Origin: Astropecten irregularis
Taxonomy: Eukaryota; Echinodermata; Asteroidea; Paxillosida; Astropectinidae
Assembly: GCA_963971285.1 (NCBI GenBank)
Contig: OZ020244.1
Span: 23,002,001-23,066,000, forward strand
DNA: 64,000 nucleotides
Reading direction: 5' to 3'
Positions 1 to 64,000 of this stretch are shown one piece after another; positions within the stretch are counted from its first letter, which is position 1; each line of letters starts with the position of its first letter. The notes beneath the pieces were generated by a model. It was given only the letters and a program-made list of their open reading frames with translations. It was not told the DNA's origin and did no database searches. The translations under genes and the position numbers were made by a program.

Positions 1-80
1 TGGTTTTAAATGCTTGGAGTTAGAAGAGCCTGACGCGTTTCAATCCTATAGAAGGACTCTTTATTGGTTGGTTTATATAA
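1..80. mobile_element. Dispersed repeat with hammerhead-like stem (K family), left-truncated by window
   Basis: CTTGGAGTTAGAAGAGCCTG, then ACGCGTTTCAATCCTATAG and a mutated partner AAGGACTC. This is the same arrangement as at 40130 and the complement of that at 54715. Confidence 0.55.
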
Positions 81-598
81 CTGCAGTAACATAACATTAA
101 ATTCACAACGTGAGAGTGAAAATGGGGCTTATAGCCTTATATAACGTTCTATTTTCTTTTCAAATTCCTCAGTCCCATGCTGAAATGCCACAGGCTTTTA
201 GAACCCATTTCTAATCCGTTTATGAATCGGAAATCCTCGTCTAAGAGTAAAGATTTGGACTGGGTAGACTGCGGTTCGCTGCATGAATCATTGGTCGAGA
301 TTATAGCATAAACTTGTGGAAATAACCTGCATACATCGCCCATGGATTGCAACGCTACCGACTTGAAATAACCTCACCAAAAAGGTCTACGTGTCTCGCA
401 TTGTGTCTGGCAACAACATTTCTGGGGCTCAATCTATTAATTATTCGTTCTTTGGATGTAAGACACTGTATAACATCCTTCACCCGTTTTCAATCTGCTT
501 CTATACAGTCTTGACCCAACTTTTACAGCATGCACGCTTCTTCAACAGTTTACATCCACTTCATGTGCACGTCTATAACAGCATTCGACAAAAACATC
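81..598. other. No feature recognised
   Basis: Ordinary AT-rich sequence. Two small frames (67 and 77 codons) show no motif and are compatible with chance. Confidence 0.5.
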
Positions 599-925
599 TT
601 AAAGGTACTATCATACTTTGGTAGAATACCGAAACACAGATCTTCACATATTTACCATATTTAACTGAAGATATGAAGATGGTGATGGTAGAAACAAACC
701 GTTAAAATGGTTCTGCCTGAAATGCTGTATTTATCCAGAAAAGAGTTAAACCAGTAACCGAAATTATTTTTGATCTTTTAAAGATCAAAAATAAAAGAGA
801 AAAGACTTAAGAAATACTGTGGCTGTTTTCACTGTTTTCTCAAAACGTGGGCACCGTATGGGACTGAAACTTTCACAGATGACTGTATCTTCCTTTATAT
901 TTGTGCCCATGAATCTGTATTTCTG
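599..925. mobile_element. TTAA element, omega-beta, right end lost
   Basis: Starts TTAAAGGTACTATCAT and runs through the omega arm (AAGATGGTGATGGTAG), the central GATCTTTTAAAGATC palindrome and the beta arm (GGGCACCGTATGGGACTG). It stops near 925, without the usual terminal repeat. There is no coding capacity. The 12 bases before its TTAA recur beside the element at 11753-12127. Confidence 0.8.
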
Positions 926-1668
926 CCTTTACTTACGTTCAATAAGGTTCACTCTGTTCCCTTTGTCTTATTTTATATGATGTGTATTATTGTATGATGT
1001 TATTTTCTGAGCTCAATGTCAGTTCAACTCTTTTCATTTGTATGTTTTCCTCGTTTTTGTGTTGGTTAATCGTGTTCTGTTGGTGATCTGTTTTAAATAA
1101 TAAATTGTTCCTCAGAAAAGTCAAAAGTCTTTTCTTTTCTTAACGCTTGTGTTTATGCATTATGACTTGATGAATTCTTTCTTTTAATTTGTACAAACCT
1201 TATTTAACAAATTCATGTACATTTGTACATTTTTTTTACAAGAATTGTAATAAAGTCTTCCCTTTGGAAAGTCTTTTTTTCCTCTTTTAAAGAAAAGAAC
1301 CACCCAACACATTCCCAGTGTGACATAAGTGTGACGTTGATGAGTACCCCCTGATCAGCACGCACGTGTTTTCTTCAATCCAAATGCACATGGCCTAATT
1401 CATTACGACACATCTACATGTATTACAAAGATAGTACGTGCACAAACTCAATTCATCCATCGCACACACACCAAGATCGTGTTTGCGATTCTTCCTCATG
1501 GGATAGATTCGTAGGAACTAGATCTATACATGACGACATCATCTTGAGTCAATGTTATGAAGGAGCAATGGACAATAAAAAGAACATATTTTGTAGTTGC
1601 ATGCAAGACAACATAGGCCTATCCACCTGCCTTAAAAAGACAATTTTCTATTGATGAAAACAAGAACA
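926..1668. other. AT-rich unique sequence
   Basis: T-rich to about 1300, then mixed. There is no gene, repeat family or splice pattern that I can support. Confidence 0.5.
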
Positions 1669-2165
1669 ATCAGAACGGAACAGAACAGAATGGAACGAAA
1701 TTGGACGGAATGGAGCGGAACGGAACGGAACGGTACGGGATGGAACGGTACGGAACGGAACAGAACGGTACGGAATTGAACGGAATGAAACGAAACGGAA
1801 CGGAACAGAATGGAAGGGAACGGTACGGAACGGTACGGAACGGAAGGGAACGGCACAGAACGGAACGGAACGGAACGGAATGGAACAGAATGGAACGGAA
1901 CGGAACGGAATGGAACAAAAGGGAACGGTACGAAACGAAATGGAACGGAACGGAACGGAATTGAACAAAAGGGAATGGTACGGAACGGTACGGAACGGAA
2001 TGGAGCGGAATGGAACGGAAGGGAGCGGAATGGAACAGACCGGAACGGTACAGAACGGAACGGTACGGAATGGAATTGAACGGAATGGAACGAAACGAAA
2101 CGGAACGGAACGAAACAGAATGGAACGGATTGGAACGCAACGCAACGGATTGGAATGATACGGAA
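1669..2165. repeat. GGAAC/GGAAT pentanucleotide satellite, about 495 bp
   Basis: A continuous array of 5-bp units, mainly GGAAC with GGAAT, GGTAC and GAAAC variants. The purine-rich strand is the plus strand. Because 5 is not a multiple of 3, long frames open on both strands and encode period-5 peptides; these are not genes. Confidence 0.95.
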
Positions 2166-2230
2166 CAGAACTAGACACGATGTAACATTTCGGCTTTATC
2201 AAACTATATCATTCACAGTTTTGAATATTT

Positions 2231-2243
2231 CTGTTGTTGTTCC

Positions 2244-2294
<51 letters not shown>

Positions 2295-2296
2295 CA
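2231..2296. repeat. (TGT)n microsatellite
   Basis: About 20 GTT units, nearly uninterrupted, beginning about 65 bases after the GGAAC satellite. In one frame they read as poly-valine inside a spurious ORF. Confidence 0.95.
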
Positions 2297-2594
2297 CAAC
2301 AGCTGCTTCTACTCCTGTTGTTAATTTTGTTGTTGTCTACTGTAATAATGTCAGACAATCTCATTAAACGTAGCCAATTAGTCTTTGATTAGGCAAGGTC
2401 TAATATTTTGTTTATAAGTCAATTCTATTTTTATAGCTCAAATGAAATCACATGTTCTGCCAGTGTTTAACAGAATCACGACAAGCGTATAAATCTTAGT
2501 ACAGTGGTCCTTCATTTTGTTATAGTTGACGTCTACCGTCCTTTAAAATGTAATTTACATAATTAGACAAACCCTTCATTGGCCCTCAGGCGAA

Positions 2595-2637
2595 CCAATC
2601 ACACGACAAGGCACGTACGTAACGTGAGCTTTATAAA
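2595..2637 (+). promoter_or_regulatory. CCAAT box plus TATAAA, candidate promoter
   Basis: CCAAT lies at 2595-2599 and TATAAA at 2632-2637, about 33 bases apart, a normal spacing for a polymerase II core promoter. Transcription would begin near 2660-2665. The first sizeable ORF downstream starts at 2797. Both motifs are short and could occur by chance; the ordered pair is what makes it worth listing. Confidence 0.25.
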
Positions 2638-2796
2638 CGCTGTAAGCTAGAGAGGGGAGAGAAACACAGGCTTTTTTAAGTGATAACAGCAGTATACAGT
2701 TGTGAAGGCAGGATGTAGGGTGTCTTCCAACTCACCGTACTGTCATCCAGATATAAGAAGAGCATAATACCCTACCATAATACGGTTATTTGTTTC

Positions 2797-3030
2797 ATGA
2801 CCAAACGGCCACGATCATCAAATAAGGGTTTATACCGATGCGATGTAATGATGCGTGATGCACGCATGGGTATGTCAAACATCGAGGCTGCACATCATCA
2901 GGGTATACCTAGTAGACGGTATAAAGCACATAAGCAGACGGTGTCATCACGGGAAGGGAGACGCCTGAGTATTGTAGGTGTTCGTCTTGAGCCTGAGAAT
3001 TTGCCCACTTTCTCGGGCATAGTTTACTAA
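2797..3030 (+). CDS. Small hypothetical ORF (77 aa), unrecognised
   Basis: ATG-initiated frame of 77 codons, rich in Arg, Lys, Ser and Met, with no signal peptide, membrane segment or motif that I recognise. It begins about 160 bases after a CCAAT/TATA pair. It lies in a stretch free of the repeats that fill most of the window, which slightly favours a real transcript. Length alone is compatible with chance. It could equally be non-coding leader sequence or the first coding exon of a longer gene. Confidence 0.15.
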   Translation: MTKRPRSSNKGLYRCDVMMRDARMGMSNIEAAHHQGIPSRRYKAHKQTVSSREGRRLSIVGVRLEPENLPTFSGIVY

Positions 3031-3175
3031 CCCAGACGGTGAGAGTCAAGCAACTGAGTCGTATATATTCTTGTAAAGGTACGTGTATGTCTTAACATCT
3101 ATTTCTACCTTTTTCTCACGTCTTTCTAACGGGGTACATTAGGCCGCATATAGGCATACCTGGTGAAATTGTCCA

Positions 3176-3325
3176 GGGGTCGATTTCACGAAGCCCCACG
3201 ATCGATCGTTAACTCAAGTTACGAATGATAGCTCATCGTATCCCACGACTTCTATGTTAGAATACAATGTATTATTAATCGTACGATTGATAGGAAGTTA
3301 CGATGAGTTTGGTGAAATCGACCCC
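3176..3325. mobile_element. 150-bp inverted-repeat element (GGGGTCGATTTCAC ends)
   Basis: GGGGTCGATTTCACGAA at the left pairs with TTGGTGAAATCGACCCC at the right. The interior is itself partly palindromic (GTTAACTCAAGTTACGA; CTCATCGTA and TACGATGAG). It has no coding capacity and is of MITE size. Confidence 0.75.
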
Positions 3326-3478
3326 GGGTTATGAAACTTCATGTGATCCCACCAGCGATTTAGTGATTTCTTGAGTAGCCGGGTAACAATTATGAAAATC
3401 ACACAATACTAGTTTTTCACTCCAACATGGATAGAAATGTATTATTAATATGAAGTTATGAAAATGGATATTGACTAT

Positions 3479-3868
3479 TTAAAGGTTTACTGTAATCAAA
3501 TTTGGGAAAGGTGTGAAAGTGCTTTAAAATGATTGCTTAATACATAATTAATGACTACATAAATTTATATTTCTATGTAAGTGCGAAATTTTGACCCAAA
3601 AGTTACAAAATCTGAACATGTACGGCCCGCTCCCCCCAAAAATTCCCCTTGGAACCGATCCACGCAACAATAGCGTGTGACATCACCTACAGAACTAGTA
3701 TAGGGTCGCACCACAATAATATACTGCGTGGCGTTCTGCATGTGACGTAAGCAAGGGTTTTCGTCGCGAAAAGTGGGGTGTTAAATTGGTCTTAAATACA
3801 TGTTAAGTTTTATAACAATACAGATGTATTAAAATTCATATGAGTTTTGATTATACAGTATACCTTAA
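3479..3868. mobile_element. D-family inverted-repeat element (390 bp)
   Basis: Starts TTAAAGGTTTACTGTAATC and ends with a diverged inverted copy (TTATACAGTATACCTTAA). TTAA is present at both ends. The interior holds a palindromic pair (GACATCACCTACAGAACTAG and GCATGTGACGTAAGC) and CGTCGCGAAAAGTGG. It is non-coding. The terminal motif resembles, but is distinct from, that of the modular elements. Confidence 0.8.
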
Positions 3869-4369
3869 AACGGAATTAAACAGAAAATTAGAGGATTTGT
3901 TAAGGGTACTTTAGTGCATGAAATAATGACGTATGCCAAACTGAGGTGGTCTATTATTGGAAAGTATTGGGCCATCCCTCAAATTAAACATAAGGGGGGG
4001 GGGGTGTCCCATCCTCAAAATGCCGGTAAACATTTTAAGACACATTACAATAATTAAATTGCTATGACAACCGAAAATTGTGCCGCATCTTCGCAAATTG
4101 CAACATTTTATTTTGCAAGCAACCATTCGCAATTGACCTAAATACATTCCTTTCAAAAGGTGGGCGCATTGATGGACATAGAAAAGGTCCGTGGTGATTA
4201 ATTTTGAAGGACATGAAGATAATGACAGAACTTCTTTCCATCAACTAATGGTCCAAATTTGTTGTTTAACAATTGAGCAGCCTTCCGTGCAAATTGAAGT
4301 GAAATGAAAAGGAAGATTATACTTCAATTCCCCCCCCCCCCCCCCCTGCCGTCATCAGAATTGTGCGCC
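3869..4369. other. Unique sequence with homopolymer runs
   Basis: Holds an 11-base G run (3994-4004) and a 17-base C run (4330-4346). Nothing else is recognisable. Confidence 0.55.
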
Positions 4370-4698
4370 TTAAAGGTACTATCATCATTATACTTGAATA
4401 AAGTTGCTAGAATAGCTGCAGTCTGTTCATAATTTGATTTGTCATGAAATAAAAACCTGTGAAATAAATTTTCAACTCAATTGATCATTGGAAACAGTAA
4501 AAAAAAAATTTTTGCAATTCTTGCCGAGGTATTTTGAGGCTTTGATATCGGAAATCAATTACAAATACAGCATTTCAGACAGGAACATGTTAACAGTATG
4601 TTTGTATCAGGTCCATCTGTGTACCCTGTCAGTTACAGGTAAATCTGCGAACATGTCAGTTATGGTTTCCTATACCAAAGTATGATTAGTACCTTTAA
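4370..4698. mobile_element. TTAA element, gamma-omega
   Basis: TTAA at both ends (4370 and 4695), with AGGTACTATCAT matching AGTACCT-type sequence in reverse at the other end. The left half contains AGCTGCAGTCTGTTCAT, shared with the copy at 62476-62836. The right half is the omega arm in diverged form. It lies 88 bases before another complete element. Confidence 0.8.
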
Positions 4699-4785
4699 GA
4701 GACCAACACACCAAGAAAGAAACTAATGCGAGCGACAGTTCCATGTTACAGCCCCATACACTGCCGATCAATGCACAGTCTTCAC

Positions 4786-5126
4786 TTAAAGGTATAATAC
4801 ATGATTGTTAAAGGTCACAGAGCAGCACTCACATTTTGTGTAATCCACTATGTGCATGGAGCCATGGAATGATAAACCTGTGAAAATGTGAGCTCAAAAG
4901 GATATCTGAGTCACGAGAAAATAGCGAAAACCCGACTAAATTTTTTTTATAAATCACAAAAAATGATTTTGATCTTACCCCGAGATCAACACTGTTTTCG
5001 GTCTTTGTTTGACTGACATTTTAACGATATGTTTCTACCAGCACCATCTTCATACCCTGACAGTTCTATGTAAATCTGTTAGCATTTCTGTTTGAGTATG
5101 TTACAAATCTTATAATGTGCCTTTAA
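4786..5126. mobile_element. TTAA element, alpha-omega
   Basis: TTAA at both ends. The alpha arm reads GGTCACAGAGCAGCACTC near the left end. GATCTTACCCCGAGATC forms the centre. The omega arm ends in a decayed terminal repeat (ATAATGTGCCTTTAA). Length 341 bp, no ORF of its own. Confidence 0.85.
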
Positions 5127-6069
5127 TCAATCATTGTTAATATTTGATTCATTTTTTCCGCTAGAAATATCCCCCCCCAAAAAAAAATTAGGGCAATGAT
5201 AATTGCTCATGACTGACAGTCGCTCTGGAAAAAAAAGTTATGTTCTATATTCTTACGCTATTTAAACACGGGAAGATAATTATGTGCAGTACTGGACTGT
5301 TTTGTCTTCGTTTTCCAATACGTGGGCTTCTCTGTCACCAACCATCAAATTAAACTTGTCCAACCAATTAGAAAAAAATAGAACGTATCCAATTGAATGA
5401 ATGTATCTCGGCAATGTGCCAATAATTATCTGCCTTAATTAGTCAGGGGATATTATTATTTATAGTACTGCTAAGCTTTTAATGGAACGACAAATGTAAA
5501 TATATCAACGCTCTAAACAAGCGGCTCTTTGTCAGCGGTATGGACAATTAACGAAGCAAATTATCATCTGTTTTGTACACTCTTACCGGACACATCACGC
5601 ATATGTAATTAAAAGTGTCCTATGTACTCAAACGGTTTACAATATGAGATGTTTTGGAATTATTGCCCAAAGGCAAAATGTTAATGTGTGCCATAAAATT
5701 AGCCATTCATACACTAATTTCGTTCGTTTGGCGGATTTCTTCTTCTTATTCTTGCTTTTTTAAACATTGCACATCATATAGAGACATGCTAGCGACTGAA
5801 AGTGAGCATTTTGGAGAGACATCGTTCATTGGGAAGACATTTCGATGTCTCTTGAATTATTTTTGTGTCGAAAACTAGAAAGATTGTTAGTGTCGAAAAT
5901 GTTGTTTGTTTAATCCTCGATGTCTAGAACCTTTGTTTATAAGTTGGCTCGCCTGGGTTTCCTAACAAGGGAGGAAAAAGAAGGGTTTAATTTATAAATA
6001 CACAAGTTTATTGGAAAGTCTCACTTTAAAGTACCATTCTCGGTTATCATTATAATTACAAATGGGGTA
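5127..6069. other. AT-rich intergenic sequence
   Basis: Apart from the repeat fragment at 5781-5855 and a duplicated CTCGGTTAT-type word near 6040, nothing is supported. A frame at 5654-5878 overlaps that repeat and is not considered a gene. Confidence 0.5.
5781..5855. mobile_element. TTAGGGAGAC-family fragment
   Basis: GAGACATGCTAGCGACTG, GAGAGACATCGTTCATTGG and ATTTCGATGTCTC match the left part of the element at 6070. Confidence 0.5.
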
Positions 6070-6300
6070 TTAGGGAGACACGTTAGCGTCTAAAAGTGGA
6101 CATTAGGGAGACATCGGGACTTAGGGAGACTTTTCGATGTCTCCCTAAGGTACAAGCTACCTTTTATAGACATTTTTTTTATAGAAGACAGAGAATGTTC
6201 TTAATATGAACATATGTCAATTTCGAGTTCATTGGTTTGGAGGATGTTTAGAAATAGGTAAGTAAAGTTTGTGCACGACCCTATGGGAAAGTCTCCCTAA
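6070..6300. mobile_element. TTAGGGAGAC inverted-repeat element
   Basis: TTAGGGAGACACGTTAGCG at the left and GTCTCCCTAA at the right, with internal copies of TTAGGGAGAC and GATGTCTCCCTAA. It shares GGTTTGGAGGATGTTTAGAAA with the copy at 42636. Confidence 0.7.
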
Positions 6301-6792
6301 GGTCCCATCCTCGGTTATTATTATTATATTAATTATCATTATTATTGGCTTGTAATTGCTTTAGAAACCGTTCTACGAAAAGTATAACCTTGCAGTATCC
6401 TTATTCAAACGCAGAATTCATTAGTTTATTCTATGTTTAAATAGCTAATTCCATAGCTAATTTGCAACGATCCCATGCACTTTATGCCTGTTGACGATAA
6501 TACTTGAGATTTATGCTGATAGTAAAACGCATTATTTTTTTCATAACAGGGCTCTTTTCTTTTTGCCGACTATTATAAGGAAAACACTCGTTATGACGCA
6601 TATGCTTGAATACGGAGTTCCTTAATGGACAAGTAACGCAAAACTTCCCTTATCTGGAAAAGCATATTCTGTTTCCTCGCGAAGCATTATCATTCCCTAG
6701 AAAAAAAATGTCATTTCGTTCCTTGAAAATCGCGCCATTCAATTGATATTATTTCCCTTTATAAAAGGTGATTTTTGTCTTACCTTCCTTTG
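6301..6792. other. AT-rich lead-in to the CCTTG satellite
   Basis: No gene or repeat recognised. Composition shifts abruptly at about 6793. Confidence 0.5.
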
Positions 6793-8290
6793 CTTAGTTG
6801 CTTTGCTTTGCCTTGCCTTGCCTTGCCTTGCCTTGCCTTGCCTTGCCTTGCCTTGCCTTGCCTTGCCTTGCCTTGGCTTGGCTTGGCTTGGCTTGCCTTG
6901 CATTGCCTTGCTTGGCTTGGCTTGGCTTGGCTTGGCTTGGCTTGGCTTGGCTTGGCTTGGCTTGGCTTGGCTTGCCTTGGCTTGGCTTGGCTTGCCTTGC
7001 CTCGCCTTGCCTTGCCTTGCCTTGCCTTGCCTTGCCTTGCCTTGCCTTGCCTTGCCTTGCCTTGCCTTGCCTTGCCTTGCCTTGCCTTGCCTTGCTTCGC
7101 CTTGCCTTGCCTCGCCTCGCCTTGCCTTGCCTTGTATTTCCTTGCCTTGCCTTGCCTTTCCTTGCCTTGCCTTTCCTTGCCTTGTATTTCCTTGCCTTGC
7201 CTTGCCTTGCCTTGCCTTGCCTTGCCTTGCCTTGCATTTCCTTGCCTTGCCTTGCCTTGCCTTGCCTTTCCTTGCCTTGCCTTGCCTTGCATTGTATTTC
7301 CTTGCCTTGCCTTGCCTTGCCTTGCCTTGGCTTGCCTTGCCTTGGCTTGGCTTGCCATGCCATGCCTTGCCTTGCCTTGCCTTGCCTTGGCTTGGCTTGC
7401 CATGCCATGCCATGCCTTGCCTTGCCATGCCTTGCCTTGGCTTGGCTTGGCTTGACTTGGCTTGCCTTGCCTTGCCTTGGCTTGCCTTGGCTTGGCTTGC
7501 CATGCCATGCCTTGCCTTGCCTTGCCTTGGCTTGGCTTGCCATGCCATGCCATGCCCTGCCTTGCCTTGGCTTGGCTTGGCTTGCCATGCCATGCCATGC
7601 CTTGCCTTGCCTTGCCTTGGCTTGGCTTGGCTTGGCTTGCCTTGCCATGCCATGCCTTGCCTTGGCTTGGCTTGCCTTGGCTTGCTTTGCCTTGGCATGC
7701 CTTGGCATGGCTTGGCTTGGCTTAGCTTGGCTTGGCTTGGCTTGGCTTGACTTGCCTTGCCTTGCCTTGCCTTGCCTTGCCTTGCCTTGCCTTGCCTTGC
7801 CTTGCCTTGCCTTGCCTTGCCTTGCCTTGCCTTGCCTTGCCTTGCCTTGCCTTGCCTTGCCTTGCCTCGCCTCGCCTTGCCTTGCCTTGTATTTCCTTGC
7901 CTTGCCTTGCCTTTCCTTGCCTTGCCTTGCCTTTCCTTGCCTTGTATTTCCTTGCCTTGCCTTGCCTTGCCTTGCCTTGCCTTGCCTTGCCTTGCCTTGC
8001 CTTGTATTTCCTTGCCTTGCCTTGCCTTGCCTTGCCTTTCCTTGCCTTGCCTTGCCTTGCCTTGCCTTGTATTTCCTTGCCTTGCCTTGCCTTGCCTTGC
8101 CTTCCATTGCCTTGCCTTGCCTTGCCTTGCCTTGCCTTGCCTTGCCTTGCCTTGTCTTGCCTTGCCTTGCCTTGCCTTGCCTTGCCTTGCCTTGCCTTGC
8201 CTTGCCTTGCCTTGCTTGCCTTGGTTTACATTGCCTTGCCGCGCCTTGCCGCGCCTTGGTTTACATTGACTTGCCTTTCTTTCCTTTGCT
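6793..8290. repeat. CCTTG pentanucleotide satellite, about 1.5 kb
   Basis: Units CCTTG, GCTTG/GGCTTG, CCATG, CCTCG and CCTTT, with a recurrent TATTTC interruption. Blocks of GGCTTG and CCATG variants alternate with pure CCTTG. The segment near 7110-7190 recurs almost unchanged near 7865-7950, indicating higher-order duplication. Open frames of up to 506 codons (Leu/Pro/Cys/Ala on plus, Ala/Arg/Gln/Gly/Lys on minus) are artefacts of the unit. Confidence 0.96.
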
Positions 8291-9206
8291 TTCCTTTGCT
8301 TTGGTTTATCCCATCTAAAACCTAATTGGATTTAACTGATAACCCGAACTGAGCCTTACAATTTTTATAAAACTATTTCAGGCGATCGTATAACCGTGAT
8401 TGAGCGCCCCTTAACAGAAGGTATAGATCCAGATAGATCCGTAGATCCGTATTAGATCCAGCTTTATCAACCATCTGCGTACCGTCCGGTAGTCTAATAC
8501 AATTTCATAACATCCATTCCAACGTCTCTAATTGAAAATGGGCTATTAACTTATTTATCGACTGCAATAGCAATGTTTTTTTGTATCTGTTTTCGTTGGT
8601 CGTCCGTGGACTCCGTAGTCCCTCACCCGTTGTCAAGGCCCATGCGGCATCATCACCCGCCGCGGTCCATTTATAGCGAACTTCGCCAATCAATTCGAAT
8701 TTGTTTAAGCAATCGCGGAGGTTCTTAGGGCTAAGTGACAATGATAGACTGCGCTGGTTTATGTATTTGAAGTATAATTATAAGGGAAAGAAAACCGGGA
8801 AAATGATGAGGTTTGGACTGGGGGTATGGGGTTCGTCGCAGGCGCAATTACAAGTCCACATTGTAACACGATACTACACTATGAACCCGTACATGACATG
8901 TCGCCAGAGGTTTTGAATTCGCATAAAAACAAATATACGAGAACAACTTGTAACAACTCGGATGAATTTCCCAAACATCCATCGGGCCGAGTTGGCAGTA
9001 TTATCGCTTTGGATTGAGTCGAAATCCTACTTTGCAATTCTGTACCCGAGAAGTAGAGAAGTAGCATTGATGAGGGTAGAAAAAACGAGGTCATATCGCA
9101 AGTTCTTGTGATAGTTAGACCAGTGCGAGAGACGGATGGTGATTACCCCTGTGGTATTTGTGAGTCAGATGCCTCCTTTATTTATGGAACTTATACTGAG
9201 TCTATG
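8291..9206. other. Unique sequence after the satellite
   Basis: Contains a short cluster of GATCC words (8428-8460) and several frames under 80 codons on both strands. None has a recognisable motif. Confidence 0.5.
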
Positions 9207-9449
9207 GGCGTTTAAGAAACGGAGGTTTAGGCTCAGGCTCAGGCTCAGTCTCCAGCTCTGACATCCATAATGCTGAAAATATAGGTTGTAGCTTTTCATT
9301 GAAACTGAAGCTCTCTTTTCCTGTTCAAACTAGAGAATCTACTTCAAGTTCAGAGAATCTACTTTTGATACCAATTATTTCAGAATGGATTCACGAAATG
9401 GAGCCGGAGCCTGAGACGGAGCCTGAGCCTCCATTTCGTAAACGCCCTA
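9207..9449. repeat. Fold-back with GGCTCA hexamer runs in both arms
   Basis: The left arm (GGGCGTTTAAGAAACGGAGG, then GGCTCAGGCTCAGGCTCAG) is inverted at the right (GAGCCTGAGACGGAGCC, TGAGCCTCCATTTCG, TAAACGCC). About 140 bases lie between, including a direct repeat of AGAGAATCTACTT at 9332 and 9351. Confidence 0.7.
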
Positions 9450-10568
9450 TGACCTCTTGCATTATTGCAAGACACCACAGAGAGGTTCAGACGTGTATCA
9501 CCGTAAAACATAATCCTTATACGCTCGCCTCCCTACCACGACACATCCAGATTTTGTTGCCAGTGCTGTAATTATTCAGAAGCAATTTGTAGCTGAACAT
9601 AGAAGGCATACGTAAAGGTAATCACGATATTCAGAAATACAGCGGCTGTGATATGAATGTATGAATGTATTTTTCTCCAAGAAACTACCCCAGGGGAAAA
9701 TAATAGCACCGATGGAGCCTGTTTACACGACTGTGGTGATTATACATGTACTCACTGTTTCAGTCCCGTGGGATATGCCGAAATGGTTCGAGAAAATTAG
9801 AGTTGATAGGCCTATATAAACCTCATTCATGATCAGTCTGTGCATATTGTATGCAATACATAATAGTGCTACATGTATATAATATGCACTTGAAGTGCAA
9901 AGTGTTCTCCGTGCTCTGGCTGAAAAGAAACCAGCTTCCCGTAGCCTAGCAACACACGTACCTACGGGAGCTTCAACATCCAACGCTGTTTACAATTGCC
10001 AGCCAATTCCCCCTCCCCCTTTCCCGTCCCGCCCCTCAAAAAAAAGAGAAGAAAACGACTATTTCTGCTGGCCGCGCTCTTGCATGCTCTGAGCTGAGCA
10101 AGCTACTTGTGATTGAACGATTTAATTTGTCCGCTCGACTGCAGATAATTTCGGTCCGTGTGCTTCGATATAATACGATGTTCAGTTCACTCCATCACTG
10201 ATTGATGTGTCAAATCGCTATAATGCAGCTCAGTATCCAGTCCACCGCTGCTCTTTTACTTTGGGTGCAGCAGAAGGCAAGTTGCGCCATTACATTTTAC
10301 ATGCAAGTGAGATTATTAATAATCGTTATTATATGCAGGCAGGCAATTTAACTAGATTAAATTAAAGATATATTGTGTCTGTACTTTTGCAATTATAAAA
10401 CCTTTGTGGGTTGATGGTGCTGCAGTAAAGGGCAATGAGGAGGGAACATAGCAAGAAATGTAACAATAAAGGAGAACCCAACAACCCATGCATAACGGGG
10501 TTCCTTCTTCAAATCTATTCCGCACGGATGTCTCCACACCCACACACGTTTAATATCTTTCGCGCCGT
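9450..10568. other. Unique sequence
   Basis: Includes a small inverted pair CCCGTAG/CTACGGG near 9938-9970 and an ATAATAATCG-type AT tract near 10315. No gene is supported. Confidence 0.5.
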
Positions 10569-10936
10569 TTAAAGGGCATGTACAACATTGGTATAAAAAA
10601 AAACCCAGAATTGTTCACAGATTTACGTATAACTTTCACAGTATGAAGATGGTGCTGGTAGAAACATATCGTTACAGTTTTTTTCAGCCTGAAATGGTGT
10701 ATTTATCCAGAAAGATTAAAACCAAACACACAAAACATTTTTGATCTTGGCAAGATAAAAAACCCTTCTTTATGTTTTAAAAGAAACATTGAGTCGGGCT
10801 TTCGCCATTTTCTCAGGACTCAGATGTCCGATTGAGCTCAAATTTTCACAGGTTTATTATTCCATGTACATGCTGGATTAGACAAAATGCGAGTGATGTT
10901 CTCTTACCTTTACCAACGTTGTACACGCCTTTTTAA
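10569..10936. mobile_element. TTAA element, omega-alpha
   Basis: Full-length copy in the opposite orientation to that at 4786. It begins TTAAAGGGCATGTACAAC and ends CGCCTTTTTAA, both with terminal-repeat decay. The alpha half contains GACTCAGATGTCCGATTG. Confidence 0.8.
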
Positions 10937-11752
10937 TTTATGTCACTTTTACCTCCAACTTTACAATCCAATTAGACAAAAAGTTAGCAAATTGGAAACA
11001 AAATACTGTCTATTTTGTCAAAGGATTCTCCGATTGCGGATGAAAACTATGCATAACTATAAATTATGATTGTATTATATTACAACTCATTGCTATTCTT
11101 TTATATGCACGATATCTCATATAGGCCTACGTTCACTCGGGCGTATTGTCCACTGCAATAATTGACTCGAATAGCGTATTGAACTATGTATAATTTTTAT
11201 ACATGTAGTACTGGCTTATTAAAAAGAATGTTTTTTATGATTTTCAGCTTTTTACCAAAATTCATTCCGATATTATTCATAAGTGACGTCATCATGATTT
11301 TGCTCCGCGTTCCGCATGCAGGTAGCATGCATGGCTTTTAGTGTCCAGGGCTGAATATAAAACGATTAATCTTAAACGATTAAGATTAATCGTAACTTGG
11401 AGTCGTAAATGATTTGTATCGTGACATCACACTTTGCTCAGCAATTAGAATAGATTTGATATTTTTGAACAGATCAATCTTCGTGTTTCGTGGTTATTTT
11501 TCAAGAGTGTGATTAATGTTGTGGATAACATCTGAGATACAGATATAAAGTTCAAAGTACACGTCCATGGCGTGATGTATGATATTATGCTTGTAGGTGG
11601 GCGTATATTGAGGACCAACATTTTCGACATTTTTATCTCGTTGGGTAAAAAAATGGTCTTGCATGACACAGAATATGATATACACACATTGCATCGTGTC
11701 CTGAATAAATAAAACAACAGAGGGGATAATGTCATATCCCTGTAGTATACAT
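10937..11752. other. AT-rich unique sequence
   Basis: Contains a local palindrome ACGATTAATCTTAAACG/ATTAAGATTAATCGT near 11362-11392. The minus-strand frame at 11445-11807 runs into a repeat element and is not called. Confidence 0.5.
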
Positions 11753-12127
11753 TTAAAGGTAATATCATAGTTTGTTTTTTGTCAAAGAAATACAGATTCA
11801 TGGGCAAAAATATCGAAGAGGATATAATATAATATAATAATAGTCACCTGTGAAAATTTCAGTCCCATACGGTACCAACTTTTTGAGAAAACAGTGAAAA
11901 ACGGCCACAGTATTTCTGAAGTATTTTCTCTTTTATGTTTTATCTTTAAAAGATCAAAAATAATTTTGGCCACTGGTGTAACTCTTTTCCGGATAAATAC
12001 AGCATTTCAGGCAAAAATATTTTAACGGTATGTTTCTACCATCACCATCTTTATACCCTGTACGTTATAGGTAAATATGTGAAGATCTGTGTTTCTGTAT
12101 GCTACCAAAGTATGATAGTACCTTTAA
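11753..12127. mobile_element. TTAA element, beta-omega
   Basis: A 375-bp copy with TTAA at both ends. The beta half contains CAGATTCATGGGCAAAAAT and CAGTCCCATACGGTACC. The centre is ATCTTTAAAAGATC. The omega half ends AAGTATGATAGTACCTTTAA. A short ATAAT repeat has expanded near 11824-11842. Confidence 0.88.
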
Positions 12128-13691
12128 GATGTTTTTGTCATTCCCAATGAAGACGAATTTTGATGTTGGTTTCGGAAAGCACGAATGTGAAATGTCTGCG
12201 GCTGATTATAAACTGTCGTTGACTGATCTGTCTTCCAAAATTATCTTATGGAGAGTATAGCCCCATTAATGAGTCGGCCGCAGTGTCAAATGTTGCATCT
12301 TTGAAAGACGCTTTCCAGACGTGGGACACGAGCAATATTCCAAAATTGGTGCGTGTTTCTGTACCGAGTCAAAACCTCATAGCCACCGGGGTGTGCGTGC
12401 CGCGCGCTCGTGTGTATACAGCACTGGTCAGCTTCGGTGCCGGCCGTCCAGGCAAGCTGGGCTAAATAACAAGTCAGCTCACTTGTAATGACCTTCCTAA
12501 GTGTGATTACTTGAAATGGATCGTTCTTTGAACTATCCAGGACGTTACCTGCCAGGCCATATGTAGATCTGTTTGTATCATATCGTATGACTTTTATTAG
12601 TATAGACTGAGTTTTGGATGGCTGTCCTATATACCTAATGGCCAAGACTATGTCTGATTTAAACAGGGAAATTAATCCTGCCATTCTATTCTATCTGTGC
12701 ACTAATGACAGGCATTTGTATTAGTAAGTCAAGTTTTGATTGATGAATCGGTACCATAATGATGATTGAAGGTAAGATTGTTCAGATCCTGTGTCTTACA
12801 TGCAGTATTTCATCAAGAACCCTCAATTTAAGATGATATTTTTAAGAGCTTTTACGAAGGAATAGTTTTTGTTTGATTTCTTGGCATCTGTCTCATCTGG
12901 ACTCTCGTGTCTTTGTGATGTCTGTAAACTATTACAGTTCATCCTAAATACTTTCCTATCTACTTTCTTTTAATGCGGGTCATTAGATGGACTTTTACTC
13001 TTGTAGCATTATATTCAAATGGCATGGCAGTAATTGCAATTGCTTGCATTAATAAAACATTCAATTCGGTAGATAATCTTTGATGATTGTCAGGAAATAA
13101 ACAAAACAATCTCATGACATTCAGAATGTCAGTTATGGCATGGGTTGAATTTTTTGCAGGATTGAAAAGGGAAACCTATATCAATAAGTCTGCAGACAGC
13201 CACAAGGCCTAGTAGAGTGAAACGCAAAGAACGGCGTCGTCTTTGTATATCTCACTGATGCTATGGGTACGATACTGTGTGTTTGCAATGACTCCATATT
13301 ATGGAGCCCACTGGAGCCCACCCCAGTTTTAAAGATGGTGATGAACTTCAGAAAGGAGATACTAAACAGAATAGAGGCAGGAAAAAGAACCTCAAAACGG
13401 CATTCCAAAGTATTTGGAGCTGGCCACGACGCTGATCAACATCATGCTGACCAATGTGAACATCTTCCTTGGCTCCCATACAAAACTGGGTAAAAATGTT
13501 GATTATTTGTTTATGCCTGCCTGGCTTTGACGCGTTGACGGCTCGCAATAGTTCCCGCCACGTTGGTTGGAAAATATCGGGCTGTGACGTTGCAAAAGAA
13601 AGGTATAACGACAATTTCTGTTGACCCGCCATGTTTGTTATTAGCAGAATACGCGGAAATCCTGTCGCATTGACATTTACGTCTAGGCTTC
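12128..13691. other. Unique sequence, gene content not evident
   Basis: Frames at 12283-12465 (+), 12286-12684 (-), 13263-13493 (+) and 13348-13719 (-) have no motif, and neither their codon composition nor splice sites argue for them. Confidence 0.5.
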
Positions 13692-13832
13692 CAGAATTCC
13701 ACGAAGCCCTATGATCCATCGTAACTCGAGTTACGAAGGATAACTCATCGTATCATTCGTAGGGCTGCAATTCATCATAAGTCCTATACAGTAAGGTATA
13801 ATAGGCCTTCGATGAGTTTGGTGAAACCGACC
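13692..13832. mobile_element. Second copy of the GGTCGATTTCAC element
   Basis: Shares CGTAACTCGAGTTACGAA, CTCATCGTATC and the right end GATGAGTTTGGTGAAACCGA with the copy at 3176. The left terminal repeat is mutated (CCAGAATTCCACGAAGCCC). Confidence 0.7.
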
Positions 13833-15689
13833 ACAGAGCTGTTTATTCTATGAGATATTGTATACATGAAATGCGATAGAGCCATCAGGATATGCCATTG
13901 TTGGCGCCAGACCAACCACTGTTTGCCACCCTGACGAAAAAGAATCTTTTCGTGGGATTTCTCTTCACAACATGACAGTGTTGCATTGTAATTAAAAAAG
14001 CTGCCATTATACCAATTGCATCTACATATTACTCATAAACATCCAAGGAAAAACGCACATGGTTACTGCTGAGTTTCTAACTCTAGATCGAGAGAAAATA
14101 ATACTATACTTGCTTTTATGGGGATCTCATTTCTCACAGTCACCCTCCTGAAGACGAACAGAGCACACTGTTCGGCACGTCGAGAGATATAATACCACCG
14201 GTTCTCCTCAGAACTATACAATCTCACAGAAGAGATTACATGGTGTCACCGCAAATCTAAATTAGTTTAGATCTCATTTAAGCAAAATCATTACCAAAAA
14301 AGGCCTATTGCTTTTAAATCTTCACAAATAGAGCTGTCAAATGGAAGCGTTTGTACATTCTGAAGTGAATGAGATTTCTTTTTCTACACTTGCAGCAGTC
14401 ATTTGGAAAGACGTTTTAGCTGATAGGTTAAGGCAAATATTTTGAGCGCGCCAAGGTCATGCTTGGCGTTTCGCGCCCTTTCTAAATCTCAGACGATAAC
14501 CCTCAGTCAGGCGTAAAATTGACGATGGCCATGGAAACACACACAAACACACCGTGTTGTGTTACATATTATCCCCGTTGTCCTTCCTTCGTTGTCATGT
14601 ACAGAACAATTTGTTTTTCAAACCATTGATATTATAATTGTATAAATTACTCAACTGAAAACGTAGGCGCAAGTGGTTTGTCATGTGCAACGCATGGGCA
14701 ATGACAGAACACCCAAACTGATGATGCTATACCTATGGAAACCAACTCATGGGAAGCGCAGACGTGGTAAGCCTAAAACTCCATGGATCTTATAGAAGCC
14801 TGTTTTCGGCACTGCGCGTGCGCGCGCAAAGGACACTGGGTAATTTGGGGTTTAAAAGTTTTACCACACGCGTCGACACACGTACATTCGTATAGCTGCC
14901 GGCTCGCGAAGTTTAAAGTTGTCTTTTTTCCTAGAAGAAAGCCTTGCTTTGAGTTGTTATACATAACGATGCTGCACAATGTTCCATTGAATGGTACTGT
15001 CGAGTCACTTGTTCCATCGGTGTTAAGTTGAGTACTGATTCATACTTTAATTTTTATGTCATTACGTTTCATGCACTCAGCGCCAGTCCTAGCAACTCTG
15101 TGTTTCCCAGAGGGCTTTGCGCACAGCCAGTTATGCGTTATCTTCGATAAGGTCCATGGAGAGATGTCATTCAGAGAGATCTCTCACTCCTAGACACTGG
15201 GGGGTCAGTTGAAGATGCAGAAGTGGCAGCTCAAGACCAGTCCATTTGGTAGTTTTTGTCATGGTAGAATTTGGACTGCATATCCCTTGAATAATGCACT
15301 TCAAATTGCGACGGAATTTGCGATGGCCACATTGAAAATTGCTCCATTTGGGGTAAAAACCGTATGGTCTATTTCGTGCAAACATTCTATGGACATGTGC
15401 AAGTCCACATAACGCCTTTGGATCATGTATTATGTGGACATCCTTGAATTCTAAAGTCCGCAGTATGTAAGGTTTCTATGCATGCAATTACTTTCCACCA
15501 ATATTAATAATAATGATAATAATAACAGAGCATGTATAATGCGCAAAATAGGCCTATCTGGAAAGTTCCATTCAAAGACGCAGTAATAATTATCCCCTGG
15601 TCATTGGGCTACATTATTAAACATTCCTGAAACTTCCTGGAGAGTATACGGCCCCGGCTGCTATAAGCGCACGAAAGCTAATCAAGCCA
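13833..15689. other. Unique sequence
   Basis: No coding signal. Small GC-rich alternation (GCGCGTGCGCGCGC) near 14812-14826. The frame pair at 14773-15031 shows no motif. Confidence 0.5.
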
Positions 15690-15835
15690 TCTCTACCCTC
15701 GCAGGTATATACCCATTTACTTCTGGGTGAAGAGGAGCAATATGTTACAAAGCGTCATGCCCAAGGATGCAAGCACCACTAACCCATGGCTGGACTCGAA
15801 CCTACAACCACTAGAAACATCCACTTTGCACCTAC
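15690..15835 (-). mobile_element. SINE-like fragment with tRNA B box
   Basis: The minus strand has GGTTGTAGGTTCGAGTCC (B-box consensus). Beside it, on the plus strand, are CAAAGCGTCATGCCCAAGG and CTGGGTGAAGAGGAGCAAT, a body type I associate with invertebrate SINEs. Confidence 0.42.
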
Positions 15836-16766
15836 TGCTAAATGTGTTCAAAAATTGGTTTGGCAAACATTAATGTTCAACCGTTCGTCCGTCCAGCTTT
15901 ACCCATCAATCTCTCCTCCTTACGTCAAGCAAATCTGCATCAAGATGATTCACATGTGTGTGACAGTAACCCATATACTAAAAGCGTGACGTACATTTAT
16001 ATTGAATAAAAGGGGCCATAGTCAGTCTTTCATCCCATGGGAAGATTGCCAGGTCGGGGCACCCACAGGTCGTAGAGACTGAAATGACCTGAACGTCTTG
16101 ATCAAGGCCATCTTGAATAATAACAGCCAGCCCCCATTAACTTCCTCGCTGTCAATTGTAAATTATTTATGTACACTGAACAACAGTTTTAAACTGGCTG
16201 TTATAGAAAATACGGTGTTTCATTATGGTCATATACAATCCCAAGGCCTCCAGATTAAATTTTGATTACAGACCAACGGAAAATCACAAGAAACGGAGAC
16301 GATCAACGGAAACAGATACGGATTACAGCAATGGATGGGAAAGGTCATTTTGGCTTGTTGATTTGGTCCGTGGAGGTGAATTGGATCAAACTAATTAAGC
16401 CCACAGTTTGTGTTTACGAGGCACTCTTGGTAACCTGGCTCCGTCAATATAACTTGGCTGTTGCTGATTAATATGCTGCGTCATCGGGTCCGAATTCCCA
16501 GTATTATACATGCAGCAATAAAACAGATCGTCAGGCCTTGGTCTTTGTATGAAATGCATGCACTCAACGAAGAGTACCATTAGGGGAAATCAGAAAGACT
16601 CGAGATGATATTGCGTCATTAATTTTTAGTAATTGTATAAAATTTTAGCGAGAATTCGAGTGGGAGACGTATGGGCTGGTATTGTATGAATGAAAAGGCT
16701 GGATTGTACTAGCATGAAATAATTTATATTGAACCTGTGATGAACCAGACATAGGATACCAATAAC
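15836..16766. other. Unique sequence
   Basis: Nothing supported. There is an imperfect direct repeat of AATCACA/AACGGA words near 16270-16310. Confidence 0.5.
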
Positions 16767-17165
16767 TTAAAGGTTTACTGTAAACCAAACTCATGTGAAG
16801 TTAAATACATCTGTAATGTTATAAAACTCAACCTGTCTATCATTGTTTGTGCTAAAAAAAGATATTGATTATAGAAAAACCGAGTTATTTTAGACCCATA
16901 ATTTAGCACACCACTTTTCGCGACGAAAAACATTGCTTACGTCACATGCAGAACGCCACGCAGTACGGTATACTGTGGTGCGAGTCTATACTAGTTCTGT
17001 AGGTGACGTCACACGCATTGTTGTTTAGATCGGTTCCAATGGGGTTTTTTTTGGTGGGGGCGGGGCTAATTTAAGCACTTATATAAAAATATAAATTTAT
17101 AATGTCATTAATTGTGTTTTGAGCAAAACTTTTAAAGCACTTTCGACCCTTTCCCACACTTGATG
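16767..17165. mobile_element. D-family inverted-repeat element, opposite orientation
   Basis: Starts TTAAAGGTTTACTGTAAAC and carries the same interior words as the copy at 3479, in reverse complement (CACTTTTCGCGACG, GCTTACGTCACATGC, CTAGTTCTGTAGGTGACG). The right terminal repeat is lost after TTTCCCACACTTGATG. Confidence 0.78.
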
Positions 17166-17246
17166 TTTAATGGTATAGTGTTGTTGCTAATCCTGTAGCC
17201 GTTGTCAGTGTTACTCCTGTTGCTGCTGTGTAAAAGAGAGAATTCT

Positions 17247-17609
17247 TTAAGGTACAATACAAGATTGGTAACACACCCAAACAGAAATGTTCACAGATTA
17301 ACGTATAACTTTCAGGGTATGAAGATGGTGCTGGTAGAAACATACCGTAACAAAATTTTCGCCCGAAATGGTGTGTTTATCCAGAATTTAGTAAAACAAA
17401 GACCGAAAACAGTTTTGATCTTAGGGGTAAGATCGAAACGATTCTTTATGTTTTATAAAAAAAAAAAATATGTTTTTTGCTATTTTCTCGCGACTCAGAT
17501 GTCCGATTGAGCTCCAATTTTCACAGGATTATCATTGATTCACATGCTGGATCAGGCAAAATATGGGTGCTGTTCAGTGACCCTTACCAATTATGTATTA
17601 TACCTTTAC
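17247..17609. mobile_element. TTAA element, omega-alpha
   Basis: Starts TTAAGGTACAATACAAG and ends TATTATACCTTTAC; the right TTAA is mutated to TTAC. The centre is GATCTTAGGGGTAAGATC. It follows the D-family element (16767-17165) by about 80 bases. Confidence 0.85.
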
Positions 17610-19322
17610 TAATAACTGTTTCTGCACGATATTCGAGGAAGACTTACGCACGAATTGTCTTGCGAATCATGGCTTGGTTGACGTGATTTAAACATTCTAA
17701 TGATCCATCGTTGCCGGTTTTCCATGGCCTAGCCTGGCCTAACCATTTGCTGGAAAATTCCTGCCAAAAAACCCTCCCAGTATTGTACATGTTTCTGCAT
17801 TTGGTATATCAACATTCATTACTAAAAGCCAAATTTGCAAAAAATGATTTATGAGTTGAAATAAAAGAACAAACTGTATTTACATATACATGTTTGTACA
17901 ACAAATTAATTTTGTTTAAAGAAATTGATTGTTTTTTTTAATGGATTTGATGTATTAAACCCCAAATCAATTTAGTCTTCATTTGTGTTGGTGCCCAGTC
18001 AATTAAATTATATCTAAATTTCATTGGACAAGCGAAATTGAGAAAGCATAAATGGAATTGATTGTAGTTTGAGAAAACCGGAGAGATTTGAAAAATGACT
18101 ACAAGATACAAGATCGTTTGGTTACCAGCCACTAGCATCATTTGCATAAGCATGGAAAGTCTCCTTGAATCAAACAGGACTGCCAACCAATTTTTCATGT
18201 GATGCTTACTGCTTTTGACTTGTATTCGGCCATCGTTTGCTGAGCATAACATTCACAAGGAGTTTTGGCTGGCATCCTGATTTTATTTATTAAGGTGTTT
18301 TGTGCTTAAGCAAATTTTGGTGCTTAAGCAGCTCTATGAAATTGGCCCCTGTTCTTATGCTGGAGAAATCTTACAAAGGTGTCATCGTGTGAAAGGACAC
18401 TCATGCTTGAGAGTGACCCACGTCTCTGGTGAACCCTAAAGAAATTTCTCAAAAAACTGAAGAAGACCTTTTAACTGAAAAAGATCACCAAAATTGATCT
18501 AATGACTTTTGGTGTAAGATTTTGTTTAAGGTAAGCGCATAAAAGAATGCTTCTCTGGCAAGAATTGGCTTATCATATATACACTATATGGCAATCAGAA
18601 TATCCAGCGTTGAGTCCTTGCGTTGAGTTACATATAGCCCTGCTTACAATTCATGGTTTTTTTGAACAGCATTGTACATATAAAGCATGTCCGGCTAAAT
18701 TCGTGCTTCGAAATCAATTTCTGGCGATGGGATATAGTAGGCCTAATTAAGAGTGGGGCTTCTATTCTGTTTTTCTAAGGTTCTTATTATTGGCCACATA
18801 ATTTATTAAAATGCGAAAAAAGGAGAGCAAAAGTAGGGAATCTGTCATCATGAATTACTTCACGGTCGATAAAAACTGAATCCGGCAGATGTTATCATTC
18901 TAGGGAACTGTGCCCTAATTTGTAATTTTCATCCACTTGGTACTGTGGTTTTCGCTTTCATCGTTTCCTATTTTTGTTTCAATGACCATTCTTCAGAAAT
19001 GTAATGAATTATAACTCTTGTTGTGGTTGCAGTCGCCAGTGTAGCAGGAAGACCATGTATTGCACCGTTGGGGTGGGTTTTTAAGTACAGTAATGTAGGT
19101 CGCCCATTTTGCTGAGAGAGGTAATCTACCACTCAGTCAAGCTAGTGCAAACAATGATAGTAAACAGAGCAGATGGGTGGATATCAACAACAGTTTAAAG
19201 TGACTGGTTCTGGTATAGCCTACTTTGACTAGCTGATATGCAGAGGATTGAAGCATCAACAACTTCACTATTAGTTGACATGAATGATGTCCACAAACAC
19301 TTCATCAAACCTTGTATAAACC
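17610..19322. other. Mostly unique AT-rich sequence
   Basis: Besides the repeat fragment at 18355-18440 nothing is supported. The 104-codon minus-strand frame at 17938-18252 is low-complexity and unrecognised. Confidence 0.5.
18355..18440. mobile_element. Fragment of the CTTTTCACAC inverted-repeat family
   Basis: GAGAAATCTTACAAAGGTG and ATCGTGTGAAAGG match, in the opposite orientation, the element at 53657-54068. Only an internal part is recognisable. The preceding bases contain two GTGCTTAAGCA-like words that may belong to the same or an adjoining repeat. Confidence 0.4.
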
Positions 19323-19801
19323 TTAAGCCCCTTTCACACCGGGCCTTACGTACAGTTGCGTAGCGTTGCGTAGCGAGTACGATGCCCTACGCTGTTCCTA
19401 CGCTAGTCTACGCTGGCTTACGTAACAATACGTCGAATACGCAGAAGGAGTACGCGACAATTACGCAAAAAAATTAAACATGTTTAATTTTTTCGCGGCG
19501 TAGAGCACTGGACAATGGAAGTACGCAGTTTTTACGCAAGTCTACGCAACACTACACTACTGTGCGCCATGCCTACTTAAGAGTACGATAACCTACGTCT
19601 GATATGCGCAATACTACGGGCCTGTACGCCAATCATATTATGTTGGTAGGTACGCGGTGTCTCTGCACTGGGTACGCAACCATACGCCATCGCACTACGC
19701 ACATTTACGCAGGCTCACATTGAGTACGCCGCTATGTTTCGGCGTACACGATACGCAACACTACGCAACTCTACGTAGGCCCGGTGTGGAAGGGGCTTTA
19801 A
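19323..19801. mobile_element. TACGC-rich inverted-repeat element with TTAA ends
   Basis: Left end TTAAGCCCCTTTCACACC; right end GTGTGGAAGGGGCTTTAA. The inverted similarity extends about 45 bases inward (GTAGCGTTGCGTAG against CTACGCAACAC). The 479-bp interior is crowded with CTACGC/TACGCA words spaced about 8-15 bases apart, giving a much higher CpG content than the surroundings. Confidence 0.8.
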
Positions 19802-20988
19802 TCACAGTGAATCCATCCCGCATTCGAAGCAGTGAAATCAAATCGAGGCTTGGATTCAAAGTAGTCTGGCACCCGTTTTCTCTTTACAATTGGATGTTAT
19901 CTTTTCCAACATGTATACAAGGAAGGTGACAAGATGGATGCCCCATGGATAGGTTCTTTTATATGGATGATAGGGTTAAGATGGCCTGACGTTTCGATCG
20001 TAGAAGGATCTTTGTCAATGAACAAATCCACCTTGTTATGCCGAATTGATAACAGAACATGACATCAACATGGCCTTTGAAGTAACATTCAGAATTTTAA
20101 TTAATTAATTTCACTCTTTCACTGTGTAGTATTCATGTAGGCCTACTGTCAAACGACTCACCAGATGGTGAACTCACAAGTGACGTGTAATTTACGCTCA
20201 CACACTTGTCTTAATTAATTATTTGCAGACCCCAATGATTCCGATGGATGTTTTGAAAACAGAAATCTAATATGTTTCCGTTTCTGAATAGTGCCTCTAT
20301 TTTTTTCCGTACTAATATTCTTTCCTAATCGTTCGTAGCACAGACTAGGGACTTTCATTTTTATAGCCTTCAGGCAGTTAATTTGACTGATAAAATGTTA
20401 ACGGCTCATCAAATATTCAACTGCACACCGTCCATCATACTTAGACTGCATGACATTTCCCAGCAGAGTTTGAATTTTTTTCTTCGTAAAAAGGAAGACG
20501 GGTACTGACTCTGCCCGGCGTAACAGTTTGCTTGCACTTACAATTTTCCCCTGGAGAAACTGATGACTCGGAGTGCATGCTTCGCTCAGCGACAGCGAAG
20601 CATAATCAAAGCTGCCACGAACAATTTGTTACCGAGAACAATTTTACACGCCGCGACACGTCGCCAACCTGCTGCCGTGTAGGCCCTAGATTTAACCCGT
20701 TGACCATGCTTGAAATATTCGCCTGGGGGTTTAAGGCTAATCATTAATGCACTTTGAGTCAACACTATACACACGCTGCGATAACACATGCACATACATC
20801 ACGTTTCAAAATGTTACTTGCTATAATTGATCTTCGCTGTAGATATACCTGATGACAGTTATTGCTCTATTCTAGTTATCCTAGGGCGAGTTTGTTTCAA
20901 GATTATCTATAATTGTCGATTAATTTTGCCACTTACAAATCTGAAACTAGTCAGTTGGTTCTGTATAGCCCTTGAGCAAGGCCTTGTC
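19802..20988. other. Unique sequence with one dispersed-repeat fragment
   Basis: Only the fragment at 19980 is recognised. The frames at 20532-20795 on both strands are shadows of each other without a motif. Confidence 0.5.
19980..20020. mobile_element. K-family fragment
   Basis: GGCCTGACGTTTCGATCG, then GAAGGATCTTTGTCAA. This is the same GAAACGTC core with a shortened stem, on the minus strand. Confidence 0.45.
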
Positions 20989-21300
20989 TTAAAGGTATAA
21001 TACATGATTGGTAAAGGTCACAGAACAGCACTCACACTTTGCCTGATCCAGCATAATGCATGACATGATAAACCTGCGAAAATTAATATGAGCTCAATCG
21101 AACATCTGAGTCTCGAAAAAATAGCAAAAAAACTGACTAAATTTTTCTTAACAAATATAAAGAATGGTTTTGATCTTACCCCGAGATCAAAACTGTTTTC
21201 GGTCTTTTTTTGACTCATTTCTGTATAAATACACCATTTCAGGCGTATTTTAAAGTATTTTAACGGTTATGTTTCTACCAGCACCATCTTCATATCCTAT
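20989..21300. mobile_element. TTAA element, alpha-omega, right end lost
   Basis: Starts TTAAAGGTATAATACATG, with an intact alpha arm, centre GATCTTACCCCGAGATC and most of omega. Similarity stops after CACCATCTTCATATCCTAT, so the terminal repeat is missing. Confidence 0.82.
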
Positions 21301-22467
21301 AAAACGAAAAGAAGAGATCAGGCCAAATACTGCTAGTATAATGAACCAACGTGTTTGGAATGGACCGTCGTTTTCGTCACGATGGCATCGCTTGAAAAGA
21401 ACGTACTTTTGACGATGTATTTATTTCTCCAGAGTACCAAACAAAGAGGACATTTCAGCCTGATCGCCGCGGGGCATCAGCTGAAATGCACGGGAGAATA
21501 TCCCAAGTGAAAAACAACCCCGGTAATGTTACCCCCCTCTGCTATATCGGTGAACAGAGAGAAAGAAACGAGCGCATTTTGCTGTGTAGAGCCAGTTTCA
21601 ATAGCGCTTTTGAACGCGACACCCAATGCTTTTCTGCAAGAGCTCTCGCTAAAGATTCCATACATGAAAAGAACTCTTGAAAATCAGCAGAAGCGGTACA
21701 TTTAGATGGGAGGAGAAGAGAACAAAACGTCTGAATCACACAAGGGATCCCCATCTCTCCAGTTGGTTTATGATATATCGCACGGAGAATGCTATTTCCT
21801 GTAATTTAATCACTTATTCAATTACAATACAATTCCGGCCTAATGGCAATATTGCATTCTATCCTATATGCTCCTCAGTCGTCTTCATCGGAAAATTTGG
21901 TGTTTTCTTCTTCATTTTTTTTTTTAACTGGCATTAAGTTATTTGAAACTCCCTGTTTTTCTTCTTTATAGAGTTTCGGTAAACAATTAATTTCTCACAA
22001 TGATTCAGCCTTTTCAATTGAAAAGTGGAGGGAAAGTGGATGTTTTCACCTCTGTTGAAAATTCAGTCCGCAGCAACTTCACTTTACTCTCCGAATTCCA
22101 TACGTGCATTTTGAATGGGTCCAATTTAAATTGGATTATTTTACGGCCTATCGGTATATCTTCGCAGGATCGACATACAATTACTGCCTGTAATTGTTTG
22201 TCCCAAGTTATGGTTCTTTAGTCCTTAAACCATCGACTCACAGTGCGGTCTTTTTGTTCGAATCTTGTCAATTGAGTTTCGCATTGACAATGAGAATGAT
22301 TATGATTATGGTATAATAGTCCCTAATTAAAAAAGACTTATTAAACAGCAAGGTCATATGAGTTTAAAGCATGATTATACTGGAGACAATGCTTATTGCT
22401 TCTTTATAATGGCTTGGTGTTTATTCCTAGAAGTTATAATTTGGTTTCTGATATGACTGCTTTGATG
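21301..22467. other. Unique sequence before the heptamer satellite
   Basis: Slightly GC-richer at 21310-21760, where overlapping frames of 62-70 codons occur on both strands without a recognisable product. Confidence 0.5.
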
Positions 22468-23308
22468 TGTCTATTCCATGTTCCATGTTCCATGTTTTAT
22501 GTTCCACATGTTCCATGGTTTATGTTTCACGTTCCATCCCATGTTTTATGTTCCATGTTCCATGTTCCGTGGTCCATATTACATGTTCTATGTTCAATGT
22601 TTCGTGTACCATGTTTTATGTTCCATGTTCCGTGTTGTTCCACGTTCCACGTTCCACGTTCCACGTTCCACGTTCCATGTTCCACGTTCCACGTTCCACG
22701 TTCCACGTTCCACGTTCCACGTTCCACGTTCCACGTTCCACGTTCCACGTTCCACGTTCCACGTTCCACGTTCCAAGTTCCATGTTCCAAGTTCCAAGTT
22801 CCAAGTTCCAAGTTCCATGTTCCATGTTCCATGTTCCATGTTTTATGTCCATATTTCATGTTCCAAGTTCCAAGTTCTATGATCCATGTTTTACGTCCAT
22901 GTTCCATTATCCATGTTGCATGTTGCATGTTGCATGTTGCATGTTGCATGTTGCATGTTGCATGTTGCATGTTGCATGTTGCATGTTGCATGTTGCATGT
23001 TGCATGTTGCATGTTTATGTTGCATGTTGCATGTTCCATGTTCCATAATCCATGTTGCATGTTCCATGTTGCATGTTACATGTTCAATGTTGCATGTTGC
23101 ATGTTGCATGTTGCATGTTGCATGTTGCATGTTGCAGGTTGCATGTTGCATGTTGCATGTTGCATGTTCAATGTTGCATGTTGCATGTTGCATGTTGCAT
23201 GTTGCATGTTGCATGTTCCATGTTCAATGTTCAATGTTGCATGTTGCATGTTGCATGTTGCATGTTCCATGTTCCATGTTCAATGTTCAATGTTCAATGT
23301 TCCATGAT
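22468..23308. repeat. GTTNCAN heptanucleotide satellite, about 840 bp, in variant blocks
   Basis: 7-bp units. About 22468-22636 is mixed GTTCCAT; 22637-22770 is nearly pure GTTCCAC; 22770-22880 is GTTCCAA/GTTCCAT; 22905-23010 is nearly pure GTTGCAT; 23010-23308 is GTTGCAT mixed with GTTCCAT and GTTCAAT. Homogeneous blocks indicate local turnover. Confidence 0.96.
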
Positions 23309-24119
23309 CGAGACGTGTGTTTTAATATGGACAGCCTTCAAAGCCATGCTGATTTGTTTCTGCATGCGTTTCCGGCCATTCACCTTTCGCGGGCAGACAT
23401 TATTAACGTGCGCCGTAAGCCCTTTCTTCATGATAACTTAGTACTGAATTGATCTCATAGTTTATGATTATTTTGACATTGCCTGGCGGTTGACACTTAC
23501 GCCGTATTATTGACACTGTATGCCTCAGCAGGCGTTGAGATTTTGAAAGGCTTCTAGGCATTTTATGCAATTACGTCGGCTTTAAAATGCAACATCGCAC
23601 AGATGATCTCCTTCTAAGAGCCAAAACAACGACTACACTATCAACGATGTAGTAAATCATCAAGAATAAATTTCTCGTTTAATTTCCGGTGGCGATTTCT
23701 AGATGGCTTGTATACGGTTCTGAGAAAATTTCTTGAAAACAAAAACGTCTCCCTAGTGACTCTCGCGAAGTCCATGTCAAAACAGAGGTTGCATTATTAT
23801 TATTCTTATGAATCCTGGAGTACTGTAAGTACTAAAGGTCGTTTTGTTGATGCAAATCAGCAATAGCCCTCGTCCGGTCGTCAAGATTGTAGAGATAGTG
23901 GCGACATATGCATAAAGATTGGAGATATATGAAATTCCATTGCTTGTATACGGAAATGTCAATACACAGGTTTATAATTTGAATAATATTTTCTGTAGTA
24001 TTGTCCCATCAATTTGTCATAATTCATCTTCTTCATCTACCCATTCTCTACTTTCTTTGCTTGCTTGAATGATCCCCTTCATTCATGCACTGCTCCCCCG
24101 TTTTCTTATCTAATTGCTG
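23309..24119. other. Unique sequence
   Basis: No gene or repeat recognised. Confidence 0.5.
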
Positions 24120-24410
24120 GGTCGTTTGTTCCTTTGATTAACTGAGGCTGAGGAGGATTTCTGTCAACATTTTTAGCATTGAAAGGTGAATATAGAACAA
24201 TTGACTGGAGCGGGATTCACTACCGGCGACCTCCTGAACTGACCGTGTAGGCGCTCAACCGACTGAGCTATCAAGCCAGCTATATACGTTGGTGGTGTGC
24301 CTAATAGTCAATTATCTTTGTTCTTTTGGCTGTCAGAAGCCATGAAACAATAACTTGCTGGGTTGTTTGTTTAACTGAGGAGGATTTCTGTCAACGTTAC
24401 ATGTATTAGC
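24120..24410 (-). mobile_element. tRNA-derived SINE remnant flanked by duplicated sequence
   Basis: The minus strand of 24203-24278 reads like a tRNA: TAGCTCAGTCGGTTGAGCG (A-box region) and GAATCCCGCTCCAGTC (B-box region, one arm decayed). The flanks repeat each other: ACTGAGG...GAGGATTTCTGTCAAC ends near 24168 and again near 24396. Confidence 0.6.
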
Positions 24411-24696
24411 GAATACATTTTATGCTAAGAAGGTCTCTGACTTCTCAGCCTATCGCATCTTTCGTCAGTCCCCACATCCATCGATTTCATGAGTAGGTCT
24501 ATTCAAGATACCGATATTTGGGGTACGCGCTTCCCAGACAGATTTCCACAGTCTTGCGACATAGGGAAATTCTCAATCATCGTCCGAGTTCTTCCCAGAA
24601 ATATTTACCTCAGATGGCAATTTACCTCTTCCGGGAATTAAAATTGACGCGCTCACAAGACCCATACACAAAAAGAAAGAATAGACAAAATGATAA

Positions 24697-25100
24697 TCTG
24701 AAAGGGAGCATAATGATTTGCAAAGATGTGCGTTTTGACTGAATTTGGTACTTCAACAGAAGTGAAGGTCTTAAATTTTCTTACAGACCACGTTGTTTCA
24801 TGTACCTTTATACGCTTTGTTCATCTGGATAGCAGAAATACGGCCGAAATAATCTTGCCCCCCCCCCCTCCGAATCATTCAAGGTTACACCACGCTTTTG
24901 AAATGTTTAAAGATCGTTTGGAAGAGCGATCTCTTTAACAGACACTAAATTTTGATTTCCTTGAAAAAAAACAAGCATCTGATGAACCAAGAATTTCCAT
25001 GGTGCATGTTTACACTGTGTACGAACTGTTGAGTAAATTTTCTGTCTCAAACTCAAACATTTTTTTGGGAGGCCTTGCAAATTCTGTACGCTGCCTTTAA
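24697..25100. mobile_element. TTAA-related element with delta arm
   Basis: The left end AAAGGGAGCATAATGATTTG resembles the delta arm at 44884. The right half, read in reverse from TTAA at 25097, gives TTAAAGGCAGCGTACAG and TTTGCAAGGCCTCC. The centre has a GATCG-spacer-CGATC palindrome near 24913-24932. The left TTAA is lost. The two halves are not equally similar to the copy at 44884, so it may be a different arm combination. Confidence 0.55.
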
Positions 25101-25500
25101 GCAAATCCTGTATACAAGACTAGTACTAACTTAAAAAGAAGGCATGACATTATACGAACGGGAATATTTGGTTATCTAAGTGTGTGGCTATTATCCAAAA
25201 ACAACAATTCGTGTTTGTTGTTATACCTGCGATGTCGCATATTATAGGAGACATGAAACCCTTAAAGACTGAAAACGTGATATTTCGGGTAATGACGATC
25301 ATAATTGCTATAATTATCAGCAATTTGTGCGCGTTTGTTTGACTTAATCTCCTTGCTTCCTTTGTTGTTCGCTGTTTTTTTTTTCAAATCATTCATGGCT
25401 AAAAAACAAACCTGGTTTATCTTAAGGAATGGGAGATGAACCTTCGAACCTGAAAACTGCTTTTGAAAATGCGAGGCAGAATTCAGTGTATCCCTCCGCC

Positions 25501-25911
25501 TTAAAGGTAATATCATACTTTGGTTTTTGTCAAAGAAATACAGATTCATGGGCAAAAATATCAAGGAAGATACAGTAACAGTCATCTGTGAAAATTTCAG
25601 TCCCATACAGTGCACACTTTTTTTAGAAAACAGTGAAAAACGCCCACGGTATTTCTTAAGTCTTTTCTCTTTTATCTTTGATCTTTTGATCAAAGATAAA
25701 ACGGCTATAACTTTGGCTTTCCTCAAAGAATTCCATCCTAGGCCCTTTCTTTCCTTCCCCACAGTCCTTCGCCGGGTTGTTTTTGGCCGTCCAACCCCCC
25801 TTCTACCTTCAGGTGCCCAGGTAAGGGCTGTTACACAGTAACCATGTAAATTAGGTAAAACTGTGCAGAGATTTGTTTCGGTATGCTACCGAAGTATGAT
25901 ACTACCTTTAT
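25501..25911. mobile_element. TTAA element, beta half with replaced interior
   Basis: Starts TTAAAGGTAATATCATAC. The beta half is well preserved as far as the central palindrome (TTTGATCTTTTGATCAAA). The expected omega sequence is then replaced from about 25700 to 25850 by an unrelated C/T-rich segment. Only the outermost omega end (ATGCTACCGAAGTATGATAC, then TACCTTTA) returns at 25885-25910. Confidence 0.75.
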
Positions 25912-26551
25912 GACTCAGACGCGTGCAATTACCCGTTCTCAATCAATTTTAACCTTGGTGTAAAGGTTCATTCGTGGTACGAGTGGTCCCACACTTGCCA
26001 TCAAGTCAAATTTAAACCACTGTGCTATATCGCGCGACGTCAGTCATTGTACATACAAGAAAAGGTAAACTAATTACTATACCATTCTACTCTTTCGATA
26101 TTGAACGTTGTCTCAATTTTTTATGCGCAATCAATTGGTGATGAAATTGTACCTCTCACGCACTTCCAATGGTCCCACTATAGTCGTTATCAATGGAAAC
26201 AGAGTCAAATTATCTGGGTCGATTTTGCCCCCATTTAAATTTGATAATCAGTTTTAAGAATGCGGTATATAAAAAAGCGAAGTATAGGAGCGAAGGGGAT
26301 AAGCAGGAATAGCATAATGTGAACACTTGCAATGAAACAGTTTGTGAAATGGCGATCACTCCGAATACACTTCAAATAATTAACATTAACACATGACTGT
26401 CGTGCGGTATCTCCTTGACTTAAATTTATGAAGGTTTTAACAATGTATCTGTACATTATATGAGAATGGACCTCGTTCCATATGATATAACGGCAGAAAT
26501 CATCATCTTGCTTTTAGTATTTTATCCATAGCTTCGGGAACCTATAACAGA
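25912..26551. other. Unique sequence
   Basis: No supported feature; AT-rich. Confidence 0.5.
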
Positions 26552-26780
26552 GTGAACACTGTCGAAAATGTACCATTTTCGGTAACATGTTGCCCAGTTA
26601 ATAGGGCAACACACCTGGGCAGCACGACTTTGGGCCCTGTGTACACTAGCAACATTTGGCCAACATATTACCGAGATGTTGCTGCGACATGTTAGCCAAC
26701 TCATTTTTGTTCTGTGTGCAACATTTTTAGCAACAAGGTACCTGGGCAACATGTTACCGAAAATGTTGACAGTGTACACT
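26552..26780. repeat. GTAACATGTTGCC-family repeat
   Basis: Several palindromic CAACATGTTACC-like words and GTGTACACT boundaries. It is an inverted relative of 59891-60095: ACTAGCAACATTTGGCC and GGTACCTGGGCAACATG occur in both. Confidence 0.75.
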
Positions 26781-28198
26781 ATGCCTATTGCAGCAAATAT
26801 GACCCAATTGCATTCACAGCGATGAGACAAGAAGAACCTATGGGCGGTGTTCTCGTCAAAATCCATGGAGAATGTCAAAACCTGACAACAAAAACAGTTG
26901 CGCAATGTATTTTGGCTCACGTACCACATGCAGACTGATAAATCTTCAAATGAAAAGAAAAATAGGTAAAAACCTGACATTGCGTGTGCCAATGTTCTGT
27001 ATATGACAAGGCCTTTAGCAATGATTCCCCACGGAAAACAACAGAGAGGGAAAGATGATTTGAAATTGAAATATCGTAGCCGGTGTGCAATGATTAACGC
27101 AACACTGGCAACTACCGATCGGCGACCGTGCAGCACCTGTGCGTTACAGTGGAAACAAAGTGATTTACAATTCATGATTTCTCCTCCCCAGGCGCTCGAC
27201 CGTCAGTCTCAAATCGAGATAGAATCAGTTTGAAATTCGATAAATATCACCCGATTCAAGAAGAGAAAAATGTCAACGAAGATTTACAGGTCACAAGAAA
27301 AAAATGGTGATTTAAAGGTATAATACATGATTGGTAAAGGTCACAGAACAGCACTCACACTTTGCCTGATCAAACATGTACATGAAATAATAAACCTGTG
27401 AAAATTTGAGCTCAATCAGACATAGGCCTATGAGTTTCGAGAAAATTGCGAGAACCCGACTCAATTGTTTCTATTAAACATAAATAATGGTTTTGATCTT
27501 ACCCCGAGATCAAAACTGTTTTCGGTCTTTGTTTGACTTATTTCTGAAGAAATACAGCATTTGGCAGGCGGAAATATTTGAACGGTATGTTTCTACCAGC
27601 ACCATCTTCATACCCTGAAAGTTATACGTAAATCTGTGAACATTTCTGTTTGGGTATGTTTAATACCAATCTGTACGATACCTTTAAGTAGTTCTTCCCT
27701 GTAGATTGTAGATAGCAATAGTGGATGTTGGACCAAGTGGACAAGAATGAAAGATGAAAGATGACAGATGAAACGCGAAATACGGACGAGTGGGGAAAAT
27801 TAGGGAATGATTGGTGCAAGGGGGGAGATTAAAATGCTTCAATAATGCCAATCAAATCCAGAAATCCTTGGTACTCTCATGAATGAATGAGACTTGAAAT
27901 GTGTTTGCCTTGACGTTCGTGCGTCAGCATTATACATCTCCACAGCCTGCGATGGATTAAGTCTAGCTATATCCTGATGTTGTTGATTTCATTATTCAAG
28001 ACGTATGCGTTTCAATGTTTATGGACGTCCTCACGTCATACTTGTGTTTCATAAGCTTTATAGTATACGTGTATAGGTATACAGCTTCTGCTCATTGGGT
28101 AATGGAAATGAGACCGTGTGTACGTCTTGAACTCCTTCCACACTTTCACTCCTGATGCTGTCACTTACGATTCAATTTGTGTTCTTGCTTTTTAACAG
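26781..28198. other. Intergenic or intronic region upstream of the receptor
   Basis: Contains the alpha-omega element at 27312-27687. The rest is unique. If the acceptor at 28198 is real, this is the end of the receptor's leader intron. Confidence 0.45.
27312..27687. mobile_element. TTAA element, alpha-omega, well preserved
   Basis: A 376-bp copy with TTAA at both ends, a good reference for the alpha-omega type. It has GGTCACAGAACAGCACTC, centre GATCTTACCCCGAGATC, then CACCATCTTCATACCCTG and the closing TACCTTTAA. It lies about 500 bases upstream of the receptor leader exon. Confidence 0.9.
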
Positions 28199-28883
28199 AT
28201 CCACGTGGAGAGCGCGGCAGTGGTTTGGCCAATGATCCGTTCTCACAGTGTGCACGCTGGATACGGGGGACGAGACACACGATCGACGTGGGTGTATCTG
28301 CTTACATAGGGATTATTCCGATGAAAGATCTTCGTGTGTGTATACACGCCACCGCAGTCACGAGCACGCCTGATCGGAAGTTCATCGGTTGTGCATGAAT
28401 CGGATTGGAACATTGATCTCACGCCGATAATGAATCGCGGATAACGGACGGAGCTAGACCCCAAGAGAGTATAGGCCTAAAGGACGCCCTAGTGGTAGGA
28501 CGACGCCGAGGGGAGGTCGTATCTCAATGAAGCACGTACATTGAGGTCATTACGCGGCCTGTAGCTGTTGCTACGGACGTACGGAGTGATGCTGTTGTAT
28601 ACGTCGAGTTGAGTTTGTCGTGACCGGGGTTACAACTGGAGGAGAAAACATTTGTTCATTCCAGGATGCTGTGCGCGCTAAATGAGACCAGAGATGCAGT
28701 GTGTGCTATATGCCCCGATGTCGGTCGTCTCATTGTGAATCGTCACACTCGTCTGAATCCTGCATTGAACCTTCATGCTTCTCCTCTCTCAAGCCGTGTC
28801 ATTCTTCCTGCCGAGGAGATGATACGAAATTGCGCGAGATTCCCTGTGCTCGTTACAATGCGTGTGTCCGCTAACTTTTCGCT
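28199..28883 (+). other. Candidate 5' leader exon of the receptor gene
   Basis: The sequence GTTCTTGCTTTTTAACAG ends at 28198 and is a good splice acceptor: pyrimidine-rich, then AG. From 28199 onward base composition changes from AT-rich to GC-rich and stays so into the receptor CDS. This fits a 3' exon that contains the leader and the whole coding region, with at least one non-coding exon upstream. A second, weaker acceptor-like site (TTCATTCCAG) ends at 28664. Which site is used, and where transcription starts, cannot be told from sequence alone. Confidence 0.4.
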
Positions 28884-28887
28884 ATGA
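28666..28887 (+). CDS. Upstream ORF overlapping the receptor start (ATGA)
   Basis: An ATG at 28666 opens a 73-codon frame that closes with TGA at 28885-28887. That stop shares two bases with the receptor ATG at 28884. The peptide is not recognised and has no evident membrane segment or motif. In eukaryotic mRNAs an upstream ORF of this kind usually lowers translation of the main frame, and an ATGA junction can permit re-initiation. Whether this one is translated is an inference. It may also be partly removed if the acceptor near 28664 is used. Confidence 0.3.
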   Translation: MLCALNETRDAVCAICPDVGRLIVNRHTRLNPALNLHASPLSSRVILPAEEMIRNCARFPVLVTMRVSANFSL

Positions 28888-30476
28888 GTTTTCTAACAAC
28901 TGACATTTATAATGCAACGGCACCAGAAATTGTCAACCCAACGTCGTCTCCGGCCCCTGATGGGAGCCACGCGGTAGATTTCAGGAGCATTGTGTTGATT
29001 TCATCTGCAGTCATATTGGTGTTATCGGTGTTTAGCGGTATCCTGGGCAATGTTCTTGTCTGCGTGAGCGTGTACAGCAACCGGTCTCTACGTAATGCCA
29101 ACAACGCCTTACTGGTCAACCTTGCCGTGGCCGACCTAGTTGTCTGTTTCACCAGCATACCCTTCATGCTCGCCGAGGTTTCTAACATTTACGGCGGTGA
29201 GCCGTGCCCGTCTTTCGGTGACATTGTCTGCCCCGTCCAGACCTTCTTCCACGTCGCCAGCAGCTCCGTGCAGCTTACCACACTGGTGGCGGTCAGTCTG
29301 GAGCGGTACGAGGCTATTGTCCGCCCCTTCGAGACCAAGAAGAAGCGCCGTCGAGTGGTCATCGGTACCACGGTCTCCTGGCTTCTGGCTCTGACAATTG
29401 CCACACCGGCTGCTGTGGTGTTCAAGGGATCATCGCTGTACCTTCTATGCACCTGCCAACTGGACGCCGAACCTGTCGATTACGTTCACACAGCCATCAT
29501 AGCGCCTCTTGGTTTTGCGTGCTTGTTTTGCGTTGTAGTCTTCTACCTGAGAATATTCCGAACGGTGCGCAAACACGTCAAGGATAAGCACAAAGGGAGG
29601 AAAGAAACTGCTCCCTTGACGAGTACCACGAGAAAGACTTTACGTGATGCGTGTAGATCACTGAATTGTTGCCGGACAAACGTCGTAGGCATAGCACCTG
29701 TAGACCTTGTGCTACCTAACGAAGGAACTGTTCCGCCCGTCCAAAGCATCGGCGACAAACCGTCTGGGAGTGGGGTCCGTAGTTTACGACAACATGATGG
29801 GAACAGTGGAATGATCGAAGGCAATGGGGCAGAGACCAATGTCGGGGGATCACTCGCACCAAAGCACCGCGGTGACGGTACCGCTTGGACTTCAGTCGAG
29901 GAACCGGCCGGTCGAAGCATCACCCCCGATACGGGGGTGGGATCATCTGGGATACCCCAAGAACAGAACGACCGGGAGCAAAGTGGTATCGAAAGACAAA
30001 TGCTTGACACGGAAGGCCTGCAACCCGGAGGGTTGCTCGTGGCCGTGATACCGGCTACCCCTACCAGCTTCAGTCGGGCTGACGAGACTGATGGCTTGAC
30101 GCCGGCAACGAGTACCCTCAAGGAGTCCAGCAGACCGGCGGATGGAATCCAGCGGAGCACCAATGACGACATCCAAGGCTCCGTGTGCGTCTTGAACCCC
30201 GCGATGAGAGTCCGCGGACGGAGGAACTTGGAAGCCAAGACGGCCAAGAGAGCCTCCTACATCATCGGCGTCTTCAGTCTGTGTTGGCTGCCGCTCTTCG
30301 TAGTCTCTTATCTGGACACCAGCATCGAGGTGAACATCTTGGTGACGTGCGTAGCGGCTATGAGTGCCTCTCTTAATCCCATTGTCTATACAGTGGTCAA
30401 CAAGTCCTTTCGGACAGAATTTGTCAAAGCCTTACGCAAGCTGACCATCTGCTGTCCCGGAAAGTGCAAGAGATAA
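28884..30476 (+). CDS. Rhodopsin-family (class A) G-protein-coupled receptor, intronless coding region
   Basis: Seen: 530 codons in one exon. The ATG is the first in frame after a TAA 12 bases upstream. Helix 1 (about 35-62) has GN at 55-56. Helix 2 has LAVADL with D84. Helix 3 starts at C116 and ends with E140-R141-Y142 (the DRY position). Helix 4 has W166. Loop 2 offers C189 or C191 as partner for C116. Helix 5 has P208, helix 6 has CWLP (467-470), helix 7 has NPIVY (498-502). Helix 8 follows, then a CC pair that may be palmitoylated. N10-A-T is a possible glycosylation site. Family knowledge: plasma-membrane receptor acting through heterotrimeric G proteins. Loop 3 (about 228-454) is unusually long and polar, as in amine receptors, but position 3.32 is H123 rather than Asp, so a classical amine ligand is not supported. 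Loop 2 carries a KKKRRR cluster. Ligand unknown; subfamily not assigned. The coding region is visibly more GC-rich than its flanks. Confidence 0.95.
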   Translation: MSFLTTDIYNATAPEIVNPTSSPAPDGSHAVDFRSIVLISSAVILVLSVFSGILGNVLVCVSVYSNRSLRNANNALLVNLAVADLVVCFTSIPFMLAEVSNIYGGEPCPSFGDIVCPVQTFFHVASSSVQLTTLVAVSLERYEAIVRPFETKKKRRRVVIGTTVSWLLALTIATPAAVVFKGSSLYLLCTCQLDAEPVDYVHTAIIAPLGFACLFCVVVFYLRIFRTVRKHVKDKHKGRKETAPLTSTTRKTLRDACRSLNCCRTNVVGIAPVDLVLPNEGTVPPVQSIGDKPSGSGVRSLRQHDGNSGMIEGNGAETNVGGSLAPKHRGDGTAWTSVEEPAGRSITPDTGVGSSGIPQEQNDREQSGIERQMLDTEGLQPGGLLVAVIPATPTSFSRADETDGLTPATSTLKESSRPADGIQRSTNDDIQGSVCVLNPAMRVRGRRNLEAKTAKRASYIIGVFSLCWLPLFVVSYLDTSIEVNILVTCVAAMSASLNPIVYTVVNKSFRTEFVKALRKLTICCPGKCKR

Positions 30477-31069
30477 CCTGTCCATCAACAATGATCGATG
30501 ACCGCACAAAATGAGTAAAAAAAGGTCTTGTAGTTTCGGACACGTATTCATACAAGAAACTAAAAGTACTTTTGTAAAGTAACTCACCTACAAATACGTT
30601 GCTGTGATGTTCTCTTGAAGGTAAAGGATCTGTCACACACTACCGGTGTGGCTCGCCGGAGCTATCGCCGGAGCTAAACCTGTGCACAATGTGTCGATTT
30701 TCGGAGATCGGCACCAGAAACGGTTTGGTTTGGTTTGGTTTATTATCTTCTTTAAAAGATGTTTCACATCGCTGAGAACGATAGTACATCATTAGTACAT
30801 CGGCAGGACTACGGTATTACATCGGTACCAGTATGGAACACATTGAGGCCACCGGAGAGCCGCCGATCCATTAACGGGGCGGTACCTGTACTCTACCGAT
30901 ATTAATGAAGCCATACCGTTGTACTGCCGATGAATACCGTTACAATACCGTTGCTCGATCCGGCAGCGCATCCGCAGACATTTTGAGCATGTTCAAAAAT
31001 ATTACGGTCTCCTATACCGTTGCTAATTTTGTCACCGATGTACTACCAATGCACTACCGTCCTTACCAA
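30477..31069. other. Region 3' of the receptor CDS
   Basis: Probably includes the 3' UTR. No AATAAA polyadenylation signal is evident close to the stop. ACCGTT/ACCGAT words become frequent from about 30880. Confidence 0.4.
30722..30742. repeat. Short TTTGG tandem run
   Basis: Four TTTGG units in a row (GGTTTGGTTTGGTTTGG). It is a small local expansion in the region 3' of the receptor gene. Confidence 0.85.
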
Positions 31070-31321
31070 TTTGGAACCGTTCTTACCGATGTGAAACCGT
31101 TCTTACCAATGTGAAACCGTTCTTACCGATGTGAAACCGTTCTTACCTATGTGAAACCGTTCTTACCGATGTGAAACAGTTCTTACTGATGTGAAACCGT
31201 TCTTACCGATGCGAAACCGTTATAACCGGTGTGAAACAGTTCTTTCTGATGTGAAACCGTTCTTACCAATGTGAAACCGTTCTTGCTGATGTAAAACCGT
31301 TCTTACCAATGTGAAACCGTA
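31070..31321. repeat. 20-bp tandem array, about 12 copies
   Basis: The unit GTGAAACCGTTCTTACCGAT varies at the last three positions (GAT, AAT, TAT, GGT) and elsewhere. Degenerate ACCGTT/ACCGAT words continue left to about 30880. The array is about 600 bases past the receptor stop. Complementary GCCGGA-type sequences at 30648-30690 and 31365-31400 may be the ends of an element that contains the array. Confidence 0.9.
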
Positions 31322-31400
31322 GTCTGCACTACCATACTAGTACCGATCCCAGACAAGCAACAAATGTGTGCTCCGGTATCGTTCCGGCGAGTCAGATCGG

Positions 31401-32238
31401 CTAGATTTTTAGATTTGTGGAAAGAGCGCATTGCTTTGATTTCTTTCAGGGAAATTATGGGGGTAAAACGATAACCAAAATGCGACATTTCACTGACGAA
31501 ACGCTTAGCTAAATATAGTCTGGTTTCCGCTCTAATTTTGACGCACAGCTCTTGTTCTGTTGGGTCTAATACCAGACTAACCAGATCCGAACGCATCTGA
31601 CATGGCTGTTTAAGTTCCGAACAAGCGACTTAAAAAATTGTAATTTTTACACTGAAAATTTTTCTAAAATCTCCAAGGACTCGGGAAGATTATTTTGTTG
31701 ATTGTGTTCTTCAGGTGTCCGAAAATACAATAACCCCAAAATGTTGTTGTGTTTATTGTTTTGTTCAGCCATCATGTTGTTGCCTATATACCATTTTTGA
31801 TCGCATGAATTTTCTCAAGTTGTAAAAGCAGTGCACACAGTTGTCATAATTATTAGAATTATCATGCTGTTGGGGAATAATATCTCTACCTCATTATACC
31901 AACGAGCAACTCACGTTTAGATTTTTGCGACTTTTCACAAACATTTTGTATCTCGTTGTAAAAAGGTTACAATATTTAGACATTTCCAGAGCTTTAATGC
32001 CTTTTGTTATAATCATGCAGATGTAACATGATTGCATACATCTATTCTCATACGAGGATTTTGCCATTTAAGCGACTGTTCTGCACAGAAGGACATGAGC
32101 AGTCAGTGTAAGTGCGTTATGGTCATGTGAATTACGTCAATATCTTCCTCTAGATCAACCAGTATACATTATTTTATTTGCTTATCAACCCTATAGGTTA
32201 ACACTATGATTTCATTTTCAGTTCTAAGACATTTAAAG
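31401..32238. other. AT-rich unique sequence
   Basis: No feature supported. Confidence 0.5.
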
Positions 32239-32370
32239 GAGGGCTTGACGTGTTTCGATCTATTCTGCTATAGATCGAAACGCGTCAGGCCCTCATAACT
32301 CCTGACCAAGCCTTTTATAAATTTCAGGTCATTATTTTGTGCTGATGATTAGTTTGGAGCAGTTATTTTA
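32239..32370. mobile_element. K-family repeat with a perfect-looking fold-back head
   Basis: Positions 32239-32294 form a palindrome: GAGGGCTTGACGTG, TTTCGATCTAT, a short TCTGCT loop, ATAGATCGAAA, CGCGTCAGGCCCTC. On the right follows the family tail (TAAATTTCAGGTCATTATTT and GAGCAGTTATT). Confidence 0.6.
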
Positions 32371-32459
32371 TATCATTAGCCTTAGTTTCTGCTAAGACAT
32401 TGAACGGACTAGTTCATGTTGGTTTTTAAAACCTGCTGAAAATTGACTTAACAAACCAT

Positions 32460-32819
32460 TTAAAGGTACTATTATACTTTTTATACCGAAACCGAAATTT
32501 TCACAGATTTACCTACAGCTGACAAGGTTTTAAGACGGCAATTGGTAGAAACATATCGTTAAAGTGTTCCGCATGAAGTGCTGTATTCATCCAGAAAAGA
32601 GTAAAATCAATTGACCAAAAACAATTTTTATCTTCGGAAGATCAAAATCTTACGAAAACATGTTAAAAAATACTGTGGCCGTTTTCACCGTTTTCTCAAT
32701 AAGTGGGCACCGTATGGGATTGGAAATTTCACAGATAACTGAATCGGATCTTTCTTGATATTTGTTGCCATGAATCTGCATTTCTTTGACATAAACCCAA
32801 AGTTTGAAGCTGCCTTTAA
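32460..32819. mobile_element. TTAA element, omega-beta
   Basis: TTAA at both ends. The omega arm comes first and is diverged (AAGACGGCAATTGGTAG). The centre is ATCTTCGGAAGATC. The beta arm keeps GGGCACCGTATGGGATTG. The right terminal repeat is eroded to GCTGCCTTTAA. Confidence 0.8.
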
Positions 32820-33481
32820 GGTGTTGTTACTAAGATTCTGTCTACGGTTTGAGTGGAAATCCCAACAAACACCGATTCTTTCCAAAACCGCGATTGACGT
32901 GCACGGTAGGAATGCTGGGGCTCTTGGGAACCATTAGGCTTATGTAATGATTCATTTAATCGCCAATCCTCGTGACATTGTTAAGCCAAGCTTTTGCTTC
33001 GTTTTTCGACAGGAATAATTCCCGATCCTATTGTGGTCTTTTGTCTTTCCCTTTTAAGGATGTTTTCATGAACAGAGTTCTACATCATTGTTGCTTGTTC
33101 CTGGAAAAACAAAACGAAATGGATCAAATTTTAGTATGCATAACATGTATGTACTTTGTAACAATTGCTGATTATGTTATGTTATGTTTGTTGTTATTTT
33201 TGTTTGATAATTTGGCAGCTGATTGTTGAGTGTGTGGGCAAAAAACATTTCGACTAAACGGGGATACGAACCCCAGACTTTTGAATAGACGTTTACAAGA
33301 CGGCTGGTATTGCGTTCGGTCATCCAGTGTGATAAGGCTGGTGTCGGAAACAGACACTATCCATTAAAACGCGTTGGAAATTAAATTACAATTATGATGA
33401 ATTTTGATAACCATGAGGTACTGAACCTGACGTCATACAATGTGTGTATCATTATGGTGTCGAAGACTTGGGTCTTACAAA
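32820..33481. other. Unique sequence with a possible tRNA-like relic
   Basis: GGGGATACGAACCCCAGAC near 33258-33276 is the complement of a B-box-like GGTTCGTATCC. The rest of a tRNA shape is not convincing. Confidence 0.35.
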
Positions 33482-33610
33482 GGGTGCATTCGTTTAGCTC
33501 CCCCGGGTCGACACCAGTCAACCTCGTTCCAATTCTCTCGCTTGTTTTGTGCAGTAAAGCACGACCATTCCCAGTAAGGACTGACCCGTGTTAGCTAAAC
33601 GAATGCACCC
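33482..33610. mobile_element. 129-bp inverted-repeat element
   Basis: GGGTGCATTCGTTTAGCT at the left is the exact complement of AGCTAAACGAATGCACCC at the right. The complementarity continues into CCCGGGTCG and TGACCCGTG with mismatches. No target duplication is obvious. Confidence 0.75.
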
Positions 33611-33668
33611 ACATTATAGTGCATAATTGCATAAGTGCATGTTGGGTTTGAAAGGGCAGAATTAGTAC

Positions 33669-33923
33669 TGGCATGTTTGTTTCATGCACGCAATCAGTGA
33701 TCCTGCTCTCAAAAGCTGCCCCGGATCCCACTTTGGACCTGTTTGTTTAACGTAAATGATACCAGATTTAGAGATCCACGTCCTATATGCAGGGTACGCT
33801 AAAATGGGATCCGGATCCGCAAGATTCGTGATCCTGCGCAATAAACAAACAGGCCCTTTAACATATCCTGGATTTGCAAGATCAAATATGGCGACCAGGA
33901 TCCGTGGCGAAACAAACATGCCC
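33669..33923. mobile_element. 255-bp inverted-repeat element (GGCATGTTTGTTTC ends)
   Basis: GGCATGTTTGTTTCATG at the left pairs with CGAAACAAACATGCC at the right. A nested pair (CCTGTTTGTTTAACG and ATAAACAAACAGG) lies inside, and TGGGATCC/GGATCC words repeat through the interior. Confidence 0.7.
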
Positions 33924-34023
33924 TTGACGTCAGTAAACTATTGGAACAGTTAATGTCAGCCAAAACCTGTATTTATCGCATTTTGTGTACCTTTTTATGG
34001 TGTTTAATTTTATTTGTCAACAA

Positions 34024-34505
34024 ACCAGAAAAAAACGAAACCGAGATTTGCCAATGTTTAATCCTATTTTAATTTCACTTTTGAATAATAAATGACACAT
34101 ATCTGAAAAGCTTAGTTCCCCAGCTTCCATTTGATACCATTCATTATGATACATACTTCACGCATGCGAGAAATCGGTCAGGTGTACGTGAACAACGAAG
34201 GATTTCAAAAACATTTAAAGGCAGATATCTCCCTTGCTCATTTTGTCCTGTCTCAAGCATTGAAATGTGATTGATTGAAAATTTAAAATAAAATTACCGT
34301 TTCGCAAATTACTTTTTGATAGCCTTGCTTCACATTGTCTTTATTCACTCATTCGTGAAGTATGTATTATAACAATGGTATCAAATGAAAGCTGAGGAAG
34401 AACTAAGCTTTTCAGATATGTGCCATATATTATTCAAAAGTGAAATTAAAATAGGATTAAATTTTGACAATTCTCGATGTGTTTTTTTTCTTGGACACAC
34501 TGTAT
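34024..34505. repeat. Fold-back repeat with about 140-bp arms
   Basis: The left arm (34024-34165) and right arm (about 34345-34505) are inverted copies. Shared words are TTTCACTTTTGAATAATA and TATTATTCAAAAGTGAAA, and CATACTTCACGCATG and CATTCGTGAAGTATG. The outer end carries a GACACACTGT-like motif next to poly-T. A single arm occurs at 57514-57729. Confidence 0.75.
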
Positions 34506-34609
34506 AAAAGGGAACAAATTCACTAAAAATGTTGATCATCCTTTTAGGATCTTTTACTGAATAGTAAGCCTTCAGATCTGAACTAATATATTACATGTAC
34601 TATTATTAT

Positions 34610-35530
34610 AGGTTTTCCCGCGGTATTTTCGGCAAATGAGCGGCCAATTTCATTTTCACGCATTCGTGGTGACGTGATTTTGCCTCCTCGGTTGAAACCG
34701 ACACTCGATTTCACTTTGATTCATCCGTATTTATATAGCATTGCATTCAATTAAATTCACCAGTCATTCAATTTAGTTATGCAAAATCGGCATTCAATTT
34801 AGCAGAGTAACCGCAAACAACGATTTATACCAGATCGTTACTTACGTTTTCGTTTTGGGACAACCAATTTCGCAAAATGAGCAAACAAATGCAAACCTCT
34901 TTGCGTCTATATTTGTTTATATCTTTTGTAATTTTCCCTGTTTTCCTTGATTTCTTTGATTTGTTATTTCTTTATTTACTGATTTGCATCTAATTAAATC
35001 TCAAGAGAGGATTGGTGCCATGGTTGTATTGAAAATCATGGTGTTGATGTTCAAATTGACTGCAAGCTCAATGTCAAAATTAGATATTCTCTCGTATGGC
35101 GACCGTAAGCTGCCATTTTTGTTTTCGAGGATTGTTTCAATTACAAACAATTGTCGTCAGGGGACATCACATACGTGATTTCCAAACAAGAATTGAACCA
35201 TTTCATACCATTTTTATTCTTGTGGTACATCCATAATTGCAGACAGAACTCTAAATTTGCTGAACAATTCACAGAAAATGACTGCCCCAAAATGAATTCG
35301 AATGACTAAGCGCACGCTGCCAAAAACCGTTGCGAATTTGACTGCTGTTCGAATAGATTTTTAAATTGAAAGGCGATTCTATTTTTTTCGCCTGACACTA
35401 TAGTGAACATTTGCTTGCACATAAAATGAAATCGAATGACTATTTTGAGGTGCCTTGCAGTTTCATGCGAAATGGAATGACGCAGCGTTTAAATTGTCCG
35501 CTCATTTGCCGAAAATGAGCGGGAAAACCT
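34610..35530. mobile_element. 921-bp non-autonomous transposon with TIRs of about 32 bp
   Basis: AGGTTTTCCCGCGGTATTTT and CGGCAAATGAGCGG at the left are matched by CCGCTCATTTGCCG and AAAATGAGCGGGAAAACCT at the right. The flanks are TATTATA and ATATAG, compatible with a TA or TATA target duplication. The interior is AT-rich, without transposase-like coding sequence. The superfamily is not assigned. Confidence 0.82.
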
Positions 35531-35949
35531 ATATAGAAATCATCAATTTGATTATTTAAAGGGAATTCTCATTCCTTATTCGAAAAATGTGTGACTGATG
35601 TCAGTGATCTCTATTTGAAAAAAAAAATCAAGATGAATAAACGCCGAGAGCGTTTTAAAGCTCTTGAGTGTAATAAAATAATGAAATTACCACGAGAGTT
35701 GAGTGGTGCTTTAAAATGCTGTAAACACGCTTTATGTATAGCTGGCTATAATAAAATGTACAATTCATTTATATCTTGTTTACCATGAGTTTACCTGCTC
35801 AGTGAAAACACACTGTTTTCCAGAGGTTCCCAGCAATTACAATATGAATTATGAAGGAATGTACTACACGTGACCGAGAAGCAGGCTTTCATTGGCGCCC
35901 TTTGGCAGCCAGCCACATCAACCCATGATCACGAGGCACAGCTTAAGAT

Positions 35950-36125
35950 GGAAAGTGTTTGGTTTTTGTGGAGGGAGGAAAACCGGAGAACCCGGAGAAA
36001 AACCCTCGAAGCATAGGAGAGAACCAAACGCACAACTCTACTCATTATGACCCAAGCCGGGATCGAACCCGGGCCACATTGGTGAGAGGCGAGTGCCCAA
36101 CGCACTTTGCCACCTATTGCACATT
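35950..36125 (-). mobile_element. tRNA-derived SINE, distinct family
   Basis: The minus strand has a tRNA-like head (GGTGGCAAAGTGCGTTGGGC and CCGGGTTCGATCCCGGCTT, an intact B box). On the plus strand the body reads GGAGGAAAACCGGAG and AACCCGGAGAAAAACCC. This body motif is common in SINEs of many marine animals (from memory, not searched). Confidence 0.62.
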
Positions 36126-36432
36126 GGCGTGCTATTCTCTAAATATTGGTAGAAATCTCGCAGCAGAAATGATTAGGAAAGTGCTCGTTGAGTGAAGTGC
36201 CATGTGAAATCGACCGGGAGGTATTAACCGAGTATGTCCAGGCATGCTGCTGGAGTGATTACAGCGTCGCATGGCGTCGTGGTCACGGTAAACGATTACC
36301 GATGAGTTGACGCACCTATCCTGCCGGACTCAAGGTCGACATTTAGCTTATTCACACAGGTACAAATCTCCTGGATTGCACCTACTAACAGTCGCCGTGT
36401 TCTAGTTTCACGCAGCACGCTGGAAGGCTGCT

Positions 36433-36612
36433 TTAAAGGTATATTACATGATCGGTAAAGGTCACAGAACAGAACTCACACTTTGTCTGATCAAACATGT
36501 ACATGAAATAATAAACCTGTGAAAATTTGAGCTCAATCGGACATCTGAGTCACAAGAAAATAGAGAAAACCCAACCCAATTTTCTTATAAAACATAAAGA
36601 ATGGTTTTGATC
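36433..36612. mobile_element. Isolated alpha half of a TTAA element
   Basis: Begins TTAAAGGTATATTACATG and follows the alpha arm exactly as far as the central GATCT, where a second complete element starts at a TTAA. The matching omega half is absent from the far side of the neighbour, so this is a true half and not a simple nested insertion. Confidence 0.8.
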
Positions 36613-36952
36613 TTAAAGGTACAATACATGATTGGTAAAGGTCACGGGACTGCACTCACACTTTGCCTGATCAAACATGTACATGACATTATAAGCCTGT
36701 GGAAATTTGAGCTCAGTCGGACATCTGAGTCACAAGAAAAACCCAACTCAATTTTTCTTACAAAACGTAAAGAATGGTTTTGAACTTGCCCCGAGATCAA
36801 AACTGTTTTCGGTCTTTGTTTTACTCATGGATAAGTACACTATTTCAGGCAAAAATATTATAACAGTATGTTTCTACCAGCACCATCTTCATACCATGAA
36901 TCTGTGAACATTTCTGTTTGGGTATGTTACCAATCCTGTACTGTACCTTTAA
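36613..36952. mobile_element. TTAA element, alpha-omega, middle of a three-element cluster
   Basis: TTAA at both ends; starts TTAAAGGTACAATACATG and ends CTGTACTGTACCTTTAA. It has two small internal deletions, one in each arm. Its right TTAA is also the left TTAA of the next element. Confidence 0.87.
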
Positions 36953-37310
36953 AGTTAATTTCATTATCAAAGAAATGCAGATTCGTGGACAAAAATATAA
37001 ACAAGATACAGTAGTAGTCATATGTGAAATCCCCAGCCCCATACGGCGCTCACTTTTTTGAGAAAAAAAGTGAAAAATCTCCACGGTATCTAAAAAATCT
37101 GTTCACAGGATTTTTGATATTCCGAAGATCAAAATTGTTTTTGGTCAATTGGTTTTACTCTTTTCTAAACTCTGGATAAAAACAGCATATCAGGCAGACA
37201 TTGTTTAACGGTATGTTTCTATCATCACCATCTTTATACCCTGTAAGTTATAGGTAAATCTGTGGAGATTTCTATTTTGGTGTAATACCAAATTATGATG
37301 GTACCTTTAA
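36949..37310. mobile_element. TTAA element, beta-omega, sharing a TTAA with its neighbour
   Basis: The beta arm begins at the shared TTAA (36949-36952) with a mutated terminal repeat. The centre is ATTCCGAAGATC. The omega arm ends ATGATGGTACCTTTAA at 37310. It contains an insertion of about 20 bases (CTGTTCACAGGATTTTTG) before the centre that also occurs in the copy at 63178. Confidence 0.82.
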
Positions 37311-39605
37311 TTACCACCTTATTTTATATTATGTCTCGAGTCCTTCCCGCAGGCAATACCAGGGGTCCTCCTCCCAATGTTCCCATTAATTTGAATGTCA
37401 TTGTGTATTATACCCGACATAGAGTGAATAGATAATCTCTGCAGTTGAGACGTGCTGATGCAAAAGGGCAAATTTATTAGCATGTATTCGCGAAGCCAGT
37501 GAAATATTGCATCATTGTTGGGTGAATGGTGGTAATGTATGGATGCATGCACGATGTATACAACAAATGTCAATCATCATAAACCACTTTCCCTGCAAAC
37601 ACTGAGGATTAAAAAAACAAAAGACGCGACTTAATTTAGCCTGTCAATTCACAATGCAGACGTGAATGTGTTTTCATTTTCCCGCCAAAACCTTGTTTTC
37701 GTTCCTAAAATTCTACTGACGTATAGTTGAGTAGTGGGAATGAGATAATGTAGCTTTGAACAAACACAAGGGGGAAAATGCCAATCAGACTTCATTAAGT
37801 TATGTTTTGGTATAATATTATGATATATTTCGGTATGATGATATATTTTGTGTTGCTGCATGGGCCTTGAACGATGTTATTCTGCACATCAAAACCGCAT
37901 AGTTGCAATATTTTATGTCACTCTATTCTTGCAGCTCCGATTTCTCCAAGTTTCCATATTTTCTTGAGGAAACGTTTACACAACCTCGTCTTTTAATTGG
38001 TACAATTAATATCTAATCTCTAATAATGACTGATTACAGTATAATAACACGTTTTTTTATAGAGAGACAATCCATCTAGACCATGGCGCTTACTATTATT
38101 ATTATCCATGGTCATCGGACCCCATTTACATTCCTGAAACCTTGAGTACGACACGCCAGACCACTATACCACAGCACCATATACAAACCTTTACCATAAA
38201 GAATAAATACAATTGAGCTCTGTTTCCTATTTCATTTGTTTATACATTGGAGCGGTACAATGCTGTATTTGTTTTTAATGAGAGATTAAACATAATATCG
38301 TATATACGGCGTTCCTGTTGGCAAAATACATCTGAAATGTAATTATAATCATTTCAGGATTTGTTTTTAATCAAGAGCTAATAATTATTGAAAAGTTCAT
38401 GAAAATGCATCGCTCCGTCCCTGAGTGTATTTTCAAGTGTCAGGTATCGCTTATGAATGGATGGACTCGGTCTGAATGCAAACATCGTCCACGTCAAGAT
38501 GGCAGAAGTGCGTATAGTATTCTTTGTCTCTTCTCGTTATCCAATACCTTGTGTTTTTGATCGTTTGACGGGACAGAAGTGTTATTTGGTGAAAATCTAG
38601 ACTGAAACAGTATTTCTCTGTCGTCTACTTTGCTTGTGAAATTGAAGGCAGCGTTGACTCAGAACGCGCCAATGAATCAACACTAAATCTCTTTATTTGT
38701 TTTCAACACGCCTGCGTGCTCGGTCGTTAATTACTGTTGAAAAGCAGGTAACATAATCATTGAGTGAAAGATCTGGCTGGGTTGCCATGTAGAACTGGTG
38801 CCCATCATTAGCCTGCATGGTAATTCCATCTGAATTTGATTTTTCTTTTTGTGTGAAATCCATCTGAAACCTGAAGATGTGAAAAGGAGACTTCATCTAA
38901 TAATACTAACAAGCAGAATCTGAGATTTTGACGGAAGATTATAGAATGCGCTATGAGCAATTCATGACGTTTGACTGTCCTGAGAATGTTATGAGAATAT
39001 TTATTAATCGTAAGCCAAGTTCATGTTCAACATGGGATGGTGTACATTGTACAATGGAGTCCATCAAATAAGACGAAAAGTGGAATGAAAAATGGGAATG
39101 AAGTGCACGGAGAACGTGTTTGAGGAAGCGCGTCTATAGGAAAGATAGATGGGTCAATTCGAGTTAGTTTACCGGGGGAATACATCACCTCAGCTGCCTT
39201 TAATAACCACATACTAGCTGCAACCTATAAACGGACATAACATCAGTGTCACAGGGAGCTGCAGACCTTTTTTTATTCAGACATCAAAAGCTCAAATTAA
39301 TTAAAAGCTGCGTTCGGCACGGCGCTGAAGTCGTTTGGTCTGGGAGTGTTCAGCCGCTGGTTCCATTATATTTCAATGAATATGGTATTAATTTTGTGTT
39401 GGGGATAATGCATGTTATTTCAACAATCTGGGGCAGACGGTTTAAAGTTATTTCTACAAACCCGCGGGGAAGATGAATAGTGCCAAGAGCTGTCTATTCA
39501 GTTGTCAGATCCAAGAGGAGAAAACGTCTTCAAGGTCCACTCTGATGATTATATCATTTTGCGACTTGACGGCAGTGAATTTGACACGTCATCATGACGC
39601 AGTGC
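37311..39605. other. 2.3-kb stretch without recognised gene or repeat
   Basis: The longest unique-looking block in the window. Small frames only. ATT-rich microsatellite at about 38093-38105. No TATA plus splice combination stands out. Confidence 0.5.
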
Positions 39606-39943
39606 TTAAAGGTAATTGGTTTTTGTCTAAGAAACACAGATTCATGGGCAAAAATATCAAGGAAGATACAGTAACAGTGATATTCTCAGTTCCCACTTTG
39701 GGAGAAAACAGTGAAAAATTGCCACAGTATTTCTCAAGTCTTTTCTCTTTTCTTTTCGATCTTTTAAAAGATCAAAAAGATTTTCGGTCCTTGTCTTACT
39801 AATTTCTGGATAAATACATCATTCCAGGCGGAAAAATTGTAACGGTATGTTTCTACCACCACCACCATATTCATACCGTATAAGTTATACGTAAATTTGT
39901 GAAGATTTCTGTTTCGGTATGCTACCAACGTATGATACTACCT
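39606..39943. mobile_element. TTAA element, beta-omega
   Basis: Starts TTAAAGGTAATTGG, with the beta arm, centre GATCTTTTAAAAGATC and the omega arm. The right end is decayed (ATGATACTACCTGTCG), with no TTAA. Confidence 0.82.
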
Positions 39944-40129
39944 GTCGTGTGGCTCATCATTGTGCTTGGTATTATGTTATGTTTGGATATCTTCCAAGTT
40001 ACTCAATACATGGCAATACTGTTTCACAATCAAGTCCCTTTTTGGTCAATACACCGCACTGTTGTCTTATATTTATTTTATTCTATTTTCAATACAAGTA
40101 ATAAACATACACGAATAAGAAACAAGTAA

Positions 40130-40250
40130 TAAACCGCTGCAAACTGCTCATAAGCCAAAATAATGTTCTGAAATTTATAAAAATTCTTGGAGTTATAGGA
40201 GAGCCTGACGCGTTTCGAACCTATAGCAGGATCTTTATCGAAGGTTATTT
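40130..40250. mobile_element. K-family repeat, long copy
   Basis: Reads GCAAACTGCTCATAAGCC, AAAATAATGTTCTGAAATTT, CTTGGAGTTATAGGAGAGCC, TGACGCGTTTCGAACC and AGCAGGATCTTTATCG. It shows that the tail and the hammerhead-like head belong to one repeat unit. Confidence 0.6.
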
Positions 40251-40849
40251 TATTTTATGATTATCATTATTGCTCGTGAGTTTTGTGGTGCGGCTCCATT
40301 GTCTTGTAATTCTACTTCGTAATACAGTTTCGTACATACTACTTTGTTCAAAATTTCCAATTCTCTCTCATTCATATACATCAATTTGAAGTCAATCTGC
40401 TAGAATGATATGTTCGTGATCAGTGACCTTGGCATAAAAGTGGTCATAATCTTGCACTCAGTATACTCGTAAATAATCAGAGCCAGCAATGTTATAAATA
40501 TACAATCATCATCACTAAAAAAAACCCACACACACGTCGATTCATACATTATTTTCAAAATGCATTTATAGGAAAATCTCTCGTTTCAAATGCTTAAATC
40601 AGCCGGAGGATTTCCTGACGTTTATATATGCTCATCAAATCTTGTATTGTGAATCGAAATATACGGGCAAAATCTGTAAATGGACACTCTACATCGAGTT
40701 GCAGTAATTTCTGAATAAATCATTATGTCAATTCACTGTCAAATTGTACAGCAGGAGCGCTGTGCGCATCACCGTAACAGCATTCTGCAGCCATGACATT
40801 ATCAGGGATCTCTTGAAGTTACGACGAGACATAATTCTGAAAAACCAAA
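40251..40849. other. AT-rich unique sequence
   Basis: No feature supported. Confidence 0.5.
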
Positions 40850-41166
40850 TGACTCGAATGTGTACATGAAATAATAAAGCTGTAAATTTTTTTTAGCACA
40901 ATCGGACGTCTGAGTCACGAGAAAACAGCAAAAACTCGATTCTTTTTTTCTTTTAAAACATAAAGAATGGTAGTTTGATCTTACACCGAGATAAAAACTG
41001 TTTTCGTCCTTTGTTTTACTAATGTCTGGATAAATACAGCATTTCAGGCAGAAATATTTTAACGGTATGTTTCTACCAGCACCATCTTCATACCCTGAAA
41101 AATATACGTATAAATCTGTGAACATTTCTGTTTGGGTATGTTACCAATCCTGTACTGTACCTTTAA
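40850..41166. mobile_element. TTAA element, alpha-omega, left end lost
   Basis: Recognisable from TGTACATGAAATAATAAA onward. It keeps the alpha arm, a centre GATCTTACACCGAGAT and a complete omega arm ending CTGTACTGTACCTTTAA at 41166. The outer roughly 60 bases of alpha are missing. Confidence 0.8.
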
Positions 41167-41544
41167 CCCCGGGAATATATACTTTAACCTCACAAAAGCT
41201 TTTAGATTGTGTTGATCGCGACATCACATCTTTTTGGCCAACAAAGATTGACATTCACATTTTAGATCCATATTCGGGTTTTTTTTTTGTGAAACCAAAT
41301 TCCCAGGGGCAGTACATAATAACTTGATATGAAGCCTTTTACATTTCAAGGGAGGCACTTGATAAAATGCTTGATAAAACCTCGTCACGTCTCCTAAGAC
41401 CTTGGCGTAATGAACGAATTGTGTGTGGCATGCACATACATGTATCACAATCAAACATGAACACACTACTGAGACCGGGCACAGAAGCATTGCACGACGG
41501 GTCAAAATTAAGCAGTTGCATAAATATGTACATGTATATAGTCA

Positions 41545-41838
41545 TTAAAGGTAGTATCATACTTTAGTTTTTGTCAAAGAAGTACAGATTCATGGGTAAA
41601 AATATCAAGAAAAACGGCCGCAGTATTTCTTAAGTCTTTTCTCTTTTATTTGTTATCTTTTAAAAGACCAAAAAGATTTTTCGGTCGTTGTTTTACTAAT
41701 TTCTGGATAAATACACCATTTCAGGCGGAAATATTTTAACGGTAGGTTTCTACCATCACCATCATCTTCATACCCTGTAAGTTATACGTAAATCTGTGAA
41801 CAATTCTTTGGTTTCTTACCAAAGTATGATACTACGTT
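41545..41838. mobile_element. TTAA element, beta-omega with internal deletion
   Basis: Starts TTAAAGGTAGTATCAT. The beta arm has lost about 70 bases between AAAATATCAAG and AAAACGGCCGC. The omega arm is complete but the end is mutated (ACTACGTTTCA). It abuts a D-family fragment. Confidence 0.8.
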
Positions 41839-41909
41839 TCATTATACATTAAGCAATAATTTTAAAATACTTTCATCTCTTTCTCAAATTTGGATTACAG
41901 TGAACCTTT
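41838..41909. mobile_element. D-family fragment
   Basis: Only about 70 bases of one end remain, from ATTAAGCAATAATTTTAAA to GGATTACAGTGAACC. It starts exactly where the beta-omega element at 41545 ends. Confidence 0.55.
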
Positions 41910-42260
41910 TATAATGCAAGCAAAATGATAACCAAATTTAAACTAATATTTCCATCCTGTTTTCAACATTTCATGTGATGGGCATGCAAAATGCTCAACA
42001 CAGCGGATGATCATAGGGCGTGCATACACCAGCTGCTTTAAGTGGCAATCATGTCATTATTAGCTTGTTTTGTGAATGTCGCACCTACAAATCCCGCTAC
42101 AATGCTTTTATATTTCCGAATGAATGATAAATCTGACTGTGTTCGCGCGTCCGTGAAAGAACTCGGTATAAAGGTTTGTTTTTCTGTCTCTTGTTGAAAA
42201 TTCCACAAGGATCCGTCACCATGACGACAAAAATGCAAGAACCCGAATATAGAACTTGTA

Positions 42261-42625
42261 TTAAAGGTAGTATCATACTTTGGTAAGAAACCAAAACAGA
42301 AATGTTCACAGATTTACGTATAACTTTAAGGGTATGAAGATGGTGCTGGTAGAAACCTACCATTACATTTTTCCGCCTGAAATGGTGTATTAATCCAGAC
42401 ATGAGTAAAACAACGACCGAAAAGCTTTTTGATTCTTTTAAAAGATCACAAATAAAAGAGAAAATACTTACGAAATACTGTGGCAATTTTTCATGTTTTT
42501 CTCAAAAAGTGGGCACCGTATGGGACTGAAATTTTCACAGATGACTGTGACTGTATCTTCCTTGATATTTGTGCCCATGAATCTGTACTTCTTTGATAAA
42601 AACCAAAGTATGATACTACCTTTAA
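42261..42625. mobile_element. TTAA element, omega-beta, well preserved
   Basis: A 365-bp copy with TTAA at both ends and near-perfect terminal repeats: TTAAAGGTAGTATCATAC at the left and its complement at the right. It is the best reference for the beta-omega type. Confidence 0.9.
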
Positions 42626-42635
42626 GCAGCCAGGT

Positions 42636-42843
42636 ATTAGGGAGATTGCAGGTTATTGTCTGAAAGTGAACATTTGGGAGACATCGGTCATTAGGGAGAT
42701 ATTTCAATGCCTTCTTAAGGGATTAGCTACCCTTTTTAAGACTTCATTTTACTGTCTATAGTTTATAGGTTCATTGGTTTGGAGGATGTTTAGAAAATAG
42801 GTTAGTCAAGTTTATGCATGCCCAATGGGAATGTCTCCATAAA
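42636..42843. mobile_element. TTAGGGAGAC element, second copy
   Basis: ATTAGGGAGATTGCAGG, GGGAGACATCGGTCATTAG and TTGGTTTGGAGGATGTTTAG, ending GAATGTCTCCATAA. It starts 11 bases after the omega-beta element at 42261-42625. Confidence 0.68.
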
Positions 42844-42872
42844 CACTGTTTCTCAGTTATTAGCTAGTTTGA

Positions 42873-43228
42873 GTATACAGATTTGGTAATACATCCAAAC
42901 AGAAATGTTCACAAATTTACCTGTAACTTTCAGGGTATGATGATGGTGATGGTAAAAACATAAAGTTAAAATATTTCCGCATGAAATGGTGTATTTATCC
43001 AGAAATTATACAAACAAAGACCGAAAACAGTTTTGATCTTGGGGTAAGATCAAAAACGTTCTTAATGTTTTATAAGAACATTTGAATAGGCTTTTAGATA
43101 TTTTCTCGTGACTCAGATGTCCGATTGATCTCAAATTTTCACAGGTTTATAATGTCATGCACATGCTTGATCAGACAACGTGTGAGTGCAGTTCTGTGAC
43201 CTTTACCAATCATGTATTATACCTTTAA
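42873..43228. mobile_element. TTAA element, omega-alpha
   Basis: The left end is eroded (ATACAGATTTGGTAATAC). The omega arm, centre GATCTTGGGGTAAGATC and alpha arm follow. It ends CATGTATTATACCTTTAA. The candidate promoter at 43284 begins about 55 bases later. Confidence 0.82.
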
Positions 43229-43283
43229 AGTGTGGCATCCAATTTACCAATTGGTGATGAATTATACAATAAGTGATAGATTG

Positions 43284-43292
43284 TATATAAAG
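43284..43292 (+). promoter_or_regulatory. TATA box upstream of a consensus splice donor
   Basis: TATATAAAG at 43284-43292 is a strong TATA match. About 80 bases later GCAG|GTAAGT at 43371-43380 is a near-perfect splice donor. Together they suggest a short first exon of roughly 60 bases ending at 43374. The exon would contain an ATG at about 43353 followed by an open frame through the donor. No downstream exon can be joined to it with confidence, because the next kilobase holds a large palindromic element. Confidence 0.28.
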
Positions 43293-43762
43293 TGAGACTT
43301 CAAAATTAAGACTCCTGGCGCAGTAATAAATCATTCATTACGTATCAGTCGAATGTACATCACTGTGGATGCAGGTAAGTAACAAATATTGACATAGCCG
43401 TTTCACCGGGAGTGAAGAAGCGTCATACGAACAAAAACTCAATCACGTTTCGTCCTTTGTGTAAGGAATATCGCTCGGGTTTTCAAATATCAGGTGATTA
43501 TATTACATCAACTACAGGGATTTGACAGCTAGTCATAATGTGTGGATTGCGTTGCTGAATGATAGACATCAGTTGATGAGGCGGGTTAGCTGAACGTACG
43601 TGTTATTTCAAAGGTTTAATATGGGACCAAATTCGGTTTCAAGAAAGGTTTGAGGCTTTGCATGATGGTGACAATTACTGGTATGTGGTTAGGTTTCCGG
43701 AAACACCATGTAAGAATCGTTCGTACTTTCGCACTTCTATTTCGTATACGCACTTCTTGTAA

Positions 43763-43810
43763 GGTCTCAACGTTTCGACTAGCCTGCTCTAGTCATCTTC
43801 AGGAGACCAA
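43763..43810 (-). ncRNA. Hammerhead-ribozyme-like motif, minus strand
   Basis: Read on the minus strand: GGTCTC, CTGAAGA (43796-43802), stem II GACTAG-AGCAGG-CTAGTC, GAAAC, GTT, GAGACC. Stem I (GGTCTC with GAGACC) is a perfect 6-bp pairing, stem II is 6 bp, and stem III is the minimal ACGT type. All canonical core bases are present. This is the better preserved of the two motifs. Confidence 0.68.
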
Positions 43811-43820
43811 TATTGAGGAG

Positions 43821-43870
43821 ACCATTGTCTCCTGATGATGACTAGAGCAGGCTAGTCGAAACGTTGAGAA
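43821..43870 (+). ncRNA. Hammerhead-ribozyme-like motif, plus strand
   Basis: CTGATGA (43832-43838) fits the CUGANGA core. It is followed by a 6-bp stem II (GACTAG-AGCAGG-CTAGTC, 43840-43857) and GAAA (43858-43861). ACGT after GAA can form the very short palindromic stem III known from dimeric hammerheads, with a predicted cut after GTT. Stem I is only partly complementary (TCTC with GAGA). Activity is inferred, not shown. Confidence 0.6.
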
Positions 43871-43940
43871 CTTACGAGAAGTGCGAACGAAATAGAAGTG
43901 TGAAAGTACGAACGATTCTTACATGGTGTTTCCGCAAACC

Positions 43941-44883
43941 GATCCACATACAAATTCAGTTTCTGTGGCCAAGTATAATTGTCATTATTAATACTAATGT
44001 CAGTAATACATACAACCTATACGAAAATAGCCTATATACTGAAAACAGCATCCGCCATGTGTGTGGCACGGCGCATCTGAGCCGAGTCCTATATCATGAA
44101 ACACATTGGAACAAGAAACGTGCACAGATTCACTCTAGAACGGGAACTGCGTCATTGGTTTCCAGGGAAACGTGAATACCGATTCTCATAACAAAATGTT
44201 CGCAGCTTGGAACCTGAGAGGGTTTCTCCGAAAACAAAACAAAACAAGCCACAGACAATTAGTAAAATCATGTTGTATGTCGTTAAGTTTATAAATATCC
44301 ATTTTAGGTCACGGTGTGTACGTACGGCGTGGGAGTAGTCTAGTCACGCCACATAGGGGATATTGAAAGCTTGTTTGTTTATATCATCAATAGCCCATCA
44401 ACTGCCCCTGCACCCGGCTGGACTAATATCACAAAATTAGCGTTTCACGACGAGACGAATTTGACAGAAAATCAATGTTTTGTTTCGAATCTTGTTGGGG
44501 CTGAAGTCAATTTGGGGTATTGTAAATTTTGTAACGGATACCTTTGCGAATTCATTTTGTCAAAATCAGATGAATTCATAGCAATCATAAAAATCAACAA
44601 ATGAAAAATATCACGCAAGTGAAATATAATCAACATGTTGTATATAGGCCTAATCATAAGTAGGTGAAAATCCTAAATTTTAAAAGGGTTCATATTTAAA
44701 GTCGATTTTTCTCAAATACTGTGTTTCAACGCCCCGTGTCTCTTTGCGAAAACGCGGACGAAATAATCACACGGACAAAAATGTTAAGCTTTTCGGACAG
44801 ACAAAATGGGTCAGTCCATTTGCTGTAAAAATGAAAACGGTGCTAAATAAAATACAGCACGTATTATGCACGCAACGACTTGG
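43941..44883. other. Unique sequence
   Basis: Frames at 43864-44175 and 44371-44604 have no motif; the first overlaps the palindromic element. Confidence 0.5.
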
Positions 44884-45265
44884 TTTAAAGGGAGCATACA
44901 TGATTTGCAAGGCATCAAAACAAAATATTGAGTATGAGACAGAAAATGGACTCAACAGTTCGTAAACAGTGCAAACAGTCACCATGGGAAATCTTTGTTC
45001 ACCAGATGCTGGGTTTTTTAAGGAAATCAGGATTTAGTGTCTTTTCCGAAGATCGTTCGTCCGAACGATTTTTGGAACAAACATAAAGTAAACTATTCTT
45101 CATGTTTTACAAGAAAAATTGAGTCGGTTTTTCGCTATTTTCTCGTGACTCAGATGTCCGATTGAGCTCAATTTTTCACAGGTTTATTATTTCATGTACA
45201 TGTTTGATCAGACAAAGTACGAGTGCTGTCCTGTAACCTTTACCAATCATGTATTATACCTTTAA
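44884..45265. mobile_element. Chimeric TTAA element, delta-alpha
   Basis: TTAA at both ends and normal length (382 bp), but the left half is delta (AAAGGGAGCATACATG) and the right half is alpha (GACTCAGATGTCCGATTG, closing TATTATACCTTTAA). Neither half is omega. The join lies at a GATCGTTCG-CGAACGAT palindrome near 45052-45070. Confidence 0.78.
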
Positions 45266-45524
45266 ATGTTGACCGAGTTGTGCAGGGAATTTAAGCCAAG
45301 ACATTGAGGGTAAAATCAAGGGGCCGCAGTCTCGAGTGATTCAGATTAGCATAATTTTGGTGATAACATTTCAGAAATGAAACAGTAAACCAATCATCGT
45401 ATATCGTATTGTGTGATCTCTCGAAATAAAATCTCAAAGCCTCGGGAATCCTATATGTTCAGTATGTTCATTATACTGTTGGTCTTCAAACCGCGCTGAC
45501 AAAAATGGTAATTGGGAATATATT

Positions 45525-47015
45525 TATATCATTCAAATGTTTTTAAAATAAGCAATTTGGGGGTCGTGCAATTAATATATTGTGTAATTTTGACGGGTTA
45601 TGACAACCTAGGGGTTCAGTGCTTCAGCCTGTTGTGGAGACTTGAGAAATTTAGGCTTACAATGTGGCCCTACATTGTTTTGAATGTGGAGGGTTGCTTC
45701 ATAAAAACCGGCTGCAAGTTGGTTTGGGAAATTGGACATTTTGGGGGTGTTTTTTTCTTGGGACAATTAGCAAAAAATCTGATCGGTTACCTAACCAAAA
45801 AATTTAAAGAATCATGTAGATGAGGGTCCAAACTACGTTTTGCATTATTGCACCAAACACTGAGAGACTTCTGGATGAGATATTTGTAACTGTGAAGTTG
45901 AGGTATTTTACACTAAAGTCAACGGGACACTATTTAGTGTGGTGCACCCGTCTGAAATTTCTGTTCCTTTCACACGTCAAAGCGCCCTCATTCGGCGAAA
46001 TTATTTCAGGCACGTTGACGACGCGAACTTGAGGGCGCACTCGCACTCATGTTTGGCGTCCCCAGGTTGCACCCAAGTAAATAAACTCCCATAGACAACA
46101 GTGGTAAATCCTCCAACTTCAAAAATCATTTAAAAATAGACAGAACTCTCACAGCTGTTCAAGTTGCACAGAAAAATGATGGTGAACATGCCACCTTTCA
46201 TTTTCTTTTCATTTTATGGTAGGGTGACCATTGAATTTTTGAGATACACTCATTCTCAGCTGACCTCCCCTAAAACAAGGTACGGATCACAAAGAAGCCA
46301 TTTTCAAAAAAACATCCCTCTGCAAAGCGGCTGAAATATACCCACTTTCTCACCCAATTGCATCAAAAATGGTCACAAATGGAAGCCCAGAGTCCAGGCA
46401 GGAGGTCCAGTGCCATATTTCTTCAATCCTTCATTTTCATAGCTCTGACAACTCTCTTATTTAAAATATACTGAGTGCTTAACTTTTATTCCTGAGCTCG
46501 GCGGACGGATTTTGGCACTATTTACATGGGTGCACCCCCCAGTTGTGATATTTTGACAAACTTGAGGGCGCTCCTGATAGTCGAGGGGTGCACAACACTA
46601 AATAAACTCCCATTGACCTTAGTGTAAAATCCCCCAACTTCACAGTTCAAAAAACCCCATCCAGAAGTTTCTCAGTTGTTGGTGCAATAGTGTAAATGAT
46701 AGTGTGAACTCTCATCTACCCAATTCTTTTCAATTTTTGGTTGGGAAACCGATTGGATTTTTTGCTAATTGCCCCAAGAAAAAAACACCCCCGAAATGTC
46801 CTTCTTCCGTAACCGACATGCTACGAGTTTTCATGAAGCAACCCTCCACGTTCAAGACAATGTAGGACCGGATTTTAAACCAAAATATCTCAAGTCTCCA
46901 CAACAGGCTGAAGCACTGAACCCCCAGGTTGTCATAACCAGTCAAAATTACACAATATATTAATTGCACGACCCCCCAAATTGCATATTTAAAATACATT
47001 TGAGGGTACACACAT
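45525..47015. repeat. 1.5-kb inverted repeat, arms about 450 bp
   Basis: The left arm (about 45525-45990) and right arm (about 46565-47015) are diverged inverted copies. Shared blocks are GGGGTCGTGCAATTAATATA, TGGAGGGTTGCTTCAT, TTTCTTGGGACAATTAGC, TTAGTGTGGTGCACCC and their complements. The spacer holds a further degenerate partial copy (AAATAAACTCCCATAGAC). Each arm keeps a corresponding frame of about 95-103 codons open (plus strand 45512-45823; minus strand 46730-47011), both reading LIYCVILTGYDNLGVQCFSL. No known protein is recognised. Confidence 0.8.
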
Positions 47016-48452
47016 TATGATAATCAGCTCGGCGCATTGCTTTTTGAGCTATTTAGTGTGGTGCATCCCGAGAACAACACACATTAGTATTAAAATAATG
47101 CTTTTCTAATTACAGATAATTCAAAGAGTTCAAAAGTTCAAAGAAACCAAAATCTTATCACGGTCGTCTTGAAACTTATGTGAGCAAAATCTCATGTAAA
47201 GAAAATGATAAGCAATAACTTTATTCAGTGCTCTTTAATCTTTTTTCCCGTTTTAGCTGATTATCTTGCAACAGTATCAACCCACTGTTGTTTATATGGA
47301 GACCAACTCGCTGGCAATAATTTCATTATAAAGTTAAATGAAATAAGATCAACATTCAAACGATGCAATAGCACAAAAATCTGGTTAGATTGTTGCAGTT
47401 TAATTATTGTTGTACATGTTGTTTCCAAGCTGTTTTGTTCTTGTTTTTTGCTTGTTCTTATTCTTGTTCTTGTTTAAGTTTACGTCTGAGCACGTATTCC
47501 ATTTGCCCCCCCCCCCCCAACCTTGAACTCCACGGCATCGCTATTTAAGTTATGAGTGAAATGACACCGTAATAATATGTATCGGGTTGTAGGTGCTCCG
47601 TGGCCCCGTTGCTATCGGGGTTAAGAAAACACCTAAACTGGGTCAGATGGGATCAGATCGCCTAGAATTGAAATTAAAACGTCTAACATCAATATCACGT
47701 TGTAAATATACAGCATGTGGCAGTCTATTAAAGTGGATGTTAGTGCAGTAGATTGGATATAACGCGCTGTTGAACATGTAATCGTTTTCAATGTGAAAAT
47801 AACTTAATTGGTAAACGAATTTGAGGTGTTATAAGGATCGAATTTGATTCTTTATAGATTCTTCCTTTTTGAAAAAACAAATCTCATAATCTGCAAAAAA
47901 TGTATTTCTTTATGTAATCCAGGCGCAGTTCTAGAGCCAAAATTTTTTGGGGGGCTAGAAGAGCCATTATTTTTTTTGGGAGCTAGAAGACCCAATATTT
48001 TGGGTTATTCTAACACTCGCTTCTGCTATGTCTTATAAGGGGGTCGAAAAACATGCACATTATAGCACACACAACGCGTTTTTTATGTAATTGGCGCTTA
48101 ATAATTAAAAAAAATCCAGTATTTTCAAGAATTATTTTTGTTTAGTTACATTTTTTTTTTTTTTTTTTGGGGGGGCCTAGACAACATTTTGGGGGGCTAC
48201 AGCCCCCCCCTAACCCCCCCCCCCCCGTAGAATCGCACGTGATGTAATCTATATCTAAACAACAACAATTTTTGATTGATTAGCAGTAACAGGAGTGACA
48301 TCTGGTGCTTTATAAATTGCCTACAGCAGTGTGTTTGAATAGAGCGGCCTGCAGAATTCACATGTTTACTCACAATTAACTATGGGTGATACCAATTGGT
48401 CAGCTTCGTTGCGATGTACAATGTAAATTTCTTTTTTAATTTTAATTACTAG
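47016..48452. other. AT-rich sequence with homopolymers
   Basis: C run of 13 at 47506-47518; T, G and C runs at 48150-48230; repeated GGGGGGCTAGAAGA-like words near 47950-47990. No gene is supported. Confidence 0.5.
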
Positions 48453-48641
48453 TTAATAGGTACAGTACTGGATTGGTAACATACCAAAACAAAAATGTTA
48501 ATAGATTCACGTATAATTTTCAAGGCATGAAGATGGTGCTGGTCGAAACATACATTTAAATATTTTCGCCTGAAATTGTGTATTTATCAAGAAATTAGTC
48601 AAACAAAGTGCGAAAACAGTTTTGATGTCAGGGTAAGATAG
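48453..48641. mobile_element. Isolated omega half of a TTAA element
   Basis: Begins TTAATAGGTACAGTACTG and follows the omega arm (GAAGATGGTGCTGGTCG) up to the central AGGGTAAGATAGG. There it changes directly into a 44-bp tandem array. No alpha or beta half follows. Confidence 0.78.
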
Positions 48642-48966
48642 GTCTTGTGTTGCACACCATTGCACGCAACCAGAAAGTGTCACAGATGTACGTGTCGCCC
48701 ACCACTGCACGCAACCAGAAAGTGCCAAAGGTCTTGTGTCTCCCACCATTGCACGATACCTAAAAGTGTCAAAGGTCTTGTGTCGCCATTGCATGCAATA
48801 AGAGAGTGTCAAAGATCTTGTGTGACCCACCATTGCACGCAACCAGAAAGTGCCAAAGGTCTTGTGTCGCCCACCATTGCACGCTACCAGAATATGTCAA
48901 AGGTCTTGAATTCGAGTCGCCTACCATTGCACGCAACCAGAAACTGCAGGAAGTGTCAAAAATCAT
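48641..48966. repeat. Tandem array of about 44 bp, seven copies
   Basis: Each unit reads roughly GGTCTTGTGTCGCCCACC, ATTGCACGCAACCAG, AAAGTGCCAAA. One copy is shortened by about 4 bases and the last carries a small insertion. It begins precisely at the broken centre of an omega half-element. Open frames across it on both strands (about 65-111 codons) are repeat-driven. Confidence 0.92.
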
Positions 48967-50961
48967 TTTAAGGGCCTTTGTGTTCTTGGCTGCTCTGACA
49001 CGTAGGCCTAACGGAAATTGTTAAATCATTATTTTGTTTTCATTCCATGGAACAGTCGTGGTAATAGATCAGCTGGTTGTCGGTTGTCCATGCACGTGTG
49101 GGTAATCCGCGCACAGTATATTGCTTTACAACCTCAGGTGTATATTCCAGTCTCGTATTACAATAACATCCATCGGCCTACCTATGTAAATTTTAACAAA
49201 TTTCTGGAAAATTTAATTAAATTTTTGGATCACATGCAGCTTCAGCATGATAATTACGTAGTTATCTCAAATACCTTCGGAAAGAGAACAAATTTGAGAC
49301 GAGTTCGACAAAGCAAATGGATGCTTGATATTTGTATGCAGTTTGGATTGAGTAAAATTCATTTAAGTTTCATGTTCATCTAATTAAGTGATAGAAGTTG
49401 TATTCAGTGGGTATAATGTGTCATTACGCATTGGCTGAGCTACATGTCGCCACTGAGGGCGCTCTTGAGATGTAACAAGTCAGGCGCTGGAAATGGAGGC
49501 TATGGACATAGGGACGATGAAGCCGATATTTTCATAAATACTGTACACTAACGATTGATTAATAATTGATGATTGGCAGTTTCAGTTTTATAAAATTAGG
49601 ATTAAATAAAGGAATCGAATTTTTTGTCCACCAAGTGTAATTAAGAAAGATTGGAGGATGTGCATTGTGACAATGATTTTATGAGGCTCGGTTTGCGGAA
49701 ACGGAAAGAATCTTTCCCACTTCCATTATTTTCGTTCGCACTTCTCGTAAGGTTTCACTCTGAGTATAGAATAACAAGACTCCATATTCTGGTCTGTAAA
49801 TTCTACTCTGTATTAAAGTCTCATTATATTTAAGACCTTTTCTGACCCGATTGATACTCCTCTTGTTTTTGTCGTTCTTTCTCACCCCTTTTTAAAACCA
49901 CAGAAAAACAACTGGAGGGCGGCCTCTAGGCAACGAGGGATGCAAGCGTGTCTAGCACCTATCAAACAACAATATCCGTACTTCATTCGCATCTGCCATG
50001 GCGATCTTTCCCTCACCGTGTAGCTAGCTAGCTAGATGCAGCACTGGCCACTCAGTGGCCATGCATAATACATACCGGCGTTTATAGACCCAGGACTTAG
50101 GGTCCCAAGTCGCCTCCAGCCCCCGGGCCATTACCAGATAATGACCGGCCAAGAACACGCAGAGCACACGCTACGAGTCTCCCCTTGAAAAACACACACT
50201 CACAATCCAATCTCTCTCTCTGTTTCCAGCCAATTTTTATATAAGCATCCACGCTCCATGTTTGCGCGTGCTCGTGTATGACATGGCATGGGGGAGACCC
50301 AGCGTGCATACACGGGGAGGCACTCTTGGGACGGCACGGCGAGTCATTAGGAGCTCATCAACTCAATCCTTCGTGATCCATCATTCTGAGATGGCATCAG
50401 GAATCGGGGACGAGGCACATCCCCCTACTCCCGCCATCATTCCCCGGCCGCTCGGTCACGTTCTCACGGTGACCGGCAATATAAGGAAGGTTTTTTTTTA
50501 TGACCACACTTCTGAGACTTGCATTTTTTTCCTCTCCGCCATACTGTTCTTCCTACTTGCAATATGAAATAAAGATGTCCGTTACAAAACTTATAAATGT
50601 AATAAATCGATTCCGGCCTTAGAAGATTTAAAAACTTTAAATGAATGCACAAACATCTAGCATATTTTTGAAGGGAAAGATGTTGGTTCGGCCGATTAGC
50701 CTACCATTGTTGTGTAGTCGCAAATTATGTCTGTGTCGATATCAGTCTCTTCTGCTGGTTTTTCTGGCTATTTTCTTTTACACTGTCGTATAACCGATGT
50801 GACCATTGGAAAGAATGAACTTGACTTATCATGGCTTAAATGGGGATAACGTGGGGCAAAAACAAGAAGTAGACCTTGACCTTTTCAACAGGAAGACGTT
50901 ATTTCATTTCTTATAAGAATATACAAGTATATCACATACAGTGTATAGGCCTATTAATTAC
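48967..50961. other. Mostly unique sequence
   Basis: A frame at 49018-49383 (121 codons) has no recognised motif and is not ATG-initiated. A GC-rich patch at 50085-50470 with TATATAAG near 50239 could be promoter, but no exon follows convincingly. Confidence 0.4.
49688..49757. mobile_element. Fragment of the 43.7-kb palindromic element arm
   Basis: GGTTTGCGGAAAC, a shared AGAATC block and TTCGTTCGCACTTCTCGTAA match the outer part of the arm. Similarity ends just before the ribozyme core would begin. Confidence 0.6.
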
Positions 50962-51600
50962 ATAAGATGGTATATACAAATAAAAGAGTAATCAACTAAG
51001 CAAATCGGAAAGAACATAATGAAATGAATAAAGCAAGTTATTGAATGAAACAAGCTTTACTGAAACTCACAATGGAGTACAATTTGGATAAAGTATATGC
51101 GAGTACCACATGGACATAATGGGGCAATTTCAACATAAGTGCATGGAGAAGAGGTAAGACTACGAACAAAATTATACAAAAACAGTAGTAGGGGGGGGGG
51201 GGGGAGGGGAGGGGATTTGGGGGCAAAGGGGTGTGGTCACTGGCTCCTCTGGTGTGGGTATCTTGCGCGCCCACAGCCGGCGAGAAGAACAAAAGAAAGA
51301 GGACGTATAGAAGAAGGCGACTTTTTGTTTTTATTTTATTTTTTATTTTTTTACAAAAGGAAGACTTCCTTTTAAAGATAAATACATGCAAATTAAATAC
51401 ATATGAAGGTATATATATATACAGATAAAAGTCGTATCAAATAAGCTGAGTAAACATATAAGGAAAGGAATTAAAGTGTGTTATATTGGATTTTTAATGC
51501 CCAAGTTTCACGCAAGGTAAACTTACACAAAATGAAGAGGCATGACTTTGACCAAACTGTACAACAACGGTAGTAGAGGGTAGGTAGGGGAGGGGAGGGG
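50962..51600. repeat. Diverged direct duplication, about 410-bp period
   Basis: Words such as ACAGTAGTAGGGG and ACAACGGTAGTAGAGGG, and GGTATATACAAATAAAAG and GGTATATATATATACAG, recur in the same order about 410 bases apart. A 14-base G run (51191-51204) follows the first copy and a G-rich GGTAGGGGAGGGG the second. Weak similarity continues near 51770-51820. The origin is unknown. Confidence 0.45.
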
Positions 51601-53204
51601 CCTGGGAGAAAAGGAGAAGGAGGAGAAGATGGAGAAACAGGCGTTATACTTATAAGGGGCACAAGTCACACTCGTGCAATCTCAAGACCATTATACATGT
51701 AAATGACCTCACACAACCCGCGTCCTACTTCTAACTAACTATATTAGCTTAAAACCTGCAAGGAAGCAAATGTGCATATACATGGACGAACAAAAGAGGT
51801 GACATGTGTTACAGATAATACAAAAAAACCTGTAAAGGTGATATTGTGTTTTCTTTTGGGAAGAAAAGGAGAAAAAAATCCACCAACTCAACCGCGCCAT
51901 CCAGCCCGGCCCATCAACCTAAATCCGTAGCGTCCGATTAGGGGGCTTTCGAGCAGTCATGTGGAGGAAAAACTCCCCATCATATATTTTTTTTAACCAT
52001 ATCCGCATTCAATTTCCTTTCTGGAAGAGTGAGGCGTGCGACGCAACACTTTCCGGCCGGGGTGAAATGCGCGACTATTCCGCCTGACTTACTCCTAGCC
52101 ACCCGCTGCTCGTCTTCGGCCCTTCTCACCGTCTATGTGTTTTTTCATACTCGTTCTGCCTCTTCTCCTTTCCCCCTACTCTCTCCTCGCCAAAGTCTTA
52201 GAGTTAATCCGATTGGCATCACTGTAAGTCCTCCCACATTTCTCGCAGAAACGAATTCATTATATCCCCTACGCTGGCTACAGGAACTTGGCAGTTTCCT
52301 TCTTTCAAAACCCCCCACTCCTTTCCTAACCACCCCCTTACCGTTTCTTTTCCTGTGTATATTTTTCGAAGGTTTTTTTTCTTTCTCGTATTCCTAAAAC
52401 CCCGGGAGAGTTGATGTTGTTCCGATGGTTTTTGACAGAGGGGAGCAATGTTCATTTGATATTCCGATGTGATAAGACATGCGATGACTTCTGGTGAATA
52501 AATAACCATCGCAAATTGAATGTTAACAGGATGAGAGGGAGAGTCAATGCAAATATTAAGGCTACATTGTGTGTATTTTATGCAGTGGGTATAATCATAC
52601 AGACTATACGTGGATTGTGCCAGGTCTTTGTGCCAAAGCTTTGACGACTCGTCATGTTTAAGACACTGACACTCATTGTGCTTATGGGTAAGCAGAAACA
52701 ATGATACAAGACATTGAATAAATAGATGAAATCAATGGAAATCCTTTACAACATCTAGAAACATTTGTCTTATCTGTTGTTGGTGGTATTTTAGAATGTG
52801 TTTTTTCTATTTTGAAGATTACACCACTATATGAATAGATCGGTATACAAAACTTATGATAAAAAGAAATGAATAAGTAGAACGATTCTCAAATGAATAT
52901 ATACATAAACAAAGTAATTCAAAGAATAATCCACAAACATCTATCTTGACTTGTGTGAATGTCATTTAGAAAGTGTGCGTTTTGTTTTAATTTTGAAGAT
53001 ATAATTGTTCCCCTTGAATTGTGCACGGACATAAATCCACTCTAGGTCAATTATACTGAGTCATATAGATTCTGTAATCAATTGAGATATTTAGATAAAA
53101 CTTTTCTTTGCAAATATACACCGAATACCTGGCCAATGATCCAATACATTAGAACAACAAGGACGACCGGTCGATTTGCAGTTTGCTGAAACAAATACGA
53201 TAAC
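51601..53204. other. Unique sequence, GC-rich patch at about 51890-52230
   Basis: Minus-strand frame 52219-52701 (160 codons) and plus-strand 52029-52397 (122 codons) overlap partly. Neither shows family motifs, and I do not call them. Confidence 0.4.
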
Positions 53205-53518
53205 TTAAAGGTGTAATACATGAGTGGTAAAGGTCGCAGAACAACACTCACACTTTGTCTAATCCAGAATGTACATGAAATAACACATGTGTGAAAATGT
53301 GACCTCAATCGGACATCTGAGTCACGAGAAAATAGCAAAAAAAAAACTTTTTCTTTCTTATAAAACATAAAGAGTGTTTTTGATCTCGCCAAGACGTGAA
53401 TAATTTGCTTTACACACACAAATATAGTATTTCAGGCTTAAAATATTTTAGCAGGGAGTTTCTATCATGTCCATCTTCATACCCTGAAAGATAAATTTGT
53501 GAATCTGTTACCAATAAT
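53205..53518. mobile_element. TTAA element, alpha-omega, right end eroded
   Basis: Starts TTAAAGGTGTAATACATG. The alpha arm is good, the centre is reduced to GATCTCGCCAAGACGTG, and the omega arm is diverged, ending near CTGTTACCAATAATC without a terminal TTAA. Confidence 0.78.
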
Positions 53519-53656
53519 CAACACATTTTATTAAAAATACTATCATTAGTTATATCTCTAGATAAAACACATAGTACTTTTCTCTTTTTTGGAAACATAA
53601 AGAGAATAACCCCTGAAGAACGAATCACTTCATGGAACCGATTGACTTGCCTAGAT

Positions 53657-54068
53657 GAAGTTCCTTTTCACACAATGCTGAAAAAACTCGCAATGCTTGA
53701 GAAATCTCTCAAGGATTCAGTGTGTCCTTTCACACGATGACACTTTCGTATAAGATTTCTCAGGCATGAGAAAAACTCGCAAGCCAAGCCTTGTGAATAA
53801 AATATGAGTTTTCCCGGCCCAAAAATTTAGAATAATATTCCTGTTAAAGTTCGTTCCTGTCTAACAGTCGATTCATTTAAGAAGAAATTGAAAGCACATT
53901 TATTCTCCTTCTGACATGAAATTAACTTGGCGATCAAATCCCCTTTTTCTGTTGTTTTTTTTTATCTGGAGTGCCTTAATTGAACAGAAATATCTGAAAG
54001 GGCGCTATATAAGAACTTGTCGTTATATAATTATTATTAATGCGGGTTTTTAGCATCGTGTGAAAAGC
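53657..54068. mobile_element. Terminal-inverted-repeat element interrupted by a LINE
   Basis: The left end (CTTTTCACACAATGCTG, from about 53657) is the inverted complement of the right end (AGCATCGTGTGAAAAG, to about 54068), with a matching A-rich extension. The interior carries GAGAAATCT and TCATCGTG-type words also found near 18355-18440. A LINE 3' fragment at about 53815-54040 splits it, so this element is older than the LINE insertion. Confidence 0.6.
53815..54040 (+). mobile_element. 5'-truncated non-LTR retrotransposon (CR1/Jockey-like) 3' end
   Basis: A frame from 53831 to the TGA at 53912-53914 encodes NNIPVKVRSC followed by LTVDSFKKKLKAHLF. This is the typical C-terminal tail of non-LTR reverse-transcriptase proteins (pattern: WN-N-hP-x-x-VR, then FKKxLKxHLF). 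The codons before 53831 are decayed. After the stop comes a 3' UTR with GGGCGCTATATAAGAAC and a terminal ATT microsatellite-like tail, as usual for CR1-type elements. Only the last 27 codons remain, so it cannot move by itself. Confidence 0.75.
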
Positions 54069-54714
54069 CTTTTCGGTGATTTGATGAGACACTAGAATGT
54101 GAGCCACATTCATGGTGTGGCCACTCGGTCTGACGTACAGACTGACGTCATCAAGATATGAATTATTCATGATGGGCCACTCACATGTATAATAAACGAA
54201 TGAAACAATACACCTTCGTACTGACTTCTATAAAATGCGATGATTTTTATATAGACCCCTCTGGGATACCATTAACAATCGCCAGGCGATTTGTCAGATA
54301 AATATCAATATGTATACAGAAGATTATTATCAGCGAAAAAAACCAAGACATCTGTTCAATGGTTGGTGATGTTTTCTTTTTTAGAAGAAAGAATAAGTTC
54401 CAGCAGTTGGACAACCACCTGAACTGCTAGAGTGCGAAGAGCAAGCGGGAACAAACACGAATCTCGACCGGGAGAATGTGCGGTTTTTCCCCCGTCCATC
54501 GAGCCTCTAGGCGAGGTCAGTGACCAAACATGATCTTCATGGTAGTCCCAATTGATACCCGTGACAATGAAATTCGTATTATATTGAATTTAAGATCAAT
54601 AATCAAGACAATGATCAAACCATAAAAGACAAGTTCATATACCATATCTATATTATAGACGTATACAAGATTATAATGTTCTTGGATGTTCTTGTCCCCT
54701 TGTCATATTTATAG
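54069..54714. other. Unique sequence
   Basis: No feature supported. Confidence 0.5.
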
Positions 54715-54780
54715 CCTTTGAGAAAGATCCTGCTATAGGATCGAAAAGCGTCAGGCCCTCCTAACTCCAATATTATAATG
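54715..54780. mobile_element. K-family repeat, hammerhead-like head
   Basis: AGCCT TTGAGAA A, stem GATCCT-GCTAT-AGGATC, GAAA, AGCGTC, AGGCC. GCCT and AGGC can pair as stem I. The core differs from CUGANGA at two positions (C3 to T, G8 to A) and two bases are inserted after GAAA, so this copy is probably inactive. Confidence 0.5.
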
Positions 54781-55499
54781 TAATTTATATTGAAAAGGGA
54801 CTTGAACATTTAAAAAGAAATAGATTTTAGAAGGAAAATCGCTCCAATTAAGGGAAAGAAATCGCCACTACGCATGACCCGTTCCTTGGGTTTAAAAAAA
54901 AAAAATCCACCAAAATGTGGGTTTTGGTGCAACTCTGAAAGAGCCCTTACTCCATTGAAAGAGAGACTACAGCTAAGCACGATGAAGAAACTACCCTGGC
55001 CTTAGCTTGGCCCCAGCCATTTTCTTCAGGGTTCAATGTGACGACGGCGCGGCGGTCAGACGCCGATTCGTGAGGAAGAGCTACTCCATGGCATGCGCGC
55101 TGATCACGCCGAGCTAGAAAATATAGCCCGGGCCAGCAAGTATATAGCCGTATATCTTGAGCTCTCATCAGGAGAGCCTTGGAGTGACTCTGCCCCTCCC
55201 TGACTCGTCTGGAAGCACCTGCTCTGCTAGCTAGAATGCATTAGGACGGCCAGCTCCGATCAGATAGGATCAACAGATAGTGGGAGCTAGTCCGGGCAAT
55301 CTCAGCTCCTTACCGACCCCTAGGGGACCAGCGGGGAAGAGCTTCGACCCGATATAGAAGAGGAAGAAGAAGAAGATGAGTCGGGGTAAAAACTTAATGC
55401 ACTTGGACTTGGACCAAGAAGTTTATGTTTTCTTGGTCCGTGGGTGGACGCAAATACACTGTGATCAAGCTATATGCTCTCACAATGTTGGATACTGGT
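54781..55499. other. GC-rich patch of unknown role
   Basis: Positions 54940-55390 are GC-rich compared with the surroundings and end in a GAAGAAGAAGATGAG purine run. They could be an untranslated exon or a promoter, but no splice or coding signal is decisive. Confidence 0.35.
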
Positions 55500-55650
55500 G
55501 ATAAGCTGGTTCAAACTGCTCATCAATCAAAATAAGGACCTGAAATATATCATGCCTATATATGGGGCCTATATAGGGATGAGATGGCCCGACGTTTCGA
55601 TCCTATAGCAGGATCCTTCTCAAATGTTAAAGCTCTTTAGCCTTTGAGAA
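55500..55650. mobile_element. K-family repeat, long copy plus partial inverted head
   Basis: CAAACTGCTCATCAATC, ATAAGGACCTGAAATATA, GATGGCCCGACGTTTCG, ATCCTATAGCAGGATCC, TTCTCAAA. A second head in the opposite direction (AGCCTTTGAGAAAGATG) starts at about 55637. Confidence 0.58.
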
Positions 55651-57379
55651 AGATGCGAGGATGTAAACGTCCGGCTCGATCTCTTATTACGCTAAGCAAT
55701 GATATTTGAATGAAATATTGTTGGACGAACAAAATGCAACTGATTCTGAAATAAACTCCTTTTTCTGTTCACATATCTATAAAATGAGATGATAAGATTT
55801 TGAATAATGAAGAGAAAATCATCGTTCATGGTGTATCACTAGAATTTTGTCATTCCAGGAAATTAAGCTAGGATCTGAAAAGATCCAGTAGTTTTATCTG
55901 GTTGTCGCAGGTAGTGCATGTTCTGTTTAGATATCATAGGAGATATCACAATGGCCAGAACAGGGTTAAAAAGAAACGAATGAATTAACCAGTGGTTCTT
56001 TTCGGAACCTTATCTATGCCCGAAGGAGAAATTCACACTTTGTTTGCATTAGTATACCAATTTCACTTTGGCAGTTAGAGTCTTGCCACGCAATGCGCCT
56101 TATAGGACTATGTCACACCTGGCAAATACAGGCGACCGGTTCTAGGCAATCTCCAAGAAGAAATAACGTTCATCTTTAATACTAGATCTTTGTATGATTC
56201 TAGAGAGGATAATAACAAACTGCCGAGAAAATGGCTCCTATGCTACCGAAACTTAATTGCCTGCTGTATATGTGGTGTTGTTGGTTGCCTCTAAAGTTGC
56301 CTGTAAAATTGCTTGGTGTGTCGTGGCCTTTATGCGTTGAAAAAGAAAACCCAACTAAAATCGAATGTGCTGAGGTTTCTATACAAGCCTGAATGGGTCA
56401 CCAATGGCTTTCCACTTTGGCAAGTAATTTGTCAAGTTGAAGTGAGGCCCTATGCATGAATTCACAAAGATACTGAAATATATTTTGATGTTTGGTTGAT
56501 GCCGCTGTTCACCCCAAGGCATTATCAGTCCCTATAACTATGTCCTAATCTGGTATTTCAGCCTGTCAGTTTTTCACTATTTTGTCAAGAATGGTCACTG
56601 AGGCAACAAACAAATAATTATCGATGCGTTACAGTACAGACCCGTACGCATGCGCATAGCCGTGTGTACCGCCCAAGATTCGTAATATCCATTGTATTTA
56701 AAGATCGAAATTATTATAGATTTTACAAAAAAAAATGTTTCAGATTGAAATGAGACAATGACAAGGTAGGCCCATAAGCATGCCTTGCAAATCTTTAAAG
56801 AATTATCATAGAATAGTATTATTTAAGCTGCAATGAAACGGAATAAAATATACTGAAATACGTGTTGGTCTGTGCCATTCTAAATTGTCAAGTGCGCCTC
56901 ATGGTTGTGGATTCAGAGTTGAGCTATCGCTATCGTGATGCGTGTACACGGCAAGGCCTCTCAGCAATGCTGCCTTTGGAGTCGGTAGACCTTACAGACT
57001 GGACTGTAAATATATACAGGGAAGATTACATCATCTAAGGGCACGGCTTTGCGTTCTTACAACATGGTATTATATTCAAGCCTTTGTATTAAATTATACA
57101 CTCGTTATCATCACGATCATATTCAGGTCCTTTCAATTCATACATTAAATTTCGTGTTTGGTATAAATTAACCAGCGAAGATACATGATATGCGACTAAA
57201 ATTGGAGGTAACTTAAGGTATAGGGGATCGTGGAATAATAATTCTTGAGTTTATATACCAGTGTGTCCCTTGATTAAGTTATTCACACTTAGCATACATC
57301 ACTACATTTATACCTCTATGTACAATTAGAATTCCATACTTGTCTTGCTGTCGAAAATGATGGCTGTACAATATACCTC
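55651..57379. other. AT-rich unique sequence
   Basis: No gene or repeat supported. Confidence 0.5.
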
Positions 57380-57510
57380 AAAGGAAACTGACTGGATTCA
57401 TTTTAAGTCTTTGAAAAGTGAACAAAGAAAAATTGACTGGGGTGAGATTCGAACCCACAACCTCCTGCTTACTAGTGCAGATGCGACACCATCGCATTTC
57501 AACTATTGTT
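57380..57510 (-). mobile_element. tRNA-derived SINE fragment
   Basis: The minus-strand B-box region GGGTTCGAATCTCACCCC is followed by AGTCAATTTTTC and the tail CTTTGTTCACTTTTCAAAG, the same tail type as at 60733. The 5' tRNA-like part is degraded. Confidence 0.58.
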
Positions 57511-57513
57511 GTG

Positions 57514-57729
57514 CAAACTACTTCTTGATAGCCTTGCTTCATAATTATTGTCTTTATTCATTCATGCGTGAAGTATGTAGGCCTATCATAATGAATGGTA
57601 TCAAATGAAAGCTAAGGAACTAAGTTTTTCAAATATTATATGTCAATTATTATTCAAAAGTGAAATTTAAGTATGGTTAAACATTGATAAATTTCAGTTT
57701 CGTTATTTTTTTTCTGGGACACCCTGTGC
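57514..57729. repeat. Single arm of the 34-kb fold-back repeat
   Basis: Matches the right arm at 34345-34505 (GATAGCCTTGCTTCA, GTGAAGTATG, GGTATCAAATGAAAGCT, TTATTCAAAAGTGAAAT) and ends in TCTGGGACACCCTGTG. It directly follows a tRNA-derived SINE fragment. Confidence 0.72.
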
Positions 57730-58395
57730 ACACCATGTTATGATACCGACATTATAGCTATAGGCTATCTTAAACCAATTCACCAAAACAACAGGTTGAA
57801 CACTGACATCAGACATCATCAAAATTCTTATGTCAATGATGCCGGCAAAATATGAAAATGCAGTTATGGAAACAACAGAAATCCTTCGTTATGTTATGGA
57901 ATATGAATTTACAACAAACAAACAAACTATAGGCCTACGTTAAACTGATAGGATGTTCAGATCTGTCACTGAGCCCTGCGGAGGGTAAAGCTATACCTCA
58001 AAGGATGTGTTTGGAAGTGAAATTGCCATGGAGATGATTTTGGGGAAGACGACTCCCTTGCCGTTGACTATATACACGCCAACTATACACCCTCATTGCC
58101 TACAGGACTATTGTCGTGTATACATTGTAACTGCACACTGTCTTAGAACACAAGGGAGATATGGGTTGGAATGGAGAGGGAAGGAGATGACAAAATAATC
58201 AGTGATAAACATCAAGTGTTTCGAAAAGACATCGGGCATTGTAGCATTCCCGTGGGTGGGGAGTAGGGATACGAGTATGTACGATGAGTGTTTCATTGAG
58301 GTGAATCCCACGAGAAGAGTGGAAGGGAAGAGATAGTGACGAGGAAAAGAAACAATTAAGCAACTTGTTGGAGAAAAAAACACCGTGGAACTAAC

Positions 58396-58457
58396 CTGAG
58401 AGCAGCGTGCACCACCGAGGCCCACACGCCGTGCGTCGGCGCGGATTCCCCCGTAGG
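58396..58457 (-). CDS. Candidate 62-nt internal exon, minus strand
   Basis: On the minus strand a pyrimidine tract and TGTGCAG precede a GC-rich 62-base segment, which ends in CAG followed by GTTAGT. That is acceptor, open frame and donor in the right order. One frame reads through without a stop and includes IRADARRVGLGGARC. The protein is not recognised and no flanking exon is identifiable. The composition contrast with the AT-rich surroundings is the main support. Confidence 0.22.
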
Positions 58458-58998
58458 CTGCACATGCCCAAAAAGGAAAAAAAAGTGATGTTTTTTCTTT
58501 CGGGAAAATTTCTTGGGATGTAAAAACTTGTTCGAACTGAGCATGTGGGATATCATTTGAATCGACAAACATCTAAATGGAGTTTACTTCAAATATCCGG
58601 CCTTAGAATGGCTTTTGTATTCGCTAAAAAAAAATCCGAAAGAAGAAGTGTTGATGCTGGAGATTGTGGCCGGCCAAGCAGAGGGGTGATCCGTTTTAAA
58701 GTAGATGACAATCTTAGCATAACACACTTAAGAGGAAAAGAAACACTGCAGGGTATGACAGTGAGGGAGGACGAAGGATACACAAGTCCTATATGTCCCT
58801 TTGAATGTAGCCGAGTTCTTTTTTTATCTGTGCGAATAAACTTGACTGATAACCGATATATTTTGCAGTTGCGGAGGAATGCTATGTGGGTTAAACTATT
58901 AATAACCTCTTGCTGTTCTATCTCTTCAGTCAGACGCGATGAGACTGAATTGACAAAAGAAAGGAACAAAGATGAAATTAACAGAAATATGAAATGTT

Positions 58999-59050
58999 TT
59001 ATACATTTCAGGTCGTTATTTTGACTGATGAGCAGTTTGCAGCAGTTTAA
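58999..59050. mobile_element. K-family tail fragment
   Basis: ACATTTCAGGTCGTTATTTT and GATGAGCAGTTTGCAGCAG match the tail of the 32239 and 40130 copies. The head is absent. Confidence 0.4.
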
Positions 59051-59159
59051 TACTTATTAATCATAAATATTTATTACACAATACTTGTTTTCCTTTTTCG
59101 AAACCATCGCAGAACGCTAAAGATAAGAAATTTTTCGTTGTAAAGATTTAATATCTTTA

Positions 59160-59522
59160 TTAGGTTACAGGATTGGTAACTTACCCAAACAGAAATGTTC
59201 ACAGATTTACATATAACTTTCAGGAAATGAAGATGGCGCTGGCAGAAACATACCGTTAAAATAATTCCACCTGAAATGGTGTTTTTATCCGAAAATGATT
59301 AGTAAAACAAAGACCCAAAACAGTTTTGATCTCGGGGTAAGATCAAAACCATTCTTTATGTTTTATAAGAAATGTTTGAGTCGGGTTTTTGCTATTTTCT
59401 CGTGACTCAAATGTCCGATTGAGCTCAAATTTTCACAGATGTGTTATTTTATGTACATGTTGGATTAGACAAAGTGTGGGTTATATCCTGTGACCATTAC
59501 CAATTATGTATTATACATTTAC
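59160..59522. mobile_element. TTAA element, omega-alpha, both TTAA mutated
   Basis: The left end is AGGTTACAGGATTGGTAAC and the right end is TGTATTATACATTTAC. The interior is full length, with centre GATCTCGGGGTAAGATC and the alpha arm. Confidence 0.82.
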
Positions 59523-59715
59523 AACAAAAATCAAAGATATTAAGTACAAAACACACAGGACAAAAATGACGTCACATCAAGAACATACTTTTATTGATAT
59601 CGATGTGATTTTGAAAGTCGCATTTAGCTATTTACATTTCCAAAATGTTACAACCTTACGGGAGACTTTGGAGACGCTGGTGGCAACAGACTGAAGTCTC
59701 TTTTTTGCTATCTCT

Positions 59716-59777
59716 GAGCATGCGCGCGCAATTGTGATGCGCGTTGTTGTGCGCGTGCGTGCGCGTGCGCGTGCGCT
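59716..59777. repeat. Alternating GC/GT purine-pyrimidine tract
   Basis: GCATGCGCGCGCAATTG and GTGCGCGTGCGTGCGCGTG form about 60 bases of nearly strict purine-pyrimidine alternation, the classic sequence able to adopt Z-DNA. The surroundings are AT-rich. Confidence 0.75.
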
Positions 59778-59890
59778 ATCAACTTGACGACCCAACTCCA
59801 AAGTCTCCCATTGTCTAAATTATATGACATTAGGCCTTATTCCCAAAGGGAAGACAGTGAAGTTCTGGAAATGCATTCAGGAGCAAAGCA

Positions 59891-60095
59891 CAGTGTACAT
59901 TGCCAACATTTTCTGTAACAATCTCGGTAACATGTTGCCCAGGTACCTTGTTCTGAAAATATTGTCAGTGTACACAGAGCAAAACGAGTTGGGTAACATG
60001 TCGCAGCAACATCTTGGTAACATGTTGGCCAAATGTTGCTAGTGTACACAAGGACCAAAGTCGTGTTGCCCAGGTGTGTTGCCCTGGGCAACATC
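59891..60095. repeat. GTAACATGTTGCC-family repeat, second copy
   Basis: Starts CAGTGTACATTGCC and ends GGTGTGTTGCCCTGGGC. It has four to five GGTAACATGT/TTGCC units. It directly precedes a truncated beta-omega element. Confidence 0.75.
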
Positions 60096-60097
60096 TT

Positions 60098-60405
60098 ACT
60101 TAAGAAAAAAATACAGTAGCAGTCATCTGTGAAATTTCCAGTCTCATAAGGTGCCCACTTTTGGAGAAAATAGTGAAAAACGCCCGCAGTATAAAACATC
60201 TTTTCACCATTATTTTTAATCTTTAAAAGATCAAAATCGTTTTTAGCCATTTGCTTCACTCTTTTCTGGATAAGTACAGTATTTCAGACAGAAACTAATT
60301 AATTATATGTTTCTACATACATCGCCATCTTTATACCCTGTAACGGTAAATCTGTGAAGATTTCTGTTTCGGCATGCTACCAAATAATGATACATGGTAC
60401 CTTTG
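60098..60405. mobile_element. TTAA element, beta-omega, left end lost
   Basis: Begins inside the beta arm (ATACAGTAGCAGTCATCTG) directly after the GTAACATGTTGCC-family element. It keeps the centre ATCTTTAAAAGATC and the omega arm, and ends GGTACCTTTGAG. Confidence 0.78.
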
Positions 60406-60732
60406 AGAGAAAACCACCCAAAACACGTATAGGTTGATTTCGACGACAGCAGTCGAAATTACACACAATAAGCACAAGCACAACTCACACACATATTTAA
60501 AATTCCTCATGTATTTTACACGTGGCAAATGGTATCAATCAGACTATAGAACCTATGAAAACTGTGAAACTACGGGAGGAGTCTTGGGATATATAGTGTA
60601 TGATACCTTGTATTCGTTTCTCCAATATACACACAAGCATCCACGGTCCGAGCAGCAACATTTGTCTATTGTCCAGATTTCGCTGGCTAATTAAGAGCTT
60701 AAACGTTTATAATAATCAGATAATACAAGGGA

Positions 60733-60835
60733 AGCTGACTGAATAAATTTTAACTCATTGAAAAGTAAACAAATACAAAATGACTGGAGCGAGATTCGAA
60801 CCAGCGACCCCGGAATCCTTCACCGGTACAGTCAA
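60733..60835 (-). mobile_element. tRNA-derived SINE fragment, same family
   Basis: The minus strand has GGTTCGAATCTCGCTCC followed by AGTCATTTTG and TTACTTTTCAATGAGTT. It is truncated on the tRNA side after GGTGAAGGATTCCGGGG. Confidence 0.58.
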
Positions 60836-61618
60836 TTATCTTTGAATAGTCGTTCACAGATTGTGAGTTGTCACTTAATTCCGATATGAGCTATAAAAAT
60901 TGCCATGTTTAATACAGTGAGGCAAGTCAAGCTACACATTCAGATAGGTGATTATACACGTAACACATCATTATCCATGACGTCATGATCCTGTCATCAC
61001 CATTGATGCTGAATATGTATAAGCTAGCGAAGCTAGCAAGGAAGGGGGAGGGGTTCATGTCTCTACAACTTCAGAGTTGTCACATTTCACACAAGTTTAC
61101 AGTTTCATCTTAAGCGATGCCCCCAAGGGCATTACAACATAAAATACACAGACCAGAGGTTTCCACACGCACACACAGCGGGGAGCTAGCACAACTCCCC
61201 CCGGACTGACCCGTGCTCTACGGCTCGCAACCAGATGGAGAATTTTCTCCCCGGTCTTTCGAGTATATTTTCTTCCCCTCCCCATATCACCGAAGCTCTT
61301 GCTCCGTGCGTCGCAGAAAAAAACTACCGAGGCAAACCGCGTAGCTAACCCGCGTGGCTCGCTCGATCAATCGCCGGCTTCTCAACTCCCAGGAGTGTCG
61401 GCCGGCTCGTAATCTCGAATACATATTCCACGGGTGGCTGGTCCAAAGTGTCGTAGATGGATTTTTAATGAAGGTAGGTAGCCCCACCACTCTCTTTGGT
61501 GTCCGTTCGCCTTGAGCAAGTGCCGCTGTGTAGTAGTACCGTTCAATTTCCCCGCGTGATGTGCGCTATTATAGTGTAACCCTGGCGTGACGTGGTACTG
61601 CATTGCACAGTCACACTC
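60836..61618. other. Region upstream of the 61.6-kb first-exon candidate
   Basis: AT-rich to about 61160, then GC-rich. Contains GTGACGT near 61586 and a weak TATTATAG at 61568. Possible promoter. Confidence 0.35.
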
Positions 61619-61882
61619 AGTCAGTTCACAGGGCTCCAGTCAACTTCTACTCTTCAAGGTAGTTCGGTAGATGAGAGCTGCATAGCTGGTGGCTCGTCCG
61701 TCTCTCAAGACCAACAAACAAACCTCCGTTCCCCACATTACAGCTCGACATTCTGAGGACGAACAAGCAAGCAAGTATCTGTGACAGACTCGGAGTCTCC
61801 GACTGCCTTCCCCGATACTGACTGAGCCAACTACGGGTGGAGGAGTGCGTGCTCACCCCTTCACATCACCGGCCCGGACCCG
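61619..61882 (+). other. Candidate non-coding first exon with GTAAGT donor
   Basis: A GC-rich block differs sharply from its AT-rich surroundings. TCAGT at 61617-61621 matches the initiator consensus, and CCCG|GTAAGT at 61879-61888 is a strong splice donor. The interval contains only a very short ATG frame (near 61670), so it reads best as a 5' UTR exon of a plus-strand gene whose coding exons lie beyond the donor, probably outside the window. GC-rich sequence extends upstream to about 61160 and may be promoter. Confidence 0.4.
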
Positions 61883-62475
61883 GTAAGTACAAGACAGTCC
61901 TCGTACCATATCTGATGGTCGTAATCAAGATTTCCTCTTCGCATCTTCGTTATCTCTTGCATTTTTTTGTCTTTGGGTTTTTGCATATAGTTATTTTCAG
62001 GTGGGTGCAATGCCGCACAGATTTATCAAATTCAGGCATGCTAGAAGATCTGCTAAAGAAGAAGAAGACATTTTTATCTAACTGCATAAATTTAGTCAGT
62101 TTCCTTTCACTTCACTGTTGCTATAGGCCTGCCGTAATCTAAAGGAATGAAATTATCTTTTGAATTTCCATTGAAACAATTTTAAACTAAAAGTCAATTT
62201 GTATAATCATTAAATATAATGGTCTCTATAATTATGCTGCATTGAAGTTTTCTTTAACATCAAACTAAAGGAAAATCCACAAGTGATTACTGATTTTAAA
62301 ATTGCACTTCCGATCATATCCAGAGTCCTCTTTGTTAGAATGAAGGTTATTTCAAAGTTGATGTTTCATACAATGTGGTCGTTGGAAGTGGTAAGAGATT
62401 TCAAAGACACAGTAATCTCCAAGACCTGATGGAGTTTAAAAACTTTCACTCTACAATTTATACCAACTTTGATGG
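61883..62475. other. Possible first intron
   Basis: AT-rich sequence after the GTAAGT donor. No acceptor plus coding exon is recognised before the window ends. Confidence 0.35.
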
Positions 62476-62836
62476 TCAAAAGGTACTATCATACTTTGGT
62501 AAAGTTGATAGAACAGCTGCGGTCTGTTCATAATTTTAGATTTGTCATGAAATAAAAACAAACCTTTGAAATATTCGGCTCAATTGGAAACAGTATGAAA
62601 CAACGAAAAACCGTTGCAATTGTTACGCGAAATTGTAAGTTATGGTAATTGTGAGGTTTTGAGCTCGGAGATCAAAACAGTTTTCGGTCTTTTGTTTTAC
62701 TCATTTCGGGAAAAATATAACATTTCAGGCGGAACAATTTTAACGGTAAGCTTGTACCATGTCCATCTTAAAGTTATAGGAAAATCTGTGAACATGGCTG
62801 TTTTGGTTTCCTACCAAAATATGATAGTACCTTTAA
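62476..62836. mobile_element. TTAA element, gamma-omega
   Basis: The left TTAA is mutated (TCAA), then AAGGTACTATCATAC. The gamma arm contains GATAGAACAGCTGC and GTCTGTTCATAATTT. The omega arm ends ATGATAGTACCTTTAA. It is the second gamma copy and, with 4370-4698, defines the type. Confidence 0.82.
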
Positions 62837-63177
62837 AGAAATTCAACAATATGAACATAGAAATAATTATGATGTCAAGTTAAAGAACCATATACCCCTT
62901 GAAAAATCCACAATGTCAAGTTTTATTGCACTGTCTGTCTTTTGAAGACCTTAACAACGGTTGTCACGAGTCATTTCGACCGAAGAAAAATTTAACAAAG
63001 CTTATTTCGTTTGACAGTATACAGAAAAAACATCAATCCGCAACACAGTCATGTCAGAAAGTTTTATATGCCGTGGTGTTCATGTAGCAGGAGAATTGAA
63101 CTCAAAGTTGCAAACAAAGCGAACACTGGCAAAAAGAGAGCTATTTCATATCTAGATCAAACGGTAACAAACTGAAT

Positions 63178-63531
63178 TTAAAGGTAATTTCATACTTTGG
63201 TTTTTGACAAAGAAATACAGATTCCGTATGGGCAACAATATCAAGAAAGATACAGAAACAGTCATCCGTGAAATTCCCAGTCCCATACGGTGCCCACTTT
63301 TTGAGAAAACAGTAAAAAAAAAAACTCCAACTGCACTCTTTTCACAGGATTTTTGATCTTTCGAAGATCAAAATTGTTTTTGGTCAATTGGCTTTATTAT
63401 TTTCTGGATAAGTACAGTATTTCAGACAAAACAATTTTAACAGTATGTTAGTACCACATCGCCATCTTTATACCCTCTAAGTTATTGGTAAATCTGTGAA
63501 GATTTCCGTTTCGGTATGATACTACCTTTAA
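63178..63531. mobile_element. TTAA element, beta-omega
   Basis: TTAA at both ends. It shares with the copy at 36949 the extra TTTTCACAGGATTTTTG before the centre, so these two form a sub-lineage. Centre GATCTTTCGAAGATC. Confidence 0.86.
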
Positions 63532-64000
63532 CTAGTAGAAATATTGAGATAATATGCAACCCTCGATACGAATTGCCGATGAAATAAACTTCGACACAAA
63601 AAACATAGATGCATCGATTAAAAATGATTTTGTTTTATTCAGTACTTCCGTTTGCCGCGTTTTTTTCTTCTTCTGTCATGAGACCGCGCGCATGTCGCCG
63701 GTCGACCGAGTACCAAATTGTTGCCCTTTTTCCGTAAGTAAACACAACCTGTACATATAACGCGAGCATACAGCCAGATGGTGTGAAACAGACCCAATCA
63801 ACTTACGCACACACAAAAAGCGAAGGTCAATTCTGATTGAGTTTCAACCATTCTACACCCGTTAAGTGTTTTTCTTTTTCTTTTCTTCGGAGGATTTTTT
63901 GTTATCATTTCTCGTGGTTTTTCCCCCCTTCTGATTCGTACGCCGGGAACTATACAGTACACGGAGCGTGAATCGCGGCGTAAGGCAAGGGGCAAATTGC
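63532..64000. other. Terminal stretch, no feature recognised
   Basis: Small frames only, becoming GC-richer towards the edge. Confidence 0.45.

Follow-up and report, generated by a model that had tools for sequence, protein, structure and literature searches.

The small TTAA-flanked elements that crowd a 64-kb stretch of Astropecten irregularis DNA (the window, that is, the whole stretch that was analysed) are probably the product of an ancient two-armed MITE family in which one half has occasionally been replaced from other families, the new combination then being amplified. Three exchange lineages are supported: a delta|alpha element, a single beta arm joined to either of two omegas, and an alpha-type omega beside a gamma-like arm. 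The first-pass annotation of this DNA had proposed repeated half-swapping, and this is supported for the three lineages and not as a general rule, since omega sorts by its partner arm (3 label changes vs 42.4 in shuffles), so that swaps look like rare founder events. The trading of halves is an uncommon, though not unheard-of, route of element evolution.

In the window the arm catalogue finds 23 two-armed elements, whose arms stand head to head and are of the types alpha, beta, gamma, delta and omega. A later addition, a delta with a new second arm named epsilon, brings the two-armed elements to 24, and there are two lone halves, in keeping with the about 26 elements counted earlier. The alpha-omega elements of the arm catalogue lie on the forward strand at 4786..5126 (omega in pieces), 20989..21298 (without outer omega), 36613..36952, 40861..41166 (without outer alpha) and 53205..53508 (old), and on the reverse strand at 17246..17608, 42876..43228 and 59166..59521. 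To these are added the reference copy AO (27312..27687, forward, a query of the genome search) and a copy of the AOb subfamily, with a different terminal-repeat pair (10569..10936, reverse, by subfamily consensus). Beta-omega elements include a BO2-type copy (11753..12127, forward) and a young BO1-type copy (42261..42625, reverse), both queries of the genome search, as well as a copy with a BO2-like omega (599..963, reverse; beta called to 924, the far end set by typical length only), one with an altered middle (25501..25910) and one with an internal deletion in beta (41545..41839), the last two on the forward strand by the arm catalogue. Older beta-omega copies are found at 32460..32819 (reverse, omega mostly of type 2 by diagnostic sites) and, by arm catalogue and diagnostic sites, at 36964..37310, 60108..60404 and 63178..63531 (all forward), and the omega of the forward copy at 39606..39943 is a mosaic, with inner sites mostly of type 1 and the outer five diagnostic sites of type 2. 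Gamma-omega is represented on the forward strand by a degraded copy (4370..4698, arm catalogue) and by GO (62476..62836, a query of the genome search). The delta-epsilon element (24699..25101, reverse; far end degraded, set by eye), in which epsilon carries a delta-type terminal repeat, was absent from the earlier list. The lone halves, both forward and from the arm catalogue, are an alpha (36433..36615) that ends in the central palindrome and abuts the next element, and an omega (48453..48626) followed by an unrelated tandem repeat.

Counted over both strands, the window has 40 copies of the motif TTAAAGG where 13.2 are expected, a number reached in none of 100 shuffles. Element ends in the window are mostly of this type, with a central palindrome between them; not every end is intact because several copies are truncated. 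The halves do meet at a central GATC palindrome, and the terminal repeats do differ by arm type in their inner bases, as had been noticed; the end repeat of omega also tracks its partner, and the two terminal repeats of an element change together. The consensus sequences are 364-391 bp long, their two ends agree at 13-20 of 20 bases, and each of the seven query elements gave 40 scored places, query included, nearly all of full length. The elements are thus short, putatively non-coding, of high copy number and inverted at their ends, as MITEs are, and TTAA flanks both ends in 9 of 11 delta-alpha copies (filled sites only). The Kolobok superfamily has a TTAA target and purine-purine terminal bases (PMC6004289), and 14 of 14 consensus ends here read TTAA followed by AGG, a reading that is partly by construction because the consensus was trimmed at TTAAAGG. 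The ends of piggyBac-type TTAA MITEs begin CC[C/T]T next to TTAA (PMC2872659), and those here begin AGG. By their ends, then, the elements resemble Kolobok-type MITEs.

That delta-alpha (44884..45265, forward, a query of the genome search), already picked out by the first-pass annotation, is an amplified chimera is supported by both its arms and its copies. All 40 scored genome places, the window copy included, are of full length; the delta arm is identical at 157 of 160 positions to that of the delta-epsilon family, and the alpha arm at 169 of 176 to that of alpha-omega. The joint is the same in 11 of 11 copies, which lie 2.6% from their own consensus, the least of the seven subfamilies. It has inverted repeats: at 45033..45087 (no strand assigned), a delta palindrome with extended arms is followed by an inverted repeat with the inner end of alpha. 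A template switch at the palindrome would fit this joint. As single-stranded DNA, delta-alpha folds only mildly better than its shuffles (z -2.16), 3 in 100 of which fold equally well.

The second lineage is the beta arm that is joined to two omegas. Between the two groups, BO1 and BO2, the beta consensus differs at 0 of 144 positions and the omega consensus at 17 of 134 (Fisher 2.3e-6), and the net divergence is 0.000 for the left arm (p 0.53) and 0.088 for omega (p 0.0005). The omega difference is partly circular because the 7 BO1-type copies, one of which (L004) comes from a selected locus, were grouped by omega, and the identity of the left arms is not. Furthermore, among 7 beta halves picked by beta alone, three have a BO2-type omega, three a BO1-type omega, and the seventh only 28 bases of a BO1-like omega. 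BO1 omega is 8/134 from AO omega and 20/134 from BO2 omega, and the left arm shows the reverse order (68/141 from AO, 4/144 from BO2), a conflict that recurs in 500 of 500 bootstraps of copies. When the comparison is made with the older beta copies from the sampled stretches, a slight divergence of the left arms does emerge (net 0.013, p 0.021). AO and AOb show no significant excess in omega (5/143 left, 11/134 omega, p 0.12). AU tests of the omega tree reject neither a single beta clade (p 0.513 and 0.445 in two runs) nor a single alpha clade (p 0.566), so the case for omega exchange rests on distances and diagnostic sites; the check that had been put forward, conflict between half phylogenies, has a mixed outcome, with a topology that allows one beta clade and a strong conflict in distances and diagnostic sites. 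The distance correlation between halves (Mantel r 0.29, p 0.097, and r 0.25, p 0.087) is weak in both families and was left out of the argument for that reason.

The third lineage is read from one copy, in which the gamma-like arm is 86% identical to gamma over 110 columns and 64% to alpha over 114. These figures are from a pairwise alignment, which replaced an added-sequence alignment of this copy (L126) that put its left arm at 41% different from both gamma and alpha. The omega beside it lies 4/134 from AO and 16/134 from GO, and all of the 40 genome places that were scored, this copy among them, reach almost the full length at 87-100%. In addition, single copies point to exchange: one omega-omega element, and two omegas that switch type along their length.

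Such chimeras might also be made by ordinary deletion between nearby elements, with a lucky product being amplified, which we regard as rather unlikely. Copies do abut and nest (36433-36952 in the window; 8480-9132 in stretch L011), the lone alpha half at 36433 does stop at the palindrome, and the two arms of the omega-omega element are each closest to a different omega type, all of which agree with deletion. However, deletion should place joints anywhere, and those of delta-alpha, beta|omega and gamma-like|omega coincide with the palindrome or directly adjoin it (judged partly by eye); moreover, the inverted repeats at the delta-alpha joint are not expected from simple deletion.

The arms alpha, beta and gamma had been taken as unrelated, a view that the alignments do not sustain: their alignment is collinear, with equal spacing from the element end, and exceeds shuffled controls (z 8.3, 18.6 and 5.2; 0 of 1000 shuffles each). 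They are diverged versions of one arm, and much of the apparent mix-and-match is consequently the divergence of one family, X-omega. Delta as a diverged omega, and epsilon as a relative of omega or alpha, were dropped, the similarities not being clearly above shuffles. Nor are the halves freely exchangeable, as had been suggested. In the window plus 14 stretches at chosen places (204 kb), and with a catalogue without epsilon, 37 of 38 pairs join omega to a non-omega arm; there is a single exception, whereas 10,000 random re-pairings average 18.7 exceptions and never have fewer than 7. A later tally that knew epsilon has 3 exceptions in 38 (one delta-alpha, two delta-epsilon). Probes for alpha-beta and epsilon-omega elements, which score 40 places each and which rare or decayed elements could escape, gave 0 of 40 for alpha-beta and 0 of 40 spanning the epsilon-omega probe; common alpha-beta elements, and a reciprocal exchange yielding delta-alpha and epsilon-omega, were therefore dropped.

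The collinear homology of the arms, the nearly constant pairing of omega with X, the sorting of omega by partner and the single beta clade accepted by the AU test would all agree with an absence of swapping, in which omega is constrained, X drifts so fast that its arms resemble separate cassettes, and the subfamilies are ordinary descendants of one X-omega family. This is nevertheless quite improbable, because from BO1 to BO2 it is omega that differs, the left arm being almost unchanged, and between AO and BO1 the pattern is opposite, so that no single rate ratio fits both comparisons. A cause in mutation rate is also disfavoured because both halves decay about alike after insertion, and the delta-alpha chimera already contradicts plain descent, which cannot make it since delta shows no relation to omega. 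MITEs are usually traced to autonomous transposons. On that view each arm pair would come from a full-length parent of its own, one of several related transposons, and the MITEs would have lost only the interior. This is improbable here, as the parents would themselves need shared halves, delta, alpha and beta each occurring in two pairings at 96-100% consensus identity, and as a thin search, in which 4 of the 107 THAP-domain matches in the genome were read (two families, one boundary of each, neither TTAAAGG), gave no such parent and no Kolobok transposase (THAP plus DDE) tied to these elements.

Occasional half replacement in an old two-armed family probably proceeded as follows. An ancestral TTAA-inserting MITE family would have had a left arm X and a right arm omega meeting at the central palindrome; X diverged into alpha, beta and gamma, which are demonstrably homologous, and a separate delta-epsilon family of like build also exists. 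Now and then one copy would have lost a half and regained it from another family. For omega, the probable route is ectopic gene conversion, or gap repair templated by a copy elsewhere in the genome, because the families are still similar enough there; on the inner side the exchanged tract would stop close to the palindrome, since the arms cease to match past that point; template switching within omega is an alternative for the omega founder events. Delta-alpha, with its non-homologous joint at the palindromes, would probably have arisen by a template switch through the hairpin. The new combinations could then have multiplied by means of a transposase supplied elsewhere. That the whole MITE superfamily evolves by half shuffling, with the palindrome as recombination joint, omega spread by conversion and the terminal repeats replaced in pairs, is conceivable and somewhat doubtful; if it is true, new pairings can change which transposase the elements answer to.

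The T2-MITEs of Xenopus and the Kolobok superfamily are like these elements in their TTAA target, their non-coding nature, their purine-first ends (AGG here) and the presence of several subfamilies in one genome (PMC6004289). The T2-MITEs differ in their terminal AGGRR motif (PMC6004289), which fits 2 of 14 consensus ends here, the delta side of delta-alpha and the epsilon side of delta-epsilon, the other 12 reading AGGTA, AGGGC or AGGCA; in the accessible part of that paper half exchange is not described for them. The CMITEs of Acropora corals are also TTAA MITEs, with a common conserved interior and differing terminal repeats, and one copy has the interior type of another family; they are, unlike the present elements, about 100 bp and piggyBac-like, and it is the interior that is common there as against one half up to the palindrome here (PMC2872659). 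Their origin was left open by the authors, as far as the accessible part of the paper goes (PMC2872659). Among the matches listed, which comprise titles and abstract openings and lie mostly outside the subscription literature, none describes animal MITEs that exchange halves. In the bacterial Tn3 family, mosaic non-autonomous transposons are reportedly generated by inverted-repeat miniature elements called TIMEs (PMC4133298). Modular SINEs are likewise small, and their parts recombine before the products amplify; the exchange presumably happens in reverse transcription, whereas the present elements consist of DNA and have inverted ends.

The usual picture of a MITE family is a tree of deletion derivatives. 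In the present family the two halves of an element can differ in their history, and recombinants have founded amplified families. If this is general, descent is misread when repeats are classified by the similarity of whole elements. The central palindrome becomes a testable joint, and through the joint replacement of its terminal repeats a MITE may be able to persist after its transposase is gone.

The TTAA-flanked elements have two arms which meet at a central GATC palindrome, and the first-pass annotation took these arms to be unrelated, exchangeable cassettes. For alpha, beta and gamma, unrelatedness is refuted: in local alignments of improved consensus sequences against 1000 dinucleotide shuffles, no shuffle reaches the score of alpha-beta (z 8.3, a match confined to positions 85-157), alpha-gamma (z 18.6) or beta-gamma (z 5.2), and an alpha profile finds copies of both beta and gamma without a shift in register (best E 1.3e-4, against 0.0095 for the best shuffled match). 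For delta, its partner epsilon and omega, no clear kinship to these three arms or to one another was found with 1000 shuffles per comparison, the nearest cases being one gamma-omega comparison (score reached by 1/1000 shuffles) and beta-omega on the reverse strand (4/1000 and 6/1000). Since alpha, beta and gamma are related, much of the apparent cassette structure is, as judged from these alignments, one old X-omega family with a diverged X arm. Pairing is not free either: with an arm catalogue without epsilon, 37 of the 38 pairs in an unbiased set, drawn from the window and 14 further stretches, join omega to a non-omega arm, whereas 10,000 rounds of random re-pairing always leave at least seven exceptions. 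A later tally of the same stretches with other arm references including epsilon gives omega with 19 beta, 14 alpha and 2 gamma arms, the remaining pairs being two delta-epsilon and one delta-alpha.

The halves of one element do differ in history, as judged by distance. Consensus sequences of seven subfamilies were built, each on 11 to 21 copies that were among the best matches to a window or locus copy and no random draw. The beta-omega subfamilies BO1 (omega type 1) and BO2 (type 2) differ at 4/144 left-arm and 20/134 omega sites, BO1 and alpha-omega (AO) at 68/141 and 8/134, and AO and gamma-omega (GO) at 51/140 and 12/134. Seven BO1-type catalogue copies, six from the window and sampled stretches (including the young window copy at 42261) and one (L004) from a selected locus, give a beta consensus equal to that of BO2 (0/144) and an omega differing at 17/134 (Fisher 2.3e-6). 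Their net divergence from BO2 is 0.000 in the left arm (p 0.53) and 0.088 in omega (p 0.0005), and from 11 older catalogue beta copies 0.013 (p 0.021) and 0.069 (p 0.0005). Seven beta halves chosen by beta alone carry BO2-type omega in three cases and BO1-type in three, the seventh having merely 28 bases of BO1-like omega. In the seven beta copies that lie 16-29% from BO2 beta, omega is largely of type 2, with several sites of type 1 in two of them; hence the acquired type is probably type 1. In addition, a gamma-like arm with alpha-type omega is described from the single copy L126, a locus chosen by omega alone: its left arm matches gamma at 86% over 110 columns and alpha at 64% over 114, the innermost part being unaligned, and its omega differs at 4/134 sites from AO versus 16/134 from GO. 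A genome search scored 40/40 places nearly full length, L126 included, the others being 87-91% identical. In 56 beta rows, which include two copies twice, omega type switches near the outer end in two, cleanly in locus L079 and with one contrary inner site in window 39606-39943, and some further rows have patches of one to three sites of the other type. A probe for omega-omega elements scored 40 places and gave one such element, its arms nearest to different omega types.

The earlier proposal of repeated half-swapping at the central hairpin thus stands in part. The BO1/BO2 distances speak for a few founder events, but not for repetition or freedom, because the omega tree sorts by partner (3 label changes against 42.4 in shuffles). 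Half histories conflict by distance, but an AU test does not reject a single clade of all beta-omegas (p 0.445), and an earlier smaller omega tree gave single-clade p values of 0.513 (beta) and 0.566 (alpha). AO and the other alpha-omega subfamily, AOb, show no significant omega excess (p 0.12). Therefore, a few founder events are supported and repeated free exchange of halves is not.

The delta-alpha chimera (window copy 44884-45265) is borne out: outside the terminal repeats, 157/160 columns of its delta arm match delta-epsilon and 169/176 columns of its alpha arm match alpha-omega, and apart from point changes the joint is the same in 11/11 copies examined. Its genome search scored 40/40 places full length, window copy included, the others being 92-94% identical to that copy, and its copies lie 2.6% from their own consensus, the least among the seven subfamilies. 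The delta-epsilon family (window 24699-25101 and, elsewhere, L009 4455-4895), absent from the first-pass annotation, likewise gave 40/40 places scored nearly full length, query included, and probably supplied the delta arm. The delta side of the joint is the far end of the delta palindrome, lengthened in the chimera by TTCCAAA / TTTGGAA flanks, and on the alpha side AAACATAAAG lies opposite CTTCATGTTT; we infer that this extension and the facing repeats are the expected residue of fold-back copying at a hairpin. Judged by eye, the central palindrome is retained despite letter changes in AO, AOb, BO1 and GO (GTTTTGATCT/AGATCAAAAC, ATTTTTGATCTT/AAGATCAAAAAT, TTTTTGATCTTTT/AAAAGATCAAAAA and GTTTTGATCTC/GAGATCAAAAC, respectively). 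The two 20-base consensus ends within a subfamily have 0-3 differences, and those of delta-alpha 7; AO and AOb differ at 5/143 left-arm sites, yet 8 positions of the left end and 6 of the right end are different. Moreover, the end of delta-alpha on its delta side has the same sequence as the epsilon-side end of delta-epsilon and differs at 3 positions from the delta-side end of that family. The terminal repeats of an element have therefore changed together; mismatched ends, as in the chimera, did not block amplification.

The TTAAAGG ends, for most elements, and the estimate of about 26 elements in 64 kb hold: the window has 40 such motifs (13.2 expected), and an arm-by-arm search gave 23 two-armed elements with named arms, one delta-epsilon element and two lone halves. 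A lone alpha half (36433-36615) ends at the central palindrome and adjoins an alpha-omega element of the same orientation. The genome searched comprises 475.7 Mb in 168 contigs, the window being 64 kb of it; 15 of the 38 catalogued pairs fall in the 14 extra stretches (10 kb each, at hand-picked places), about one per 9 kb, from which density a rough genome total of ~50,000 copies is extrapolated, the window being about three times as dense. At L011 (8480-9132), several omega and beta arms are nested or adjoin one another, a cluster which may give rise to odd arm pairs via deletion. TTAA followed by AGG at the ends fits Kolobok-type elements as defined in PMC6004289; the stricter T2 motif AGGRR is found at 2/14 consensus ends. 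The nearest precedent found is the coral CMITEs (PMC2872659), which share an interior and differ in their ends. No parent transposon was found at four THAP-domain loci examined, out of 107 genome matches; these loci (L100-L103) hold two repeat families with copies 98-99% alike, and TTAAAGG is absent from the one boundary seen of each. Between elements lies a rhodopsin-type receptor open frame (28884-30473, Pfam 7tm_1, E 1.9e-42), and the window also has long tandem arrays with units of 10 (1673-2171), 5 (6798-8277), 7 (22474-23306), 20 (31056-31320) and 44 bases (48640-48943), the last beginning directly after a lone omega half (48453-48626).

Mean pairwise identity is 0.867 in omega and 0.833 in alpha among 16 alpha-omega elements, and 0.809 in omega and 0.825 in beta among 17 beta-omega elements; this similarity of both halves speaks against a simple explanation by mutation rate. 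For the omega exchanges, a dispersed copy acting as donor in conversion or gap repair would fit, because the families still match in omega, and a joint through hairpins would fit delta-alpha.
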